A DNA stretch of 39,017 nucleotides from a virus. The notes beneath the pieces were generated by a model that did not search any database, was not told the DNA's origin, and saw only the letters and a program-made list of their open reading frames with translations. The DNA lies in the IMG/VR virus record IMGVR_UViG_3300019093_000591, positions 1 through 39,017 of that record, one strand, 5' to 3'. This document shows positions 1-39,017 of the stretch, one piece after another (position 1 is the first letter of the stretch; every line of letters begins with the position of its first letter). The translations under genes were made by a program, and so were the position numbers.

Positions 1-36
1 CAGGAGCAAACGGTTCGAATCCGTTATCCTCCACCA
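1..36 (+). tRNA. tRNA, 3' fragment cut by the window edge
   Basis: A T-arm (stem 9-13 with 21-25, loop 14-20 reading TTCGAAT) is followed by a seven-base acceptor strand at 26-32, discriminator A33 and an encoded CCA at 34-36. The anticodon lies outside the window, so the amino acid cannot be assigned. The 5' acceptor strand should read GGAGGAT. The bases before the T-stem may be the end of a long variable arm, but that is a guess. Confidence 0.85.
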
Positions 37-52
37 AGATAAGTAATAGTAG

Positions 53-126
53 GCCCTGTTAGTTAAGTGGTATAACACCTGTTTTGTAATCAGGTATTGG
101 CAGTTCGATTCTGTCACGGGGCACCA
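53..126 (+). tRNA. tRNA-Thr(UGU)
   Basis: A complete cloverleaf. The acceptor GCCCTGT pairs with 116-122 (one G-U), discriminator is A123 and CCA is encoded at 124-126. The anticodon loop reads TTTGTAA, giving anticodon TGT for threonine ACA codons; the pair closing the anticodon stem is a T-T mismatch. It lies 16 nt after the preceding tRNA, so the two are probably processed from one transcript. Confidence 0.93.
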
Positions 127-142
127 AGATAGCCAAAACATG

Positions 143-171
143 TTGACAGACATGTTGTCATATGTTATAAT
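143..171 (+). promoter_or_regulatory. Consensus sigma-70 promoter, TTGACA-17-TATAAT
   Basis: The -35 box TTGACA (143-148) and -10 box TATAAT (166-171) match the consensus exactly with a 17-bp spacer; the expected start is near 178. An inverted repeat, TGACA/TGTCA (about 145-161), overlaps the -35 box and spacer and could be a repressor site. It should make a strong promoter for host polymerase, reading into the leader and the gene at 464. Confidence 0.88.
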
Positions 172-177
172 AGTTTT

Positions 178-463
178 GTTGAGACAGAAATGTTTCAACC
201 GGTGAAGTGAAGGGTAGATGAGAATAGACACAAAGGCGTGAGCTTCATGCTTACTCCAAACTTACAACCATCTGAACAATGGAACGTGTTTATGTGATCC
301 GATCCCTAATAGAATGTCATTTGTTAATCGGAAATATATGGACCTCTGTGTATTGTATATTGCACATTGTCAAAGGAAGATTACAAACCTTCCGTTGCAT
401 ATTGTCCGGTCTATTACTTGACCTTTCATGGACCCGTCATTGTTGTTTGAATAAAGGAAGAAA
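178..463 (+). ncRNA. Structured leader or small RNA beginning with a GAAA-capped hairpin
   Basis: No convincing gene lies in these 286 nt. The predicted transcript starts with a 9-bp stem (178-186 with 191-199, one G-U) closed by a GAAA tetraloop, exactly where transcription from the upstream promoter should begin. A second hairpin, GTGAGC/GCTTAC (238-243 with 249-254), follows, and GGAAG/CTTCC pair near 375-393. A terminal GNRA hairpin is a known way to stabilise a 5' end. It may be a long 5' UTR, or a separate stable RNA like those in the T4 tRNA cluster. A 62-codon frame from 279 has no ribosome binding site and was not called. Confidence 0.5.
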
Positions 464-1039
464 ATGAATATCACACTGAGAAAAGCAAATGCTGTGCAGA
501 ACAGCATCAACGATACCATCAAAGGTATTAAGGTAGATTTCACCGTGGAACTCAACGAGTTTCAGGACGTAGAAGCTGCCATCACCAAGGCCAACTCTGA
601 TTTGGTTACCAATGATGGTCGCAGACAAAAGCTGACCATGGCTCTGTACAACATCCGTGCATTGGTTGGCACAGCCAACGCAGCCAGTGGTATCAACACA
701 GCCCTAGCCAAGGCAGCGTTCATTGACAAACGCATCGGTCAGCTAGAAGAACTGGCCAAGGCCACAGAGATTACTTCTTTGGAAGTGATCAAAGGCAAGT
801 TGGAAAAGATCAAGAACGACAAAGGCGAAACAAGCCGTCGTAGCATCTACGGTTACAATGACACTGTAAGTACCAGTGTGCTTGGTCGAGAACAAATTGC
901 ACAGGCAAAGGCAGAAGTGCTTAACCTGAAAAAGCAAAAACAACAGCTCAACGACGAAGTGCTTGAGTTGAACATCAAGACAGAGATTCCTCTGAGTGAT
1001 GATGTGGTGGCTTCACTGCAAGCAGAAGGCTTGCTGTAA
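464..1039 (+). CDS. Hypothetical phage protein, helical
   Basis: A 191-residue protein I cannot assign to a family. AAAGGAAG just upstream of the ATG is a good Shine-Dalgarno sequence. The middle and end are rich in Lys, Glu, Gln, Ala and Leu with heptad-like spacing (residues about 85-120 and 140-170), suggesting an alpha-helical, perhaps coiled-coil protein. There is no signal peptide or membrane segment. It is the first gene after the strong sigma-70 promoter and long structured leader, so it is likely made early and abundantly. Codon use is typical of a real gene. Confidence 0.8.
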   Translation: MNITLRKANAVQNSINDTIKGIKVDFTVELNEFQDVEAAITKANSDLVTNDGRRQKLTMALYNIRALVGTANAASGINTALAKAAFIDKRIGQLEELAKATEITSLEVIKGKLEKIKNDKGETSRRSIYGYNDTVSTSVLGREQIAQAKAEVLNLKKQKQQLNDEVLELNIKTEIPLSDDVVASLQAEGLL

Positions 1040-1046
1040 CAGACCC

Positions 1047-1062
1047 CGGGCGCCCTTGCCCG
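1047..1062 (+). terminator. GC hairpin after the 464-1039 gene (weak terminator candidate)
   Basis: CGGGC (1047-1051) pairs with GCCCG (1058-1062) around a six-base loop, eight bases after the stop codon. No T-run follows, so it is not a clear intrinsic terminator; it may instead be the first element of the structured region downstream. Confidence 0.35.
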
Positions 1063-1149
1063 TTATACAAAGGGGGTGGGGCAGTCACCATAAAGAGTGC
1101 TTGGTGTGTAGTGCATTGACCATCTGTGCTCTGTGATGGAGTGGCGGAG

Positions 1150-1341
1150 ACGCATTAGGTGAGGTTTAACACCTTCCCATAAGAATAAATGTTATGGACA
1201 GAGTAACAGCTCAGTCTAGGGCTCATGTGGTGTGAGTAGCTAGACACTTTAATAAAACACATTTTGCCTAAACATAGTTTAGGTTGGAAGGACTGCACAC
1301 CAGTGTCAACAAAAGTGCGAAGTGTGTTTTATTAATTTTAT
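1150..1341 (+). ncRNA. Candidate structured RNA with a three-way junction upstream of the initiator tRNA
   Basis: There is no gene between 1040 and 1341, but hairpins follow one another: 1157-1161 with 1170-1174; 1190-1194 with 1204-1208; 1214-1219 with 1240-1245, enclosing 1222-1225 with 1233-1236. Last comes an 18-bp helix, 1249-1266 with 1318-1335 (two G-U pairs). It encloses CCTAAAC/GTTTAGG (1267-1273 with 1277-1283) and ACTG/CAGT (1292-1295 with 1301-1304), forming a three-way junction. It ends 6 nt before the tRNA, so RNase P could free it. I do not recognise it as tmRNA, RNase P RNA or a known riboswitch. T4 encodes two stable RNAs of unknown function in its tRNA cluster, a possible parallel. 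Confidence 0.55.
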
Positions 1342-1417
1342 CGCGGGATGGAGAAGGTGGTATCTCGGAAGTCTCATAAGCTTCAGATCGTCGGTTCGAC
1401 TCCGACTCCCGCAACCA
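1342..1417 (+). tRNA. Initiator-type tRNA-Met(CAU)
   Basis: The anticodon loop CTCATAA gives CAT. C1342 faces A1413 at the end of the acceptor, the unpaired 1-72 position typical of bacterial initiator tRNA, and the next six pairs are intact. The 11-24 pair is A-T, also initiator-like. Encoded CCA is at 1415-1417. Unusually, the anticodon stem is GAAGT/GCTTC and lacks the three consecutive G-C pairs that mark initiators. It lies 19 nt before the omega gene. An elongator or lysidine-modified Ile tRNA is less likely because of the 1-72 mismatch. Confidence 0.85.
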
Positions 1418-1436
1418 GTTTTTACAAAGGCAAAAA

Positions 1437-1664
1437 ATGAAACTAACTGACAGCCGTGGTCCTAACATAGATACACAAAAATGTGTAGAACAAGCAGGAG
1501 GCAACAGATTTGATCTTGTACTCATAGCCACAGTAAGAGCTAGAGAATTATCTCGTAGACACAAGGCAGCAGGACATACCACTCAGGTAAATGCTCCTGT
1601 GAGTGCCTTGTTAGAAATCCAAGAAGGCAAGATAGGTAGAGATTATCTTAAAAGAGTAGAATAG
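1437..1664 (+). CDS. rpoZ: RNA polymerase omega subunit (RpoZ-like)
   Basis: A 75-residue homologue of omega, the small subunit that binds the beta' C-terminus and assists RNA polymerase assembly. Residues 21-38 (GGNRFDLVLIATVRAREL) carry the conserved core of the family and residues 54-66 match its second conserved helix (PVSALLEIQEGKI). It is shorter than E. coli omega (about 90 residues), like several short bacterial forms. AAAGG precedes the ATG by 7 nt. It sits between the initiator tRNA and tRNA-Pro on the same strand. On a phage it could replace host omega and alter promoter choice or polymerase assembly. Confidence 0.88.
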   Translation: MKLTDSRGPNIDTQKCVEQAGGNRFDLVLIATVRARELSRRHKAAGHTTQVNAPVSALLEIQEGKIGRDYLKRVE

Positions 1665-1667
1665 ATT

Positions 1668-1744
1668 CGGAGTGTGGCGCAGCCTGGTAGCGCACCTGGT
1701 TTGGGACCAGGGGGTCCAAGGTTCGAATCCTTGTACTCCGACCA
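1668..1744 (+). tRNA. tRNA-Pro(UGG)
   Basis: A full 77-nt cloverleaf strongly resembling bacterial proline tRNAs. Acceptor CGGAGTG pairs with 1734-1740, the anticodon loop is TTTGGGA with TGG as anticodon, the T-arm is AAGG-TTCGAAT-CCTT, and A1741 plus CCA ends the gene. It starts three bases after the omega stop codon. Confidence 0.95.
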
Positions 1745-1769
1745 AGGTCAGCTGATAAGTAAAGACAAT

Positions 1770-1843
1770 GCGGGATTAGTTTAATGGTAAAACAGCAGAT
1801 TTCCAATCTTCGGTCAAGAGTTCGATTCTCTTATCCCGCTCCA
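1770..1843 (+). tRNA. tRNA-Gly(UCC)
   Basis: Acceptor GCGGGAT pairs with 1833-1839, the discriminator is T1840 as in bacterial glycine tRNAs, and CCA is encoded at 1841-1843. The anticodon loop TTTCCAA gives TCC, reading GGA/GGG codons. It ends 8 nt before the next gene. Confidence 0.94.
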
Positions 1844-1851
1844 AGGACGCC

Positions 1852-2427
1852 ATGCAGGTAGTAGATCAAACACAGCTTGTTCGTAAATTCAATTTTAGCA
1901 GTGTTATCACTGAGCAAGATGATGCTGTGGCCTGCAACATTATCAAAAATATTGTTGCCGACGGCAACTACTTTACCAATAGCCCCAAGTTTCAAACCAA
2001 AGAGAATATATTTGCTAGATCAGAACCGGTATGGCTGAAATACAGAATGAGCTTTATGTTCAGCCTATTCATGTATCTAGGTCGTGAAGTCAAAGTATCA
2101 GAGATGATGGCCTGGAGTTTTATGACCAATCTCCAGGGTGCCGAAAATCGTGAAAATCTGTGGCACAATCATTGGCATCCAAAAAATCCCAATAGTAAAA
2201 TGTTCAGCGGAGTATACTATCTGCATATTCCCAGCGATGTCAAAGATCTCGATTATTGCGGCACAGAGATAGCACCCAATGGTGTGGAACAAGACGGAAA
2301 ATATTTTATCAAACCCACAGCGGGCCATTGGATCATTTATCCTAGTGATACCTGGCACCGTCCAGGTATTGTGCAGAGCAACCAATATCGTTTCATATTG
2401 GCAGCAGACATAGAAGTGAATGGCTAA
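1852..2427 (+). CDS. 2OG-Fe(II) oxygenase family protein
   Basis: A 191-residue protein resembling the small phage Fe(II)/2-oxoglutarate oxygenases of the 2OG-FeII_Oxy_5 type. The metal-binding region is WHNHWHP (104-110) followed by SGVYYLHIP (119-127); the distal histidine is in PSDTWHRPG (164-172), and R180 in the last strand can bind 2-oxoglutarate. Such enzymes hydroxylate or otherwise oxidise proteins, lipids or small molecules; the substrate is unknown. AAGGA lies just before the start, between the tRNA-Gly CCA and the ATG. It overlaps the next gene by 8 nt. Confidence 0.82.
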   Translation: MQVVDQTQLVRKFNFSSVITEQDDAVACNIIKNIVADGNYFTNSPKFQTKENIFARSEPVWLKYRMSFMFSLFMYLGREVKVSEMMAWSFMTNLQGAENRENLWHNHWHPKNPNSKMFSGVYYLHIPSDVKDLDYCGTEIAPNGVEQDGKYFIKPTAGHWIIYPSDTWHRPGIVQSNQYRFILAADIEVNG

Positions 2428-3115
2428 TGTTTTAATAATCGGGGACAGCTGGGGCGTTCCAAATTACCCACCATCACACTACGGAGATGTTGACCGCGCT
2501 CATATAGGTGATCCTCCCGAAATACATACCGAATTTTTACTTCGAAGCATTGGACACACTGTAGTTAATTGTTCAATTAATGCCAAGGGAAATTTAACCA
2601 GTATCTTAAAAGGTATTGAATATAGTCAATCAAATCCTGTGGATTGGATAGTTTGGTTCCACACTGAAATGCTACGCGATTCTTATCTAAATGGTATGAA
2701 CAACACCTACTATAAAATAAATGAGTTAGTAGAATCAATTTCTGAAATAATATATAAAAAATTTCAAGAACTAAAACGAATTAGTGAAGCTAGCTCTATC
2801 GTGATCGGTGGGCAGGCCCCGGTATTGGATAGTTTTTATAAGCATACCTCAGCAGACTATGTCAAACGAGATTGGCGCGGAGAGATTTTAAATCGTGAAT
2901 TTCCCATAGTACATTCAATCTGCGCCCTTGATCTTTTAGAAAGCCCATACTGTACAAATACCATAGAAGAAAAATTGAGGCTGCTAGATCAGCATAAAAT
3001 TATTCTAGATGCAATGTCTGAATCCCCTGACTTTCCGGATCGATGTCACCCTGGTCAGCGACCGCATGCTGAATTGTGTGTATGGTTAGAAAAAATAATT
3101 GGCTCCTATAGTTAA
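2420..3115 (+). CDS. SGNH/GDSL-hydrolase-like protein
   Basis: A 231-residue protein with a GDSWG nucleophile motif at residues 8-12 and a C-terminal DxxH pair (D207, H210 in DRCHPG), the arrangement of SGNH hydrolases, which act as esterases, lipases or carbohydrate acetyl-esterases. N71-like Asn and Gly blocks are hard to place by eye, so activity is not certain. It is translationally coupled to the preceding oxygenase. Its last four codons and stop lie inside the 5' part of tRNA-Thr(GGU), a 14-nt overlap. It is one of five related proteins in the window. Confidence 0.75.
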   Translation: MANVLIIGDSWGVPNYPPSHYGDVDRAHIGDPPEIHTEFLLRSIGHTVVNCSINAKGNLTSILKGIEYSQSNPVDWIVWFHTEMLRDSYLNGMNNTYYKINELVESISEIIYKKFQELKRISEASSIVIGGQAPVLDSFYKHTSADYVKRDWRGEILNREFPIVHSICALDLLESPYCTNTIEEKLRLLDQHKIILDAMSESPDFPDRCHPGQRPHAELCVWLEKIIGSYS

Positions 3116-3175
3116 ATGGCATAACGCATCCTTGGTAAGGATGTATTTCAAGTTCGATTCTTGGTTGGAGCACCA
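3102..3175 (+). tRNA. tRNA-Thr(GGU)
   Basis: The anticodon arm is perfect: CATCC/GGATG around TTGGTAA, giving GGT for ACC/ACU codons. The acceptor GCTCCTA pairs with 3165-3171 except for one T-T mismatch; A3172 and CCA follow. The 5' end overlaps the stop codon of the SGNH-like gene. With tRNA-Thr(UGU) it gives the phage wide threonine coverage. Confidence 0.92.
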
Positions 3176-3176
3176 C

Positions 3177-3205
3177 TTGACAATTTCTAAAAAAGACTGT
3201 ATAAT
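3177..3205 (+). promoter_or_regulatory. Consensus sigma-70 promoter, TTGACA-17-TATAAT
   Basis: TTGACA (3177-3182) and TATAAT (3200-3205) are both exact with a 17-bp spacer. The -35 box begins one base after the tRNA CCA. Predicted start is near 3212, leaving a 16-nt leader that contains AAGGAG (3217-3222) before the ATG at 3228. It should drive the metalloprotease, IF-1, phosphatase and small gene up to the terminator at 4664. Confidence 0.9.
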
Positions 3206-3227
3206 AAATGAAATACAAGGAGCTCTT

Positions 3228-3680
3228 ATGGAAATTGAAGTAGTTGCTCGCAAGAGCGCCAGTAAAACTCTTATCGAAAACTGTCTGCAGATCTATAAGA
3301 AAGAATTAAATTTGACCAACAGTACCTACGGGCTTGTGGTATTTACAGAACGAGGTATGAGTGCTAAAGAAGGCATGCGAGGCAGTGTGTTCAAACTAGG
3401 ACCAAAAATCATCGGCATGGTCATAGACACTGGTCTAGACCTAGAAAGATTGATCATTGCTTTAGCGCACGAAATGGTGCATGTCAAGCAGTATGCTCGA
3501 GGGCAAATCACACATGGTCGTACTCTAAACAGTAAGTTTTGGATGGGCAAAAAATATCGACTTCCATATTATGATCTTCCCTGGGAAGTAGAAGCGTTTA
3601 GCAAGGAACGAGTGTTAGCTAACAAGGTTTTTCAAATTATAGACAACCCAACAAAATCAAAGAAAAATGGCAAAAAGTGA
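3228..3680 (+). CDS. HExxH zinc metalloprotease-like protein (SprT-like)
   Basis: A 150-residue protein with HEMVHVKQ at residues 81-88, a zincin HExxH site (H81, E82, H85), followed by a region with further His and Glu residues (W130-E135 area) that could supply the third ligand. It resembles SprT-like putative metallopeptidases of phages. The reading frame is open from 3099, but ATG 3228 is chosen: AAGGAG is 5 nt upstream and the promoter start lies at about 3212. It is the first gene of the operon and overlaps IF-1 by 14 nt. Target proteins are unknown. Confidence 0.72.
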   Translation: MEIEVVARKSASKTLIENCLQIYKKELNLTNSTYGLVVFTERGMSAKEGMRGSVFKLGPKIIGMVIDTGLDLERLIIALAHEMVHVKQYARGQITHGRTLNSKFWMGKKYRLPYYDLPWEVEAFSKERVLANKVFQIIDNPTKSKKNGKK

Positions 3681-3885
3681 TCTTATAGAATTAACTGGTG
3701 CTATCGAAGAAGTACTGCCAGGTAACATGTTTAGAGTTAAGGTAGATAATCTGCCTAACATTCTTACCTGCTATACCAGTGGTAAATTAAAACAGCACAA
3801 GATAAAAATTATCTTAGGCGACAGAGTAAAAATTGAAGTCAGCCCATATGATCTAACCAAAGGTCGTGTGACCTACCGATTATAA
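3667..3885 (+). CDS. infA: Translation initiation factor IF-1
   Basis: A 72-residue protein of the exact size and character of bacterial IF-1, a single OB-fold. It opens MAKSDLIELTGAIEEVLPGN, keeps MFRVKVDN (residues 20-27) and SGKLKQHKIKIILGDRV (38-54), and ends SPYDLTKGRVTYRL (58-71), all landmarks of the family. IF-1 binds the 30S A site and works with IF-2 and IF-3 during initiation. The gene is complete and key basic residues are retained, so it looks functional. It overlaps the upstream protease gene by 14 nt and lies 10 nt before the phosphatase. A phage-borne IF-1 is unusual. Confidence 0.92.
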   Translation: MAKSDLIELTGAIEEVLPGNMFRVKVDNLPNILTCYTSGKLKQHKIKIILGDRVKIEVSPYDLTKGRVTYRL

Positions 3886-3895
3886 GGAAAACATT

Positions 3896-4456
3896 ATGCC
3901 GTGGATTCAAAACGTAGGTTTGGGCGATATTAAAAGAGGACTTCACATTGACCCCGGAGTCAACTCTATGTTGATTCAAATTGTTGATCCAGATATGGAG
4001 TTTCCTACACCTAAGTATTCTTTCAAAGAAATCCATCAATTTAAATTCTTGGACATTGAAGAAAAAGACTTTGCACTAGACGAAGCCATGCGTTGTAGTC
4101 AAGAGCAGGCCAATGAGCTTGTTCGATTGTTGCAACATGCATTAGAGCAGAGAATGAATGTTATAGTTCATTGTCATGCTGGTGTTTGCCGTAGCGGGGC
4201 TGTGTGCGAAATTGGTGTTATGCTAGGCTTTGGTGATACTGAAGTATTTCGTAGCCCTAATCTGCTGGTCAAGCATCGCATGATGAAGTCACTGAGTTGG
4301 ACCTACGACCCCGATGAGCCCCACAGTATCAATGGTGTAACCACTGAGTTTGGTATCATTCTCCCCAAGGAAATAGAGTGGGCCAATGACAACGAAAAAG
4401 TTTTTGTCTTGGCCGCAGAACGCAGAGCACGTAGAGAAAGAGAAGGTGACATATGA
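3896..4456 (+). CDS. Protein tyrosine/dual-specificity phosphatase-like protein
   Basis: A 186-residue protein with HCHAGVCRSG at residues 92-101, the CX5R phosphate-binding loop (C93, R99) of cysteine-dependent phosphatases. A preceding Asp/Glu-rich segment (residues 53-63) may supply the general acid. Target could be a phosphoprotein or nucleotide. The start is fixed by TAAGGA 8 nt upstream; the 16-nt start region TAAGGAAAACATTATG (3883-3898) recurs exactly at the histone-like gene (38523-38538). The C-terminus is strongly charged (ERRARREREGDI). It overlaps the next gene by 4 nt (ATGA). Confidence 0.82.
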   Translation: MPWIQNVGLGDIKRGLHIDPGVNSMLIQIVDPDMEFPTPKYSFKEIHQFKFLDIEEKDFALDEAMRCSQEQANELVRLLQHALEQRMNVIVHCHAGVCRSGAVCEIGVMLGFGDTEVFRSPNLLVKHRMMKSLSWTYDPDEPHSINGVTTEFGIILPKEIEWANDNEKVFVLAAERRARREREGDI

Positions 4457-4644
4457 TTAGATTAAATATATTTGAATTAAACAAAATCAAAAAAATCTGT
4501 GAGGAAGTTGGTACAGAATACTTTACGCTAGAACAAGATAACAGTTCTGGTATTGGAAGTGTTCTTACATTCACCTACGAGACAGAAATCGCAGATTATC
4601 CTGCTACAGTAACTATCGAAGTGTCGGGTGTAGAAAATTGGTAA
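4453..4644 (+). CDS. Small hypothetical protein
   Basis: A 63-residue protein of unknown family, coupled to the phosphatase by an ATGA overlap. It begins with an amphipathic helix (residues 5-20) followed by beta-rich sequence with alternating hydrophobic residues (34-61). No cysteine pair, signal or membrane segment stands out. It is the last gene before a strong terminator. Confidence 0.6.
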   Translation: MIRLNIFELNKIKKICEEVGTEYFTLEQDNSSGIGSVLTFTYETEIADYPATVTIEVSGVENW

Positions 4645-4663
4645 CCGTGGTGTTTCTACAACA

Positions 4664-4696
4664 CCCCGTCGATTTTGGTTGACGGGGTTTCTTTTT
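4664..4696 (+). terminator. Intrinsic terminator
   Basis: CCCCGTC (4664-4670) pairs with GACGGGG (4681-4687), followed by TTTCTTTTT. A competing hairpin, GGTGTT/AACACC (4649-4654 with 4660-4665), shares two bases with it, so the two are mutually exclusive at their edges. The 3' arm of the terminator contains the -35 box of the next promoter. Confidence 0.88.
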
Positions 4697-4707
4697 GGCG
4701 TTATAAT
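4679..4707 (+). promoter_or_regulatory. Sigma-70 promoter overlapping the terminator
   Basis: TTGACG (4679-4684), a 17-bp spacer and TATAAT (4702-4707). The -35 box lies in the terminator loop and 3' arm. The predicted start is 4714, which is the A of the next gene's ATG. Confidence 0.75.
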
Positions 4708-4713
4708 AGTGGC

Positions 4714-4914
4714 ATGATACAAGTAAAAAGCAAAACAAAAACAAAAGAATTTGAAACCCTAGACCTAGCAATGACTTGGGCCAAGCATGTGAATGAGTTC
4801 GTTACCATCACAGTTAACGGAATGGAAATAGTAGGACGATTTGGAGCAGACAGCATTGTTGAGGGCAAATGCCCAGACGGTGTCGACTACACCTGGAAAA
4901 AACGTAGAATTTAA
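4714..4914 (+). CDS. Small hypothetical protein, probably from a leaderless mRNA
   Basis: A 66-residue protein of unknown family (MIQVKSKTKTKEF...). The frame stays open to 4675 through the terminator, but ATG 4714 coincides with the predicted transcription start and no Shine-Dalgarno sequence precedes it, so a leaderless mRNA is likely. The product has a short helix (about residues 17-28) and a beta-rich C-terminal half ending in basic residues (KKRRI). It is followed 15 nt later by the metallophosphoesterase gene. Confidence 0.6.
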   Translation: MIQVKSKTKTKEFETLDLAMTWAKHVNEFVTITVNGMEIVGRFGADSIVEGKCPDGVDYTWKKRRI

Positions 4915-4929
4915 AGAAAGGAGGGCATT

Positions 4930-5520
4930 ATGCCTAGTGTATTTTTAGTAAGCGACACGCACTTTGGACACACCGGTGTTTGCCGCTTCACACGTAACGA
5001 TGGTGTTACAAAGTTACGTCCATGGGACTCTGCCGAGGAAATGGACGAAGCAATGGTCAAGGCGTGGAACGAACGGGTAAAACCCACTGACAAGGTCTAC
5101 CACTTGGGTGACGTTGTGATCAACCGCAAGGCCTTGGGCATTATGCGTAGGTTAAACGGTGACAAGGTGTTGATCCGCGGTAATCACGACATCTTTAGAG
5201 ATAGTGAATATCGTGAACACTTTAGAGAATTACGGGCATATCACGTTATGAACGGAATGATCTTGAGTCATATTCCTATTCACTCAGAAAGTTTGGGTCG
5301 TTTTGGTACCAACATACACGGGCATACACATGCTAATCGTGTCATGTTGCCCGGGTTTGGTGGTAAGATCACTGACATCGTAGATACTCGTTATCACTGC
5401 GTTTGTGTGGAACAGACCCCTGATTTTGCTCCTATTTTGTTTGAAGATGTTATTAAACGCATCGAAGAAGAAGGTGGCAGCATAGGATTCAAATCCGGAA
5501 ACGGACCTATAGCAGATTAG
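4930..5520 (+). CDS. Calcineurin-like metallophosphoesterase
   Basis: A 196-residue protein carrying the whole motif series of binuclear metallophosphoesterases: SDTHFGH (8-14), GDV (60-62), GNHD (84-87), H114 in SHIPIH and GHTH (131-134). Such phage enzymes act as phosphodiesterases or phosphatases on nucleotides or proteins. AAAGGAGGG gives a near-perfect ribosome binding site. It is likely co-transcribed with the 66-residue gene and ended by the UUCG hairpin at 5572. Confidence 0.9.
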   Translation: MPSVFLVSDTHFGHTGVCRFTRNDGVTKLRPWDSAEEMDEAMVKAWNERVKPTDKVYHLGDVVINRKALGIMRRLNGDKVLIRGNHDIFRDSEYREHFRELRAYHVMNGMILSHIPIHSESLGRFGTNIHGHTHANRVMLPGFGGKITDIVDTRYHCVCVEQTPDFAPILFEDVIKRIEEEGGSIGFKSGNGPIAD

Positions 5521-5571
5521 GACGTAGTTCTATATTAGGCGCTAGCCCCAAGGCGCTTTATAAAAAGGGCA

Positions 5572-5599
5572 AAATAGCACCTTCGGGTGCTATTTTTTT
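5572..5599 (+). terminator. Intrinsic terminator with UUCG tetraloop
   Basis: AAATAGCACC (5572-5581) and GGTGCTATTT (5586-5595) form a perfect 10-bp stem closed by TTCG, with a run of seven T including the stem end. It ends transcription of the metallophosphoesterase. Confidence 0.93.
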
Positions 5600-5623
5600 G
5601 ACTCTATGTTCTGATATCCGCGG

Positions 5624-5631
5624 CATAAATA
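5624..5631 (+). promoter_or_regulatory. T4-type late promoter, CATAAATA
   Basis: Seven of eight bases match the T4 late consensus TATAAATA. With T4 spacing the start would be near 5637, giving a 27-nt leader that contains AGGAG (5651-5655) before the tail-fibre-like gene. Confidence 0.6.
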
Positions 5632-5663
5632 TATGTGGTAGAACAATTCCAGGAGTTATAGAT

Positions 5664-6830
5664 ATGCCCTTACAGATTCGCAGAGGCACCAACACACAAA
5701 GAACGGCAATGACCCAGCCATTGGCTCAGGGAGAATTGCTGTATGTAACCGATGATCAAAGATTATACATCGGAAACGGAACTACACTGGGTGGTGTCCA
5801 GATTACCGGATACACCAATGAAGATGCACAAGATGCATCAGCCCTACTTTTCAGTAATGGCGCACACACCGGAATTACCTTTACATATAATGACGCAGCA
5901 GCCAGTATATCAGCTGTGGTCGATTTAGCTAATTATCAAGGAACCATTGGTGCAACTTCTTTCAAGGGATCTATTGTAGCTGACGATTCTACACTGTTGG
6001 TAGATGGTATATCAGGTACCATTGTAGGACCTGTGGTATCCAACGTTACAGGGAATGTTACAGGAAATTTAACTGGTAATGTTATAGGTAATATTACTGG
6101 GGTAATAACAGGCACTGCTGGATCAACTATTTTAGGTAATGTTACTGGTAATGTTACTGGTAATGTTACTGGTAATACAACTGGATATCATACAGGCGAT
6201 GTGAAAGGAAGTGTATTCGCAGATGACAGTAGCATAATAGTCGATGCTGTGAGCAATTCAGTGATAGCAGCGAGCGTCATCACTGGTTCTGTTCGATTGC
6301 AAGGTACCATTGATATATTAGAAATTGGAACTGCTGCAACCCCTGTAGGCATATTACTCACAGCCCAAGAATCCGAAAGCATATCAATATATTCAAGAAC
6401 AGATGGATTATTCGACGGTGGTGGCCCAATTAATTTTTACGGGCAGAGCGGAACTTATCTTGCGCCATTAAAAATTGCTGCAGAAGGATCCTTAGGCGGC
6501 CTGGCTTTTAGCGGGTATAATGGATCTGTATATAAATTAGGTGCTGCTATGGTGGCATCAGTTGCACCAGGAGTCGACACCACAGGTGATGCATTTATCG
6601 CCACTGACCTTATTTTTGCCACAAGCAACGGAACGGTCACACCTAGTATAGCATTAACTCTTAGACGTGATCAAGTTGCTGAATCTCCTTGCTTTAGAGC
6701 AACTCCGTTTGCTGATGTAACTGCTAGAAATGCGGCAATTGCTTCGCCACAGGCAGGTATGGTTGCTTACCTAACCAGTACAAACAAACTACAAGTGTAT
6801 AACGGTAGTGCTTGGGTAGATTTGCACTAA
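5664..6830 (+). CDS. Phage tail-fibre-like structural protein
   Basis: A 388-residue protein. The N-terminus (MPLQIRRGTN, then PLAQGELLYVTDDQRLYIGNG) is the type found on many T4-like and marine phage tail or structural proteins. The middle is an array of GNVTGN-like hexapeptides (about residues 125-175), expected to form a trimeric beta-helical shaft. The C-terminus (QAGMVAYLTSTNKLQVYNGSAWVDL) is also typical of phage fibre tips. ATG 5664 is chosen over the open frame from 5598 because AGGAG is 8 nt upstream. Probably a virion component that meets the host surface. Confidence 0.8.
   Translation: MPLQIRRGTNTQRTAMTQPLAQGELLYVTDDQRLYIGNGTTLGGVQITGYTNEDAQDASALLFSNGAHTGITFTYNDAAASISAVVDLANYQGTIGATSFKGSIVADDSTLLVDGISGTIVGPVVSNVTGNVTGNLTGNVIGNITGVITGTAGSTILGNVTGNVTGNVTGNTTGYHTGDVKGSVFADDSSIIVDAVSNSVIAASVITGSVRLQGTIDILEIGTAATPVGILLTAQESESISIYSRTDGLFDGGGPINFYGQSGTYLAPLKIAAEGSLGGLAFSGYNGSVYKLGAAMVASVAPGVDTTGDAFIATDLIFATSNGTVTPSIALTLRRDQVAESPCFRATPFADVTARNAAIASPQAGMVAYLTSTNKLQVYNGSAWVDLH
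6135..6182 (+). repeat. 12-bp tandem repeat in the fibre gene
   Basis: GGTAATGTTACT occurs three times without change (6135-6170), followed by a diverged copy to 6182; related degenerate units lie at 6046-6110. Each unit encodes GNVT. Such arrays can change length by slippage without breaking frame. Confidence 0.85.
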
Positions 6831-6831
6831 T

Positions 6832-7437
6832 TTAGATAGAATATTTGAAAAAGTCTACGTCACGTTCGTGGACTTTTTTTATGAGTTTAATACTGTGATC
6901 ATTAAAGTATTTTTTAAATTCCCAATGATCATACCCGCTGATACAGGGCAGAGAAATATCACAATTTAAATATTCTTTTACCTGTTTGAAGTCTTGTTCT
7001 AGACTTTCTGCTCGACATACATAATCAACCCACTCGTCATTTACATGAACAAAGTCTATTTGATTTGTAAAACGTGTGAACCATCTAGGAAAGTTAAACT
7101 CTACTTCTGGGTTGCAGTAGTCCTCAACCCATTCATTAATAGGTTTTAAATCTAACAAGGTTTGATTGTTCCAATCTAACCAATAGCCTTCAGTGCTTAC
7201 TTTACGGTACAGACTATACACACGTTGCCAAGGATTACGAACAACAGTCATAGTCTTGGCATAGGGATAATACTCTTTCACCATGCCTAAGTGCGGGTGA
7301 TCGATCATCCACGGATCTGTATCATTAACATTAAAATTAGGTTTAAGCCAATCTGCAATAATTTTTTTCATGGCCATACCTGTACGGGGAATATGTACAT
7401 AAGCCAATTGAGGAGATGGAATATAAAAAGTTCCCAT
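6832..7437 (-). CDS. Sulfotransferase-family protein
   Basis: A 201-residue protein of the Sulfotransfer_2-like group, which use PAPS to sulfate sugars or other acceptors. HIPRTGMAMKK (15-25) matches the 5'-phosphosulfate loop (usually HIPKTGGTS) and VVRNPWQRVYSLY (65-77) matches the 3'-phosphate site. A C-terminal YFNDHSIKLIKKVHERDVDFF block is also typical. The start ATG 7437 coincides with the predicted start from a late promoter on the - strand, so the mRNA may be leaderless. It converges on the fibre gene with one base between stop codons. Substrate unknown; a surface glycan is plausible. Confidence 0.8.
   Translation of the reverse strand: MGTFYIPSPQLAYVHIPRTGMAMKKIIADWLKPNFNVNDTDPWMIDHPHLGMVKEYYPYAKTMTVVRNPWQRVYSLYRKVSTEGYWLDWNNQTLLDLKPINEWVEDYCNPEVEFNFPRWFTRFTNQIDFVHVNDEWVDYVCRAESLEQDFKQVKEYLNCDISLPCISGYDHWEFKKYFNDHSIKLIKKVHERDVDFFKYSI
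6848..6880 (+). terminator. Two-way intrinsic terminator inside the sulfotransferase gene
   Basis: Positions 6848-6859 pair with 6867-6878 (12 bp, one G-U) around a 7-nt loop, with T7 at 6874-6880 on the + strand and T5 on the - strand. It terminates the fibre gene that stops at 6830 and lies within the last codons (KKVHERDVDFF) of the opposing sulfotransferase gene. Confidence 0.8.
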
Positions 7438-7442
7438 GAAGA

Positions 7443-7450
7443 TATTTACA
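7443..7450 (-). promoter_or_regulatory. Late-promoter motif TGTAAATA for the sulfotransferase
   Basis: On the - strand TGTAAATA ends at 7443; with T4 late spacing the transcript starts at 7437, exactly the A of the ATG. The TAAATA core is shared by the motifs ahead of the other island blocks. Confidence 0.5.
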
Positions 7451-7452
7451 CA

Positions 7453-7460
7453 TATAAATA
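7453..7460 (+). promoter_or_regulatory. T4-type late promoter, exact TATAAATA
   Basis: A perfect TATAAATA. The predicted start near 7466 leaves about four bases before the ATG at 7470 and no ribosome binding site. Confidence 0.72.
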
Positions 7461-7469
7461 GGGTTACGT

Positions 7470-8213
7470 ATGAATATTGGAATATATGGAAATAGTATCT
7501 GCGAGTGGAACAGAGTTCAAGAGTTTTCTTTTATTAAAAAACTCAAAGATTTTTATTCGGCGAATATAATACATACAGGAACTACTATGTGTTCCGAAGA
7601 ACGTATATTAGTTGATCTCAAAAAAACCAAAAATATAGATTTAGCAATAATTTTTCATGCTAAAGCCAGATGGATCTTTATTCCGTCATGGCATAGAGAT
7701 ATTGAATCATTAGATAGATATACCATAATTAAAAAAATACATAGTTTTCCAGGGTATAGTGAAGAACAAACTTTTGATAATACAGAAGATGAAAGTAGTA
7801 TTTTAGCTGTGAAACGATGGTATCAAGATTATATAGGCGAAACAAAATTTAAAGACTCTAAACTTTCTCCAGAAGAACTGCTAGAAGCATTATTACTGAA
7901 TAAGAAATACATGTTTAGTGTTGAATTACAACGTAATAGATATTGCGGAGCATTAGTTCAAATAGATCAATATTTAAATTTTAAACAAATCCCAGTTGTC
8001 CACTGTTTATCAGAAAAAGAATTTCACCCAGAATGGTTTAATTTTAGTAGTGGGGTAGTTAATCACAATATTACAGAAATTAAAAAAATTCCTAAATACA
8101 AAGCTGAACACAACTTATCCTGCAACGGTGTAAATGAGGACGGTAATGAGTTAATGTTTAACCAACTTATTCCATTAATCGATGCGGCCCGTAGTAAAGT
8201 GGTTATACGCTAA
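7470..8213 (+). CDS. SGNH-hydrolase-like protein
   Basis: A 247-residue protein beginning MNIGIYGNSICEW, where GNS stands in the place of the GDS motif of SGNH hydrolases; the usual aspartate is replaced but the serine is kept. The C-terminal part (HNLSCNGVNEDGNELM) aligns with the DxxH end region only loosely, so catalysis is doubtful. Codon use is much more AT-rich than in the genes before 5600. Expressed from an exact late promoter with almost no leader. Its last nine codons and stop lie inside a tRNA-Gly-like gene (8184-8257), so its tail is tRNA-derived. Confidence 0.65.
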   Translation: MNIGIYGNSICEWNRVQEFSFIKKLKDFYSANIIHTGTTMCSEERILVDLKKTKNIDLAIIFHAKARWIFIPSWHRDIESLDRYTIIKKIHSFPGYSEEQTFDNTEDESSILAVKRWYQDYIGETKFKDSKLSPEELLEALLLNKKYMFSVELQRNRYCGALVQIDQYLNFKQIPVVHCLSEKEFHPEWFNFSSGVVNHNITEIKKIPKYKAEHNLSCNGVNEDGNELMFNQLIPLIDAARSKVVIR

Positions 8214-8257
8214 CTGTCCAAGTTAGAGACGGAGGTTCGAATCCCCCGGCCGCTCCA
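8184..8257 (+). tRNA. tRNA-Gly-like gene, probably abnormal (anticodon UCC, U33 changed)
   Basis: It begins GCGG, ends CCGCTCCA with T discriminator as in glycine tRNAs, and has a T-loop TTCGAAT. The anticodon stem CTAAC/GTTAG is perfect, leaving loop TGTCCAA with anticodon TCC but G instead of the near-invariant U33. The acceptor pairs for six bases only, the T-stem has an A-C mismatch, and the D-arm is out of register by about one base. It may be decayed or unusual. It overlaps the 3' end of the gene at 7470 (30 nt) and of the desaturase on the other strand (35 nt). A normal tRNA-Gly(UCC) is present at 1770. Confidence 0.65.
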
Positions 8258-9020
8258 CTTTAATTAATTTAATAATCCAGCCCATTGGATCTAATTCCCA
8301 CCATTTTTCTCCCGCGTACCATCTGCCTGGATGTGCGTGATGATTGTTGTGCCATCCTTCACCTAGTGCAATGATTGCCGCAATCCAACTATTAGTGCTA
8401 CGATCTGCAGTTTCAAAATTTCTATATCCGTGTTTGTGTCCTAACACATTAACTAATCCGATAACCTGAACTGTTAATGTCGCAGGTAACGCATATACAA
8501 ATAAAAACAACAGTGGATTGATTGCCATTAAAATTAAACCTGTGATAATAATAATTTTAAAATAGTGATTAAAGATAAACTTGTGCAAAGGACTTCGTAC
8601 AAGGTCTCTGACATATTTTAATGAGATAGTTTCTACTTGCCAGTCATATCCAACCCATACTTTAAATGCAGCCCAGTAATTAAACTTGCCGTCTACATAG
8701 GGCGAGTGCGGATCGCCAGCGTTGTCTGAGTTAGCATGATGCATTCTGTGTAAGCCTACCCAAGCAATAGTAGGACCTATTGTAGAATATACACTGACCC
8801 AAACAAGTATATTTTCTAACCATGGCCAGGTTTTAAAACTTCGGTGTGTTAACATTCTGTGCAAGGTTATAATAGAACTAATATGTCCAATTACCAACCA
8901 AGATGCCAATGTAACCCACAGCCAATAAAATTCATTAGTATAAAACACGTAACTGACAGCAACGATACTAGCAATGAAATTGAATAACTGTAATAGTCTT
9001 ACTTTGAGATTATAGCTCAT
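8223..9020 (-). CDS. Membrane fatty-acid desaturase (delta-9 acyl-CoA/acyl-lipid type)
   Basis: A 265-residue integral membrane protein with three histidine boxes: HRMLTH (54-59), HRMHH (91-95) and HNNHH (224-228), the di-iron ligands of delta-9 desaturases, which insert a cis double bond in an acyl chain. Hydrophobic segments lie at about 10-50, 70-90 and 155-195. ATG 9020 is chosen over the open frame from 9044 because it overlaps the upstream stop as ATGA. The last codons are antisense to the T-arm of the tRNA-Gly-like gene. It would act in the host inner membrane and may change phospholipid fluidity. Confidence 0.87.
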   Translation of the reverse strand: MSYNLKVRLLQLFNFIASIVAVSYVFYTNEFYWLWVTLASWLVIGHISSIITLHRMLTHRSFKTWPWLENILVWVSVYSTIGPTIAWVGLHRMHHANSDNAGDPHSPYVDGKFNYWAAFKVWVGYDWQVETISLKYVRDLVRSPLHKFIFNHYFKIIIITGLILMAINPLLFLFVYALPATLTVQVIGLVNVLGHKHGYRNFETADRSTNSWIAAIIALGEGWHNNHHAHPGRWYAGEKWWELDPMGWIIKLIKVERPGDSNLRL

Positions 9021-9631
9021 GTGCCCTCTGGCATTTCTGCCCACTCCTTGTTATTAATAGTTGTAGGACTCCATTCAGCAAATTTGCCAGAAACTGTTTC
9101 ATGGTATACAAAGTTTTGCCAACATTTTTGTACAGGCCACGGACAAGTTTGAGCATACCCTTGTCCTAGTGTCCATTTACCATTGGACGCAATATCCATA
9201 TGTTTAACCCATGTGTCCCACCAACGTTTGCCGCCACGTGGTCTGTTCTGCATGGTAATTAAATATACATCATATGTGTTTACTTTTTCTAGTGCATTAA
9301 TCAGACTACAAGTGACTCTAAAACCATCTGTCATGTCAGTGTGTTTCATACGAAATTCTGGAAATGTGTATAGACGATTGATCTGTTTAGCTACATTTTT
9401 TGGATAACGGCCGTCGTTAAACACGCCGCCCATTACCATAGGTTTGCCTGTAGACTTTTGATAGACCACCCCATACCCGGTATGTTGCTCTACCACCAGA
9501 TTTTCTCTAGTGTAGTTATAACGCAACCAGTTATCTTCTTGTAAACAAATGTCGCGAACACATTCAAATTCAGGTGTTGAATTATAATAAATTTCTATGT
9601 GTGTATCGGTCAAATCATATCTATTTTGCAT
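9017..9631 (-). CDS. Uncharacterised protein, possibly GNAT-like acyltransferase
   Basis: A 204-residue protein I cannot firmly assign. The block GYGVVYQKSTGKPMVMGGVFNDGRYPKN (52-79) and the following RLYTFPEFR read like the central strands of an N-acetyltransferase fold, but the acetyl-CoA loop (Q/RxxGxG/A) is not clear. Trp-rich C-terminal part (WWDTWVKH, WPVQKCWQNF). It is coupled to the desaturase by an ATGA overlap, so a role in lipid acylation is conceivable. The start lies two bases after the predicted late start, so the mRNA would be nearly leaderless. Confidence 0.6.
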   Translation of the reverse strand: MQNRYDLTDTHIEIYYNSTPEFECVRDICLQEDNWLRYNYTRENLVVEQHTGYGVVYQKSTGKPMVMGGVFNDGRYPKNVAKQINRLYTFPEFRMKHTDMTDGFRVTCSLINALEKVNTYDVYLITMQNRPRGGKRWWDTWVKHMDIASNGKWTLGQGYAQTCPWPVQKCWQNFVYHETVSGKFAEWSPTTINNKEWAEMPEGT

Positions 9632-9638
9632 AGGCTAA

Positions 9639-9652
9639 TATTTACTTAAATA
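9639..9652. promoter_or_regulatory. Divergent late-promoter motifs AGTAAATA (-) and CTTAAATA (+)
   Basis: In the 39 bp between divergent genes, AGTAAATA on the - strand (9646-9639) predicts a start at 9633 for the ATG at 9631, and CTTAAATA on the + strand (9645-9652) predicts a start at 9658 for the ATG at 9671. They share the TAAATA core and overlap by two bases. Confidence 0.5.
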
Positions 9653-9670
9653 GTCAAGAGAAGAAAAATA

Positions 9671-10303
9671 ATGTTAGACACCGCAGTTACAAAACTTAAT
9701 TTTACTATAAAATTAGACAGTTTAAAAGATTACTATCAAACACTATCAACTAATTACGATCACCTGTGTTGGAAGTGGGATAGATACGGCCATGAGATCA
9801 CCGATGAATGGTATAACAGAATTATTAGCAACGGGCCGGGATGCATATTACCCTACGGTTGGGCAATACAAAGCAACTTGGTAGATTTAACGATTCCTTG
9901 CCCGCCTTATAATATTAGCACACATGAACGCTGTGAATATCGTAACACAGAATTAGCATTTGGTTTGGTTACTAAATTACAAAATCTTATACCCTATGCA
10001 TATCGTTGGAGTTTAGTTGTCCAGCCGCCTACCGGTAAAGTTTCAAGACACGTGGATCAAGGTGACGAATACACAGCACACATTCCAATTTACGATACCC
10101 CTGGGGCTATTTTTAAGTTTTGGGATCATGAAGGCAATCGCAAAGATGTTGGAATGATTGCAGATGGAACAGTGTATTTGGTCGACACTATAATAGAACA
10201 CCAAACTGAAAATTATAGCGATACAGATCGCATAGGATTAGTGTTCCGTTTTAAAAGAGATGACTTACCAAAGTTATTAGAACTCACGGGCGAGATTGAA
10301 TGA
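9671..10303 (+). CDS. 2OG-Fe(II) oxygenase, aspartyl/asparaginyl beta-hydroxylase-like
   Basis: A 210-residue protein with a double-stranded beta-helix fold suggested by H127-x-D129 (in SRHVDQGD), H177 (IIEHQTEN) and R187 (TDRIGLVFRF), the iron triad plus 2-oxoglutarate arginine with the spacing of AspH-like hydroxylases. An N-terminal region rich in Trp and Tyr precedes the core. It opens a + strand run of coupled genes; overlap with the next gene is 4 nt. Substrate unknown. Confidence 0.78.
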   Translation: MLDTAVTKLNFTIKLDSLKDYYQTLSTNYDHLCWKWDRYGHEITDEWYNRIISNGPGCILPYGWAIQSNLVDLTIPCPPYNISTHERCEYRNTELAFGLVTKLQNLIPYAYRWSLVVQPPTGKVSRHVDQGDEYTAHIPIYDTPGAIFKFWDHEGNRKDVGMIADGTVYLVDTIIEHQTENYSDTDRIGLVFRFKRDDLPKLLELTGEIE

Positions 10304-10938
10304 CTGTAATTTACACACCTATAGATATTGAGTTCGACATTCCCGATGAGCAAACAGTTATCGATTGGTTTCATGCCAACAAAATTACTGACACAGACTA
10401 CTGGGAATACGAGGAAGGTAGACACGAATGGTGTTACGTTGCCTTACGAAAAGATCCCAGCAATTGGCACACATACGATGCATGGCTAGACTGGTCTAAA
10501 GAACGCAAGCCTATAGACGATGCTGGATTAGTATTTCATCCAGGGTTTGAAGAAGCGTTTCCCGGACTGGCAAAGTGTGTGCGTGAGTTGCCTTTTGATC
10601 AAATTGGCACTAGCGGATTTATTATGCAAATAGGAACAATCCCTCCGCATAACGATGCTACATATGAGATGACTGAACCTAGACGTTACATCATTTATGT
10701 AACTGATCCTGCATATAATACTTTTCATTTTGTGCATAACGGTAAAAAGATTTGGCCACAAATAGATCTCAAATATCGCTGCTTTGCATTTAATAATACT
10801 GCTGTGGAACATGCTGCTGATCCTACTAACAGAACTAAAATATTGTTAAGCACAGTCGGGATAATGAATAAAGCCAAGCATGAAGCACTACTACAGCGTA
10901 GCGTAGAAAAGTTTGCAGACAAGGTTATTAGAATATGA
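10300..10938 (+). CDS. 2OG-Fe(II) oxygenase, AspH-like
   Basis: A 212-residue protein with H117-x-D119 (IPPHNDATYEM), H171 (TAVEHAADP) and R178 (NRTKILLSTVG). These fit the AspH-like Fe(II)/2-oxoglutarate site. Sequence similarity to the preceding gene is only in the core, so they are distant paralogues. ATGA overlap upstream and a 4-nt overlap with the SGNH-like gene downstream show translational coupling. Confidence 0.77.
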   Translation: MTVIYTPIDIEFDIPDEQTVIDWFHANKITDTDYWEYEEGRHEWCYVALRKDPSNWHTYDAWLDWSKERKPIDDAGLVFHPGFEEAFPGLAKCVRELPFDQIGTSGFIMQIGTIPPHNDATYEMTEPRRYIIYVTDPAYNTFHFVHNGKKIWPQIDLKYRCFAFNNTAVEHAADPTNRTKILLSTVGIMNKAKHEALLQRSVEKFADKVIRI

Positions 10939-11588
10939 TCTGCGATTGGGTCGATAAAGTAAATGCCATTATTAATTATAAGGCCGGTATACAAATACGA
11001 AAATGGAAGGATCATGGATTGTCAGTTAACCCTAACAATGCTATTTGGTTTTTTGGATGTAGTCACGTATTTGGCACAGGTCTTGAACACTACGAAACTG
11101 CGCCGTACCAGCTTAGTGAACTATTAAAGCATACTGTAATAAACTACGGAAGACCCGGAATAGGACCTATGACAATTAAAACTCAGATAGAAGAACTGTT
11201 AAAAGACTATACCCCCACAGCAATTATTATTGCTTGGCCAAGTTTTGATAGGTGGCAATCCGGATCAGTACTATGGATTCCGCAGTGCTTGACAGATGTT
11301 AAGATGCACAATGATAATTTTGGTTCTAAGAAGTTATGGCCTAAGCAATGGAATCAATACAAAGAATTAGTTATGACTGGCAAACTTCGCCAAACAAATT
11401 TAAAAGCTGTACAAGATACTCACATGTTAGTTAACGGTATTCCGTATGTAGAATTTAGTTATACTGAACAAGAATTTACAACTCCGGTGTATCCTTTTAA
11501 AGACTTAGCAACGGATAACAGTCATCCTGGATTTAACACACAGCATGAAATTGCTAAATGGGTGGCGGAGCAGTTACATGAAATTTAA
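10935..11588 (+). CDS. SGNH-hydrolase-like protein
   Basis: A 217-residue protein with WFFGCSHVFGTG (38-49), in which GCS replaces the GDS of SGNH hydrolases, and a C-terminal DNSHPG (D194, H197), the DxxH dyad. YGRPGIGP (about 71-78) may be the block containing the conserved Gly. The phage SGNH-like proteins in this window share this GCS and DxxHPG pattern. It may act on ester groups, for example acyl or acetyl modifications made by neighbouring enzymes. Confidence 0.72.
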   Translation: MICDWVDKVNAIINYKAGIQIRKWKDHGLSVNPNNAIWFFGCSHVFGTGLEHYETAPYQLSELLKHTVINYGRPGIGPMTIKTQIEELLKDYTPTAIIIAWPSFDRWQSGSVLWIPQCLTDVKMHNDNFGSKKLWPKQWNQYKELVMTGKLRQTNLKAVQDTHMLVNGIPYVEFSYTEQEFTTPVYPFKDLATDNSHPGFNTQHEIAKWVAEQLHEI

Positions 11589-12267
11589 TTATTATTATAA
11601 TCAAGTTCCGGGTCACGGCCAACAACGAAATAATTTAATCTATACAAGCCTAATGTCAGAGGATCAAAAAACATTTGTACAATGGTATTATAATGATACA
11701 GAATATCACCGAGGACAGAACGAAGTAGTGGATCCTAGTAAGATGGAGGAAAAGTGGCTACGTGAAGTAAACTACCTTACACAAATGCGTAACAAATATC
11801 CAGATCTAATTCCTAAAATTATTAATATTGATTTAGATGCTAGAAAACTTTATCTAGAAGTAGATGGCGTAGACTTCTGGAACCGTGCAGACTGTGATGT
11901 TGCAAACTATGTTAAAGTCGTACCGGACTGGCAAGAGCAAATGCTTAACATTATACAAACATACAAAGATCTAGGATGGTACAAATATAGTATGCATCCT
12001 AGCAGCTATTTTGTAGTTGATGGCAAACTAAAAAGCATAAACTACTTTTTTACATACAGAGAAAATGAAGGACCTATCAGCATTGCAGATCATGCTAGTC
12101 ATATATACAGTACTAGGCAAGACATCATGCGCAAGCAAATAGAACAAATGGGACTGAGTTGGGATAAACCAGAATCATTAAAGACATTGCAGATGCTGTG
12201 TTTTGAAAGTTTTAGAACAAACTACCCATCAGACTTTATTGAGAAGGCAAAAGCAATTTATGATTAA
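11578..12267 (+). CDS. Kinase-like fold protein without the catalytic aspartate (tentative)
   Basis: A 229-residue protein. The block LYLEVDGVDFW, then WQEQMLNIIQTYKDLGWYKYSMHPSSYFVVDGKLKSINYFF, recalls aminoglycoside-phosphotransferase or kinase folds (hinge, HxxN-like loop, DFG-like strand), but the HGD catalytic motif reads HPSS and the DFG place reads NYF. If the match is right, it is a pseudokinase. ATG 11578 is chosen over the frame open from 11545: GGAG lies 9 nt upstream and it overlaps the previous stop by 11 nt. It overlaps the next gene by 8 nt. Confidence 0.5.
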   Translation: MKFNYYYNQVPGHGQQRNNLIYTSLMSEDQKTFVQWYYNDTEYHRGQNEVVDPSKMEEKWLREVNYLTQMRNKYPDLIPKIINIDLDARKLYLEVDGVDFWNRADCDVANYVKVVPDWQEQMLNIIQTYKDLGWYKYSMHPSSYFVVDGKLKSINYFFTYRENEGPISIADHASHIYSTRQDIMRKQIEQMGLSWDKPESLKTLQMLCFESFRTNYPSDFIEKAKAIYD

Positions 12268-13057
12268 AGGTATTAACAATCAGCCATATATTGATATGAC
12301 TCCATTCCTTGATATGGACACATTTGATCATTTACAACCCGAAATACTGCGAGGCTTTGCAGATGCTCGAGAATTTGCCAAAGAAGGCACATGGATGAAA
12401 CCTGCTTTTAAAATAGAAGACATGAGCTACATTCCAAATTGGAAACCTATCTACAAAGCAATAGAAGAATTCTTAGCACTACCGGACAACGATCCTATTA
12501 AGCAAGGCGGCATTGACCTATATAGAGACTTCCAAGATTTTACAGTACGCAATCGGTTTACACGTTACATAAAAATGGCCATGGGAGCATACGATCCTTA
12601 CATTTATTATTTCCTATGGGAACAGGGCAGTTGGGATGATCGTAGCGCCACTAGAAAACTCACACCCGAGGCTGCACACTTTCCAGGAACAGTTGCGTGG
12701 GTAGAAAACTTAATCACCGCAGAGATATTTGAAAATATTGGACGAGTGATATTCTTTCATTGCGAAGCGGGAGGCATTCCTTTTGAGCATAGAGACTTAG
12801 ATGGCGAAAAAGGATTGCAACAAGGATACACTGATAATGTAAACGAGTTTATACACATACGACCTAATACAAAAAAACCTTTTTATTTGTGGGATCCTGA
12901 AACTAGGAATCATACCTATATCAATAGTCGTGCTGCGTGGTGGAATGATCAAGATTGGCACGGCGGTAATGCTACCATGGAACAAAGTTACGGACTACGT
13001 ATCGATGGTAAATTTACAGAGAAATTTAAATTACTTGTAGCCGGTAAAGGTCAATAA
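12260..13057 (+). CDS. 2OG-Fe(II) oxygenase-like protein
   Basis: A 265-residue protein with VIFFHCEAGGIPFEHRD (H177, D179), DWHGG (H234) and R247 (YGLRIDGKF), fitting an Fe(II)/2-oxoglutarate oxygenase core. The gap between HxD and the distal His is longer than in its neighbours and holds a Tyr/Trp-rich loop. ATG 12260 is the likely start, overlapping the previous stop. The 3' end overlaps the convergent oxygenase gene by 27 nt. Confidence 0.72.
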   Translation: MIKGINNQPYIDMTPFLDMDTFDHLQPEILRGFADAREFAKEGTWMKPAFKIEDMSYIPNWKPIYKAIEEFLALPDNDPIKQGGIDLYRDFQDFTVRNRFTRYIKMAMGAYDPYIYYFLWEQGSWDDRSATRKLTPEAAHFPGTVAWVENLITAEIFENIGRVIFFHCEAGGIPFEHRDLDGEKGLQQGYTDNVNEFIHIRPNTKKPFYLWDPETRNHTYINSRAAWWNDQDWHGGNATMEQSYGLRIDGKFTEKFKLLVAGKGQ

Positions 13058-13576
13058 AAACTTAGGGGCCAATCCTACATTAGAACCTGCATGCCAGGAA
13101 TGTAAATCGGCGTATTGATATATACTACCTTGCTGTTCCATATAGTACGCATCGTCGGCTGTGACAAATACATGTCCTGCTGATGGTTTACTTAAAAAAC
13201 AAAAATATCTTACAAGCGTGCCTAGTTGTTCGTGCTCTTTTTCCCAAGGATTAATATCCCAATGCCACGGTGTGCATTTGCCTGGCCGTATTTCACTGAC
13301 CCAACACATCAACGGTTTAGCGTTAACTGCCATACTTATAACAAGTTCATAGTTTTTGTGGAAATGCACACCAGATTGATAATGGCGATACTCCACAGTA
13401 TGCTCATCATAGCCTACAGATTTTAACATTTCAGTTTGATTGAGGTATTCGTTGTAGTATGGACTATCTTTAGATAGTTCCATGTGACCGTGGCTGGGTT
13501 CAACTGTGTGGGTGCTGATCTCTGTAATTAAACTTTCACATAACTGTTCAGTAAGTGTGGATACATAAAGTTTCAT
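13031..13576 (-). CDS. 2OG-Fe(II) oxygenase-like protein
   Basis: A 181-residue protein with CTPWHWDINPWE (H105, D107) and a distal histidine in LHSWHAGSN (H159 or H162). The expected arginine position in the last strand reads K172 (APKFLLTF), so the 2-oxoglutarate anchor may be a lysine, as in some members. It lies downstream of the 13573 gene on the same strand with a 4-nt overlap. Confidence 0.72.
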   Translation of the reverse strand: MKLYVSTLTEQLCESLITEISTHTVEPSHGHMELSKDSPYYNEYLNQTEMLKSVGYDEHTVEYRHYQSGVHFHKNYELVISMAVNAKPLMCWVSEIRPGKCTPWHWDINPWEKEHEQLGTLVRYFCFLSKPSAGHVFVTADDAYYMEQQGSIYQYADLHSWHAGSNVGLAPKFLLTFTGYK

Positions 13577-14238
13577 AATAGCATAAACTCCACCGGCAAA
13601 ATACTTTTAAATAGATCTAATTTGTTTCTTTCTATATTAAACTTTGTTGTGATTGGAGAATATGAAAAATTGTTTATATAGCCTAACTTGTTGGCTTGGT
13701 TAAGCCATGGACTCAATGTATTGTCAAATATAAACCTAGCATCGTCGGTGTTAGATAAAGTTGAAGATAACGCTATCTCTACCGGATCTAATAGTTCATT
13801 CTTTTTTAGTAAATGCCGGACTACCAATTGTACTCTAGCACGTCTACCAAAATTAGTAGCAGTGTGTAGTAGTCCGGCATCCATATCATACCAAACACCG
13901 TCTTGTTCTAAACGACACATTTGCTCTTTGACCAAATCCATAAGATAGCAGGCTTCACCTAGTATATTAAGATGATACCGATCATCAATATCTGCATGAG
14001 TTTGATAACAATGAGCCGGATTCAAAATAATAATTCTTGCTTCGCCTTTGACAACAGGCAGTGAATTATATAAAGTTTCCCAAACTGTGCCTTTGAATTC
14101 TTCTTTCATTTCCCATGCATCATAAAAAAAGTTTCCGGTTGGGCGATTTATAGTGGTCTTCATATCTCGACTCGGTAATTGATCACACGCCTCTTGAAAT
14201 AAAGATATATCGACTGTATAATTAGTAGGTGTTAGCAT
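13573..14238 (-). CDS. 2OG-Fe(II) oxygenase, AspH-like
   Basis: A 221-residue protein. H81-x-D83 (YQTHADIDDRYH), H125 (GLLHTATNFG) and R135 (RRARVQLVVRH) fit the AspH-like site. The frame is open upstream to 14496, but that part is antisense to the next oxygenase; ATG 14238 is chosen because a CATAAATA motif predicts a transcription start at this very base, giving a leaderless mRNA. The C-terminal 70 residues lie beyond the catalytic core. Confidence 0.74.
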   Translation of the reverse strand: MLTPTNYTVDISLFQEACDQLPSRDMKTTINRPTGNFFYDAWEMKEEFKGTVWETLYNSLPVVKGEARIIILNPAHCYQTHADIDDRYHLNILGEACYLMDLVKEQMCRLEQDGVWYDMDAGLLHTATNFGRRARVQLVVRHLLKKNELLDPVEIALSSTLSNTDDARFIFDNTLSPWLNQANKLGYINNFSYSPITTKFNIERNKLDLFKSILPVEFMLL

Positions 14239-14243
14239 AAAAA

Positions 14244-14274
14244 TATTTATGTTGATACTGTTATGGCGTAAATA
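14244..14274. promoter_or_regulatory. Divergent late-promoter motifs CATAAATA (-) and CGTAAATA (+)
   Basis: On the - strand CATAAATA (14251-14244) predicts a start at 14238, the A of that gene's ATG. On the + strand CGTAAATA (14267-14274) predicts a start at 14280, one base from the GTG at 14279. Both genes would have leaderless mRNAs. Confidence 0.55.
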
Positions 14275-14278
14275 AAGC

Positions 14279-14914
14279 GTGAACTGTATAGAGCAAGCAA
14301 CCAGAATATTAAGAAAACCAATTGGATGGATTGAATTAGATTTGACTATAGACTTAGAAGTTTGGAAAAAAGAATCGCAATCTATACGAGAACATTTGGT
14401 AGAACATCGAGAGGGAGAAGGCCACAGTAATTGGAGAAGTTGTTGCTTACACGGACTAGGAATAGACATAACAAGCACAAATGATTCTGCGCCCATGGAT
14501 CACTATCATTGGACTAAATTAACCAAGTTATGTCCTACAATAACTGCATTTTGGAAATCATTTCCTACAGAACGATTTGCTCGATTAAGATTCATGGAGC
14601 TAGGTGCAGGTGGTTTTATAGATCCCCATTGTGATGCTCCTAATGGTTTTAAAAATACAGATATCGATATGATGGATTATATCATACCAATTAATGTTGC
14701 AATAACTCATCCAACAGAATGTTATATGGAGTTGGAACAATATGGCAGGGTTCCGTGGTCCGAGGGAAAAATGTTTGTTGTTAATATAACAGACACGCAC
14801 TCTGTATCTAATCCTAGCACACAACCACGTATGCACATGATAGCCCATTGTGTGGTGGGGAACAAGAAAACAGAATTTTCAGAACTAATTGTTAGAAGTC
14901 ATGGAAAGAATTAA
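14279..14914 (+). CDS. 2OG-Fe(II) oxygenase, AspH-like
   Basis: A 211-residue protein with LGAGGFIDPHCDA (H117, D119), DTHSVSN (H174) and R184 (QPRMHMIAHCVV), a clear aspartyl beta-hydroxylase-like core. Start is taken as GTG 14279, since no other plausible start occurs before residue 73 and the predicted transcript begins there. It overlaps the PLP-enzyme gene by 14 nt. Confidence 0.77.
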   Translation: MNCIEQATRILRKPIGWIELDLTIDLEVWKKESQSIREHLVEHREGEGHSNWRSCCLHGLGIDITSTNDSAPMDHYHWTKLTKLCPTITAFWKSFPTERFARLRFMELGAGGFIDPHCDAPNGFKNTDIDMMDYIIPINVAITHPTECYMELEQYGRVPWSEGKMFVVNITDTHSVSNPSTQPRMHMIAHCVVGNKKTEFSELIVRSHGKN

Positions 14915-15758
14915 AATAGCAAAATCCTATAGTAATGAATGGCTAGAAGTCGAGAGGCCGCAGCCACTCATAGACAATTATATTGAAAAGTTAACCACAC
15001 AGGTTATTAATGGCGGAGTGTTTATAGATACTACAGATCAAATATATGTAGATTTTAAAAAAGAAATGACCGCTTGGTTATTAACATCTAAACTCAATAA
15101 AATAACAGGACTAGATAATTTTAATCGTGTAGCTGTTATAAATGGTTGCACACAATTTATAGACAATGTATACATGCAGGGGGCGGTTCAGACAGTCACC
15201 AATGATTATAGGTATCACCAACGACTGAAACTTGGTGTTATTAAAGATGTTGGCCTTTTAATACCAGGGACACCGCTAATAATAGCAATGCCGTTTCCTA
15301 GCATTGGAGATGTACATACCAACATGAAAGAGATATTAGATGAGGCGCAAGACAAGGGAATTAGTGTGCATGTAGACGGCGCTTGGTTTACTTGCTGTCG
15401 CGAAATTGACTTTGATTTATCTCATCCTGCAATCAAGTCTGTAGGTATAAGTCTAAGTAAAGGTCTAGGACTTGGTTGGAATAGAATTGGCCTACGCTGG
15501 ACTAAGAGCAAAGACTTCGATGCTATTACTATAATGAATGATTTTAATATGAATCTAAAAGCACCAGCAATGATTGGTTTATATTTTTTACGTAATCTTT
15601 CTCCGGACTATTTATGGAATACACACGGGGAACGATATCAGAAAGTATGTGCAGATTTTGGACTGACTCCAAGCAAGAGTATACATCTAGCACTACGCAA
15701 TGGCAGTCCAGTTGGGGTTAGCCCTTTAATAAGGTATTTAGAAAATGCATCTGCATAA
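14901..15758 (+). CDS. Small fold-type I PLP-dependent enzyme (aminotransferase-like)
   Basis: A 285-residue protein. HVDGAWF (157-163) supplies the aspartate that binds the pyridine nitrogen and SLSKGLGLGWNRIGLRW (184-200) supplies the Schiff-base lysine K187, as in class I/II aminotransferases. It is about 100 residues shorter than usual and may lack much of the small domain. ATG 14901 is chosen over TTG 14889. It overlaps the oxygenase upstream and the QueC-like gene downstream by 14 nt each, so the three are coupled. Confidence 0.75.
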   Translation: MERIKIAKSYSNEWLEVERPQPLIDNYIEKLTTQVINGGVFIDTTDQIYVDFKKEMTAWLLTSKLNKITGLDNFNRVAVINGCTQFIDNVYMQGAVQTVTNDYRYHQRLKLGVIKDVGLLIPGTPLIIAMPFPSIGDVHTNMKEILDEAQDKGISVHVDGAWFTCCREIDFDLSHPAIKSVGISLSKGLGLGWNRIGLRWTKSKDFDAITIMNDFNMNLKAPAMIGLYFLRNLSPDYLWNTHGERYQKVCADFGLTPSKSIHLALRNGSPVGVSPLIRYLENASA

Positions 15759-16485
15759 CATAGATGGGGTTAAAATTCCTTTTAACAAGGAATGGCAACA
15801 CATTGGCATTGGCCTTAGTGGTGGCGCCGATAGTGCATTATTGGCTTTTTTAATATGTGAACTTGCTAAAGAATCTAGCCCAACTATACACGTTATCAAT
15901 CATGTGAGGTGTTGGAAGACTAAGCCGTGGCAACAAGATAATGCCAACGCTGTTTATAATTGGATGTTTCAACAATTCTACCATATGAAGTTTGTCCGCC
16001 ACACTAACTTTATCGCACCAGAATTAGAATACGGAAATATGGGTGCTGGCCTTACAGATGAATACGGTAAAAGAGTGTCTGGCGACAACATTCAACAACG
16101 TGCTTATGCAGAATATACTTGTAAGTCGCACGGCATAGAAGCATATTACAATGCAGTAACACGTAATCCACGTGATGTAGACTTTCAAGGTATGACTGAA
16201 CGTGATATCGAACGCACGAGCGAAAATACACACTTAGAAATAATGCAACATATGGATGTATGGGCACTTCATCCTTTCCGATTCGTTGAAAAAGATTGGG
16301 TTATTAAACAATATATTCGCCTGGGGCTAGAAAATTTATTGAAAATTACTCGCAGTTGTGAAGGCGAATTTGAAGGATTAGATTATACAACATACAATCT
16401 TGGTCAGCAGGTACCTGTATGTGATAAATGTTTTTGGTGCAAAGAAAGAATATGGGCATTTGGAAAAAATGATTTGCAACAGTAA
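15745..16485 (+). CDS. QueC-like PP-loop ATP pyrophosphatase
   Basis: A 246-residue protein with the PP-loop SGGADS (25-30) that binds ATP, and a C-terminal zinc site of C205 with CDKCFWC (C226, C229, C232) followed by KERIWAF, the arrangement of QueC (7-cyano-7-deazaguanine synthase). QueC turns a carboxyl group into a nitrile. No queD, queE, queF or transglycosylase gene is visible in the window, so it may act on a different carboxylate as an amide- or nitrile-forming enzyme. It lies between a PLP enzyme and radical-SAM genes and overlaps the latter by 17 nt. Confidence 0.78.
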   Translation: MHLHNIDGVKIPFNKEWQHIGIGLSGGADSALLAFLICELAKESSPTIHVINHVRCWKTKPWQQDNANAVYNWMFQQFYHMKFVRHTNFIAPELEYGNMGAGLTDEYGKRVSGDNIQQRAYAEYTCKSHGIEAYYNAVTRNPRDVDFQGMTERDIERTSENTHLEIMQHMDVWALHPFRFVEKDWVIKQYIRLGLENLLKITRSCEGEFEGLDYTTYNLGQQVPVCDKCFWCKERIWAFGKNDLQQ

Positions 16486-17734
16486 AACATTCTGTATGCA
16501 CCCGTTTACTGGGTTAGCTACTAGAGAGGATGGTGCAATACAAGTTTGTTGCCGTAGTCATCCTATTGGAAATATACAGGATAGCACTCTAGAAGAAATT
16601 TGGAACAATGATAACATGCGTCGAATTCGACAGCAGGTGTTGCACGGAGAGCGCCCTGCAGAATGTGAACCGTGTTTTGTTCTAGAAGACCAGGGTGTAG
16701 AAAGTTTACGTCAGAGACATATTGCAGGAGTAATCCCTGAAAGTCGCATCACCCTGTATCCAAATGCACTAAACGGAATGGACAGTAATTTTAAGATGCC
16801 GTTTGAATTTCCTACTATGGAAATTAAACTTAATAACTTATGCAATCTTAAATGTCGTATGTGCCATCCTATGGATAGTACTAGTTGGAATGACTGGAAA
16901 GAAGTAGAAGAATTTTACATTAAAGAAAATAACTTTATGGTTAAGGCTATTGAAGATCTTAACTTAATGCGTAAACCATACTTAGACAAGTTTGATGATA
17001 ATCCTAACTGGTGGACAAGTCTTGAAAAATTACTACCGTATTTTAGACGTGTAGAATTTGCGGGTGGTGAACCACTAATGGATCCACAACATTATCGAAT
17101 ACTTGATATGCTTAAACCGTATGGACATCAAATAGAAATAAAATATGCTACCAATGGCACTACATTAGGAATTAGTAAAGGTAGAACAATATATGACTAT
17201 TGGCCCCATTTTAAATCAGTTGCCGTTAACATCTCTATTGACGGCATCGATGATGTTTACAACTACATTCGCGGTAACGGTGATTGGAATCAAGTTGTAG
17301 AGAACATCAAAGAAATACAAAAAATTTCTAACGTAAGTCGAATAGTCGGTGCTGTTGCTGTACAGGTTAGTAATGTACTAACGCTTGATGAAATGATAGC
17401 ACACTTCCTAGACGAGCTAGGCATCGTATTTTATACAAACATTGTCAAGTATCCTAACGTACTGTCAGTCCAAGTTCTTCCACCGCATCTTAAAATTCTA
17501 GCTGTACAAAGATTAAACGCAGTAAAAGATCACGTTCCGAGATTCAAACACGTTAAAGAAAACCCAATACTATTAGATTTAACAATAAAACAAATCAATG
17601 GTATTATTAATTACATAAACGCAACGGATCAAAGTGACAAGTGGAAAGACTGTGTAGAATTTAATCGAAGACTAGATAAGACTCGCAATCAAAGTTTTAC
17701 AGATGTGACTCCGGAGTTCAAAAACTATGTTTAA
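16469..17734 (+). CDS. Twitch/SPASM-type radical SAM enzyme
   Basis: A 421-residue protein. CNLKCRMC (C125, C129, C132) is the CX3CX2C site for the SAM-bound [4Fe-4S] cluster, and FAGGEPL is the SAM-binding GGE motif. An N-terminal cysteine module (C9, C27, C28, C66, C69) resembles the auxiliary-cluster SPASM/twitch domain, here placed before the core. ATG 16469 is chosen over the frame open from 16400, which is antisense-free but lacks a site. Such enzymes often modify peptides. It is paralogous to the 20215 gene. Confidence 0.83.
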   Translation: MICNSKTFCMHPFTGLATREDGAIQVCCRSHPIGNIQDSTLEEIWNNDNMRRIRQQVLHGERPAECEPCFVLEDQGVESLRQRHIAGVIPESRITLYPNALNGMDSNFKMPFEFPTMEIKLNNLCNLKCRMCHPMDSTSWNDWKEVEEFYIKENNFMVKAIEDLNLMRKPYLDKFDDNPNWWTSLEKLLPYFRRVEFAGGEPLMDPQHYRILDMLKPYGHQIEIKYATNGTTLGISKGRTIYDYWPHFKSVAVNISIDGIDDVYNYIRGNGDWNQVVENIKEIQKISNVSRIVGAVAVQVSNVLTLDEMIAHFLDELGIVFYTNIVKYPNVLSVQVLPPHLKILAVQRLNAVKDHVPRFKHVKENPILLDLTIKQINGIINYINATDQSDKWKDCVEFNRRLDKTRNQSFTDVTPEFKNYV

Positions 17735-18656
17735 AGTAACTAGTCGATGGCCGCACCAAGACTGCATCAAGATAGAATGGAATCTTGGCAAGCGGTGTAA
17801 TTACGATTGTAGTTATTGTCCAGCGATAATTCATGACAACCATAGTCCTCACACAGATATTAATATATTAGAATCAACAGTAGATAAACTTTGTGAGCTA
17901 GGCAAACCCCTGCGTATTAGTCTAACTGGCGGTGAACCTTGTGTACATCCCGACATAGAAGATTTGTTAGAATACTTCAAACGCAAAGATATATCCTGGG
18001 TGAATCTTACAACCAACGGCACTAGAGGATATCGTTGGTATCTAGACAACGAGATATTTTATAATCATCTTGTTTTTAGTCTGCATTTTGAACAAGATTG
18101 GACTCGAGTATTTGATACAATTTTAAAATTCTATGATAGCACAGAACGAGAATTTTTTGTTAATATAATGGCTCATCACAAATATATGCACAATGTAAAA
18201 GTTGTTGTTAAAAAGTTTGATGAAATTGGAATCAAATATGCTATTCGTAGAATTCGTTGGACTGAGGGAGATCACAATGTTTTCGATGATATGCGATACG
18301 ACGGCAACGATTTAGAATGGATATTATCCAACGATGCTACAGTCACTCCTAATACAATTATATTCAAAGATAAAACAGAACAGTTGTATCACGCCAATGA
18401 CGTTATTAAATTACATCTCAACAAATATAATGGTTGGACTTGCAACGCAGGTATAGAAAGCCTAATGATAAATTGGGACGGAGATGTACACAGAGCGACT
18501 TGTAGAGTCGGTGGTAGTCTTGGCAACATATATGAAGGTGACTTCGTTGCTCCTAGCGAACCCATGACTTGTGACCGTAATTTCTGTACCTGCGCGGCAG
18601 ACATTCCACTAACTAAGCTAGCACCTCAGCAAGTAATTCCGATACAGCCTGCGTAG
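17727..18656 (+). CDS. Radical SAM enzyme with SPASM-like C-terminus
   Basis: A 309-residue protein. CNYDCSYC (C24, C28, C31) binds the radical cluster and LTGGEPCVHPD (about 65-75) is the SAM motif. WTCNAGIESLMINWDGDVHRATC and the final CDRNFCTC supply cysteines for auxiliary clusters. It overlaps the preceding radical SAM gene by 8 nt and resembles the genes at 19238 and 24508. Its 3' end overlaps the opposing SGNH-like gene by 44 nt. Confidence 0.83.
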   Translation: MFKVTSRWPHQDCIKIEWNLGKRCNYDCSYCPAIIHDNHSPHTDINILESTVDKLCELGKPLRISLTGGEPCVHPDIEDLLEYFKRKDISWVNLTTNGTRGYRWYLDNEIFYNHLVFSLHFEQDWTRVFDTILKFYDSTEREFFVNIMAHHKYMHNVKVVVKKFDEIGIKYAIRRIRWTEGDHNVFDDMRYDGNDLEWILSNDATVTPNTIIFKDKTEQLYHANDVIKLHLNKYNGWTCNAGIESLMINWDGDVHRATCRVGGSLGNIYEGDFVAPSEPMTCDRNFCTCAADIPLTKLAPQQVIPIQPA

Positions 18657-19257
18657 CCAACGGGCCAGGATGCTGTCCATCCTTAGCGTAATCGATATCA
18701 GTTAAATGACCGTTTAGTTGTTCACAATCTAATACACCCTGTGTGGACCTAAAAAATGTAGCTTCGTAATGTTCTGTATTATACCACAACTGTCGACTTA
18801 TTGCTTGCATTAATAACGCATTGACTTGAGCATTAACCGGATTGCTATTCCATATATCCCCGTAAGAGTCTTTATCAGTATTCCACGGACCAAAAGTGTT
18901 AACTGTGTTATCTGAATATAATGTACATCTGCTGTATTCAGTCCATATGTTTACCACTGCACGAGGTGTGGGATAGTTTTGTTTTAATATTACTTGGTTA
19001 TGAACAGAGTGTTGTATTGAACTTCCTATAACCCCCATATTGATTACAGGGCAATTAAGAAATTTACTTAATTGGTAAGCAATGGTATTTTCCTCATCTA
19101 ATGCTTCACCAAAGACCATCGAACATCCAAATATTACTATAGACTTTTTCCAGTCGATCGTATCAAACTCTAATGTGCGATACCCATCAGAATTTAGCAA
19201 GTAATTTGCATGAGAAGTAGGTAAGAACTTTTTAAAATTATAATGATTTAGTAACAT
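18613..19257 (-). CDS. SGNH-hydrolase-like protein
   Basis: A 214-residue protein with VIFGCSMVFGEA (about 41-52) in place of the GDS block and DGQHPG near the C-terminus (DxxH dyad), as in the other SGNH-like proteins here. ATG 19257 is chosen; the frame continues upstream to 19344 but that part overlaps the radical SAM gene. It overlaps that gene by 20 nt. Confidence 0.72.
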   Translation of the reverse strand: MLLNHYNFKKFLPTSHANYLLNSDGYRTLEFDTIDWKKSIVIFGCSMVFGEALDEENTIAYQLSKFLNCPVINMGVIGSSIQHSVHNQVILKQNYPTPRAVVNIWTEYSRCTLYSDNTVNTFGPWNTDKDSYGDIWNSNPVNAQVNALLMQAISRQLWYNTEHYEATFFRSTQGVLDCEQLNGHLTDIDYAKDGQHPGPLATQAVSELLAEVLA

Positions 19258-20218
19258 GGGTATCTGTTTGACAACTACAATGATGCATCGGGCAAAGAAT
19301 TTGTTCAGGGGTAATATCAGCATCAAAGTCTTCATTAAGAACATTTAATTGTTTCCCTCCGAAAGCGTTAAGCTGACAAGATCCTGCAAGTACTTGCCCT
19401 GAAGCATTTATACTAACAATTTCAAATCCAACATTACACCGCCAACCTTTAAATTCATTCCATCCGTTAGTTAAAATTGTATGAGGACGGGCGGCTACCG
19501 CAGTATTGTTATCAAACAACACAACGCTTTCATGTAACTTAATATCATTTAGTCTTTTAAATATCCAGTCGCTGTTGGGAATTCGTTTAATACTGTTGTT
19601 AACATATTCAAATTGTTCAGGTGTATATACATCAACCCCTTGCCCAGGAGAATCGACTATTTCTTTAGTTTGGATGTACCACGGATGTTTACTAGATAGC
19701 ATCTTATCAACATATGTTACACATTTATTCCATGCAGTAGCATCCATAAGCATTAATGCAGTGACTTTTAATCCTGCATCAAACAACAAGTCTGCTACAG
19801 CAATATGATGATCTATGTCTACATACTCATGATGACAACTAAGGACTGCATCATCAAAGTACGCTGAATTTTCAGTCCACCATCTTACAGATCTAGATCC
19901 GTTTGAGATAATTGTGATGTAGACATCGTGACTTTCTTTTATTTCTTTGCAAAATTTTTCAAGGCCAGGCCACATAGTCGGCTCGCCGCCACCTGCTATC
20001 ATTATATGAAACTTTTGTTTATTCAACTTTTGTTTATAGGCATCGAATAATTTTCTAAAGTTTGTAATTACTAAATCTACATTTTTTGGATACCGATATC
20101 TTTCATCGTGTGACCCTGGAAAGCAATAGCTACAATTAAAATTACAAATGTCAGTAGGAAAAAACGATACTTTTAACAAGTCTGATTCCTGAATCGAAAC
20201 AACCTTAATAGGTATCAT
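19238..20218 (-). CDS. Radical SAM enzyme with SPASM-like C-terminus
   Basis: A 326-residue protein with CNFNCSYC (C25, C29, C32), the GGGEPTMWP motif and a C-terminal WRCNVGFE...CQLN...CPMHHCSC cysteine set. The order and tail match the genes at 17727 and 24508, so these are paralogues. An ATGA overlap couples it to the 20215 gene. Confidence 0.84.
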   Translation of the reverse strand: MIPIKVVSIQESDLLKVSFFPTDICNFNCSYCFPGSHDERYRYPKNVDLVITNFRKLFDAYKQKLNKQKFHIMIAGGGEPTMWPGLEKFCKEIKESHDVYITIISNGSRSVRWWTENSAYFDDAVLSCHHEYVDIDHHIAVADLLFDAGLKVTALMLMDATAWNKCVTYVDKMLSSKHPWYIQTKEIVDSPGQGVDVYTPEQFEYVNNSIKRIPNSDWIFKRLNDIKLHESVVLFDNNTAVAARPHTILTNGWNEFKGWRCNVGFEIVSINASGQVLAGSCQLNAFGGKQLNVLNEDFDADITPEQILCPMHHCSCQTDTHVTKSL

Positions 20219-21627
20219 AATAAATGCTCCAGTTCAGGAAATATTGCTTTTGCACCAAGATTACGAATAGCATCTAAGTTGTTTACGTATTCCTTAAAGT
20301 CCGGCAATAAGTTTGTGTGATCTTCTGCTTGAATAAATTTTAAGATCCCTTCCCAGCGTTTCCAACCGTAAGGGTTGTCTTTCCAGAAATTATCGTCTTG
20401 TCTATAGTTGTCCCACAACCATTTTTTAAAGTCAGCAAATCGTTGTACAATTTCTTCCTTGTCTGCTTGAGGTAAAATCCTAGCACTTAAAAATGTAGGT
20501 ATGTATAACAAGTGTAAGTTGATGATGCCGCCACCTGTTTCGTATTCGTCGAGTGAAAATTTATTAATCTTTTTAAATCCCTGACTCAGTTTCCATTTGG
20601 CAAAATCGATAATATGCTTAATGTTAAACACTTGCACCGCGCAGGCTATTGCACAATGTACATTGTCTGGAGCATTATCCATCAACCACAAGCTACGTTC
20701 TATATCAGCCCAGTCAGTTGGATATCGAATATAATTGTTGCGTTCCATAACAGCATCTATACTAAATGCATATCGAACTTGTTTGAAGTGCTCCCATACT
20801 GCTATGATATCTTCATTAACAAATATACCATTGCTGTTGTAGCGAAGGCTGATATTTTTAGCATACCCTCGACGAATAATTTCATCTAAAAATCTACGAT
20901 GCTCTTTAATCATCAACGGCTCGCCGCCTGCAAAATACAGTTGAGTTATGTTAGGGATCTGTTCAAAGACATCGTTCCAGAACTCAGGCTTTTCGTACCA
21001 GGTATTATTAAATTCTTCTTTGTCAAATCCAACTTGTTTAATGACTATAGGACTACGTGTTTTAGCCACTAGTTTATCATAGTCTTGTAACCATCTACTA
21101 CTGTCATGCGGACTACACATAACACATTTTAAATTACACGTATGTCCTAATCTTAAATCTAAATATCTAATTACAGGTGGTACGCTACCATTAACATCGG
21201 TATCCCTAATAAGTTGAGAAACATCAAGGCCATCGCGATTCCATTCATACATTTCCCATAAGCGTTTGCTTACGACTCCGTTAGATTCTTCTTCAAAACA
21301 TTTTGTGCAACTCGCAGGTATCTTGCCTTCTAGCATAGTCAATCGTACACTACGCATATACTGATTATTAAATGCTTCTAGGGGAGTTTCGCGGCCAAAG
21401 TTTGCAGGTTTTCCATCTTCTTTTTTAACCAGTCCTACCTCATGATCGCCCGTGGCTGCTCCGCTAGCATTAGTTACACAACACAATCTAGCATCACCGT
21501 TCGGGCGAGTAGCAACATGTATCCACGGTAGCGCACAGAAACTATGGCTACCTGTTTTTTCTTTTATCATCTGTTGCCCTTGGCCGATACGTGTGTGCTC
21601 GGGCTGTAACCAAAATGCCTTATTCAT
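20215..21627 (-). CDS. Twitch/SPASM-type radical SAM enzyme
   Basis: A 470-residue protein. CNLKCVMC (C164, C168, C171) and FAGGEPL define the radical SAM core; the N-terminal module has C31, C49, C50, C107 and C110. It is the paralogue of the 16469 gene, with a longer N-terminus and C-terminus. It overlaps the 21620 gene by 8 nt. The pair 20215/19238 mirrors the pair 16469/17727 on the other strand. Confidence 0.84.
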   Translation of the reverse strand: MNKAFWLQPEHTRIGQGQQMIKEKTGSHSFCALPWIHVATRPNGDARLCCVTNASGAATGDHEVGLVKKEDGKPANFGRETPLEAFNNQYMRSVRLTMLEGKIPASCTKCFEEESNGVVSKRLWEMYEWNRDGLDVSQLIRDTDVNGSVPPVIRYLDLRLGHTCNLKCVMCSPHDSSRWLQDYDKLVAKTRSPIVIKQVGFDKEEFNNTWYEKPEFWNDVFEQIPNITQLYFAGGEPLMIKEHRRFLDEIIRRGYAKNISLRYNSNGIFVNEDIIAVWEHFKQVRYAFSIDAVMERNNYIRYPTDWADIERSLWLMDNAPDNVHCAIACAVQVFNIKHIIDFAKWKLSQGFKKINKFSLDEYETGGGIINLHLLYIPTFLSARILPQADKEEIVQRFADFKKWLWDNYRQDDNFWKDNPYGWKRWEGILKFIQAEDHTNLLPDFKEYVNNLDAIRNLGAKAIFPELEHLL

Positions 21628-22711
21628 TAAACTCTCTAAGTTCTAAAAATTGATCTCTGCACTGGCTAACTTCCACTTCTGGAAATTTACCACATACCCT
21701 AGCACACATCAATATAGACTTATCTTCAAATCGTTCGTTCCACATAGTTTGCCATGCGTGGCTGTCAACAATTTCTTCTATAGTGTGTGTTCTTAAATCT
21801 AATCCGTCTATACCACCAAATGCTTTGATTGCTTCTAACAACGAAGTAGTACTATCATTCATAAAATTATACACTAATTTGTCCGGTGTTGCATATTGGT
21901 ATGGCACACTAGCTAAGAAACAGCAAGGCCATAGGTGACCCTGTGCATCTATATAAATGCTACGTTCATCTTCTACTTGACAACTAATTGTAGCAGTCTT
22001 TATCACTTCTTTATAATTCTCTACAGTTTTACGATCGATGAAGGCGATCTTTTGTTCGCCGGGTGGTAATAAAGTATGCGTTACCGTCCCATCCCTATCA
22101 AATACTTTAAATTCTTTACTACCAATGAATCTACTTGTTTGTTTTTCATGGAAACTTTCAAACCCTATTTCTTTTGCCAAATCACGACATGTTTCTAATT
22201 GATGCTCATTATGTTGGAATGTGATAAAGTTCCAACGTGCTTTGCCACCTGCCGCTATAAATGCTTGGGCGTTTCTTATGATCATGTCAAAGTCTGTACC
22301 TATACGATATAGACTGTGAGTATCTGCAAGACCGTCGATACCAAATAAAACTAGATGATTCTTTGGCAATGTTTGGGCTAGTTCTTTCCACCACTTGACC
22401 GTTCTAGCACTGGCGTTGGTATGTATATGTATATCAACGTTGGGATTTTGTTCTACAGTATATCTAATTATGGGAATCAAATCATTGTTCATAATCGGAT
22501 CACCAAAATTCCCGCACATAGAAATACTACCTAGTTGTGTTAACAAGCTAGGGGTTATAACATTCTTATAAAACTGTAAATCCATGTTATTTTCTATTAA
22601 TTTTGGATTGGGTAACCCGCCGTGATTATTCCTGGCACACATTGGACATGATGCTTGGCATAGAGTTGATATCTCTATGTGTATTTGACGAATCTCATTA
22701 TATTTGTACAT
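21620..22711 (-). CDS. SPASM-domain radical SAM enzyme
   Basis: A 363-residue protein with CQASCPMC (C18, C22, C25) near the N-terminus and a SPASM-like tail (CQVEDERSIYIDAQGHLWPCCFLA, then CARVC). In place of GGE the sequence reads GNFGDP (about 75-80), as in several SPASM maturases. ATG 22711 is chosen over GTG 22738 because the predicted late transcript starts at about 22734. First gene of a four-gene - strand block. Confidence 0.82.
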   Translation of the reverse strand: MYKYNEIRQIHIEISTLCQASCPMCARNNHGGLPNPKLIENNMDLQFYKNVITPSLLTQLGSISMCGNFGDPIMNNDLIPIIRYTVEQNPNVDIHIHTNASARTVKWWKELAQTLPKNHLVLFGIDGLADTHSLYRIGTDFDMIIRNAQAFIAAGGKARWNFITFQHNEHQLETCRDLAKEIGFESFHEKQTSRFIGSKEFKVFDRDGTVTHTLLPPGEQKIAFIDRKTVENYKEVIKTATISCQVEDERSIYIDAQGHLWPCCFLASVPYQYATPDKLVYNFMNDSTTSLLEAIKAFGGIDGLDLRTHTIEEIVDSHAWQTMWNERFEDKSILMCARVCGKFPEVEVSQCRDQFLELREFNE

Positions 22712-22723
22712 AGGTCCGGGATG

Positions 22724-22747
22724 GTTAAATATTACCACATATTTACA
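22724..22747. promoter_or_regulatory. Divergent late-promoter motifs TGTAAATA (-) and GTTAAATA (+)
   Basis: On the - strand TGTAAATA (22747-22740) predicts a start at 22734 (23-nt leader); on the + strand GTTAAATA (22724-22731) predicts a start at 22737 (15-nt leader). Neither leader has a clear Shine-Dalgarno sequence. Confidence 0.45.
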
Positions 22748-22751
22748 TATA

Positions 22752-23879
22752 ATGAAAATCGTCTACTGCGTTATCGACAACACTAATACCTATTCATCAG
22801 ATTGGATTAAAAGCCTGATGAAGAACCAGGCTGACTATACTGTTACTAACATCATATCAAAAGGATACCAGGTGTATGCATCTACATCGGAAGATAGAGT
22901 ACTGAGACAAGTTAGTAATTTGGGCTACAATTATGCAGTTGTGTTTAGCACCGGAACTGAATTTATAAATGGCGATAGTTTTTTTGATGCAGTCAATAAT
23001 ATTGTTTCTGAAAACATTTTTATAACAGGTCATATATTAGATCGAGGCGATGCATATTATGAATTACATCATCAATGCTATATTATCAATCTAGAAATTT
23101 ATAAAAAATTAGGCTATCCCAAAATTGGGCAACAACAATTAGGTAATATGCATACTCAAATTGAACCAATGCGTAGCCCCGATAACTTTCATGACAACTA
23201 CACACCTACGTGGGTTAGTCATGGATCGCACCAAAAAAACTATAATCATAAACTGCATGGTTGGAACATACTAAGTTATGCGTTATCAAAACAACTATCG
23301 GTTGGGGTATTTCAAGAGGATATAAGGCAACATAAGAAACATTTCTATCCAGAAAATCCTATAGAATTTTATAAACATATTTCGTGGGCATATCAACGAC
23401 AGACCTATTGTGAGAATGAGTTCGTACATACTGAGAGTACCGATACTAATTTGCCTATATTGCCCGGTATACGACAACTATTTGTTCCTGCTAGTGGACT
23501 AGGATGGGAACATGTTAGCACAGATATTGAAAAAGTAGTGATGTATGATTATAATCAAAAAGCATTAGATTATTGGCAACAACATGTACCTACTGGCAGG
23601 AATATAAATTATAAATTTGTTAAACTAGATTTACTACATAGTAACATTGATATAGAAAGTTTATTAGATACAAATGTAAGTGATACATTTATTAATTTAT
23701 CAAATATATTTGCCTATGAAGGCACGGCTTTTTTTACTAGTTTAGAATATAGAAAATATAGACAAAAATTACTAGTAGATAAGATAAAAGCATTGATACC
23801 TACCGCAGTAATTTATACTTCTGTGGATGCCGATACAGGTATTACGCATGAGTTACCTTGGCACACATATGATCATTAG
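22752..23879 (+). CDS. Uncharacterised two-part protein, C-terminus methyltransferase-like
   Basis: A 375-residue protein. The N-terminal part (MKIVYCVIDNTNTYSSDW...VVFSTGTEFINGDSF) has alternating strands and helices like glycosyltransferase or Rossmann proteins. The C-terminal part has LFVPASGLGWEHV, then VVMYDYNQKALDYW and FVKLDLL, an arrangement like class I SAM-dependent methyltransferases (Gly-rich loop, acidic end of strand 2). No family is certain. It stands alone between two - strand blocks. Very AT-rich codons. Confidence 0.5.
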   Translation: MKIVYCVIDNTNTYSSDWIKSLMKNQADYTVTNIISKGYQVYASTSEDRVLRQVSNLGYNYAVVFSTGTEFINGDSFFDAVNNIVSENIFITGHILDRGDAYYELHHQCYIINLEIYKKLGYPKIGQQQLGNMHTQIEPMRSPDNFHDNYTPTWVSHGSHQKNYNHKLHGWNILSYALSKQLSVGVFQEDIRQHKKHFYPENPIEFYKHISWAYQRQTYCENEFVHTESTDTNLPILPGIRQLFVPASGLGWEHVSTDIEKVVMYDYNQKALDYWQQHVPTGRNINYKFVKLDLLHSNIDIESLLDTNVSDTFINLSNIFAYEGTAFFTSLEYRKYRQKLLVDKIKALIPTAVIYTSVDADTGITHELPWHTYDH

Positions 23880-23905
23880 CCTTAACAATTTAAAAAAATA
23901 TTACG

Positions 23906-24517
23906 TTAGGATTTACAGACGAAGTTAGTCTTACGACCAATAACCATCCAACGGGTATATAACGGCAATTTTAATTCTCCAGCCCACAATATATTAATAT
24001 CACATTGGGTTTTAAATTCTTCTAAGGTCGCCGCGGTGCGAACATGTTCGGGAATAACATAGTTGTTACTTTGCAACACCAGTAGACTGTTGTGAGGCAT
24101 TCCGCTCAACCATAGATCATATTGATCCTGTGTGATATGTTCACAACTGGTATTGATAATAACATCAGCATCGCTGCGTATGGCACACATATCGGCGGTC
24201 ATTGCTCGAAATCTACCTGTCATTTCTTCTTGCTTGTTCATCATGGTAGCAATAGATTCACATGTTGGATCTATATCAACGCTACGGATATTATTGATAT
24301 ATATGTCACTTTGAAATAGCATACTAGCTAGCACACCCACCCAGCCGCCATGAATGTCTATGCTGACAAATGTGTTTACATTTTTACGAAGATTAGCAAT
24401 TAACCATTCTTTACTCTTAAGCTGACCTGACCAAAAGGCATCCATGGTTCTTATAGGATCAGGGCTTTGCCGGATGGCCTGCATCCAATAGTGTAGATGT
24501 TCTGTGTCTATTTGCAT
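23906..24517 (-). CDS. Class I SAM-dependent methyltransferase-like protein
   Basis: A 203-residue protein with FVSIDIHGGWVGVLASML (51-68, motif I-like loop), IRSVDIDPTCESIA (77-90, acidic ribose ligand), TADMC (107-111) and DVIINTSCEHI (117-127), the order of class I methyltransferases. Target unknown. It overlaps the radical SAM gene at 24508 by 10 nt, so methylation and radical chemistry may act on one product. Confidence 0.75.
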   Translation of the reverse strand: MQIDTEHLHYWMQAIRQSPDPIRTMDAFWSGQLKSKEWLIANLRKNVNTFVSIDIHGGWVGVLASMLFQSDIYINNIRSVDIDPTCESIATMMNKQEEMTGRFRAMTADMCAIRSDADVIINTSCEHITQDQYDLWLSGMPHNSLLVLQSNNYVIPEHVRTAATLEEFKTQCDINILWAGELKLPLYTRWMVIGRKTNFVCKS

Positions 24518-25482
24518 TTTGGTATCTTGCTATCTGCTGAGCTGACACAACTCGGAGTAACACATCGCATAGGCTCTGTAAATAATTCAAACTTGTCCAA
24601 GGTTCCCAGCGACACGTCGTGACAGCTATAGCTTCTTTTAACCTCGTTACCTCTTATTATAACACTTTGATATCCTGCATTGCAAGACCAGTTGGTGAAT
24701 TTATTGAAACCAAATGCGTTAAAGCGTTCAGCTTGGTCAAACAAGTATTCCGTATTGTCTGCGTCATACAATGCTATTTGATAAACATCCTCACCATTCG
24801 AACGTTGAGGAAATCCTGTTTGCATCTTATGTATCATGTCCTCAGTGTAACCGTCTACAATGCCACTGGCTGTTGGATCGCTTTGCGGCTTTAATGTTAC
24901 ATTGATTCCACGAGAGTGAAAACGTTCCATGCGAGCATACAGTTCGTCAAACTTCTCTGGCACCATTACTTGATTAATCGTAACGTGTACTAGTTCATAC
25001 ATCAACTGTAAACACTTGTCACCAAACTCTTGTTCCTTGGCAAACTCATCATGAAAGCTGGCCGTGATGCTTCTACGTTGTAACATCTCTGTGTTCTTAC
25101 ACCATGTGTTCCACCATTTGCTACCTGGACTTAGGTTGGTGGTCATATGGATGCTTTGGTAAGGGCTTTCCTTTTCATCTAGATGTTTGACGAGATCATT
25201 TAACTGTTTATACGCAGTGGGTTCGCCTCCGCTAAAGCTCCAATGAAATTCATCGAATCCATTTGCTCGAGCCTGTCTTTTAATTTCATCTACTGTAGAT
25301 TTATAGACGTCTAAACTTTGATGATCTATATTGTCGCTACGAGCATACGGCCAACAGTAACTACATTTATAATTACAAAATCTACCCAAAATCCAGCTCG
25401 TTGAAAATAATGGTCTAGACAACATTGTCCGTTGTCCAAACCTTACTACATCAGTGAAAGGTATGTCTTGAAATAATTTCAT
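24508..25482 (-). CDS. Radical SAM enzyme with SPASM-like C-terminus
   Basis: A 324-residue protein with CNYKCSYC (C36, C40, C43), SFSGGEPTAYK and a C-terminal WSCNAGYQS...SCHD...CVTPSC...KC cysteine set, a paralogue of the genes at 17727 and 19238. It leads a two-gene - strand block with the methyltransferase. The likely late motif is GTTAAATA (25522-25515). Confidence 0.84.
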   Translation of the reverse strand: MKLFQDIPFTDVVRFGQRTMLSRPLFSTSWILGRFCNYKCSYCWPYARSDNIDHQSLDVYKSTVDEIKRQARANGFDEFHWSFSGGEPTAYKQLNDLVKHLDEKESPYQSIHMTTNLSPGSKWWNTWCKNTEMLQRRSITASFHDEFAKEQEFGDKCLQLMYELVHVTINQVMVPEKFDELYARMERFHSRGINVTLKPQSDPTASGIVDGYTEDMIHKMQTGFPQRSNGEDVYQIALYDADNTEYLFDQAERFNAFGFNKFTNWSCNAGYQSVIIRGNEVKRSYSCHDVSLGTLDKFELFTEPMRCVTPSCVSSADSKIPKCK

Positions 25483-25496
25483 TGGGTGGGCATTAA

Positions 25497-25522
25497 AATA
25501 AATACGCAGTCAGTTATTTAAC
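25497..25522. promoter_or_regulatory. Divergent late-promoter motifs AATAAATA (+) and GTTAAATA (-)
   Basis: AATAAATA on the + strand (25497-25504) predicts a start at 25510, with a 29-nt leader before ATG 25539. GTTAAATA on the - strand (25522-25515) predicts a start at 25509, with a 27-nt leader before ATG 25482. Confidence 0.5.
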
Positions 25523-25538
25523 ATAGAGCAAACCAGAG

Positions 25539-26093
25539 ATGAAATATATAGGAAATTTTAAAGATTGGTTAAAACCAGAATGGGTAGAGTACGTCTTAAA
25601 TAATGACGGCAATCCTCAACCTAAATACGAGTTTGAAGAAAACGATCTAATGGGGGCAATTGAACGGGGAGACCGTGCAGAGTTTTGTGAGTTTCAACAG
25701 AAATACGAAGCAGCCGGTTACAAACACAATTCATTATTGTATTATTTATTTGACCAGGACAATTTTCCTTTTGAGGTACCGTTACCTCCATTTGTAAATT
25801 TAAAGGAAGGTCAAGGCTACTATTGGAACCTGTTTAAATACCATCCAGGCAATCTGTTGCCAGTACACAGTGACAAAGCAACCAAGTGGGAAAACAACTG
25901 CGAGCGTTACTGGATGAGTTGGTTAGATTGGCAGGACGGCCATATTTTAATTTACGAAGATAAGATGATTGCTCCCTATAAGGCTGCAGACGCTTATAAG
26001 TTTACAGATCCATTCGGAACTCATGGTGCTGCCAACATTGGACTCACACCTCGTATTACGTTTCAGGTAACTATATTTGATGAACAGCATTAA
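25539..26093 (+). CDS. 2OG-Fe(II) oxygenase-like, YIGNF paralogue 1
   Basis: A 184-residue protein. It opens MKYIGNFKDWLKPEW, the signature shared by this paralogous set, and has LPVHSD (H110, D112), GTHGAANIG (H162) and R172. The 52-residue gap from the first to the distal His and ten more to Arg recur in all five. YWMSWLDWQDGH (124-135) matches a conserved Trp-rich strand. It overlaps the SGNH-like gene by 14 nt. Confidence 0.78.
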   Translation: MKYIGNFKDWLKPEWVEYVLNNDGNPQPKYEFEENDLMGAIERGDRAEFCEFQQKYEAAGYKHNSLLYYLFDQDNFPFEVPLPPFVNLKEGQGYYWNLFKYHPGNLLPVHSDKATKWENNCERYWMSWLDWQDGHILIYEDKMIAPYKAADAYKFTDPFGTHGAANIGLTPRITFQVTIFDEQH

Positions 26094-26856
26094 AAGAATT
26101 GTTGTATTTGGATGTAGTTATGCAACTGGCGAAGAATTATTGTATGACGAACTAGACAATGATTTAACTGCTGTACGTAGCAGAGAAGACCCAAGAAAAT
26201 TTTTTAATTTAATTGAGAGTAGTGCTGTATATCAGGAACAGTATACCAGTGTAATTGAAAGACAATATGCACTTGCTTGGCCAGCAAAGCTGGCAACGTT
26301 GATGAATGTAGAATGTGTTAATCTTGCAGAAAGTGGAAACTCAATGCAAAAAATGTTATGGCAGTTTCTTAACTACAGAGAACACTTAACTAATACAGAC
26401 CTAGTTATTTTTAGTCAAACTAAACCTGACCGTAATGTTTTTTTTAATGACAAACCCACATCATTCCAAATAGCATCAATTCTTGGGTTAATTGGCGTAG
26501 GTAAGAATGGCAATGCATCTACAGTAATAGATTGCGATACAGACACAGCTATGCTAAAATGGTTTACTGATGATAGAATCATATGGGACAATTTAATGGT
26601 ATTGATGTCTATTGGGTACTTTAAAAATACATATAATCTGCACGTTGTCCCTGCTATGCGAGCAAGTGATTACAATCTAAAAGAATATAACAATATGTTT
26701 TATGATACGGTTGCAACATTACAAAGTCAATTGTTTTTAGGAAATAAGACAATGGATGATTTTAAAGGTAGTGATAGTTTACTATGGGGACACCCTACAT
26801 TAGAAGTACACGAACAATATGCTAGCTATCTGTTCGAGGAGTTAAAAAATGTTTAA
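26080..26856 (+). CDS. SGNH-hydrolase-like protein
   Basis: A 258-residue protein with VVFGCSYATGEE (about 8-19), GCS in the nucleophile place, ESGNS in the second block (about 86-90) and WGHPTLEVHEQYASYLFEEL at the C-terminus (H of DxxH-like site, Asp not obvious). ATG 26080 overlaps the previous stop by 14 nt; TTG 26077 is less likely. Ends 8 nt inside the next gene. Confidence 0.7.
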   Translation: MNSIKRIVVFGCSYATGEELLYDELDNDLTAVRSREDPRKFFNLIESSAVYQEQYTSVIERQYALAWPAKLATLMNVECVNLAESGNSMQKMLWQFLNYREHLTNTDLVIFSQTKPDRNVFFNDKPTSFQIASILGLIGVGKNGNASTVIDCDTDTAMLKWFTDDRIIWDNLMVLMSIGYFKNTYNLHVVPAMRASDYNLKEYNNMFYDTVATLQSQLFLGNKTMDDFKGSDSLLWGHPTLEVHEQYASYLFEELKNV

Positions 26857-27313
26857 ATTTGATTTTGAATTTGATTTTACAAAGGACAAGTTAGCAAACA
26901 GCCTTAGTTTATATGAAGGCGACATTGATGCATTGTTTAATGCTATTAATAAAGTTGTACCAAAGTATCGTATATCGTCCGAACAGAGACTTGCAGGGTT
27001 TATTGATCAGTTTGAGTATAAAACTAATGGATTCAAAGACCTTGAAAAATTAGCGCCGGCAGATGATGTTATGTTAAGACGTTTTGCTGCATTTATTAAA
27101 ATGCCAATGAATGATGTAAGTGCATACTGTAAAACATTAGAAGGTGCTCTCGATTCGGCAGGTTGGTTATGGAATACTAATTACCTTAACATTATTGCCG
27201 ACAACTATGATTTTAAAAATTTATCAAAGCGCATTAATCCAGAATTAGAAAATCTAACAAACAGAATAGAAAATTATAATAGAATTAATATAATTTTAAA
27301 GGATGAAACATGA
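26849..27313 (+). CDS. Degenerate GH19-chitinase/endolysin-like protein
   Basis: A 154-residue protein. Residues about 23-66 (GDIDALFNAINKVVPKYRI, QRLAGFIDQFEYKTNGFKDLEKL) parallel the first helices of phage GH19 lysozymes, where AQIAHESGGFRYL bears the catalytic Glu; here that place reads QFEYKTNGF, so the Glu is lost. The C-terminus (SAGWLWNTNYLNIIADNYDFKNLSKRINPELENLTNRIENY) matches the last helices (usually WFWxxxxLNxxADxGDFxxITRRINGG). The central part is missing, so it is probably an inactive relic or a protein with a new role. Confidence 0.6.
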   Translation: MFKFDFEFDFTKDKLANSLSLYEGDIDALFNAINKVVPKYRISSEQRLAGFIDQFEYKTNGFKDLEKLAPADDVMLRRFAAFIKMPMNDVSAYCKTLEGALDSAGWLWNTNYLNIIADNYDFKNLSKRINPELENLTNRIENYNRINIILKDET

Positions 27314-27894
27314 GTTTAACGTACATAGGAAATTATGCAGAATGGATCAAACCAGAGTGGCTCGAAGAAGTGTTGAATACCCCGGGTCCAGAAATTCCTA
27401 AAGATTATAGAATACACGAAGAGATGGTACAAAAATCTCTAAGGGGCCATTTTGACAAAGTTAGTTTTGATGAAGAACAAAAAGACTGGCAACAAATGAA
27501 CGAAGTGTATGACTACGATGACAATTTCTTCTTTGAAATGTTTGATGTTCCCGATCTAACTTTTAATTTAAGAGATCATCGACCTCCATTCTTAGAGTTT
27601 GCTGGGCCGTTTGCTTGGTGGATTACCAAACTACAACCTGGCAAATTTACACCAATGCACAGAGACTCATATTCAGTTGGATGTACCACATACAAATACT
27701 GGATGGCATGGACTGATTGGGAACCGGGACAAGTATTGATGACAGAAGACGAAGCAATCATCAAATATAAAGCAGGCGATGTATACAAGTTTACTGATCC
27801 TTTTATTTTACACGGCGCTGCTAATGCAGGCATGCAAACACGAGTAGCATTACAGATCACCACCTGGCGTCCTAATAGAGGTGTCGGTGAATGA
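27310..27894 (+). CDS. 2OG-Fe(II) oxygenase-like, YIGNF paralogue 2
   Basis: A 194-residue member of the set: TYIGNYAEWIKPEW at the N-terminus, TPMHRDS (H117, D119), LHGAANAG (H168) and R178. WWITKLQPGKF and YWMAWTDWEPGQV are conserved blocks. It overlaps both neighbours by 4 nt (ATGA), so it is coupled into the array. Confidence 0.8.
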   Translation: MSLTYIGNYAEWIKPEWLEEVLNTPGPEIPKDYRIHEEMVQKSLRGHFDKVSFDEEQKDWQQMNEVYDYDDNFFFEMFDVPDLTFNLRDHRPPFLEFAGPFAWWITKLQPGKFTPMHRDSYSVGCTTYKYWMAWTDWEPGQVLMTEDEAIIKYKAGDVYKFTDPFILHGAANAGMQTRVALQITTWRPNRGVGE

Positions 27895-28391
27895 ACTATA
27901 TAGGAAATTTTTCTTCCTGGGTACAAGACGAGTGGGTCAGTGAGATATTATCTAATCCGGGTTGGAGTTTGCCTAAGGATCTTGAAAAAGATCCTAGTGT
28001 TGTATTGAACAGTGACGAACGCAAATGGTTTAAAGCTGGTTACAAAAGAAGTGATCATTTCTTTTCTGCATTTTACAAAGAACACTGTTCCTTTGATATT
28101 AAAGCGCCGTGGAGTCCTCAAAGTTGGGATTGGTGGATAGTTAAGATGATGCCTGGTCAATTTATTCCTGTACATGGAGATCTTTCTATGGCAACTAGAA
28201 AAAATGCAAAAAGTTATTGGATGCCATTCCAAGACTGGGAAATAGGGCATGTCTTCATGCATCAAGATAAAACTATAACTAATTACAAAAAAGGCGATGT
28301 TTTTGAGTATGATGCATCTATACTGCATTGTGCTGTAAACATTAGTTTAGTTCCTAGAATAATTTTGCAGGTTAGGGAATACGTGGAATGA
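27891..28391 (+). CDS. 2OG-Fe(II) oxygenase-like, YIGNF paralogue 3
   Basis: A 166-residue member: MNYIGNFSSWVQDEW, IPVHGD (H95, D97), LHCAVNIS (H146) and R156. It lacks about 30 N-terminal-domain residues relative to paralogue 2. A 45-nt gap with GGAG before the next start follows it, the only real gap in the array. Confidence 0.79.
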   Translation: MNYIGNFSSWVQDEWVSEILSNPGWSLPKDLEKDPSVVLNSDERKWFKAGYKRSDHFFSAFYKEHCSFDIKAPWSPQSWDWWIVKMMPGQFIPVHGDLSMATRKNAKSYWMPFQDWEIGHVFMHQDKTITNYKKGDVFEYDASILHCAVNISLVPRIILQVREYVE

Positions 28392-28436
28392 ACAGCAAAC
28401 ACCGATTGACCTGTCCTCAAATCCGGAGAAAGAACC

Positions 28437-28976
28437 ATGAGATTTAGAGAAAATGTAATAGGAAGGATTGATCCTGAAGCAATTAAGTTTGTTAAGGAAA
28501 ATCAAGGTTTTCTATTACCTAGAGATTTGAAATTACCAGAGGGTGTTAAGGAAAATGACATCACTGAAGACGGCTGGATACTGAATGCAGATGAACTGCA
28601 ATGGTATACTAGTGGATCCTATAAACCCACACAAGTTATTATGGAAGGATTTGACAGTAACAATTGTTCCTATGATTTTGCAAAAGATTTATTACTAGAT
28701 GGTGATCGTTGTGAATGGTTAGTTATTAAAATGCATCCCGGCCAATACATGCCATGGCATAGAGATTTAACTCCTGCAGATAACGGTTGTACAACACACT
28801 GGATTATGCTAACCGACTGGGAGCCTGGTCATTTGTTTGTTTACGAGAAAAAAACAATCTCACACTATAAAGCTGGCGATGCTTATACATTCGACGATGC
28901 ATATGCCTGGCACACCGGATGCAACATTGGATATAATGTTCGTATAAACTTACAAATTAGGACCTACAAGAAATGA
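28437..28976 (+). CDS. 2OG-Fe(II) oxygenase-like, YIGNF paralogue 4 (diverged N-terminus)
   Basis: A 179-residue member that has lost the YIGNF signature (MRFRENVIGRIDPEAIKFV) but keeps MPWHRD (H108, D110), WHTGCNIG (H159) and R169 with the same spacing. The N-terminal change may mark a different substrate. GGAG is 12 nt before the ATG. It overlaps paralogue 5 by 4 nt. Confidence 0.78.
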   Translation: MRFRENVIGRIDPEAIKFVKENQGFLLPRDLKLPEGVKENDITEDGWILNADELQWYTSGSYKPTQVIMEGFDSNNCSYDFAKDLLLDGDRCEWLVIKMHPGQYMPWHRDLTPADNGCTTHWIMLTDWEPGHLFVYEKKTISHYKAGDAYTFDDAYAWHTGCNIGYNVRINLQIRTYKK

Positions 28977-29476
28977 AATACATAGGTAACTTTAAAGACT
29001 GGATTAAACAAGAATGGATTGACGAATTGTTATCTTCAAAGGGTATGGGAAGATTTAAAGAAGGTCCACAGCCCGATAGTCCTGTAATGCAGGCACAATG
29101 GGTCAAAGCTGTAAAGGCCGGCTACAATCTTGAGACTGAATATTTTTATATGTTTGATAAAAGCAACGTATCTTTTAAGATTGATCCTCCATGGTGTAAC
29201 GGTAAAAACTTTCATTGGTGGATTACTAAAATGTTGCCTGGTAACTGTATGCCAATACATACCGACCCTCACACAGAGTACGAGTCAAATAGTCAACGTT
29301 ATTGGGTCCCATTACAAGATTACCAAAACGGACACTGGTTTGTTTATAATGATGTTGTAATAACAGACTATACAGCAGGAGATGTTTATCAATATGATGA
29401 TAGCCGTGATCCACACGGTGCTATTAATGTAGGAATAACTCCCCGACTAATATTACAAGTGAGTACATCTGAATGA
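28973..29476 (+). CDS. 2OG-Fe(II) oxygenase-like, YIGNF paralogue 5
   Basis: A 167-residue member starting MKYIGNFKDW, identical over ten residues to paralogue 1, with MPIHTD (H96, D98), DPHGAINVG (H148) and R158. The two outermost copies being most alike at the N-terminus suggests duplication with later insertions between them. ATGA overlap with the halogenase gene. Confidence 0.8.
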   Translation: MKYIGNFKDWIKQEWIDELLSSKGMGRFKEGPQPDSPVMQAQWVKAVKAGYNLETEYFYMFDKSNVSFKIDPPWCNGKNFHWWITKMLPGNCMPIHTDPHTEYESNSQRYWVPLQDYQNGHWFVYNDVVITDYTAGDVYQYDDSRDPHGAINVGITPRLILQVSTSE

Positions 29477-31056
29477 AAATAATTATTGTTGGGGGTGGAA
29501 CAGCTGGATGGATGACTGCTGGATATCTCGCAAAATATCATGGTGGCGAAAATATTGTACTGATTGAATCTCCCGTTATTCCTAAAATTGGGGTCGGTGA
29601 AAGTGTGACGCCACACGTTGCTAGTTTTTTTGATGAAATTGGAGTTCCTATAAATCATTGGATGAAATATACTGGTGCTGTGTATAAGTATGCTAATAAA
29701 TTTGTAGGCTGGAAGGCAGGGGGTAACGAGTCTGAATATTTTAGTTTTAATTACACAACGTCCTCTAATAATTTTTATAAAGACATTACCCAAAATAGAA
29801 CTAAAGAAGATTTTTCAAACAATCCAGAAATTGAACGCACAACTGACCATGTATTAGATATGGTGCAGAATGGAATGTTTGATAGATTTGATAAATGTTT
29901 TAATCCTCAATTTCATTATATGGAGAAAAATGTTGCGCCGTTCAAAGACGGAGAGCATCTACTTAATGCGCCATTTAGTTTTAGTCAACATATCAATGCT
30001 GAACTTGCTGGTAATTATATTAGAGACTACATTGCTAAACCTGCTGGGATAACACATATTCTAGCAACAGTTAAAAATGTTACACACAACAGTGATACTA
30101 TTTCTAGTATAGAACTTGACAACGGTGTTGTTATACATGGCGACTTGTTTATTGACTGTACAGGGTTTGCTAAAGTACTAGTTGAAAAGTTAGGATGGGA
30201 AGTTAAGGAATACACTGATCATTTAATAAACAGAGCATGGGTTTGCCAAACAGATTATGTTGACCATGAACAAGAAATGGTTAATTATACACAAAGTATT
30301 GCTGAACCTTACGGCTGGCGTTTTAAAATAGGCTTATATCATCGAATGGGTAATGGCTACTGTTTTAGTAACAAGCACATTAGCGATGAAAATGCTTTAG
30401 CTTATTTTGAAAAACAATTAGGGCCGCAACGTACAAAACCTAGATTAATTAAATGGGAGCCAACACGATTAGTAAAGTTTGGCTCTGGTAATGTAGCTGC
30501 TGTTGGCCTCAGTTGCGGATTTATTGAACCATTAGAAGCAAATGCGTTGTATACTATTATTACCAGCATCCGTAGATTAAACAACGTGCTAGGACAAAAA
30601 GAACTAGACTGGACGGTATATAATGAAAAAATGTCATACACGATTGACGATATTGCAGATTTCATACTAGTTCATTACACGTTGAGTCCAAGGCATGATA
30701 CAGATTTTTGGACCGACATGCATAAGGTAGGCGAAAGATTAAATCATAAAAAATTGCTGTGGGACAAATATAATCATCCTAATAATAGTATGTACGGAGC
30801 AGTTACTGGGTACACACTGTTTCCAGACTATATGTGGGCACAGTTAGGTTCAACATTTGGTTTGCCTTGTGATGTAAAAAAATACGATGCTACTACACAA
30901 TTATTAGCATACTCGTATTTTAAATATTCTGAAAACAAACATAATGTTATTTCCAATGAAATGACTAACAGTTACTTATGGCTGAAAGAAAATGTATTTG
31001 AAGGATTAACGTCTAAAGAATGGGAAGGAAAGTATCTTGTTTCAAGAATGGATTGA
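29473..31056 (+). CDS. Flavin-dependent (tryptophan-type) halogenase
   Basis: A 527-residue FAD enzyme of the PrnA/RebH family. GGGTAGWMTA (7-16) binds FAD, PKIGVGES (37-44) is a family motif, and K76 in ANKFVGW fits the catalytic lysine that forms the chloramine. GFIEPLEA (349-356) is also conserved. The WxWxIP motif is altered to GWRFKIG (281-287). Full length. Such enzymes halogenate indole or pyrrole rings, free or carrier-bound, using a flavin reductase; no reductase gene is seen. It sits at the end of the oxygenase array by ATGA overlap. Confidence 0.88.
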   Translation: MKIIIVGGGTAGWMTAGYLAKYHGGENIVLIESPVIPKIGVGESVTPHVASFFDEIGVPINHWMKYTGAVYKYANKFVGWKAGGNESEYFSFNYTTSSNNFYKDITQNRTKEDFSNNPEIERTTDHVLDMVQNGMFDRFDKCFNPQFHYMEKNVAPFKDGEHLLNAPFSFSQHINAELAGNYIRDYIAKPAGITHILATVKNVTHNSDTISSIELDNGVVIHGDLFIDCTGFAKVLVEKLGWEVKEYTDHLINRAWVCQTDYVDHEQEMVNYTQSIAEPYGWRFKIGLYHRMGNGYCFSNKHISDENALAYFEKQLGPQRTKPRLIKWEPTRLVKFGSGNVAAVGLSCGFIEPLEANALYTIITSIRRLNNVLGQKELDWTVYNEKMSYTIDDIADFILVHYTLSPRHDTDFWTDMHKVGERLNHKKLLWDKYNHPNNSMYGAVTGYTLFPDYMWAQLGSTFGLPCDVKKYDATTQLLAYSYFKYSENKHNVISNEMTNSYLWLKENVFEGLTSKEWEGKYLVSRMD

Positions 31057-31453
31057 ACGTATAAGCAAGCCCACGGACTTGTTGGGCGGATTGAGTGTAT
31101 GTCCGTTTGCCAAGGGAGCAGATTATTCTGTACACAAAACAGACGGCAGTGATATTGACCCGCCCCCATGGGATTTTGAATTAATAATATATGTATTGCC
31201 CGAGCATTACACAACTGACGAAGTTATAAACATTGCTAACAAATATAATAATCTGTATCCCGACATGGTGTTTTTGCCAGACCCCAAGGATAGAGAAACA
31301 TTTATAAATGGTGTTCAAACAAACAATAGTGTACATAATATAATATTATGTCAGTGGCGTGATAATTTAGAAAAAGCCCGTAGTAAATTAAAAAATACAA
31401 CTTACTATAGTCATTGGGAGGATGAATATTTAAAGGAGATTTTAGCATCATGA
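31037..31453 (+). CDS. DUF1415-like protein
   Basis: A 138-residue protein starting at TTG 31037 (AAGGAAAG is 6-13 nt upstream); it overlaps the halogenase gene by 20 nt. FQEWIERISKPTDLLGGLSVCPFAKG resembles the N-terminus of DUF1415 proteins (...LCPFA...). Function unknown. It overlaps the amidinotransferase gene by 4 nt, in one operon with it and the halogenase. Confidence 0.55.
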   Translation: MFQEWIERISKPTDLLGGLSVCPFAKGADYSVHKTDGSDIDPPPWDFELIIYVLPEHYTTDEVINIANKYNNLYPDMVFLPDPKDRETFINGVQTNNSVHNIILCQWRDNLEKARSKLKNTTYYSHWEDEYLKEILAS

Positions 31454-32529
31454 GCATTTGGACTAACTGGGATCCGTTAGAAGAAGTCATAGTTGGAAAT
31501 TGCTACGCCAGCGTTCCTAAAGAATGGGGTCTATCAGGTATGGCACGCATTATGTTAGATCAAATTCTAAAAGAGACCAAAGAAGATCTTGATAATTTAG
31601 AAAAAATATTACAAGGGCTTAAGGTAAAGGTATATAGACCAACTCCAAATATATTTCCTCGCAAAATAGAAATATTAGATTTTAATGTTGTTAATGCCAC
31701 TAGCCCAATTGTTCCAAGAGATCAGTACTTGGCATACGGCAATACTATCTATCAAACATATACAAGCATGCCAGATCGATATCTTGATGCTTATAACTAC
31801 TATAGCATATTCAACGAATTATTTCAAAATGGGTATAATTGGATTAGCCAACCGCCTCCTGTGATTAAAAACTTTGAAGGAAATGTTAAATGGTATGTTG
31901 AAGGTCCTAAAATTTATTCAGAGGATTTCAAAGATAAAATTCTTTGGCATACCGCTACAATGTTCAAATGTGGAGATGCATTAATTACTAATAATGCCGG
32001 GCCAGGGTCACAGTTAGGATTAGAATGGATGCGTCGAAATGTTGATGCTAAAATAATTAACAATGACGGAACCAAGGTTAATAATTGGGGGCATATTGAT
32101 CATGGATTTTATATGATAGATGATAATACTGTCATATGTATGAATGAATCTTGGGTTCCTATGTGTTTGCGTAACAAGCACATTATAGAACTAGAAGGAA
32201 AGTTTGAAGAATTTGACTATCAATCATTTATTAAACAAACTCACAATATAAAAAATCAAACATCATTAGAATGGCTAGAGCAATGGTTAGGTGAATGGAA
32301 GGGCTACGCACAGGATGTAGCGTTTGAAACCAATGTTCTTGTTGTGGATTCGTGTAATGTTATTTTTTCTACCGAACAACCTGAAGTGTTTGCATTACTT
32401 AACACTCTTGGAATTAATTGTCACGTTTGTAAAATTAGACATGGAATATTTTGGGAAGCAGGCATACATTGTTTAACTTTAGATATAAAGCGAAAAGGAT
32501 TTAATCGTACGGTAATTTCAGCATCATAA
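31450..32529 (+). CDS. Amidinotransferase-family protein
   Basis: A 359-residue protein of the guanidino-group modifying superfamily (glycine/inosamine amidinotransferase, PF02274-like). NWDPLEEVIVG opens the fold, PRD (89-91) and GHIDHGF (H215, H218) give substrate and catalytic residues, and C341 in AGIHCLTLDIKRKG is the catalytic cysteine. These enzymes move the amidino group of arginine to an amine, giving guanidino compounds. Position between the halogenase and two radical SAM genes suggests a small-molecule or peptide-tailoring role. Confidence 0.82.
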   Translation: MSIWTNWDPLEEVIVGNCYASVPKEWGLSGMARIMLDQILKETKEDLDNLEKILQGLKVKVYRPTPNIFPRKIEILDFNVVNATSPIVPRDQYLAYGNTIYQTYTSMPDRYLDAYNYYSIFNELFQNGYNWISQPPPVIKNFEGNVKWYVEGPKIYSEDFKDKILWHTATMFKCGDALITNNAGPGSQLGLEWMRRNVDAKIINNDGTKVNNWGHIDHGFYMIDDNTVICMNESWVPMCLRNKHIIELEGKFEEFDYQSFIKQTHNIKNQTSLEWLEQWLGEWKGYAQDVAFETNVLVVDSCNVIFSTEQPEVFALLNTLGINCHVCKIRHGIFWEAGIHCLTLDIKRKGFNRTVISAS

Positions 32530-32532
32530 ATA
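32525..32532 (+). promoter_or_regulatory. Late-promoter motif CATAAATA inside the amidinotransferase stop
   Basis: CATAAATA overlaps the TAA stop at 32527-32529. The predicted start at 32538 falls within the GTG start of the next gene (32537), so that gene may also be leaderless. Confidence 0.5.
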
Positions 32533-32536
32533 TTAG

Positions 32537-34453
32537 GTGAAAAACGTATATCTAATACAAGCCGAAATCACATCCGGTCCTATAAATGAACACTACTTGC
32601 CATTTAGTGTTGGGTGTATCTGGTCATATGCTAATCAATTCGAAGACATAAAATCAAATTTCAAGTTATGTGATATAATTTGGCAAAGAGATCGGCAGGC
32701 AAACGTATTAGATAAAATTATAGATCCGGATATTGTGGGATTTAGTTGCTATGTATGGAATCATAATTGGAATCTAACACTTGCTAAAAAAATAAAAAAC
32801 AAATATCCAAACTGTTTAATTGTTTTTGGCGGGCCAAGTGTTAATGAAGCATGGACTAATTACGAATTCATTGACGTGGCAATGTTTGGGGAAGGTGAAG
32901 TTGCCTGGGCAGAACTTTTAAGATTATATCAAGATAACAACTTCATACCTCGATACTGGAACAATCCTAGACAAAACGACATTGCTAATTTTCCAAGTCC
33001 GTATACTACTGGATTCTTTGATAAAATTATAGAAGAGAATCCAGATGTAAGTTGGTTCATGATGTTGGAGACCAATAGAGGATGTCCGTATCATTGTACA
33101 TTCTGCGGCTGGGGCGCAGACTATTTAAACAAACTTAAAAACTTTAACTTACATAGAGTTGAAGAAGAAATTGCGTGGGCAATAACACATAACATACACT
33201 GGATGTTTATCATCGACGCAAACTCAGGAATCATGAAAGAACGTGATGTAGAAATTGCATGGATGATTCGAAGAGCTATCGAAACCCCGGGGAGTAAAAT
33301 TAGACGTGTTACATTTAACCATGCTAAAAATTTAAACGAACATTGTTTTGAAATGGAAAAGATTATTCAAGACTGGACGTATGGTTTAGAGATAGCTATA
33401 CAAAGCATGCATCAACCTACTCTTACTGCCGCTAAACGAATTAATATGGGTATGAATAATTTAGAACGTGCTTATGCATTGTGTCGTAAACACGGCATTC
33501 GATACTATACGGAACTAGTACTTGGGTTACCTGAAGAAACTAAAGAAACATATATTAACGGACTAATACAACTATTAGAATTGGGTCAGCATGACAGCGT
33601 AAAAACCTATCCTTGTACTGTTATACCTAACAGTGAAATGGATACTCCCGAATATCAAGAACGATATGGAATTAAACTTATCTATCCTAGAGACATGTAC
33701 CGCAGTCCGGAAGAACGTATTTGGGATGATGAAGATAACAGTTATGAATCTATTGCTATGGTGTCATCTACAGCATCGGCATCGAGTCAAGATCTAGCAG
33801 ACTGTTTAAGCTATAGTTGGATGATGAGTCAATTTCATTATGCAGGCATTACACAATTAATATCACGCTACTTGTATCATATTAAAGATATAAACTATCG
33901 TGTATACTACGATAAATTTTATCAAGTATTAAAAACTGATCCGATTGGAGGGCCACTGTTAAACAATGTTGAGGAAATATTGCAAAACTATATGGCACAC
34001 GGCGAAGTTCCAAAAGATGATAAGTGGGGGAATGTAGTAGCTCTTACACTACCTGAAAGTTACGGTAGCGATGATATCTATAGAAATAAAGATCATTTTA
34101 TAAAATTAGCAGTACAGGCAGCAGAAGAACTTTCAGAACTAGATCCTAGTATTATTAAATTACAGTACGCATTTACAAAAACTGAACTTCAGGCGTACCC
34201 TTACACTATTGAGTCGAGTATCGATATTGATCGTTGGGAATTCAATGAGTGTGTTTATGAAATAACTGATCGTAAGGCAGTTAGCCATATGCACGATCAA
34301 ATGTATCAAAAATACTTGTTAAAAACAGATATGAAGAATATAACAAATCCGTATGTTGAAAAATATATTGACGATGTTTATAAGGGACAAAAACTTGCTA
34401 CAATTCCAATTACATTCATTCCAACTACTGTGCTAGAAGGGCGAGTAATGTAA
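32537..34453 (+). CDS. B12-binding-type radical SAM enzyme
   Basis: A 638-residue protein starting at GTG. An N-terminal Rossmann-like cobalamin-binding region (residues 1-135: DPDIVGFSCYVW, FGGPSVNE, GEGEVAWAELL) is followed by the radical SAM core with CPYHCTFC (C183, C187, C190). No DxHxxG motif is seen, so cobalamin may bind base-on-free or weakly. Enzymes of this class methylate unreactive carbons or rearrange rings. A C-terminal 250 residues have no assigned domain. TAATG junction with the next gene. Confidence 0.83.
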   Translation: MKNVYLIQAEITSGPINEHYLPFSVGCIWSYANQFEDIKSNFKLCDIIWQRDRQANVLDKIIDPDIVGFSCYVWNHNWNLTLAKKIKNKYPNCLIVFGGPSVNEAWTNYEFIDVAMFGEGEVAWAELLRLYQDNNFIPRYWNNPRQNDIANFPSPYTTGFFDKIIEENPDVSWFMMLETNRGCPYHCTFCGWGADYLNKLKNFNLHRVEEEIAWAITHNIHWMFIIDANSGIMKERDVEIAWMIRRAIETPGSKIRRVTFNHAKNLNEHCFEMEKIIQDWTYGLEIAIQSMHQPTLTAAKRINMGMNNLERAYALCRKHGIRYYTELVLGLPEETKETYINGLIQLLELGQHDSVKTYPCTVIPNSEMDTPEYQERYGIKLIYPRDMYRSPEERIWDDEDNSYESIAMVSSTASASSQDLADCLSYSWMMSQFHYAGITQLISRYLYHIKDINYRVYYDKFYQVLKTDPIGGPLLNNVEEILQNYMAHGEVPKDDKWGNVVALTLPESYGSDDIYRNKDHFIKLAVQAAEELSELDPSIIKLQYAFTKTELQAYPYTIESSIDIDRWEFNECVYEITDRKAVSHMHDQMYQKYLLKTDMKNITNPYVEKYIDDVYKGQKLATIPITFIPTTVLEGRVM

Positions 34454-35616
34454 TGCTGTTAGGATTCAACTCATCTAATATAGATCGTCTGGTAAGTGCT
34501 ATTCCTGGTGGTACACATTTAGATCCAACTGTAAGTCTCTGTCATCAGTGCCATAGGCATATTCCTGCTTGGCGATATCATCAAGACAATCAAGTGTTTA
34601 TTTCCAAAGCGTGTCCTATACACGGTGTTAGCCATCACATGATTGAAACTGATTATGAGTTTTACGCTAACCTGTATTATACTCAGAATAATCCAGAGTT
34701 TAATTTTAACGGTGGAGTTCTTATTGAAGGCAGTGACCGTTGTAACTTAGAATGCCCGCATTGTTATCATCTCCCTGAAAACGATACTAAAGATCCTAGT
34801 ATAGAAGAATTACTTAACCAAGTAAAAGCGATGCCTATAGGTAATGACGGAGTACATCGCATAATATTAGCGGGTGCAGAAAGTACTTTAAGGAAAGATT
34901 TTCCAGAACTGATTACCGAAATACGTAATTTAGATCCTGCAATGAATGTTAGTGTGATGACTAACGGCTTACGATTTAATGATAGTGAGTTTAGTCACCA
35001 ATGTGTTGAGGCAGGGCTTACTGGAGTTAACATTGGACTTAACCATCCTAGTTACATCGATCATGAAACTGTTAGACGTAAACAAATTAGTGCAATTAAT
35101 AACATGCACAAAGAAAATGTTAAGATAGGTTACATAAGTTATACCATGGTTGACTTCGGCGAGTTAGATTATATTTTAACTGAAATTACTAGCAACCCTT
35201 GGACCCCAAAGAATTTTCGCATTAGATGCGGAGCAGAGATTGGCCGCAATGCTAGTTCAGAACAGCCATTTGTTAGCAATCTATATAAACGTGTTGAACA
35301 ATGGTGTAAAGAAAACAGAAAGCAATTTAATCGAATTATCCAAGCAGACAACAATATATATCATGTAATGGTAAACATAGATGATAAAATTGTTAGGTTA
35401 ATAGCATGGTGTGATGAAACTAATATAGACATGGAAGAATTGCGTAGTGGGCCTTGGTGTAACTTTGTGCCAGACGGCATAACAAACTTCCTACATCAGA
35501 TTATTCGTAGAGATGTATTTAAGAATCAGAATATTCCATTGCCTGATACCCCACCCTCACGATATCTGTTTTCTCGCAATCCCGACAAATCAAAATTGGA
35601 TTTATTAAATTTATGA
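34453..35616 (+). CDS. Radical SAM enzyme with N-terminal zinc-like site (Tes/MJ0619-like)
   Basis: A 387-residue protein. SLCHQCHRHIPA with CPIHG (C30, C33, C54, H57) forms an N-terminal metal site like that of tetraether-lipid synthase-type and MJ0619-type radical SAM enzymes; CNLECPHC (C97, C101, C104) is the radical cluster. C-terminal cysteines (WCDET, PWCNF) may add a cluster. Families of this kind join or modify lipids or cofactors; the substrate here is unknown. Overlaps the next gene by 4 nt. Confidence 0.8.
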   Translation: MLLGFNSSNIDRLVSAIPGGTHLDPTVSLCHQCHRHIPAWRYHQDNQVFISKACPIHGVSHHMIETDYEFYANLYYTQNNPEFNFNGGVLIEGSDRCNLECPHCYHLPENDTKDPSIEELLNQVKAMPIGNDGVHRIILAGAESTLRKDFPELITEIRNLDPAMNVSVMTNGLRFNDSEFSHQCVEAGLTGVNIGLNHPSYIDHETVRRKQISAINNMHKENVKIGYISYTMVDFGELDYILTEITSNPWTPKNFRIRCGAEIGRNASSEQPFVSNLYKRVEQWCKENRKQFNRIIQADNNIYHVMVNIDDKIVRLIAWCDETNIDMEELRSGPWCNFVPDGITNFLHQIIRRDVFKNQNIPLPDTPPSRYLFSRNPDKSKLDLLNL

Positions 35617-36113
35617 AAATAGCAATAACAGGTGGAACTTCGTCAGTAGGACAAGGGATAGCAAAGGCCTATATTAACCGCGGGCACACCGTTATTGATA
35701 TTTCACGCTCGCTAGGTTATAATTTTAACGATACTAACTCTATAGTAGAAGCTATACTGTCCTGTGATGTGTTTGTAAATTGTTTGTCATTGTCAGACTT
35801 GCAAGTCGTGTTATTAGAACAAGTATGGAACAAATGGTTAGATACTAACAAAGAAATTATTAATATTAGCACTTGTATTACATTGCCAGCATTTGAAACT
35901 AAAAATGTCGAATATAAAAAACAAAAGATATTACTTGAAACTAAACATTGGGAATTAATATCTAAGAATATAATTAATCCTAGAATGTATTTGATAAAGT
36001 TAGGCGTTGGAGATGATAATACATCATGGAATGCCTGCTGTGAATATGTAGTCGACTCTATAGAACTGGCAAAGCCGGATGTATTTTTATTTGAAATGTC
36101 GGTGTTCAAATGA
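35613..36113 (+). CDS. Short-chain dehydrogenase-like protein
   Basis: A 166-residue Rossmann protein. GGTSSVGQGIAKAY (7-20) binds NAD(P), a Ser in NISTC (about 84-88) and YKKQK (YxxxK, about 99-103) match the SDR catalytic set. It is much shorter than the usual 250 residues, so the substrate lobe is reduced. Coupled on both sides by ATGA overlaps. Confidence 0.72.
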   Translation: MKIAITGGTSSVGQGIAKAYINRGHTVIDISRSLGYNFNDTNSIVEAILSCDVFVNCLSLSDLQVVLLEQVWNKWLDTNKEIINISTCITLPAFETKNVEYKKQKILLETKHWELISKNIINPRMYLIKLGVGDDNTSWNACCEYVVDSIELAKPDVFLFEMSVFK

Positions 36114-36727
36114 ACCTAACTATCAATTTACTGCGTCCTGGACTATACGGATTATCGGTATCGCTAGACCACAACTATGCTACTGTTATTAATGCGTTAG
36201 CATCTGAAGATTGGCAAGCACACGCTGATAGAAAAGATGAGGCAGGGTTAGCCGGAGATCCGTATGCACAACGTTCTGGACTACTAAATCCAAAAAGCCA
36301 AGTTTTAAAAGATATCATGAAATTTGTTAATTCAAATGCTGTAAAAGAACAACTCGTAAATTTTGTATACGATACACAAGGCGACTATATAAGTAGCCTA
36401 TGGGAAGGATGGTGCCGAGAACAGATGCTCCAGTATACATTTTGGGGTTGCATGTTTAATAGAGATCAACCCGGATTTCATATACCAATACACGTAGATA
36501 CACGATTACAAATTGCTACTGCTATGATATACTTTGTTGAAAACGATGATCCAACGCAATCAACTGTATATTACACTAGTAATAAGTTTGAAGATCCGTT
36601 GAGAATTAGCAACGAGTTTGGCAACGGTGTATTACATATAAACGACCATACTGCGTGGCATGAAGGTTACAATAAATCTAATGTCATACGGTATAGTCTA
36701 ATATGCGGACTACTGTTAAAAGTATAA
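36110..36727 (+). CDS. 2OG-Fe(II) oxygenase-like protein
   Basis: A 205-residue protein with FHIPIHVDTR (H128, D130), NDHTAWHEG (H184, or H180) and R194 (VIRYSLICG), with an H-x-D to His to Arg order of 2OG oxygenases. It is distinct from the YIGNF set. It lies 22 nt before the aminotransferase gene. Confidence 0.74.
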   Translation: MNLTINLLRPGLYGLSVSLDHNYATVINALASEDWQAHADRKDEAGLAGDPYAQRSGLLNPKSQVLKDIMKFVNSNAVKEQLVNFVYDTQGDYISSLWEGWCREQMLQYTFWGCMFNRDQPGFHIPIHVDTRLQIATAMIYFVENDDPTQSTVYYTSNKFEDPLRISNEFGNGVLHINDHTAWHEGYNKSNVIRYSLICGLLLKV

Positions 36728-36749
36728 AAATAGAAAACTGGGATTTTAA

Positions 36750-37916
36750 ATGGAATTAAATTTTAAAACTACTGAGGAAATAGTCACAGAAGTTTATAAA
36801 ACTGAAAAGTATTGGATACACACCAATCACGGTAAGTTATTAGATACGATCTGTGGTAACATGGCATTTATCTACGGATACGATAATGAATTTATTTTAA
36901 ATCGTATGTATGAACAACAAAAACAACTAGCATACCTTAATTTTAAACATAACGAAGTTTGTAAGACTAACGATAAATTGGTAGGATTACTTTGCAAGGA
37001 AGGCAACTTCAAAGGTGTAGGCTATGCTGTGAGTGGAACAGATGGAGTGGAATGTGCAGTTGCTATGAATAATCATTATTGGAAGATTGTTGATCCCACG
37101 AAAACAACCATTGTTTCATTTAGTCCTGGATACCACGGAGCAACTTATCTATGTCGCGCACTAAGAGGCGAAGAACACATGTCCAATGTTAAAGTAATTA
37201 GTGCGCCTGAATGGCAGCAAGTAGGAGATCGCGGAGAATACGAAAAGGTGTCTTTTCAAAATGTCAAACAGTTGCTAGAAACTGATAAATCAGTGGGGGC
37301 AATAATCATGGAATCAATACCTTGGGCTACTGGTATTCGCCCCTGGAGCCTTGGGTGGTGGAGAGACATACGAAGTTTATGTACAGAACACAATGTCAAT
37401 TTTATTATAGACGATGTAATGGGAGGTATGGGTAAACTAGGATACCGTCTAAGTCAAGAGCGTTATGGCATCCAGCCAGATATAGTAGCTTTAGGCAAAG
37501 CACTTACAGGCGGGTTCAGCCCGTTAAGTTGTGCTTGTGCAGTAGAACGTATATCAGATGTAATCAAAGATAAATGGGACTATGGTCATACATGGCAACC
37601 AAACATGGCAGGCGTTGGAGCAGCACTAGCAGTGTGGGAAATGTTTGATACTAAAAAGATTTTAGATATCGAGGATCAACTTACAATGTTAGGTGCAAAA
37701 TTAACAGCAATGGGATTAGTTAGAGATTTTGTAGTTATTGGTTTGATTTTTTCTTATAAACTTACTACACCTATATCCGCAGATACTTGCGTAATGCACG
37801 GATTAACCGGCGGGCCCGATGTTAAGTACAGTATCGGCGGGTGTGCTCCGGCAATCGCAGATGCCGAATACTTTAGAGAATTTGAAGCTAGACTAATTAA
37901 TGCTCTAACTGAGTAA
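36750..37916 (+). CDS. Class III aminotransferase (PLP)
   Basis: A 388-residue PLP enzyme of the ornithine/DAPA/beta-alanine aminotransferase class. VSGTDGVECA (94-103) and PGYHGAT (126-132) bind PLP, IIDDVMGGMGKLG (219-231) supplies the aspartate, and ALGKALTGGFSPLS (247-260) contains the Schiff-base lysine K250. Nearly full length. With the amidinotransferase it could process amino acid or guanidino compounds. Last gene of the + strand island block. Confidence 0.87.
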   Translation: MELNFKTTEEIVTEVYKTEKYWIHTNHGKLLDTICGNMAFIYGYDNEFILNRMYEQQKQLAYLNFKHNEVCKTNDKLVGLLCKEGNFKGVGYAVSGTDGVECAVAMNNHYWKIVDPTKTTIVSFSPGYHGATYLCRALRGEEHMSNVKVISAPEWQQVGDRGEYEKVSFQNVKQLLETDKSVGAIIMESIPWATGIRPWSLGWWRDIRSLCTEHNVNFIIDDVMGGMGKLGYRLSQERYGIQPDIVALGKALTGGFSPLSCACAVERISDVIKDKWDYGHTWQPNMAGVGAALAVWEMFDTKKILDIEDQLTMLGAKLTAMGLVRDFVVIGLIFSYKLTTPISADTCVMHGLTGGPDVKYSIGGCAPAIADAEYFREFEARLINALTE

Positions 37917-37939
37917 TATAATTAAATACTGTCGTTGTA

Positions 37940-38299
37940 TTACAACATCTCAATATTTCTAAAACCGTTTGACCTGTCAAGGAATTTAGTCTTTATATCT
38001 ACAATAGAAAGTTTCTTCAACAGCTCTACAATATCTAAAATATCAAATTTCTTGCAACTGTAAACATCCAGTTGTATCAATCCGGTATCCCATGTGTGGA
38101 TAACAATATGGCTTGTTGTTATTGCGGTAATTGCAGTGTATCCTTCGTTTCCTTTGATATCCGAACGATAGATATGTGGTCCACCGAGGATATCCATATC
38201 AATCTTTTGAATTAACACTAGAATAAATTTTTTGATATCAAATTCAGATAACAAGTTTGTTGAAGTACCTTGCACCAATAAATGTAGATGCTCAAGCAT
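37940..38299 (-). CDS. speD: S-adenosylmethionine decarboxylase (SpeD, class 1b-like)
   Basis: A 119-residue protein with GYTAITAITTSHIVIHTWDTGLIQLDVYSC (residues 53-82), the region of pyruvoyl-enzyme self-cleavage: S63 would give the pyruvoyl group, H64-H68 region the catalytic His, and the Cys (C82) is conserved. The size matches prokaryotic class 1b enzymes. It makes the aminopropyl donor for spermidine; SpeD is common on marine phages. Upstream is late motif ATTAAATA (38339-38332), with GGAA at 9 nt before the ATG. Confidence 0.82.
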   Translation of the reverse strand: MLEHLHLLVQGTSTNLLSEFDIKKFILVLIQKIDMDILGGPHIYRSDIKGNEGYTAITAITTSHIVIHTWDTGLIQLDVYSCKKFDILDIVELLKKLSIVDIKTKFLDRSNGFRNIEML

Positions 38300-38331
38300 G
38301 TTTGATTTCCAATTTGTTCATAATATGTAGT

Positions 38332-38339
38332 TATTTAAT
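38332..38339 (-). promoter_or_regulatory. Late-promoter motif ATTAAATA for speD
   Basis: On the - strand the motif ends at 38332, predicting a start near 38326 and a 27-nt leader before ATG 38299. Confidence 0.4.
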
Positions 38340-38349
38340 CATTAGTGAG

Positions 38350-38378
38350 TTGCATTTGTTAGAAAAAGATTATATACT
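38350..38378 (+). promoter_or_regulatory. Sigma-70-like promoter for the 109-nt tRNA
   Basis: TTGCAT (38350-38355), a 17-bp spacer and TATACT (38373-38378). The predicted start, 38385, is the first base of the tRNA acceptor. Confidence 0.55.
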
Positions 38379-38384
38379 GTATAA

Positions 38385-38493
38385 GTGGTCGTGAGTGGAA
38401 CTTGGCATACCTCCGGTCCGTTGTGAAACGCATTTGGGCAAGGGCAACGTCTTAGACATCGCTTTGTAGGTTCGAATCCTACCGACCACACCA
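38385..38493 (+). tRNA. Abnormally long tRNA (109 nt), identity unclear
   Basis: Acceptor GTGGTCG (38385-38391) pairs perfectly with CGACCAC before A38490 and CCA (38491-38493). The T-arm GTAGG-TTCGAAT-CCTAC is perfect. The D-arm has a GAG/CTC stem and GGAACTTGGCATAC loop like leucine tRNAs. Between the D-arm and T-arm lie about 52 nt instead of about 21-38. They can form CGTTG/CAACG, with CGTT-GTGA-AACG as an alternative, and GTC-TTA-GAC. I cannot place a standard anticodon arm; TAG or TTA within TCTTAGA and GTG within TTGTGAA are candidates only. An intron, an enlarged variable arm or a non-translating tRNA-like RNA are possible. Confidence 0.6.
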
Positions 38494-38535
38494 ATTACTA
38501 TCATAAGTAGTAGAACATAACTTAAGGAAAACATT

Positions 38536-38733
38536 ATGTCAAACACAGTAGAACAATTAAAAACAGCAATGGAAGAATTCTTAGTAGAAGATGCTAAATT
38601 CGCAGCTGGCAATAACGCAGCAGGTACTCGTGCTCGCAAGGCTCTTCAGGAAGTAGGCAAGGCAGTTAAAGCTCGTCGCAATGAGATCACCGAAGAAAAA
38701 AATGCCCGCAAAGAAGCAAAAACAGCAGCCTAA
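38536..38733 (+). CDS. Histone H1/Hc1-like small basic protein
   Basis: A 65-residue protein. Residues 19-50 (EDAKFAAGNNAAGTRARKALQEVGKAVKARRN) resemble the helical part of Hc1-like bacterial and phage histone H1 proteins, with a Lys/Arg/Ala-rich C-terminus. It probably binds DNA without sequence preference, perhaps the phage chromosome. TAAGGAAAACATTATG (38523-38538) gives the ribosome binding site. Its end overlaps the next gene by 32 nt. Confidence 0.72.
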   Translation: MSNTVEQLKTAMEEFLVEDAKFAAGNNAAGTRARKALQEVGKAVKARRNEITEEKNARKEAKTAA

Positions 38734-39017
38734 CTACAATTCAGACACCGTGACCATAGATGGCAGCTATGGTGCGGTGCCTTATACCACCAACATAGGC
38801 AGCAGCATGGGCACCGATACCATCACACTTAATAACACTCTGTGGTCTGGCGGAACAACAACATCACCTTACATTATCACTACTACCGGGACTAGTGGGG
38901 CTGGTACTTATAATTGGAATAATACCGCCATCACGGGCAATACCAAAGTTCAGATCAACGGCGACGGTCTTATCATGCAAGAAGGCGCCGATATTGTTGT
39001 GGGTAGTAAGAGTCTAA
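38702..39017 (+). CDS. Phage structural protein, 5' part (cut by the window edge)
   Basis: A frame open from ATG 38702 to the window end, 105 codons. GAAGAAAAAA lies upstream of the ATG. It starts MPAKKQKQQPNYNSDTVTID and contains SMGTDTITLNNTLWSGG and VQINGDGLIMQEGADIVVGSKSL, a Gly/Thr/Asn-rich beta style typical of phage tail or baseplate-fibre proteins. A weaker start is ATG 38808. It overlaps the histone-like gene in another frame, and its codon use and composition are more GC-rich than those of the island. Confidence 0.65.
   Translation, partial: MPAKKQKQQPNYNSDTVTIDGSYGAVPYTTNIGSSMGTDTITLNNTLWSGGTTTSPYIITTTGTSGAGTYNWNNTAITGNTKVQINGDGLIMQEGADIVVGSKSL

Follow-up and report, generated by a model that had tools for sequence, protein, structure and literature searches.

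Positions 1043–1338 of the window, by which we mean the whole 39,017-base stretch of the IMG/VR virus contig IMGVR_UViG_3300019093_000591 that was analysed, encode a conserved + strand RNA made up of a pseudoknot-rich core and one exchangeable three-way-junction cassette (Table 1). This cassette belongs to a large set of elements, lying between tRNA genes in giant phages from fresh water, that have slot-specific closing helices and mostly unrelated interiors. Region 1–3300 of the window holds part of a tRNA array (Thr, Met, Pro, Gly and Thr, as called by ARAGORN), a gene for a 191-residue protein and the cassette. The sole tRNA or tmRNA call made by ARAGORN or Rfam around the RNA is the neighbouring tRNA-Met, and searches of the locus and its relatives with Rfam 15 gave no family at or above the gathering threshold. 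The 191-residue protein has no Pfam or PHROG match, and its weak relatives (24–28% identity) are found in jumbo phages of Caulobacter and Brevundimonas. The candidate promoter upstream of its gene is a perfect TTGACA-17-TATAAT.

Table 1 Positions in the window of the RNA, its helices and the neighbouring features
Feature	Position	Strand	Basis or detail
Sigma70-type promoter, candidate transcript start	143–171	+	12/12 consensus matches; consensus match only
191-residue protein gene, conserved	464–1039	+	Ends 3 nt 5' of the RNA core
RNA core, ~205 nt: four consecutive pseudoknots, then P9 and P10	1043–1245	+	Alignment A1, 54 rows
Pseudoknot 1	1047–1074	+	P1 (1047–1051 × 1058–1062) interlocked with P2 (1053–1057 × 1070–1074); z −10.0, −13.0
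Pseudoknot 2	1075–1101	+	P3 1080–1083 × 1098–1101, z −11.7; loop 1086–1089 × 1075–1078 (J2/3), z −5.1
Pseudoknot 3	1102–1156	+	P4 (1102–1105 × 1119–1122) interlocked with P5 (1110–1114 × 1152–1156); P6 hairpin inside
Pseudoknot 4	1158–1194	+	P7 hairpin about 1158–1178, register uncertain; loop 1167–1170 × 1191–1194 = P8
Most conserved 3' domain	1201–1245	+	P9 1201–1203 × 1210–1212; P10 1214–1219 × 1240–1245 and 1222–1225 × 1233–1236
Exchangeable 3' cassette (class A), three-way junction	1246–1338	+	Alignment A3 (20 homologues), covariance model R2
P11 closing helix	1249–1264 × 1320–1335	+	97.3% paired in 20 homologues; both sides changed in 8/19 pairs
P12 hairpin	1266–1284	+	98.1% paired; both sides changed in 6/8 pairs
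P13	1296–1298 × 1315–1317	+	100% paired; both sides changed in 3/3 pairs
tRNA-Met(CAU), initiator-like	1342–1417	+	ARAGORN; Rfam RF00005, 54.8 bits

Several further features of the window were recorded. Between the promoter and the 191-residue protein gene, 172–463 looks like a second likely noncoding RNA (fold z = −3.9; no Rfam match), which is strongly conserved, with 80% identity in one relative (L031) and about 57–65% in many others, and is also present in relatives that do not have the core and cassette; one exact 22-mer of it was found in 108 viral contig stretches. Another perfect sigma70 promoter (3177–3205) lies immediately 3' of tRNA-Thr(GGT) at 3102–3175, and a second tRNA-Gly(TCC) call at 8184–8257 is weak (35.3 bits), overlaps the ORF 7470–8213 and is possibly degenerate or false. 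Accessory genes include a member of the tryptophan-halogenase family (29473–31056), a B12-binding/radical-SAM-like gene (32537–34453), a dual-specificity/tyrosine phosphatase-like gene (3896–4456) and a gene with a major-tropism-determinant N-terminal domain (5598–6830).

Fold and covariation of the core and cassette

An earlier note on this DNA had described an 18-bp outer stem enclosing two hairpins just 5' of the initiator tRNA. The element indeed ends 6 nt before that tRNA, the outer stem is conserved in the homologues as P11, and the first hairpin, 1267–1283, is kept as P12. The second hairpin (1292–1304, ACUG/CAGU) turned out to be an MFE artefact, with 46.8% of its cells paired in the homologues, and P13 takes its place. 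The segment 1249–1335 has a folding energy of −28.1 kcal/mol compared to −14.9 ± 3.0 kcal/mol for dinucleotide shuffles (z = −4.4, 0/200), in agreement with the fold proposed. Covariation had been named as a test of that proposal, and the homologues do carry compensatory changes: across P11 and P12 these were seen in 14 of 27 pairs (20 homologues). In both alignments together, 132 cells are G-U and 3 are A-C, so that it is the RNA of the + strand, the strand that encodes the tRNAs, which is under selection. The statement that the region has no gene holds on the + strand; on the minus strand a mechanical ORF (1268–1582) does exist, without support of any kind. The suggestion of a new phage RNA is borne out by the compensatory changes, by their presence on the tRNA-coding strand and by the lack of an Rfam family match. 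When the cassette interior was compared with the window for antisense or copied sequence, the longest match was 12 nt, which we take as chance. The cassette at 1249–1335 is a real RNA structure and forms one domain of a larger RNA that starts near 1043, in which it lies directly 3' of P10. What had been described as four more hairpins reaching back to 1047 is in fact a compact core of four pseudoknots and the hairpins P9 and P10.

Ordinary consensus folding of the core was defeated by its pseudoknots and indels, and RNAalifold alone, applied to a MAFFT alignment, found few helices. We therefore tested the core helix by helix, comparing the duplex energy of the two strands from the same sequence with that of strands permuted among sequences, in 54 representative cores. 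Pseudoknot 3 gave z values of −7.1 for P4, −10.4 for P5 and −6.5 for P6, pseudoknot 4 gave −6.1 for P7 and −6.7 for P8, and P10 gave −13.7; P9, which is nearly invariant, gave −1.1. Five deliberately mismatched strand pairs, used as controls, all had |z| < 2. Because every variable core helix passes this test and the controls do not, we read the core as four pseudoknots followed by P9 and P10. In a separate alignment (A2, 42 distinct rows), 99.3% of the P9/P10 cells are paired and 7 pairs are changed on both sides; none of 500 shuffles reached the covariation score of these helices and six slid versions came nowhere near it, although the permutation tests ignore phylogeny, and relatedness is addressed by the mismatched-strand and slid-helix controls only. 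Two further contacts, a pairing of 5' ACCC with 3' GGGC and a kiss between the P2 and P9 loops, showed no covariation (|z| < 2) and were rejected. The pairwise identities of the core segments are mostly uncorrelated (−0.07 to 0.32, the exception being pseudoknots 2 and 3 at 0.61), so that the core, too, is a mosaic whose segments have been swapped. A covariance model of the core 3' domain (R1), which has the window among its training rows, matched 1178–1249 at 92.9 bits.

Distribution of the core and interchange of cassettes

A search of IMG/VR with the 191-residue protein gave 80 loci, 78 of them with a tRNA-Met downstream. In 25 of these 78 the gap between gene and tRNA-Met is just 9–11 nt and the RNA is absent, indicating that it is accessory, and the remaining related loci carry an insert of 213–562 nt (897 nt in one, with an added ORF) that starts with the same core. 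An independent scan with the core 3' motif found it in at least 120 viral contigs, and after removal of duplicates there are at least 124 distinct core copies, counts in which IMG/VR contigs may represent redundant populations. Nearly all copies lie in tRNA arrays, at many different positions. Among the 106 usable copies listed, the core starts 1–5 nt 3' of a tRNA in 32 and 11 nt from one in one more, and 95 have a tRNA downstream, these frequencies coming from a set that was partly selected through the neighbouring 191-residue protein gene and is not unbiased. Of 13 large contigs known to carry the RNA (101–355 kb), 12 have a single copy by R1 and the thirteenth has two.

The core of the window, like that of about 50 relatives, begins 3–4 nt after the stop codon of the 191-residue protein gene, as would be expected of a 3'-UTR element that stabilises or regulates the mRNA of this gene. 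However, many copies follow a tRNA or occupy other places in the array, away from the gene, and the 25 relatives described above have the gene without the RNA. The copies between tRNAs largely refute this explanation, and we consider it very improbable.

R1 gave no match in five contigs whose locus is without the RNA, nor in the phages CcrPW and Domovoi, and blastn with four core variants against 50,697 deposited phage records gave no meaningful match, so that no isolate carrying the core RNA is known from these genomes. A scan of genome contigs with the core motif gave 8 matches, all judged from their context to be chance. In CcrPW (L215, about 4607–4898) and Domovoi (L216, about 4598–4910) we observed an unannotated gap of about 290–310 nt after the homologue of the 191-residue protein, which has the appearance of a structured RNA closed by a long helix (GGGGUGGAAGCG...CGCUUCCACUC in CcrPW).

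The place behind the core is occupied in other phages by wholly different modules, either single or in tandem arrangements of up to three, and copies of the window's own cassette class, detected with R2, are also found away from any core, flanked directly by two tRNAs. There, the tRNAs can extend the closing helix in exact register through pairing of the upstream 3' ACCA with the downstream 5' UGGU, and both tRNA ends take part in 54 of the 111 strong stems. We examined 596 distinct inter-tRNA gaps 45–260 nt in length; in 107 of them (18.0%) the ends can form a closing stem of 14 bp or more, compared to 1.5% with permuted ends and 0.2% with shuffled sequence, and at 16 bp the figures are 95 gaps (15.9%) and 0.8%; one mismatch is allowed and G-U is counted in these stems, and the cassette counts depend on this rule and on the ARAGORN tRNA boundaries. 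Once the cassettes behind the core are included, there are 155 elements, which group by their interiors into 68 families and are spread over 53 slots, with 14 families present in more than one slot; the window's class is in the largest family, which has 27 members in 10 slots. The tRNA-Lys(UUU)>tRNA-Met(CAU) slot holds 28 distinct elements whose closing helices have a mean identity of 86% and whose interiors have one of 28%, which indicates that the stem is constant for a slot while the payload is hypervariable.

These patterns could mean that the cassettes serve long tRNA-array transcripts as processing or spacing devices. In that case the 14–22 bp helix would be what functions, as an RNase III site, an exonuclease block or an insulator that separates adjacent tRNAs, and the interior would only fill space. 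The register with the tRNA ends, the use of both ends by about half of the strong stems and the conservation of the helix alone in the Lys>Met slot, where the interiors are unrelated, would all follow. On the other hand, the interiors that can be aligned are structured under selection (P12 and P13 covary in class A), interior families are shared among many slots, and the core RNA would be left without an obvious role. We regard this explanation as a serious possibility, though less likely than not.

A second explanation is that of a mobile DNA element: the cassette would be a REP- or MITE-like palindrome, which spreads via tRNA islands and whose fold is a by-product of its terminal inverted repeats. 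The inverted ends, the presence/absence variation and the many slots, 10 of them for one family, would suit such an element, but a DNA palindrome would not favour the large excess of G-U over A-C, the interior helices covary, and the closing helices match each slot instead of sharing a single conserved terminal repeat. Thus we think it unlikely that these are mobile elements.

Some cassettes resemble tRNAs. In the inter-tRNA gaps L223, L126 and L246 a perfect tRNA-type T-arm lies under the long closing helix, as if the element had come from a tRNA whose acceptor stem was lengthened. Class B cassettes (type d, in the core 3' tails of L007, L010, L017, L116 and L130) have a T-arm beside an 8-bp inner stem, with a UUCGAUU or UUCGACU loop and stems changed on both sides, reminiscent of a tRNA-like domain. 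We rejected the idea that cassettes in general are degenerate tRNAs; just 8 of the 111 strong-stem elements have a perfect T-arm, with 0.5 expected, so that only a subset is tRNA-like.

Probable release from the array and possible roles

We think it probable that the RNA is a tRNA-array RNA, core plus exchangeable cassette, that is processed out of the array and whose payload is perhaps a recognition or decoy domain. The RNA would be transcribed together with the array and then probably cut out by tRNA end processing, with RNase P acting at 1341/1342 on the 3' side. The close spacing behind a tRNA in about a third of the usable copies and the tRNA that follows most of them fit such a release. 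By analogy to the stable RNAs in the tRNA arrays of T4 and T5, the compact RNA, once released, would likely persist, shielded by the long closing helix of its cassette.

What the released RNA might do is a more tentative matter. We suggest, as one possibility and not the likelier one, that the core serves as a shared scaffold, with the interior of the cassette as an interchangeable recognition domain, driven to diversify, by which a variable host factor is bound or decoyed; an anti-phage RNA-targeting protein could conceivably be such a factor. The main rival of this recognition or decoy reading is that only the helix counts, whether for processing or for insulation. The hypervariable interiors may do no more than separate functional helices as neutral spacers, and we found no protein partner or target, both of which count against recognition or decoying.

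The near-identical helices might also allow cassettes to be exchanged between phages by recombination. At its broadest, and here we are speculating beyond what we expect to be true, the tRNA arrays of giant freshwater phages would hold a library of interchangeable RNA payloads on constant stems, alongside a pseudoknotted scaffold RNA that itself bears such a payload, with the payloads swapped from slot to slot and from phage to phage by recombination in the stems and acting in trans as hypervariable anti-defence decoys or ligands. If this were so, the arrays would be an RNA counterpart of the variable islands of anti-defence genes.

Comparison with known RNAs

GOLLD (RF02032) is a large pseudoknotted phage RNA of tRNA islands whose 3' part is conserved and the rest less so, and ROOL (RF03087), which occurs in phages and prophages and often close to tRNA islands, contains several pseudoknots (PMC12286853). 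The shared setting, the complex pseudoknotted fold and the combination of variable and constant parts (PMC12286853) raise the idea that our RNA is a divergent part of one of these. The tRNA-island setting is common to GOLLD and the core RNA and is not diagnostic. GOLLD is often longer than 800 nt and the ROOL model has 574 positions, whereas the core has about 205 nt plus the cassette. The GOLLD model gave no match at 1000–1450 up to E = 5, nor did 8 relatives yield one up to E = 1. It did match 2 of 10 contigs that also carry the core RNA (G011:C1:15569-16032 and G015:C1:828-1290; 206 and 216 bits), but in both at a separate place and with nothing at the core or cassette; in G011 the GOLLD match lies 3' of the core RNA in the same tRNA island, behind a promoter-like sequence. 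ROOL was not matched at the locus, in the 8 relatives or in ten large contigs, the ten-contig search having no positive control. We consider a GOLLD or ROOL origin to be extremely improbable.

We found no description of the core RNA in our literature search, which was limited to open-access papers, and within that literature we have seen described neither a core built as a chain of pseudoknots nor cassettes that combine a constant stem with a hypervariable payload. The unexplained stable RNAs in the tRNA arrays of the classic phages T4 and T5 previously had little to be compared with. The new family offers well over 100 natural variants, a fold supported by covariation, a separable constant core and hypervariable cassettes, and with it the role of non-tRNA RNAs in phage tRNA arrays becomes directly testable. 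In addition, a good part of the "spacer" DNA of these arrays is structured RNA that standard annotation misses.

The RNAs of T5 and T4 are the closest known. The T5 array (GenBank AY543070) contains RNAI, RNAIII, RNAIV, RNA1, RNA2, RNA2H and RNA3, of 73–172 nt, mostly annotated as stable RNAs of unknown function, which likewise lie within the tRNA array and adjoin tRNAs or each other. A closing helix extending into the flanks is found in RNAIII (21 bp), RNAIV (22 bp) and RNA2H (14 bp), compared to 21 bp in the window with one mismatch allowed; the other T5 RNAs tested, unlike the window's cassette, have no long closing helix, and no pseudoknot-chain core like that of our RNA is known among the T5 RNAs. 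In T4, species 1 and species 2 (rnaC and rnaD; GenBank AF158101) are small stable RNAs of 139 and 119 nt that end the tRNA cluster. They lie 1–6 nt from their neighbours, a close spacing like that of the core RNA, but in contrast to the window's cassette they have no long closing helix beyond chance. Neither the T4 nor the T5 RNAs gave a covariance match to the core-domain (R1) or cassette (R2) models. The core and cassette RNA thus belongs, by setting and architecture and not as a sequence family, to the loosely defined kind of stable RNAs of phage tRNA arrays.

What the first reader, a model, noticed from the sequence alone, without database searches (positions are those of the whole stretch)
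6832..37916. Phage accessory island dense in 2OG oxygenases and radical SAM enzymes
Between virion genes at 5664-6830 and the partial one at 38702 lie about 31 kb holding twelve 2OG-oxygenase-like genes (13 with 1852), eight radical SAM genes, a halogenase, an amidinotransferase, two PLP enzymes, a QueC-like ATPase, a methyltransferase, a sulfotransferase, a desaturase and an SDR. Most are coupled by 4-20 nt overlaps. The mix is that of a tailoring pathway for peptides or small molecules, yet no precursor peptide or carrier-protein gene is visible. It may modify virion or host proteins, a surface glycan or lipids. The motifs are seen; a shared pathway is inferred.
Basis: partly seen in the sequence, partly recalled or inferred. 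Interest (0 to 1): 0.88.

Follow-up and report, generated by a model that had tools for sequence, protein, structure and literature searches.

The report
Phage tail-fibre-side island of radical enzymes
A group of uncultured, probably giant, T4-related phages carries beside a tail-fibre gene a tightly packed block of about 38 mostly enzyme genes with late-type promoter sequences, which probably builds or tailors a chemical decoration for the virus particle or the cell surface; its core genes recur in dozens of related phage sequences and nobody has shown what it makes.

Summary
Window 6832-37916 has eight radical SAM (rSAM) genes, twelve genes with 2OG-oxygenase metal-binding motifs, a halogenase-like flavoenzyme, an amidinotransferase and more; 27 of 38 gene junctions overlap. 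Three reader calls lack profile support (SDR, methyltransferase, first PLP enzyme). It is not a chance pile: in 18 related viral records each of twelve core genes (six rSAM, three 2OG, kinase-fold protein, PP-loop ATPase, PLP-like) is found in 10-18; rSAM genes cluster within 30 kb in all six long records tested; a compact relative lies in a Bdellovibrionia contig. New: the island adjoins a tail-fibre gene, and its operon heads carry the T4-type late-promoter core TAAATA (74 of 111 leaders; random 2.8%), including all five divergent gaps of the window on both strands. Best reading: a late-expressed modular pathway for a decoration of virion adhesin or cell surface (0.42). Rivals: diffusible metabolite; direct protein modification. 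No precursor peptide or carrier protein was found. The kind is known (pelagimyophage host-recognition cluster, Campylobacter CP220 modules, Aeromonas phage 332-Vera); this core and promoter layout are a new variant. The substrate is unknown.

The parts
1852..2427 (+). 2OG oxygenase (2OG_a), left flank, outside the island
   Evidence: PF13759 2.7e-6; RBH in 5 of 18 relatives
3667..3885 (+). translation initiation factor IF-1, flank marker
   Evidence: PF01176 3.9e-18; 11 of 18
3896..4456 (+). PTP/DSP phosphatase-like, flank marker
   Evidence: PF22785 4.7e-7; 6 of 18
4930..5520 (+). calcineurin-like phosphoesterase (MPE), flank marker
   Evidence: PF00149 4.5e-6; 8 of 18
5598..6830 (+). tail-fibre/adhesin with Mtd_N N-terminus; likely start at 5664
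   Evidence: PF18454 2.5e-10; last 40 aa 67.5% like a baseplate wedge subunit of Melnitz phages
6832..7437 (-). sulfotransferase-like
   Evidence: PHROG 3347 6.3e-5; Pfam 0.021
7470..8213 (+). uncharacterised, possibly SGNH-like (weak)
   Evidence: no Pfam hit; poor fit
8223..9044 (-). fatty acid desaturase
   Evidence: PF00487 6.8e-21
9017..9631 (-). unknown, paired with the desaturase
   Evidence: RBH in the same 5 of 18 records as the desaturase
9671..10303 (+). 2OG_b
   Evidence: PF05118 0.0011; HxD..H in 91% of 11
10300..10938 (+). 2OG_c
   Evidence: H117/D119/H171 in 6 of 6; no Pfam hit
10935..11588 (+). SGNH-hydrolase-like (GCS, D..H)
   Evidence: no Pfam hit
11572..12267 (+). protein-kinase-fold protein, catalytic loop degenerate (my reading); core gene
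   Evidence: profile vs PDB, TTK kinase 6.2e-6; 14 of 18
12260..13057 (+). 2OG_d, core gene
   Evidence: HRD..H..R invariant in 13 of 13; AF2 pLDDT 72.6, leading Foldseek rows of the 2OG superfamily, best E 1.0e-3
13031..13576 (-). 2OG_e by motif, core gene
   Evidence: H105/D107/H162 in 17 of 17; against: Alliinase_C 1.2e-4, under cut-off
13573..14235 (-). 2OG_f, core gene
   Evidence: H167/D169/H211 in 14 of 14, numbered on the longer ORF to 14496
14279..14914 (+). 2OG_g, Asp/Asn beta-hydroxylase family
   Evidence: PF05118 1.1e-12
14889..15758 (+). PLP-enzyme-like PLP1, core gene (motif only)
   Evidence: Lys191 in SLSKGLG in 10 of 10; no Pfam or PDB hit
15745..16485 (+). PP-loop ATPase, C-terminal Cys cluster like QueC (likeness recalled), core gene
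   Evidence: Pfam ATP_bind_3 0.0083, QueC 0.058
16466..17734 (+). N-twitch radical SAM TWI1, core gene
   Evidence: NF033640 6.8e-102, over cut-off
17727..18656 (+). radical SAM rSAM_b, core gene
   Evidence: PF04055 4.2e-12
18613..19254 (-). SGNH-hydrolase-like
   Evidence: G73, S75, D222, H225 conserved in 7; Pfam GDSL 0.12
19238..20218 (-). radical SAM rSAM_c, core gene
   Evidence: PF04055 2.2e-12
20215..21627 (-). N-twitch radical SAM TWI2, core gene
   Evidence: NF033640 7.1e-114; 128 viral relatives, best 80 kept
21620..22738 (-). radical SAM/SPASM-like rSAM_e, core gene
   Evidence: PF04055 1.3e-6, just under cut-off; over it
22752..23879 (+). GT-A/nucleotidyltransferase-type fold in the first half; second half only weakly methyltransferase-like
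   Evidence: AF2 pLDDT 88.9; residues 1-221: guanylyltransferase 7p97 and PBCV-1 glycosyltransferase 2p73 both Z 10.8, LH3 Z 10.5; 2uyq methyltransferase row E 0.011
23906..24517 (-). core protein of unknown family
   Evidence: 17 of 18; no methyltransferase hit
24508..25482 (-). radical SAM rSAM_f, core gene; border gene of the island in many relatives
   Evidence: PF04055 1.8e-12; 18 of 18
25539..26093 (+). 2OG_h, first of five paralogous 2OG genes
   Evidence: H110/D112/H162 in 8; aligned
26077..26856 (+). SGNH-hydrolase-like
   Evidence: G12, S14, H239 in 5
26849..27313 (+). endolysin-like C-terminal region
   Evidence: PHROG 181 4.1e-12
27310..27894 (+). 2OG_i
   Evidence: PF05118 6.8e-5
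27891..28391 (+). 2OG_j
   Evidence: PF05118 0.0068
28437..28976 (+). 2OG_k
   Evidence: aligned with paralogs, HxD..H kept
28973..29476 (+). 2OG_l
   Evidence: H96/D98/H148/R158 invariant in 18 of 18; 15 of 18 relatives
29473..31056 (+). flavin-dependent halogenase-like
   Evidence: PF04820 1.8e-89; RebH 9.7e-57; WxWxIP altered in 9 of 10
31037..31453 (+). CPFA protein, fused to the halogenase-like protein in one relative (L134)
31450..32529 (+). amidinotransferase
   Evidence: 1bwd 1.9e-60, HsvA, AGAT, SxtG
32537..34453 (+). B12-binding radical SAM, KedN5-like
   Evidence: B12-binding 4e-10; NF033712 1.1e-46, below cut-off
34453..35616 (+). radical SAM with HMPTM zinc ribbon, Tes-like
   Evidence: PF23545 4.7e-13; 7tol 6.2e-18
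35613..36113 (+). short Rossmann/SDR-like protein (unconfirmed)
   Evidence: Pfam 0.026
36110..36727 (+). 2OG_m
   Evidence: H128/D130/H184 in 5; Pfam 0.013
36750..37916 (+). class-III aminotransferase
   Evidence: PF00202 7.2e-43
37940..38299 (-). S-adenosylmethionine decarboxylase
   Evidence: PF02675 7.4e-12
7443..7460 (.). divergent T4-type late promoter cores (TAAATA both strands)
9639..9652 (.). divergent TAAATA pair
14244..14274 (.). divergent TAAATA pair
22726..22745 (.). divergent TAAATA pair; the + site lies inside the 5' end of gene 21620
25499..25520 (.). divergent TAAATA pair

Best explanation
The island is one modular biosynthetic locus of a T4-related, probably jumbo, phage lineage. 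Shown: a core (six rSAM, three 2OG enzymes, a kinase-fold protein, a PP-loop ATPase, a PLP-like enzyme) recurs together in related records, next to a tail-fibre gene where the flank is seen in most, and its mini-operons carry T4-type late promoter cores. Inferred: the enzymes act late in infection, when virions are built. The rSAM and PP-loop/PLP enzymes make or modify a small amino-acid- or sugar-like unit; 2OG oxygenases hydroxylate it at several positions; variable cargo (halogenase-like enzyme, amidinotransferase, B12-rSAM, sulfotransferase, nucleotide-sugar-fold protein, SGNH enzymes) adds phage-specific groups. The product is a decoration attached to the virion adhesin or to the cell-surface glycan, altering host recognition or excluding rivals.
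For: Core genes each in 10-18 of 18 records (islands). rSAM matches cluster: uniform random placement reaches the observed 30-kb maximum in 0, 1, 111, 1, 23 and 32 of 20,000 trials for six long records. Order MPE - fibre - island in the window and 6 of 8 relatives with MPE (5 of 7 if G005/G007 count once); the fibre is a sequence match in 3 and by its N-terminal motif, by eye, in the other 3. TAAATA is the most enriched hexamer ahead of operon leaders, 184 vs 11.7 expected; island leaders 74 of 111, divergent junctions 40 of 58 on both strands vs 0.6% of random 110-nt windows. Nucleotide-sugar-type fold of 22752. Sulfotransferase hit named galactose-3-O-sulfotransferase. Relatives' islands add DegT aminotransferase, carbamoyltransferase, hexapeptide transferase. 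Compact cluster in a 917-kb Bdellovibrionia contig with RpoD and DnaG close by. Precedent: eight rSAM genes inside the structural cluster with five tail fibres of Aeromonas phage 332-Vera (PMC12390700 passages); pelagimyophage host-recognition cluster with rSAM cassettes (PMC7029224 passages).
Against: No substrate is shown. The window has no nucleotide-sugar biosynthesis hit and only one GT-like protein, whose fold match is tied with nucleotidyltransferases. No glycosyltransferase was seen in the Bdellovibrionia cluster (10 of 17 ORFs scanned singly). PF05118 enzymes can act on proteins, lipids or small molecules (recalled). 92 of 279 leaders outside islands carry TAAATA too, one NrdA-like gene has it at 50 nt, several structural-looking genes lack it, and so do the two capsid genes checked. 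The G005 fibre had no PHROG hit. Proximity to a fibre may reflect an insertion hot spot. The neighbour tally of cellular N-twitch genes is only mildly glycan-rich (PF00535 in 8 of 113) and had no control. Four relatives (G001, G002, G033, G047) lack large parts of the core in the stretch held.
Confidence: 0.42

Rival explanations
1. The pathway makes a diffusible secondary metabolite (oxidised, guanidinylated, hydroxylated amino-acid derivative) in the infected cell, acting as toxin, signal or chelator.
For: Amidinotransferase profile nearest to inosamine-phosphate amidinotransferase, HsvA, AGAT and SxtG; B12-rSAM nearest to KedN5; halogenase-like enzyme. Iyer et al. propose this or capsule decoration for the S-SSM6a halogenase/2OG cluster (PMC7824862 passages).
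Against: No carrier-protein, NRPS or PKS hit among 50 window proteins scanned; late-promoter layout and fibre linkage are not predicted by it; a lysing cell gains little from a secreted product (argument).
Confidence: 0.23
2. The enzymes directly modify a ribosomally made protein, most likely a phage fibre or a host protein, as in RiPP maturation without a short precursor.
For: N-twitch/SPASM-type rSAM and Asp/Asn beta-hydroxylase-type enzymes commonly act on peptides and proteins (recalled); LH3 and collagen galactosyltransferase among the fold rows of 22752; fibre next door.
Against: No conserved short precursor in islands; in the rows shown no RiPP-maturase model is over its cut-off (best 25 shown per protein); amidinotransferase and aminotransferase relatives act on small molecules (recalled).
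Confidence: 0.21
3. A collection of independent auxiliary genes gathered at a recombination hot spot, without a shared pathway.
For: Cargo varies strongly between records; 67 singleton clusters among non-window-like genes in and just beside islands.
Against: Core recurrence, clustering, compact cellular cluster, HAL-CPFA fusion.
Confidence: 0.08
4. DNA or nucleotide hypermodification (QueC-like PP-loop, rSAM, PLP, 2OG).
For: Enzyme types overlap with phage DNA-hypermodification pathways (recalled); PP-loop protein has a QueC-like Cys cluster (likeness recalled).
Against: No DNA-modification family above noise among 50 window proteins; late promoters fit poorly with modification during replication.
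Confidence: 0.06

Closest known systems
Host recognition cluster (HRC) of pelagimyophages (PMC7029224, passages and section 8) and hyperplastic region of T4-like cyanophages (PMC2984593, passages)
   Same: Large variable island with tail fibres in T4-related phages; rSAM cassettes and glycosyltransferases in the HRC; beta-hydroxylase core to these phages
   Different: Here a recurring core of six rSAM, several 2OG enzymes, a kinase-fold protein and a PP-loop ATPase; few glycosyltransferases; the VrlC-gp14 position was not established; that paper's freshwater genomes lack radical SAM proteins
rSAM modules of Campylobacter phages CP220/CPt10 (PMC2853527, passages and section 5 part 1)
   Same: 11-12 rSAM proteins per phage, clusters with a putative glycine amidinotransferase, proteins noted as nucleotide-diphospho-sugar-transferase domain in the same run, called an interchangeable module; our amidinotransferase and rSAM_e match at 25.8% and 24.8% identity; four Campylobacter phage records also match our halogenase query
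   Different: The words oxygenase and halogenase do not occur in that paper's text; no match to our two N-twitch proteins there better than a 26% piece of TWI1 at 6e-4
Aeromonas jumbo phage 332-Vera (PMC12390700, passages)
   Same: Eight rSAM genes inside the structural cluster with five tail fibres
   Different: phiKZ-type (Chimallinviridae); sequence not compared here
Second gene cluster of jumbo cyanophage S-SSM6a (PMC7824862, passages)
   Same: Halogenase plus several 2OG oxygenases plus sugar/amino-acid enzymes
   Different: Core there is carbamoyltransferases and a HemK-like methylase; radical SAM not mentioned in the passage
Bdellovibrionia cluster, locus L196 (JAUICP010000002.1)
   Same: Three proteins best matching TWI1 (26-31%), one rSAM_e (32%), amidinotransferase (32%), PLP1 (32%) and two PF05118 2OG genes together
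   Different: About 10.5 kb, no halogenase, desaturase or fibre seen; no paper looked for
Flavin-dependent halogenases RebH and viral VirX1
   Same: RebH and VirX1 found in the PDB search; 28.8-32.7% identity in the listed cyanophage rows; Lys72 and Glu352 invariant in 10 (that they are catalytic is recalled)
   Different: WxWxIP is WxFKIG in 8 of 10 and WxFKID in 1; intact in 1

Membership tests
T4-like hypervariable host-recognition cluster | lies in a T4-related phage genome | tested here: inconclusive
   Gp23 MCP in 2 of 21 related records (E about 1e-80; the others may be fragments), nearest named phages to the MCP of G037 are Phosso, PA5oct-like, GAP32/CBB; the window record shows no capsid gene
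T4-like hypervariable host-recognition cluster | adjoins or contains tail-fibre genes | tested here: met
   Mtd_N protein at 5598-6830; 6 of 8 relatives with MPE, 3 by sequence match and 3 by N-terminal motif by eye
T4-like hypervariable host-recognition cluster | variable content between conserved flanks | tested here: met
T4-like hypervariable host-recognition cluster | position between VrlC and gp14 | tested here: inconclusive
   PHROG scan of ten proteins from related records named neither; flanks only sampled
N-twitch radical SAM (NF033640) | score over curated cut-off | tested here: met
   341.5 and 381 bits vs 170 for 16400 and 20215
RiPP biosynthetic cluster | short precursor gene in the cluster | tested here: not met
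   window gaps at most 56 nt; one conserved 45-110 aa ORF family, in 2 of 16 islands; ORFs under 45 aa or overlapping genes not tested
NRPS/PKS cluster | carrier protein or modular synthase | tested here: not met
   no such Pfam hit among 50 window proteins; an AMP-binding protein occurs in a relative
Amidinotransferase (AGAT/StrB-like) | full-length profile match | tested here: met
   1bwd 1.9e-60 over 2-356
Flavin-dependent halogenase | GxGxxG, conserved Lys and Glu | tested here: met
Flavin-dependent halogenase | WxWxIP motif | tested here: not met
   WxFKIG in the window protein; altered in 9 of 10
Phage DNA-hypermodification cluster | modified virion DNA | not testable with these tools
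   needs nucleoside mass spectrometry
2OG oxygenase superfamily (2OG_d) | double-stranded beta-helix fold with HxD..H | tested here: inconclusive
   motif invariant 13 of 13; AF2 pLDDT 72.6, leading Foldseek rows of that superfamily but best E 1.0e-3

The most novel reading that the evidence does not exclude
A phage lineage carries its own dedicated radical-SAM/2OG pathway that chemically rebuilds virion adhesins (or the glycan put on them) with groups outside the normal protein and sugar repertoire, reshuffled from phage to phage, and expresses it from paired T4-type late promoters that start many messages at or next to the start codon (leaderless late mRNAs).
Probability: 0.2. Interest if true: 0.92.

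Novelty: new variant of a known kind. Interest (0 to 1): 0.72.

Why it matters
Clusters of radical SAM genes in phages were called 'highly unusual' in 2010 (PMC2853527) and again in 2025 (PMC12390700); the passages I saw offer guesses (host metabolism, DNA repair) but no tested explanation. This work ties such a cluster to a recurring core, a neighbouring tail fibre, late-type promoter sequences and a compact bacterial counterpart, which turns the question into direct tests: what mass do the fibres carry, and is a product lost when the core is removed? If the decoration reading is right, it would be a new layer of phage-host recognition chemistry and a source of unexplored rSAM, 2OG and halogenase-like enzymes.

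Tried and rejected
Megablast of 6832-31831 against named phages: no match. N-twitch query in named phages: 3 weak records; rSAM_f: 2; 23906: none; B12-rSAM: 2; the halogenase query, by contrast, 80 records. Single-sequence scan of genome contigs: none confirmed; the alignment scan found 83 relatives among 182 candidate stretches, 78 distinct loci kept. L179, L181, L182 and L192 may be phage pieces binned into MAGs (my impression) and were not used as cellular evidence. A Lake Baikal paper links radical SAM proteins of methylotroph viruses with PQQ (PMC7678222 passages); I did not test that link.

PDB profile searches for the PP-loop and PLP1 families gave nothing at the limits used; for 2OG_d one unrelated row at 0.74; for 14279 nothing. 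Sigma-70 and terminator scans of 6500-26000 were at background (84 vs 78.5; 13 vs 11.4), which led to the late-promoter test. TATAAATA itself is rare in the window (1 vs 6.4 expected); TAAATA is the informative core; its reverse complement is second in the list because of the divergent pairs. The capsid genes of L173 and L174 have no TAAATA in the 100 nt upstream. The random control places single points uniformly and so ignores ordinary operon clustering.

Limits: gene calls are mechanical. Reciprocal best hits among paralogous rSAM and 2OG genes can be mis-assigned, and some are under 35% identity. G005, G006 and G007 have islands of identical length (30,309 bp) and equal identities and were counted once but appear separately in the '18 records'. 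The 18 records were chosen by me for size and interest from the 50. Radical SAM was sought in 75 records: 49 of 50 and 25 of 25; all were fetched by halogenase or N-twitch similarity, so this is not a prevalence. The 113 proteins are up to 7 nearest neighbours in 19 of 78 loci.

Literature searches that ran; none of the listed titles described this core. No bioRxiv preprints are held. PMC11561400 and PMC10452541 (passages, and section 13 of the latter) concern phage 2OG and halogenase genes in general.

Full report
WHAT IS THERE. The window is a whole IMG/VR viral record of 39,017 bases, probably a fragment. Its left part has five tRNA genes, IF-1, a PTP-like phosphatase, a phosphoesterase (MPE) and a 2OG oxygenase, then a tail-fibre gene with an Mtd_N start. 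From 6832 to 37916 lies the island of 38 genes as I call them. All eight rSAM genes are matched by PF04055, and CxxxCxxC is present in 110 of 110 orthologs. Of the twelve 2OG genes two pass Pfam's cut-off (14279, 27310), four are sub-threshold and six have no 2OG hit. Their metal-binding triads are conserved across relatives where tested. One of them, 13031, has a sub-threshold alliinase hit instead (1.2e-4). Five (25539, 27310, 27891, 28437, 28973) are paralogs in one run.

Supported: halogenase family, amidinotransferase (1bwd 1.9e-60), class-III aminotransferase, desaturase, sulfotransferase (PHROG), PP-loop ATPase (weak profile, clear motifs). Not supported by profiles: SDR, a methyltransferase at 23906, PLP1. 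Missed: a protein-kinase-fold core protein (that its catalytic loop is degenerate is my reading), a protein whose first half has a GT-A/nucleotidyltransferase-type fold and whose second half is only weakly methyltransferase-like, several SGNH-type genes, an endolysin-like piece at 26849 and S-adenosylmethionine decarboxylase. The halogenase-like protein keeps Lys72 and Glu352 but has WxFKIG in place of WxWxIP, altered in 9 of 10 aligned relatives, so halogenation should not be assumed.

IT IS A CONSERVED LOCUS. A halogenase query confirmed 24 viral loci and an N-twitch query 128, of which 80 were kept. In 18 larger records, reciprocal best hits were found for rSAM_f in 18, 23906 in 17, TWI2 in 17, rSAM_b and rSAM_e in 16, 2OG_l and the Tes-like rSAM in 15, TWI1, rSAM_c, the kinase-fold protein and 2OG_d in 14, 2OG_e in 13, the PP-loop protein in 12, the halogenase in 11, PLP1 and 2OG_f in 10, the amidinotransferase in 9 and the B12-rSAM in 8; flank genes IF-1, MPE, PTP and 2OG_a in 11, 8, 6 and 5. 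Islands measure 12-37 kb as bounded by core genes. PF04055 matches occur in 49 of 50 and 25 of 25 records, up to 21 in one 64-kb record. In six long records 7-10 of 9-11 matches fall within 30 kb; uniform random placement reaches that in 0, 1, 111, 1, 23 and 32 of 20,000 trials.

WHICH PHAGE. Two of 21 related records carry a T4 Gp23 capsid protein. The nearest named phages to that of G037 are jumbo phages: Sinorhizobium phage Phosso (469 kb, 73%), PA5oct-like (69%), and GAP32/CBB-like (68%). One related record is 353 kb long. That the window's phage is of this group is inferred.

WHERE AND WHEN. In the window and in 6 of 8 relatives that show the phosphoesterase gene (G005 and G007 near-identical), the order is phosphoesterase - fibre - island. 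The fibre is a sequence match to the window's in G030, G044 and G049; in G005, G007 and G020 I recognise it by its N-terminal motif, and the G005 protein had no PHROG hit. Upstream of operon leaders in 17 non-redundant records the most enriched hexamer is TAAATA, 184 seen against 11.7 expected. In islands 74 of 111 ATG leaders have it within 80 nt, against 2.8% of random windows and 92 of 279 leaders outside islands; 40 of 58 divergent junctions have it on both strands against 0.6% of random 110-nt windows. In the window all five divergent gaps have the pair, one + site lying just inside a gene end. T4 late promoters are an 8-bp TATA box, with its first base at -13 by my reading of the passage (PMC2988020 passages); the sequence is TATAAATA in T4 and NATAAATA in a cyanophage (PMC2984593 passages). 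Many fibre-like or structural-looking genes carry the motif 18-46 nt upstream; the DNA polymerase and NrdB-like genes seen do not, but an NrdA-like gene has it at 50 nt, and several structural-looking genes and two capsid genes lack it (names by eye except the polymerase). Distances to the start codon are bimodal in islands: 35 of 74 at 4-8 nt and 35 at 16-34 nt; Shine-Dalgarno-like motifs are seen in 21 of 111 island leaders against 130 of 279 outside. With T4 geometry the short class would start at or next to the ATG, that is, leaderless or nearly so. This is inference; no transcript was seen.

NO PRECURSOR, NO CARRIER. The window island is 99.1% coding with a largest gap of 56 nt. Sixteen non-redundant relatives' islands are 96.8-99.9% coding with six gaps of 90 nt or more in all, and one conserved small ORF family (45-110 aa), in two of them. 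This argues against a RiPP with a local precursor; ORFs under 45 aa or inside other genes were not tested.

A CELLULAR COUNTERPART. Locus L196, from a 917-kb Bdellovibrionia contig with RpoD and DnaG genes nearby, has three proteins that best match TWI1, an rSAM_e relative, an amidinotransferase relative, a PLP1 relative, two PF05118 2OG genes and a third, sub-threshold 2OG-like protein within about 10.5 kb. The same list of matches occurs in L198. This links amidinotransferase, PLP1, N-twitch rSAM and 2OG outside phages. In a Paenibacillus isolate a single N-twitch gene sits among what read by eye as acyl-carrier and ketosynthase genes (L202; not profile-tested). Across 113 chosen neighbours in 19 loci, family-2 glycosyltransferase was the commonest Pfam family (8 of 113), with no control.

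HOW IT MOST LIKELY WORKS. Shown: recurring core, fibre neighbour, late-type promoter cores. Inferred: the core makes or opens up a small unit by rSAM chemistry and PP-loop/PLP steps, the 2OG enzymes hydroxylate it, and variable cargo adds oxidation, amidino, methyl, sulfo and perhaps glycosyl groups. Variable cargo on a constant core resembles O-antigen-type diversification (analogy). I commit to a surface decoration, on the virion adhesin or the host glycan, at 0.42; I cannot separate these two.

COMPARISON WITH THE KNOWN. It looks like the host-recognition cluster of pelagimyophages (PMC7029224, passages and section 8) and is the same sort of thing as the CP220 modules (PMC2853527, passages and section 5 part 1) and the eight rSAM genes in the structural and fibre cluster of 332-Vera (PMC12390700, passages). 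Pseudomonas phage pPa_SNUABM_DT01 has six rSAM genes at gp057-066 (PMC8541153, passage), and Vibrio phage K566 has four annotated in the 29 kb fetched, which also hold a PagP gene. Iyer et al. predicted a halogenated metabolite or capsule decoration for a cyanophage halogenase/2OG cluster (PMC7824862, passages). Strict HRC membership was not established (VrlC-gp14 position unknown). The recurring rSAM/2OG/kinase-fold/PP-loop core, the paired late-promoter cores and the cellular cluster were not described in any listing or passage I saw.

VERDICT. Real, conserved and unexplained; a new variant of a known kind. Interest 0.72, higher if the decoration is shown.

Noticed in passing
window 7443 and 9639 (-), 14244 (-); islands of 17 records: TAAATA ends 4-8 nt before the ATG in 35 of 74 motif-bearing island leaders, separate from a second class at 16-34 nt; with T4 late-promoter geometry this predicts leaderless or near-leaderless late mRNAs.
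   Followed up: partly
L134:7805-9778 (-): Halogenase-like protein fused to the small CPFA protein that is a separate gene (31037-31453) in the window, suggesting that the two act together.
   Followed up: partly
L029:8937-10001 (+): AMP-binding enzyme (PF00501 4.4e-18) directly upstream of the halogenase-like gene in a relative with 21 rSAM matches (record G015).
   Followed up: partly
L064:5818-6741 (+): Carbamoyltransferase (PF02543 2.4e-33) inside the island of the 353-kb relative.
   Followed up: partly
window 3667-3885: Phage-encoded translation initiation factor IF-1, a flank gene found in 11 of 18 relatives (55-97% identity).
   Followed up: partly
window 5598-6830: Last 40 aa of the fibre protein are 67.5% identical to a baseplate wedge subunit of four Methylophilales (Melnitz) phages, a hint at virion location and host group.
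   Followed up: no
window 38536-38733: A 65-aa basic protein 94-95% identical in three relatives; function not tested.
   Followed up: no
window 8184-8257: ARAGORN tRNA-Gly prediction overlapping the ends of two island genes, besides five tRNAs at the left end.
   Followed up: no
window 13031-13576: Sub-threshold Alliinase_C match (1.2e-4, residues 6-81) in a protein that otherwise carries a fully conserved HxD..H triad.
   Followed up: no
G005 about 95.7-105.5 kb, G044 about 123.5-135 kb: A block shared by eye, reading as CHASE2-like and secreted lipoprotein-like proteins; possibly the curli-type genes mentioned for pelagimyophages. Not profile-tested.
   Followed up: no
L113:1927-15174 (-) and L164:6196-19842 (-): Giant proteins of 4416 and 4549 aa in two relatives within about 45 kb of the island, by eye adhesin-like.
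   Followed up: no
L257 (Vibrio phage K566 150844-179509): Four annotated radical SAM genes in a stretch that also holds a PagP lipid A acylation gene, a possible tractable model.
   Followed up: no
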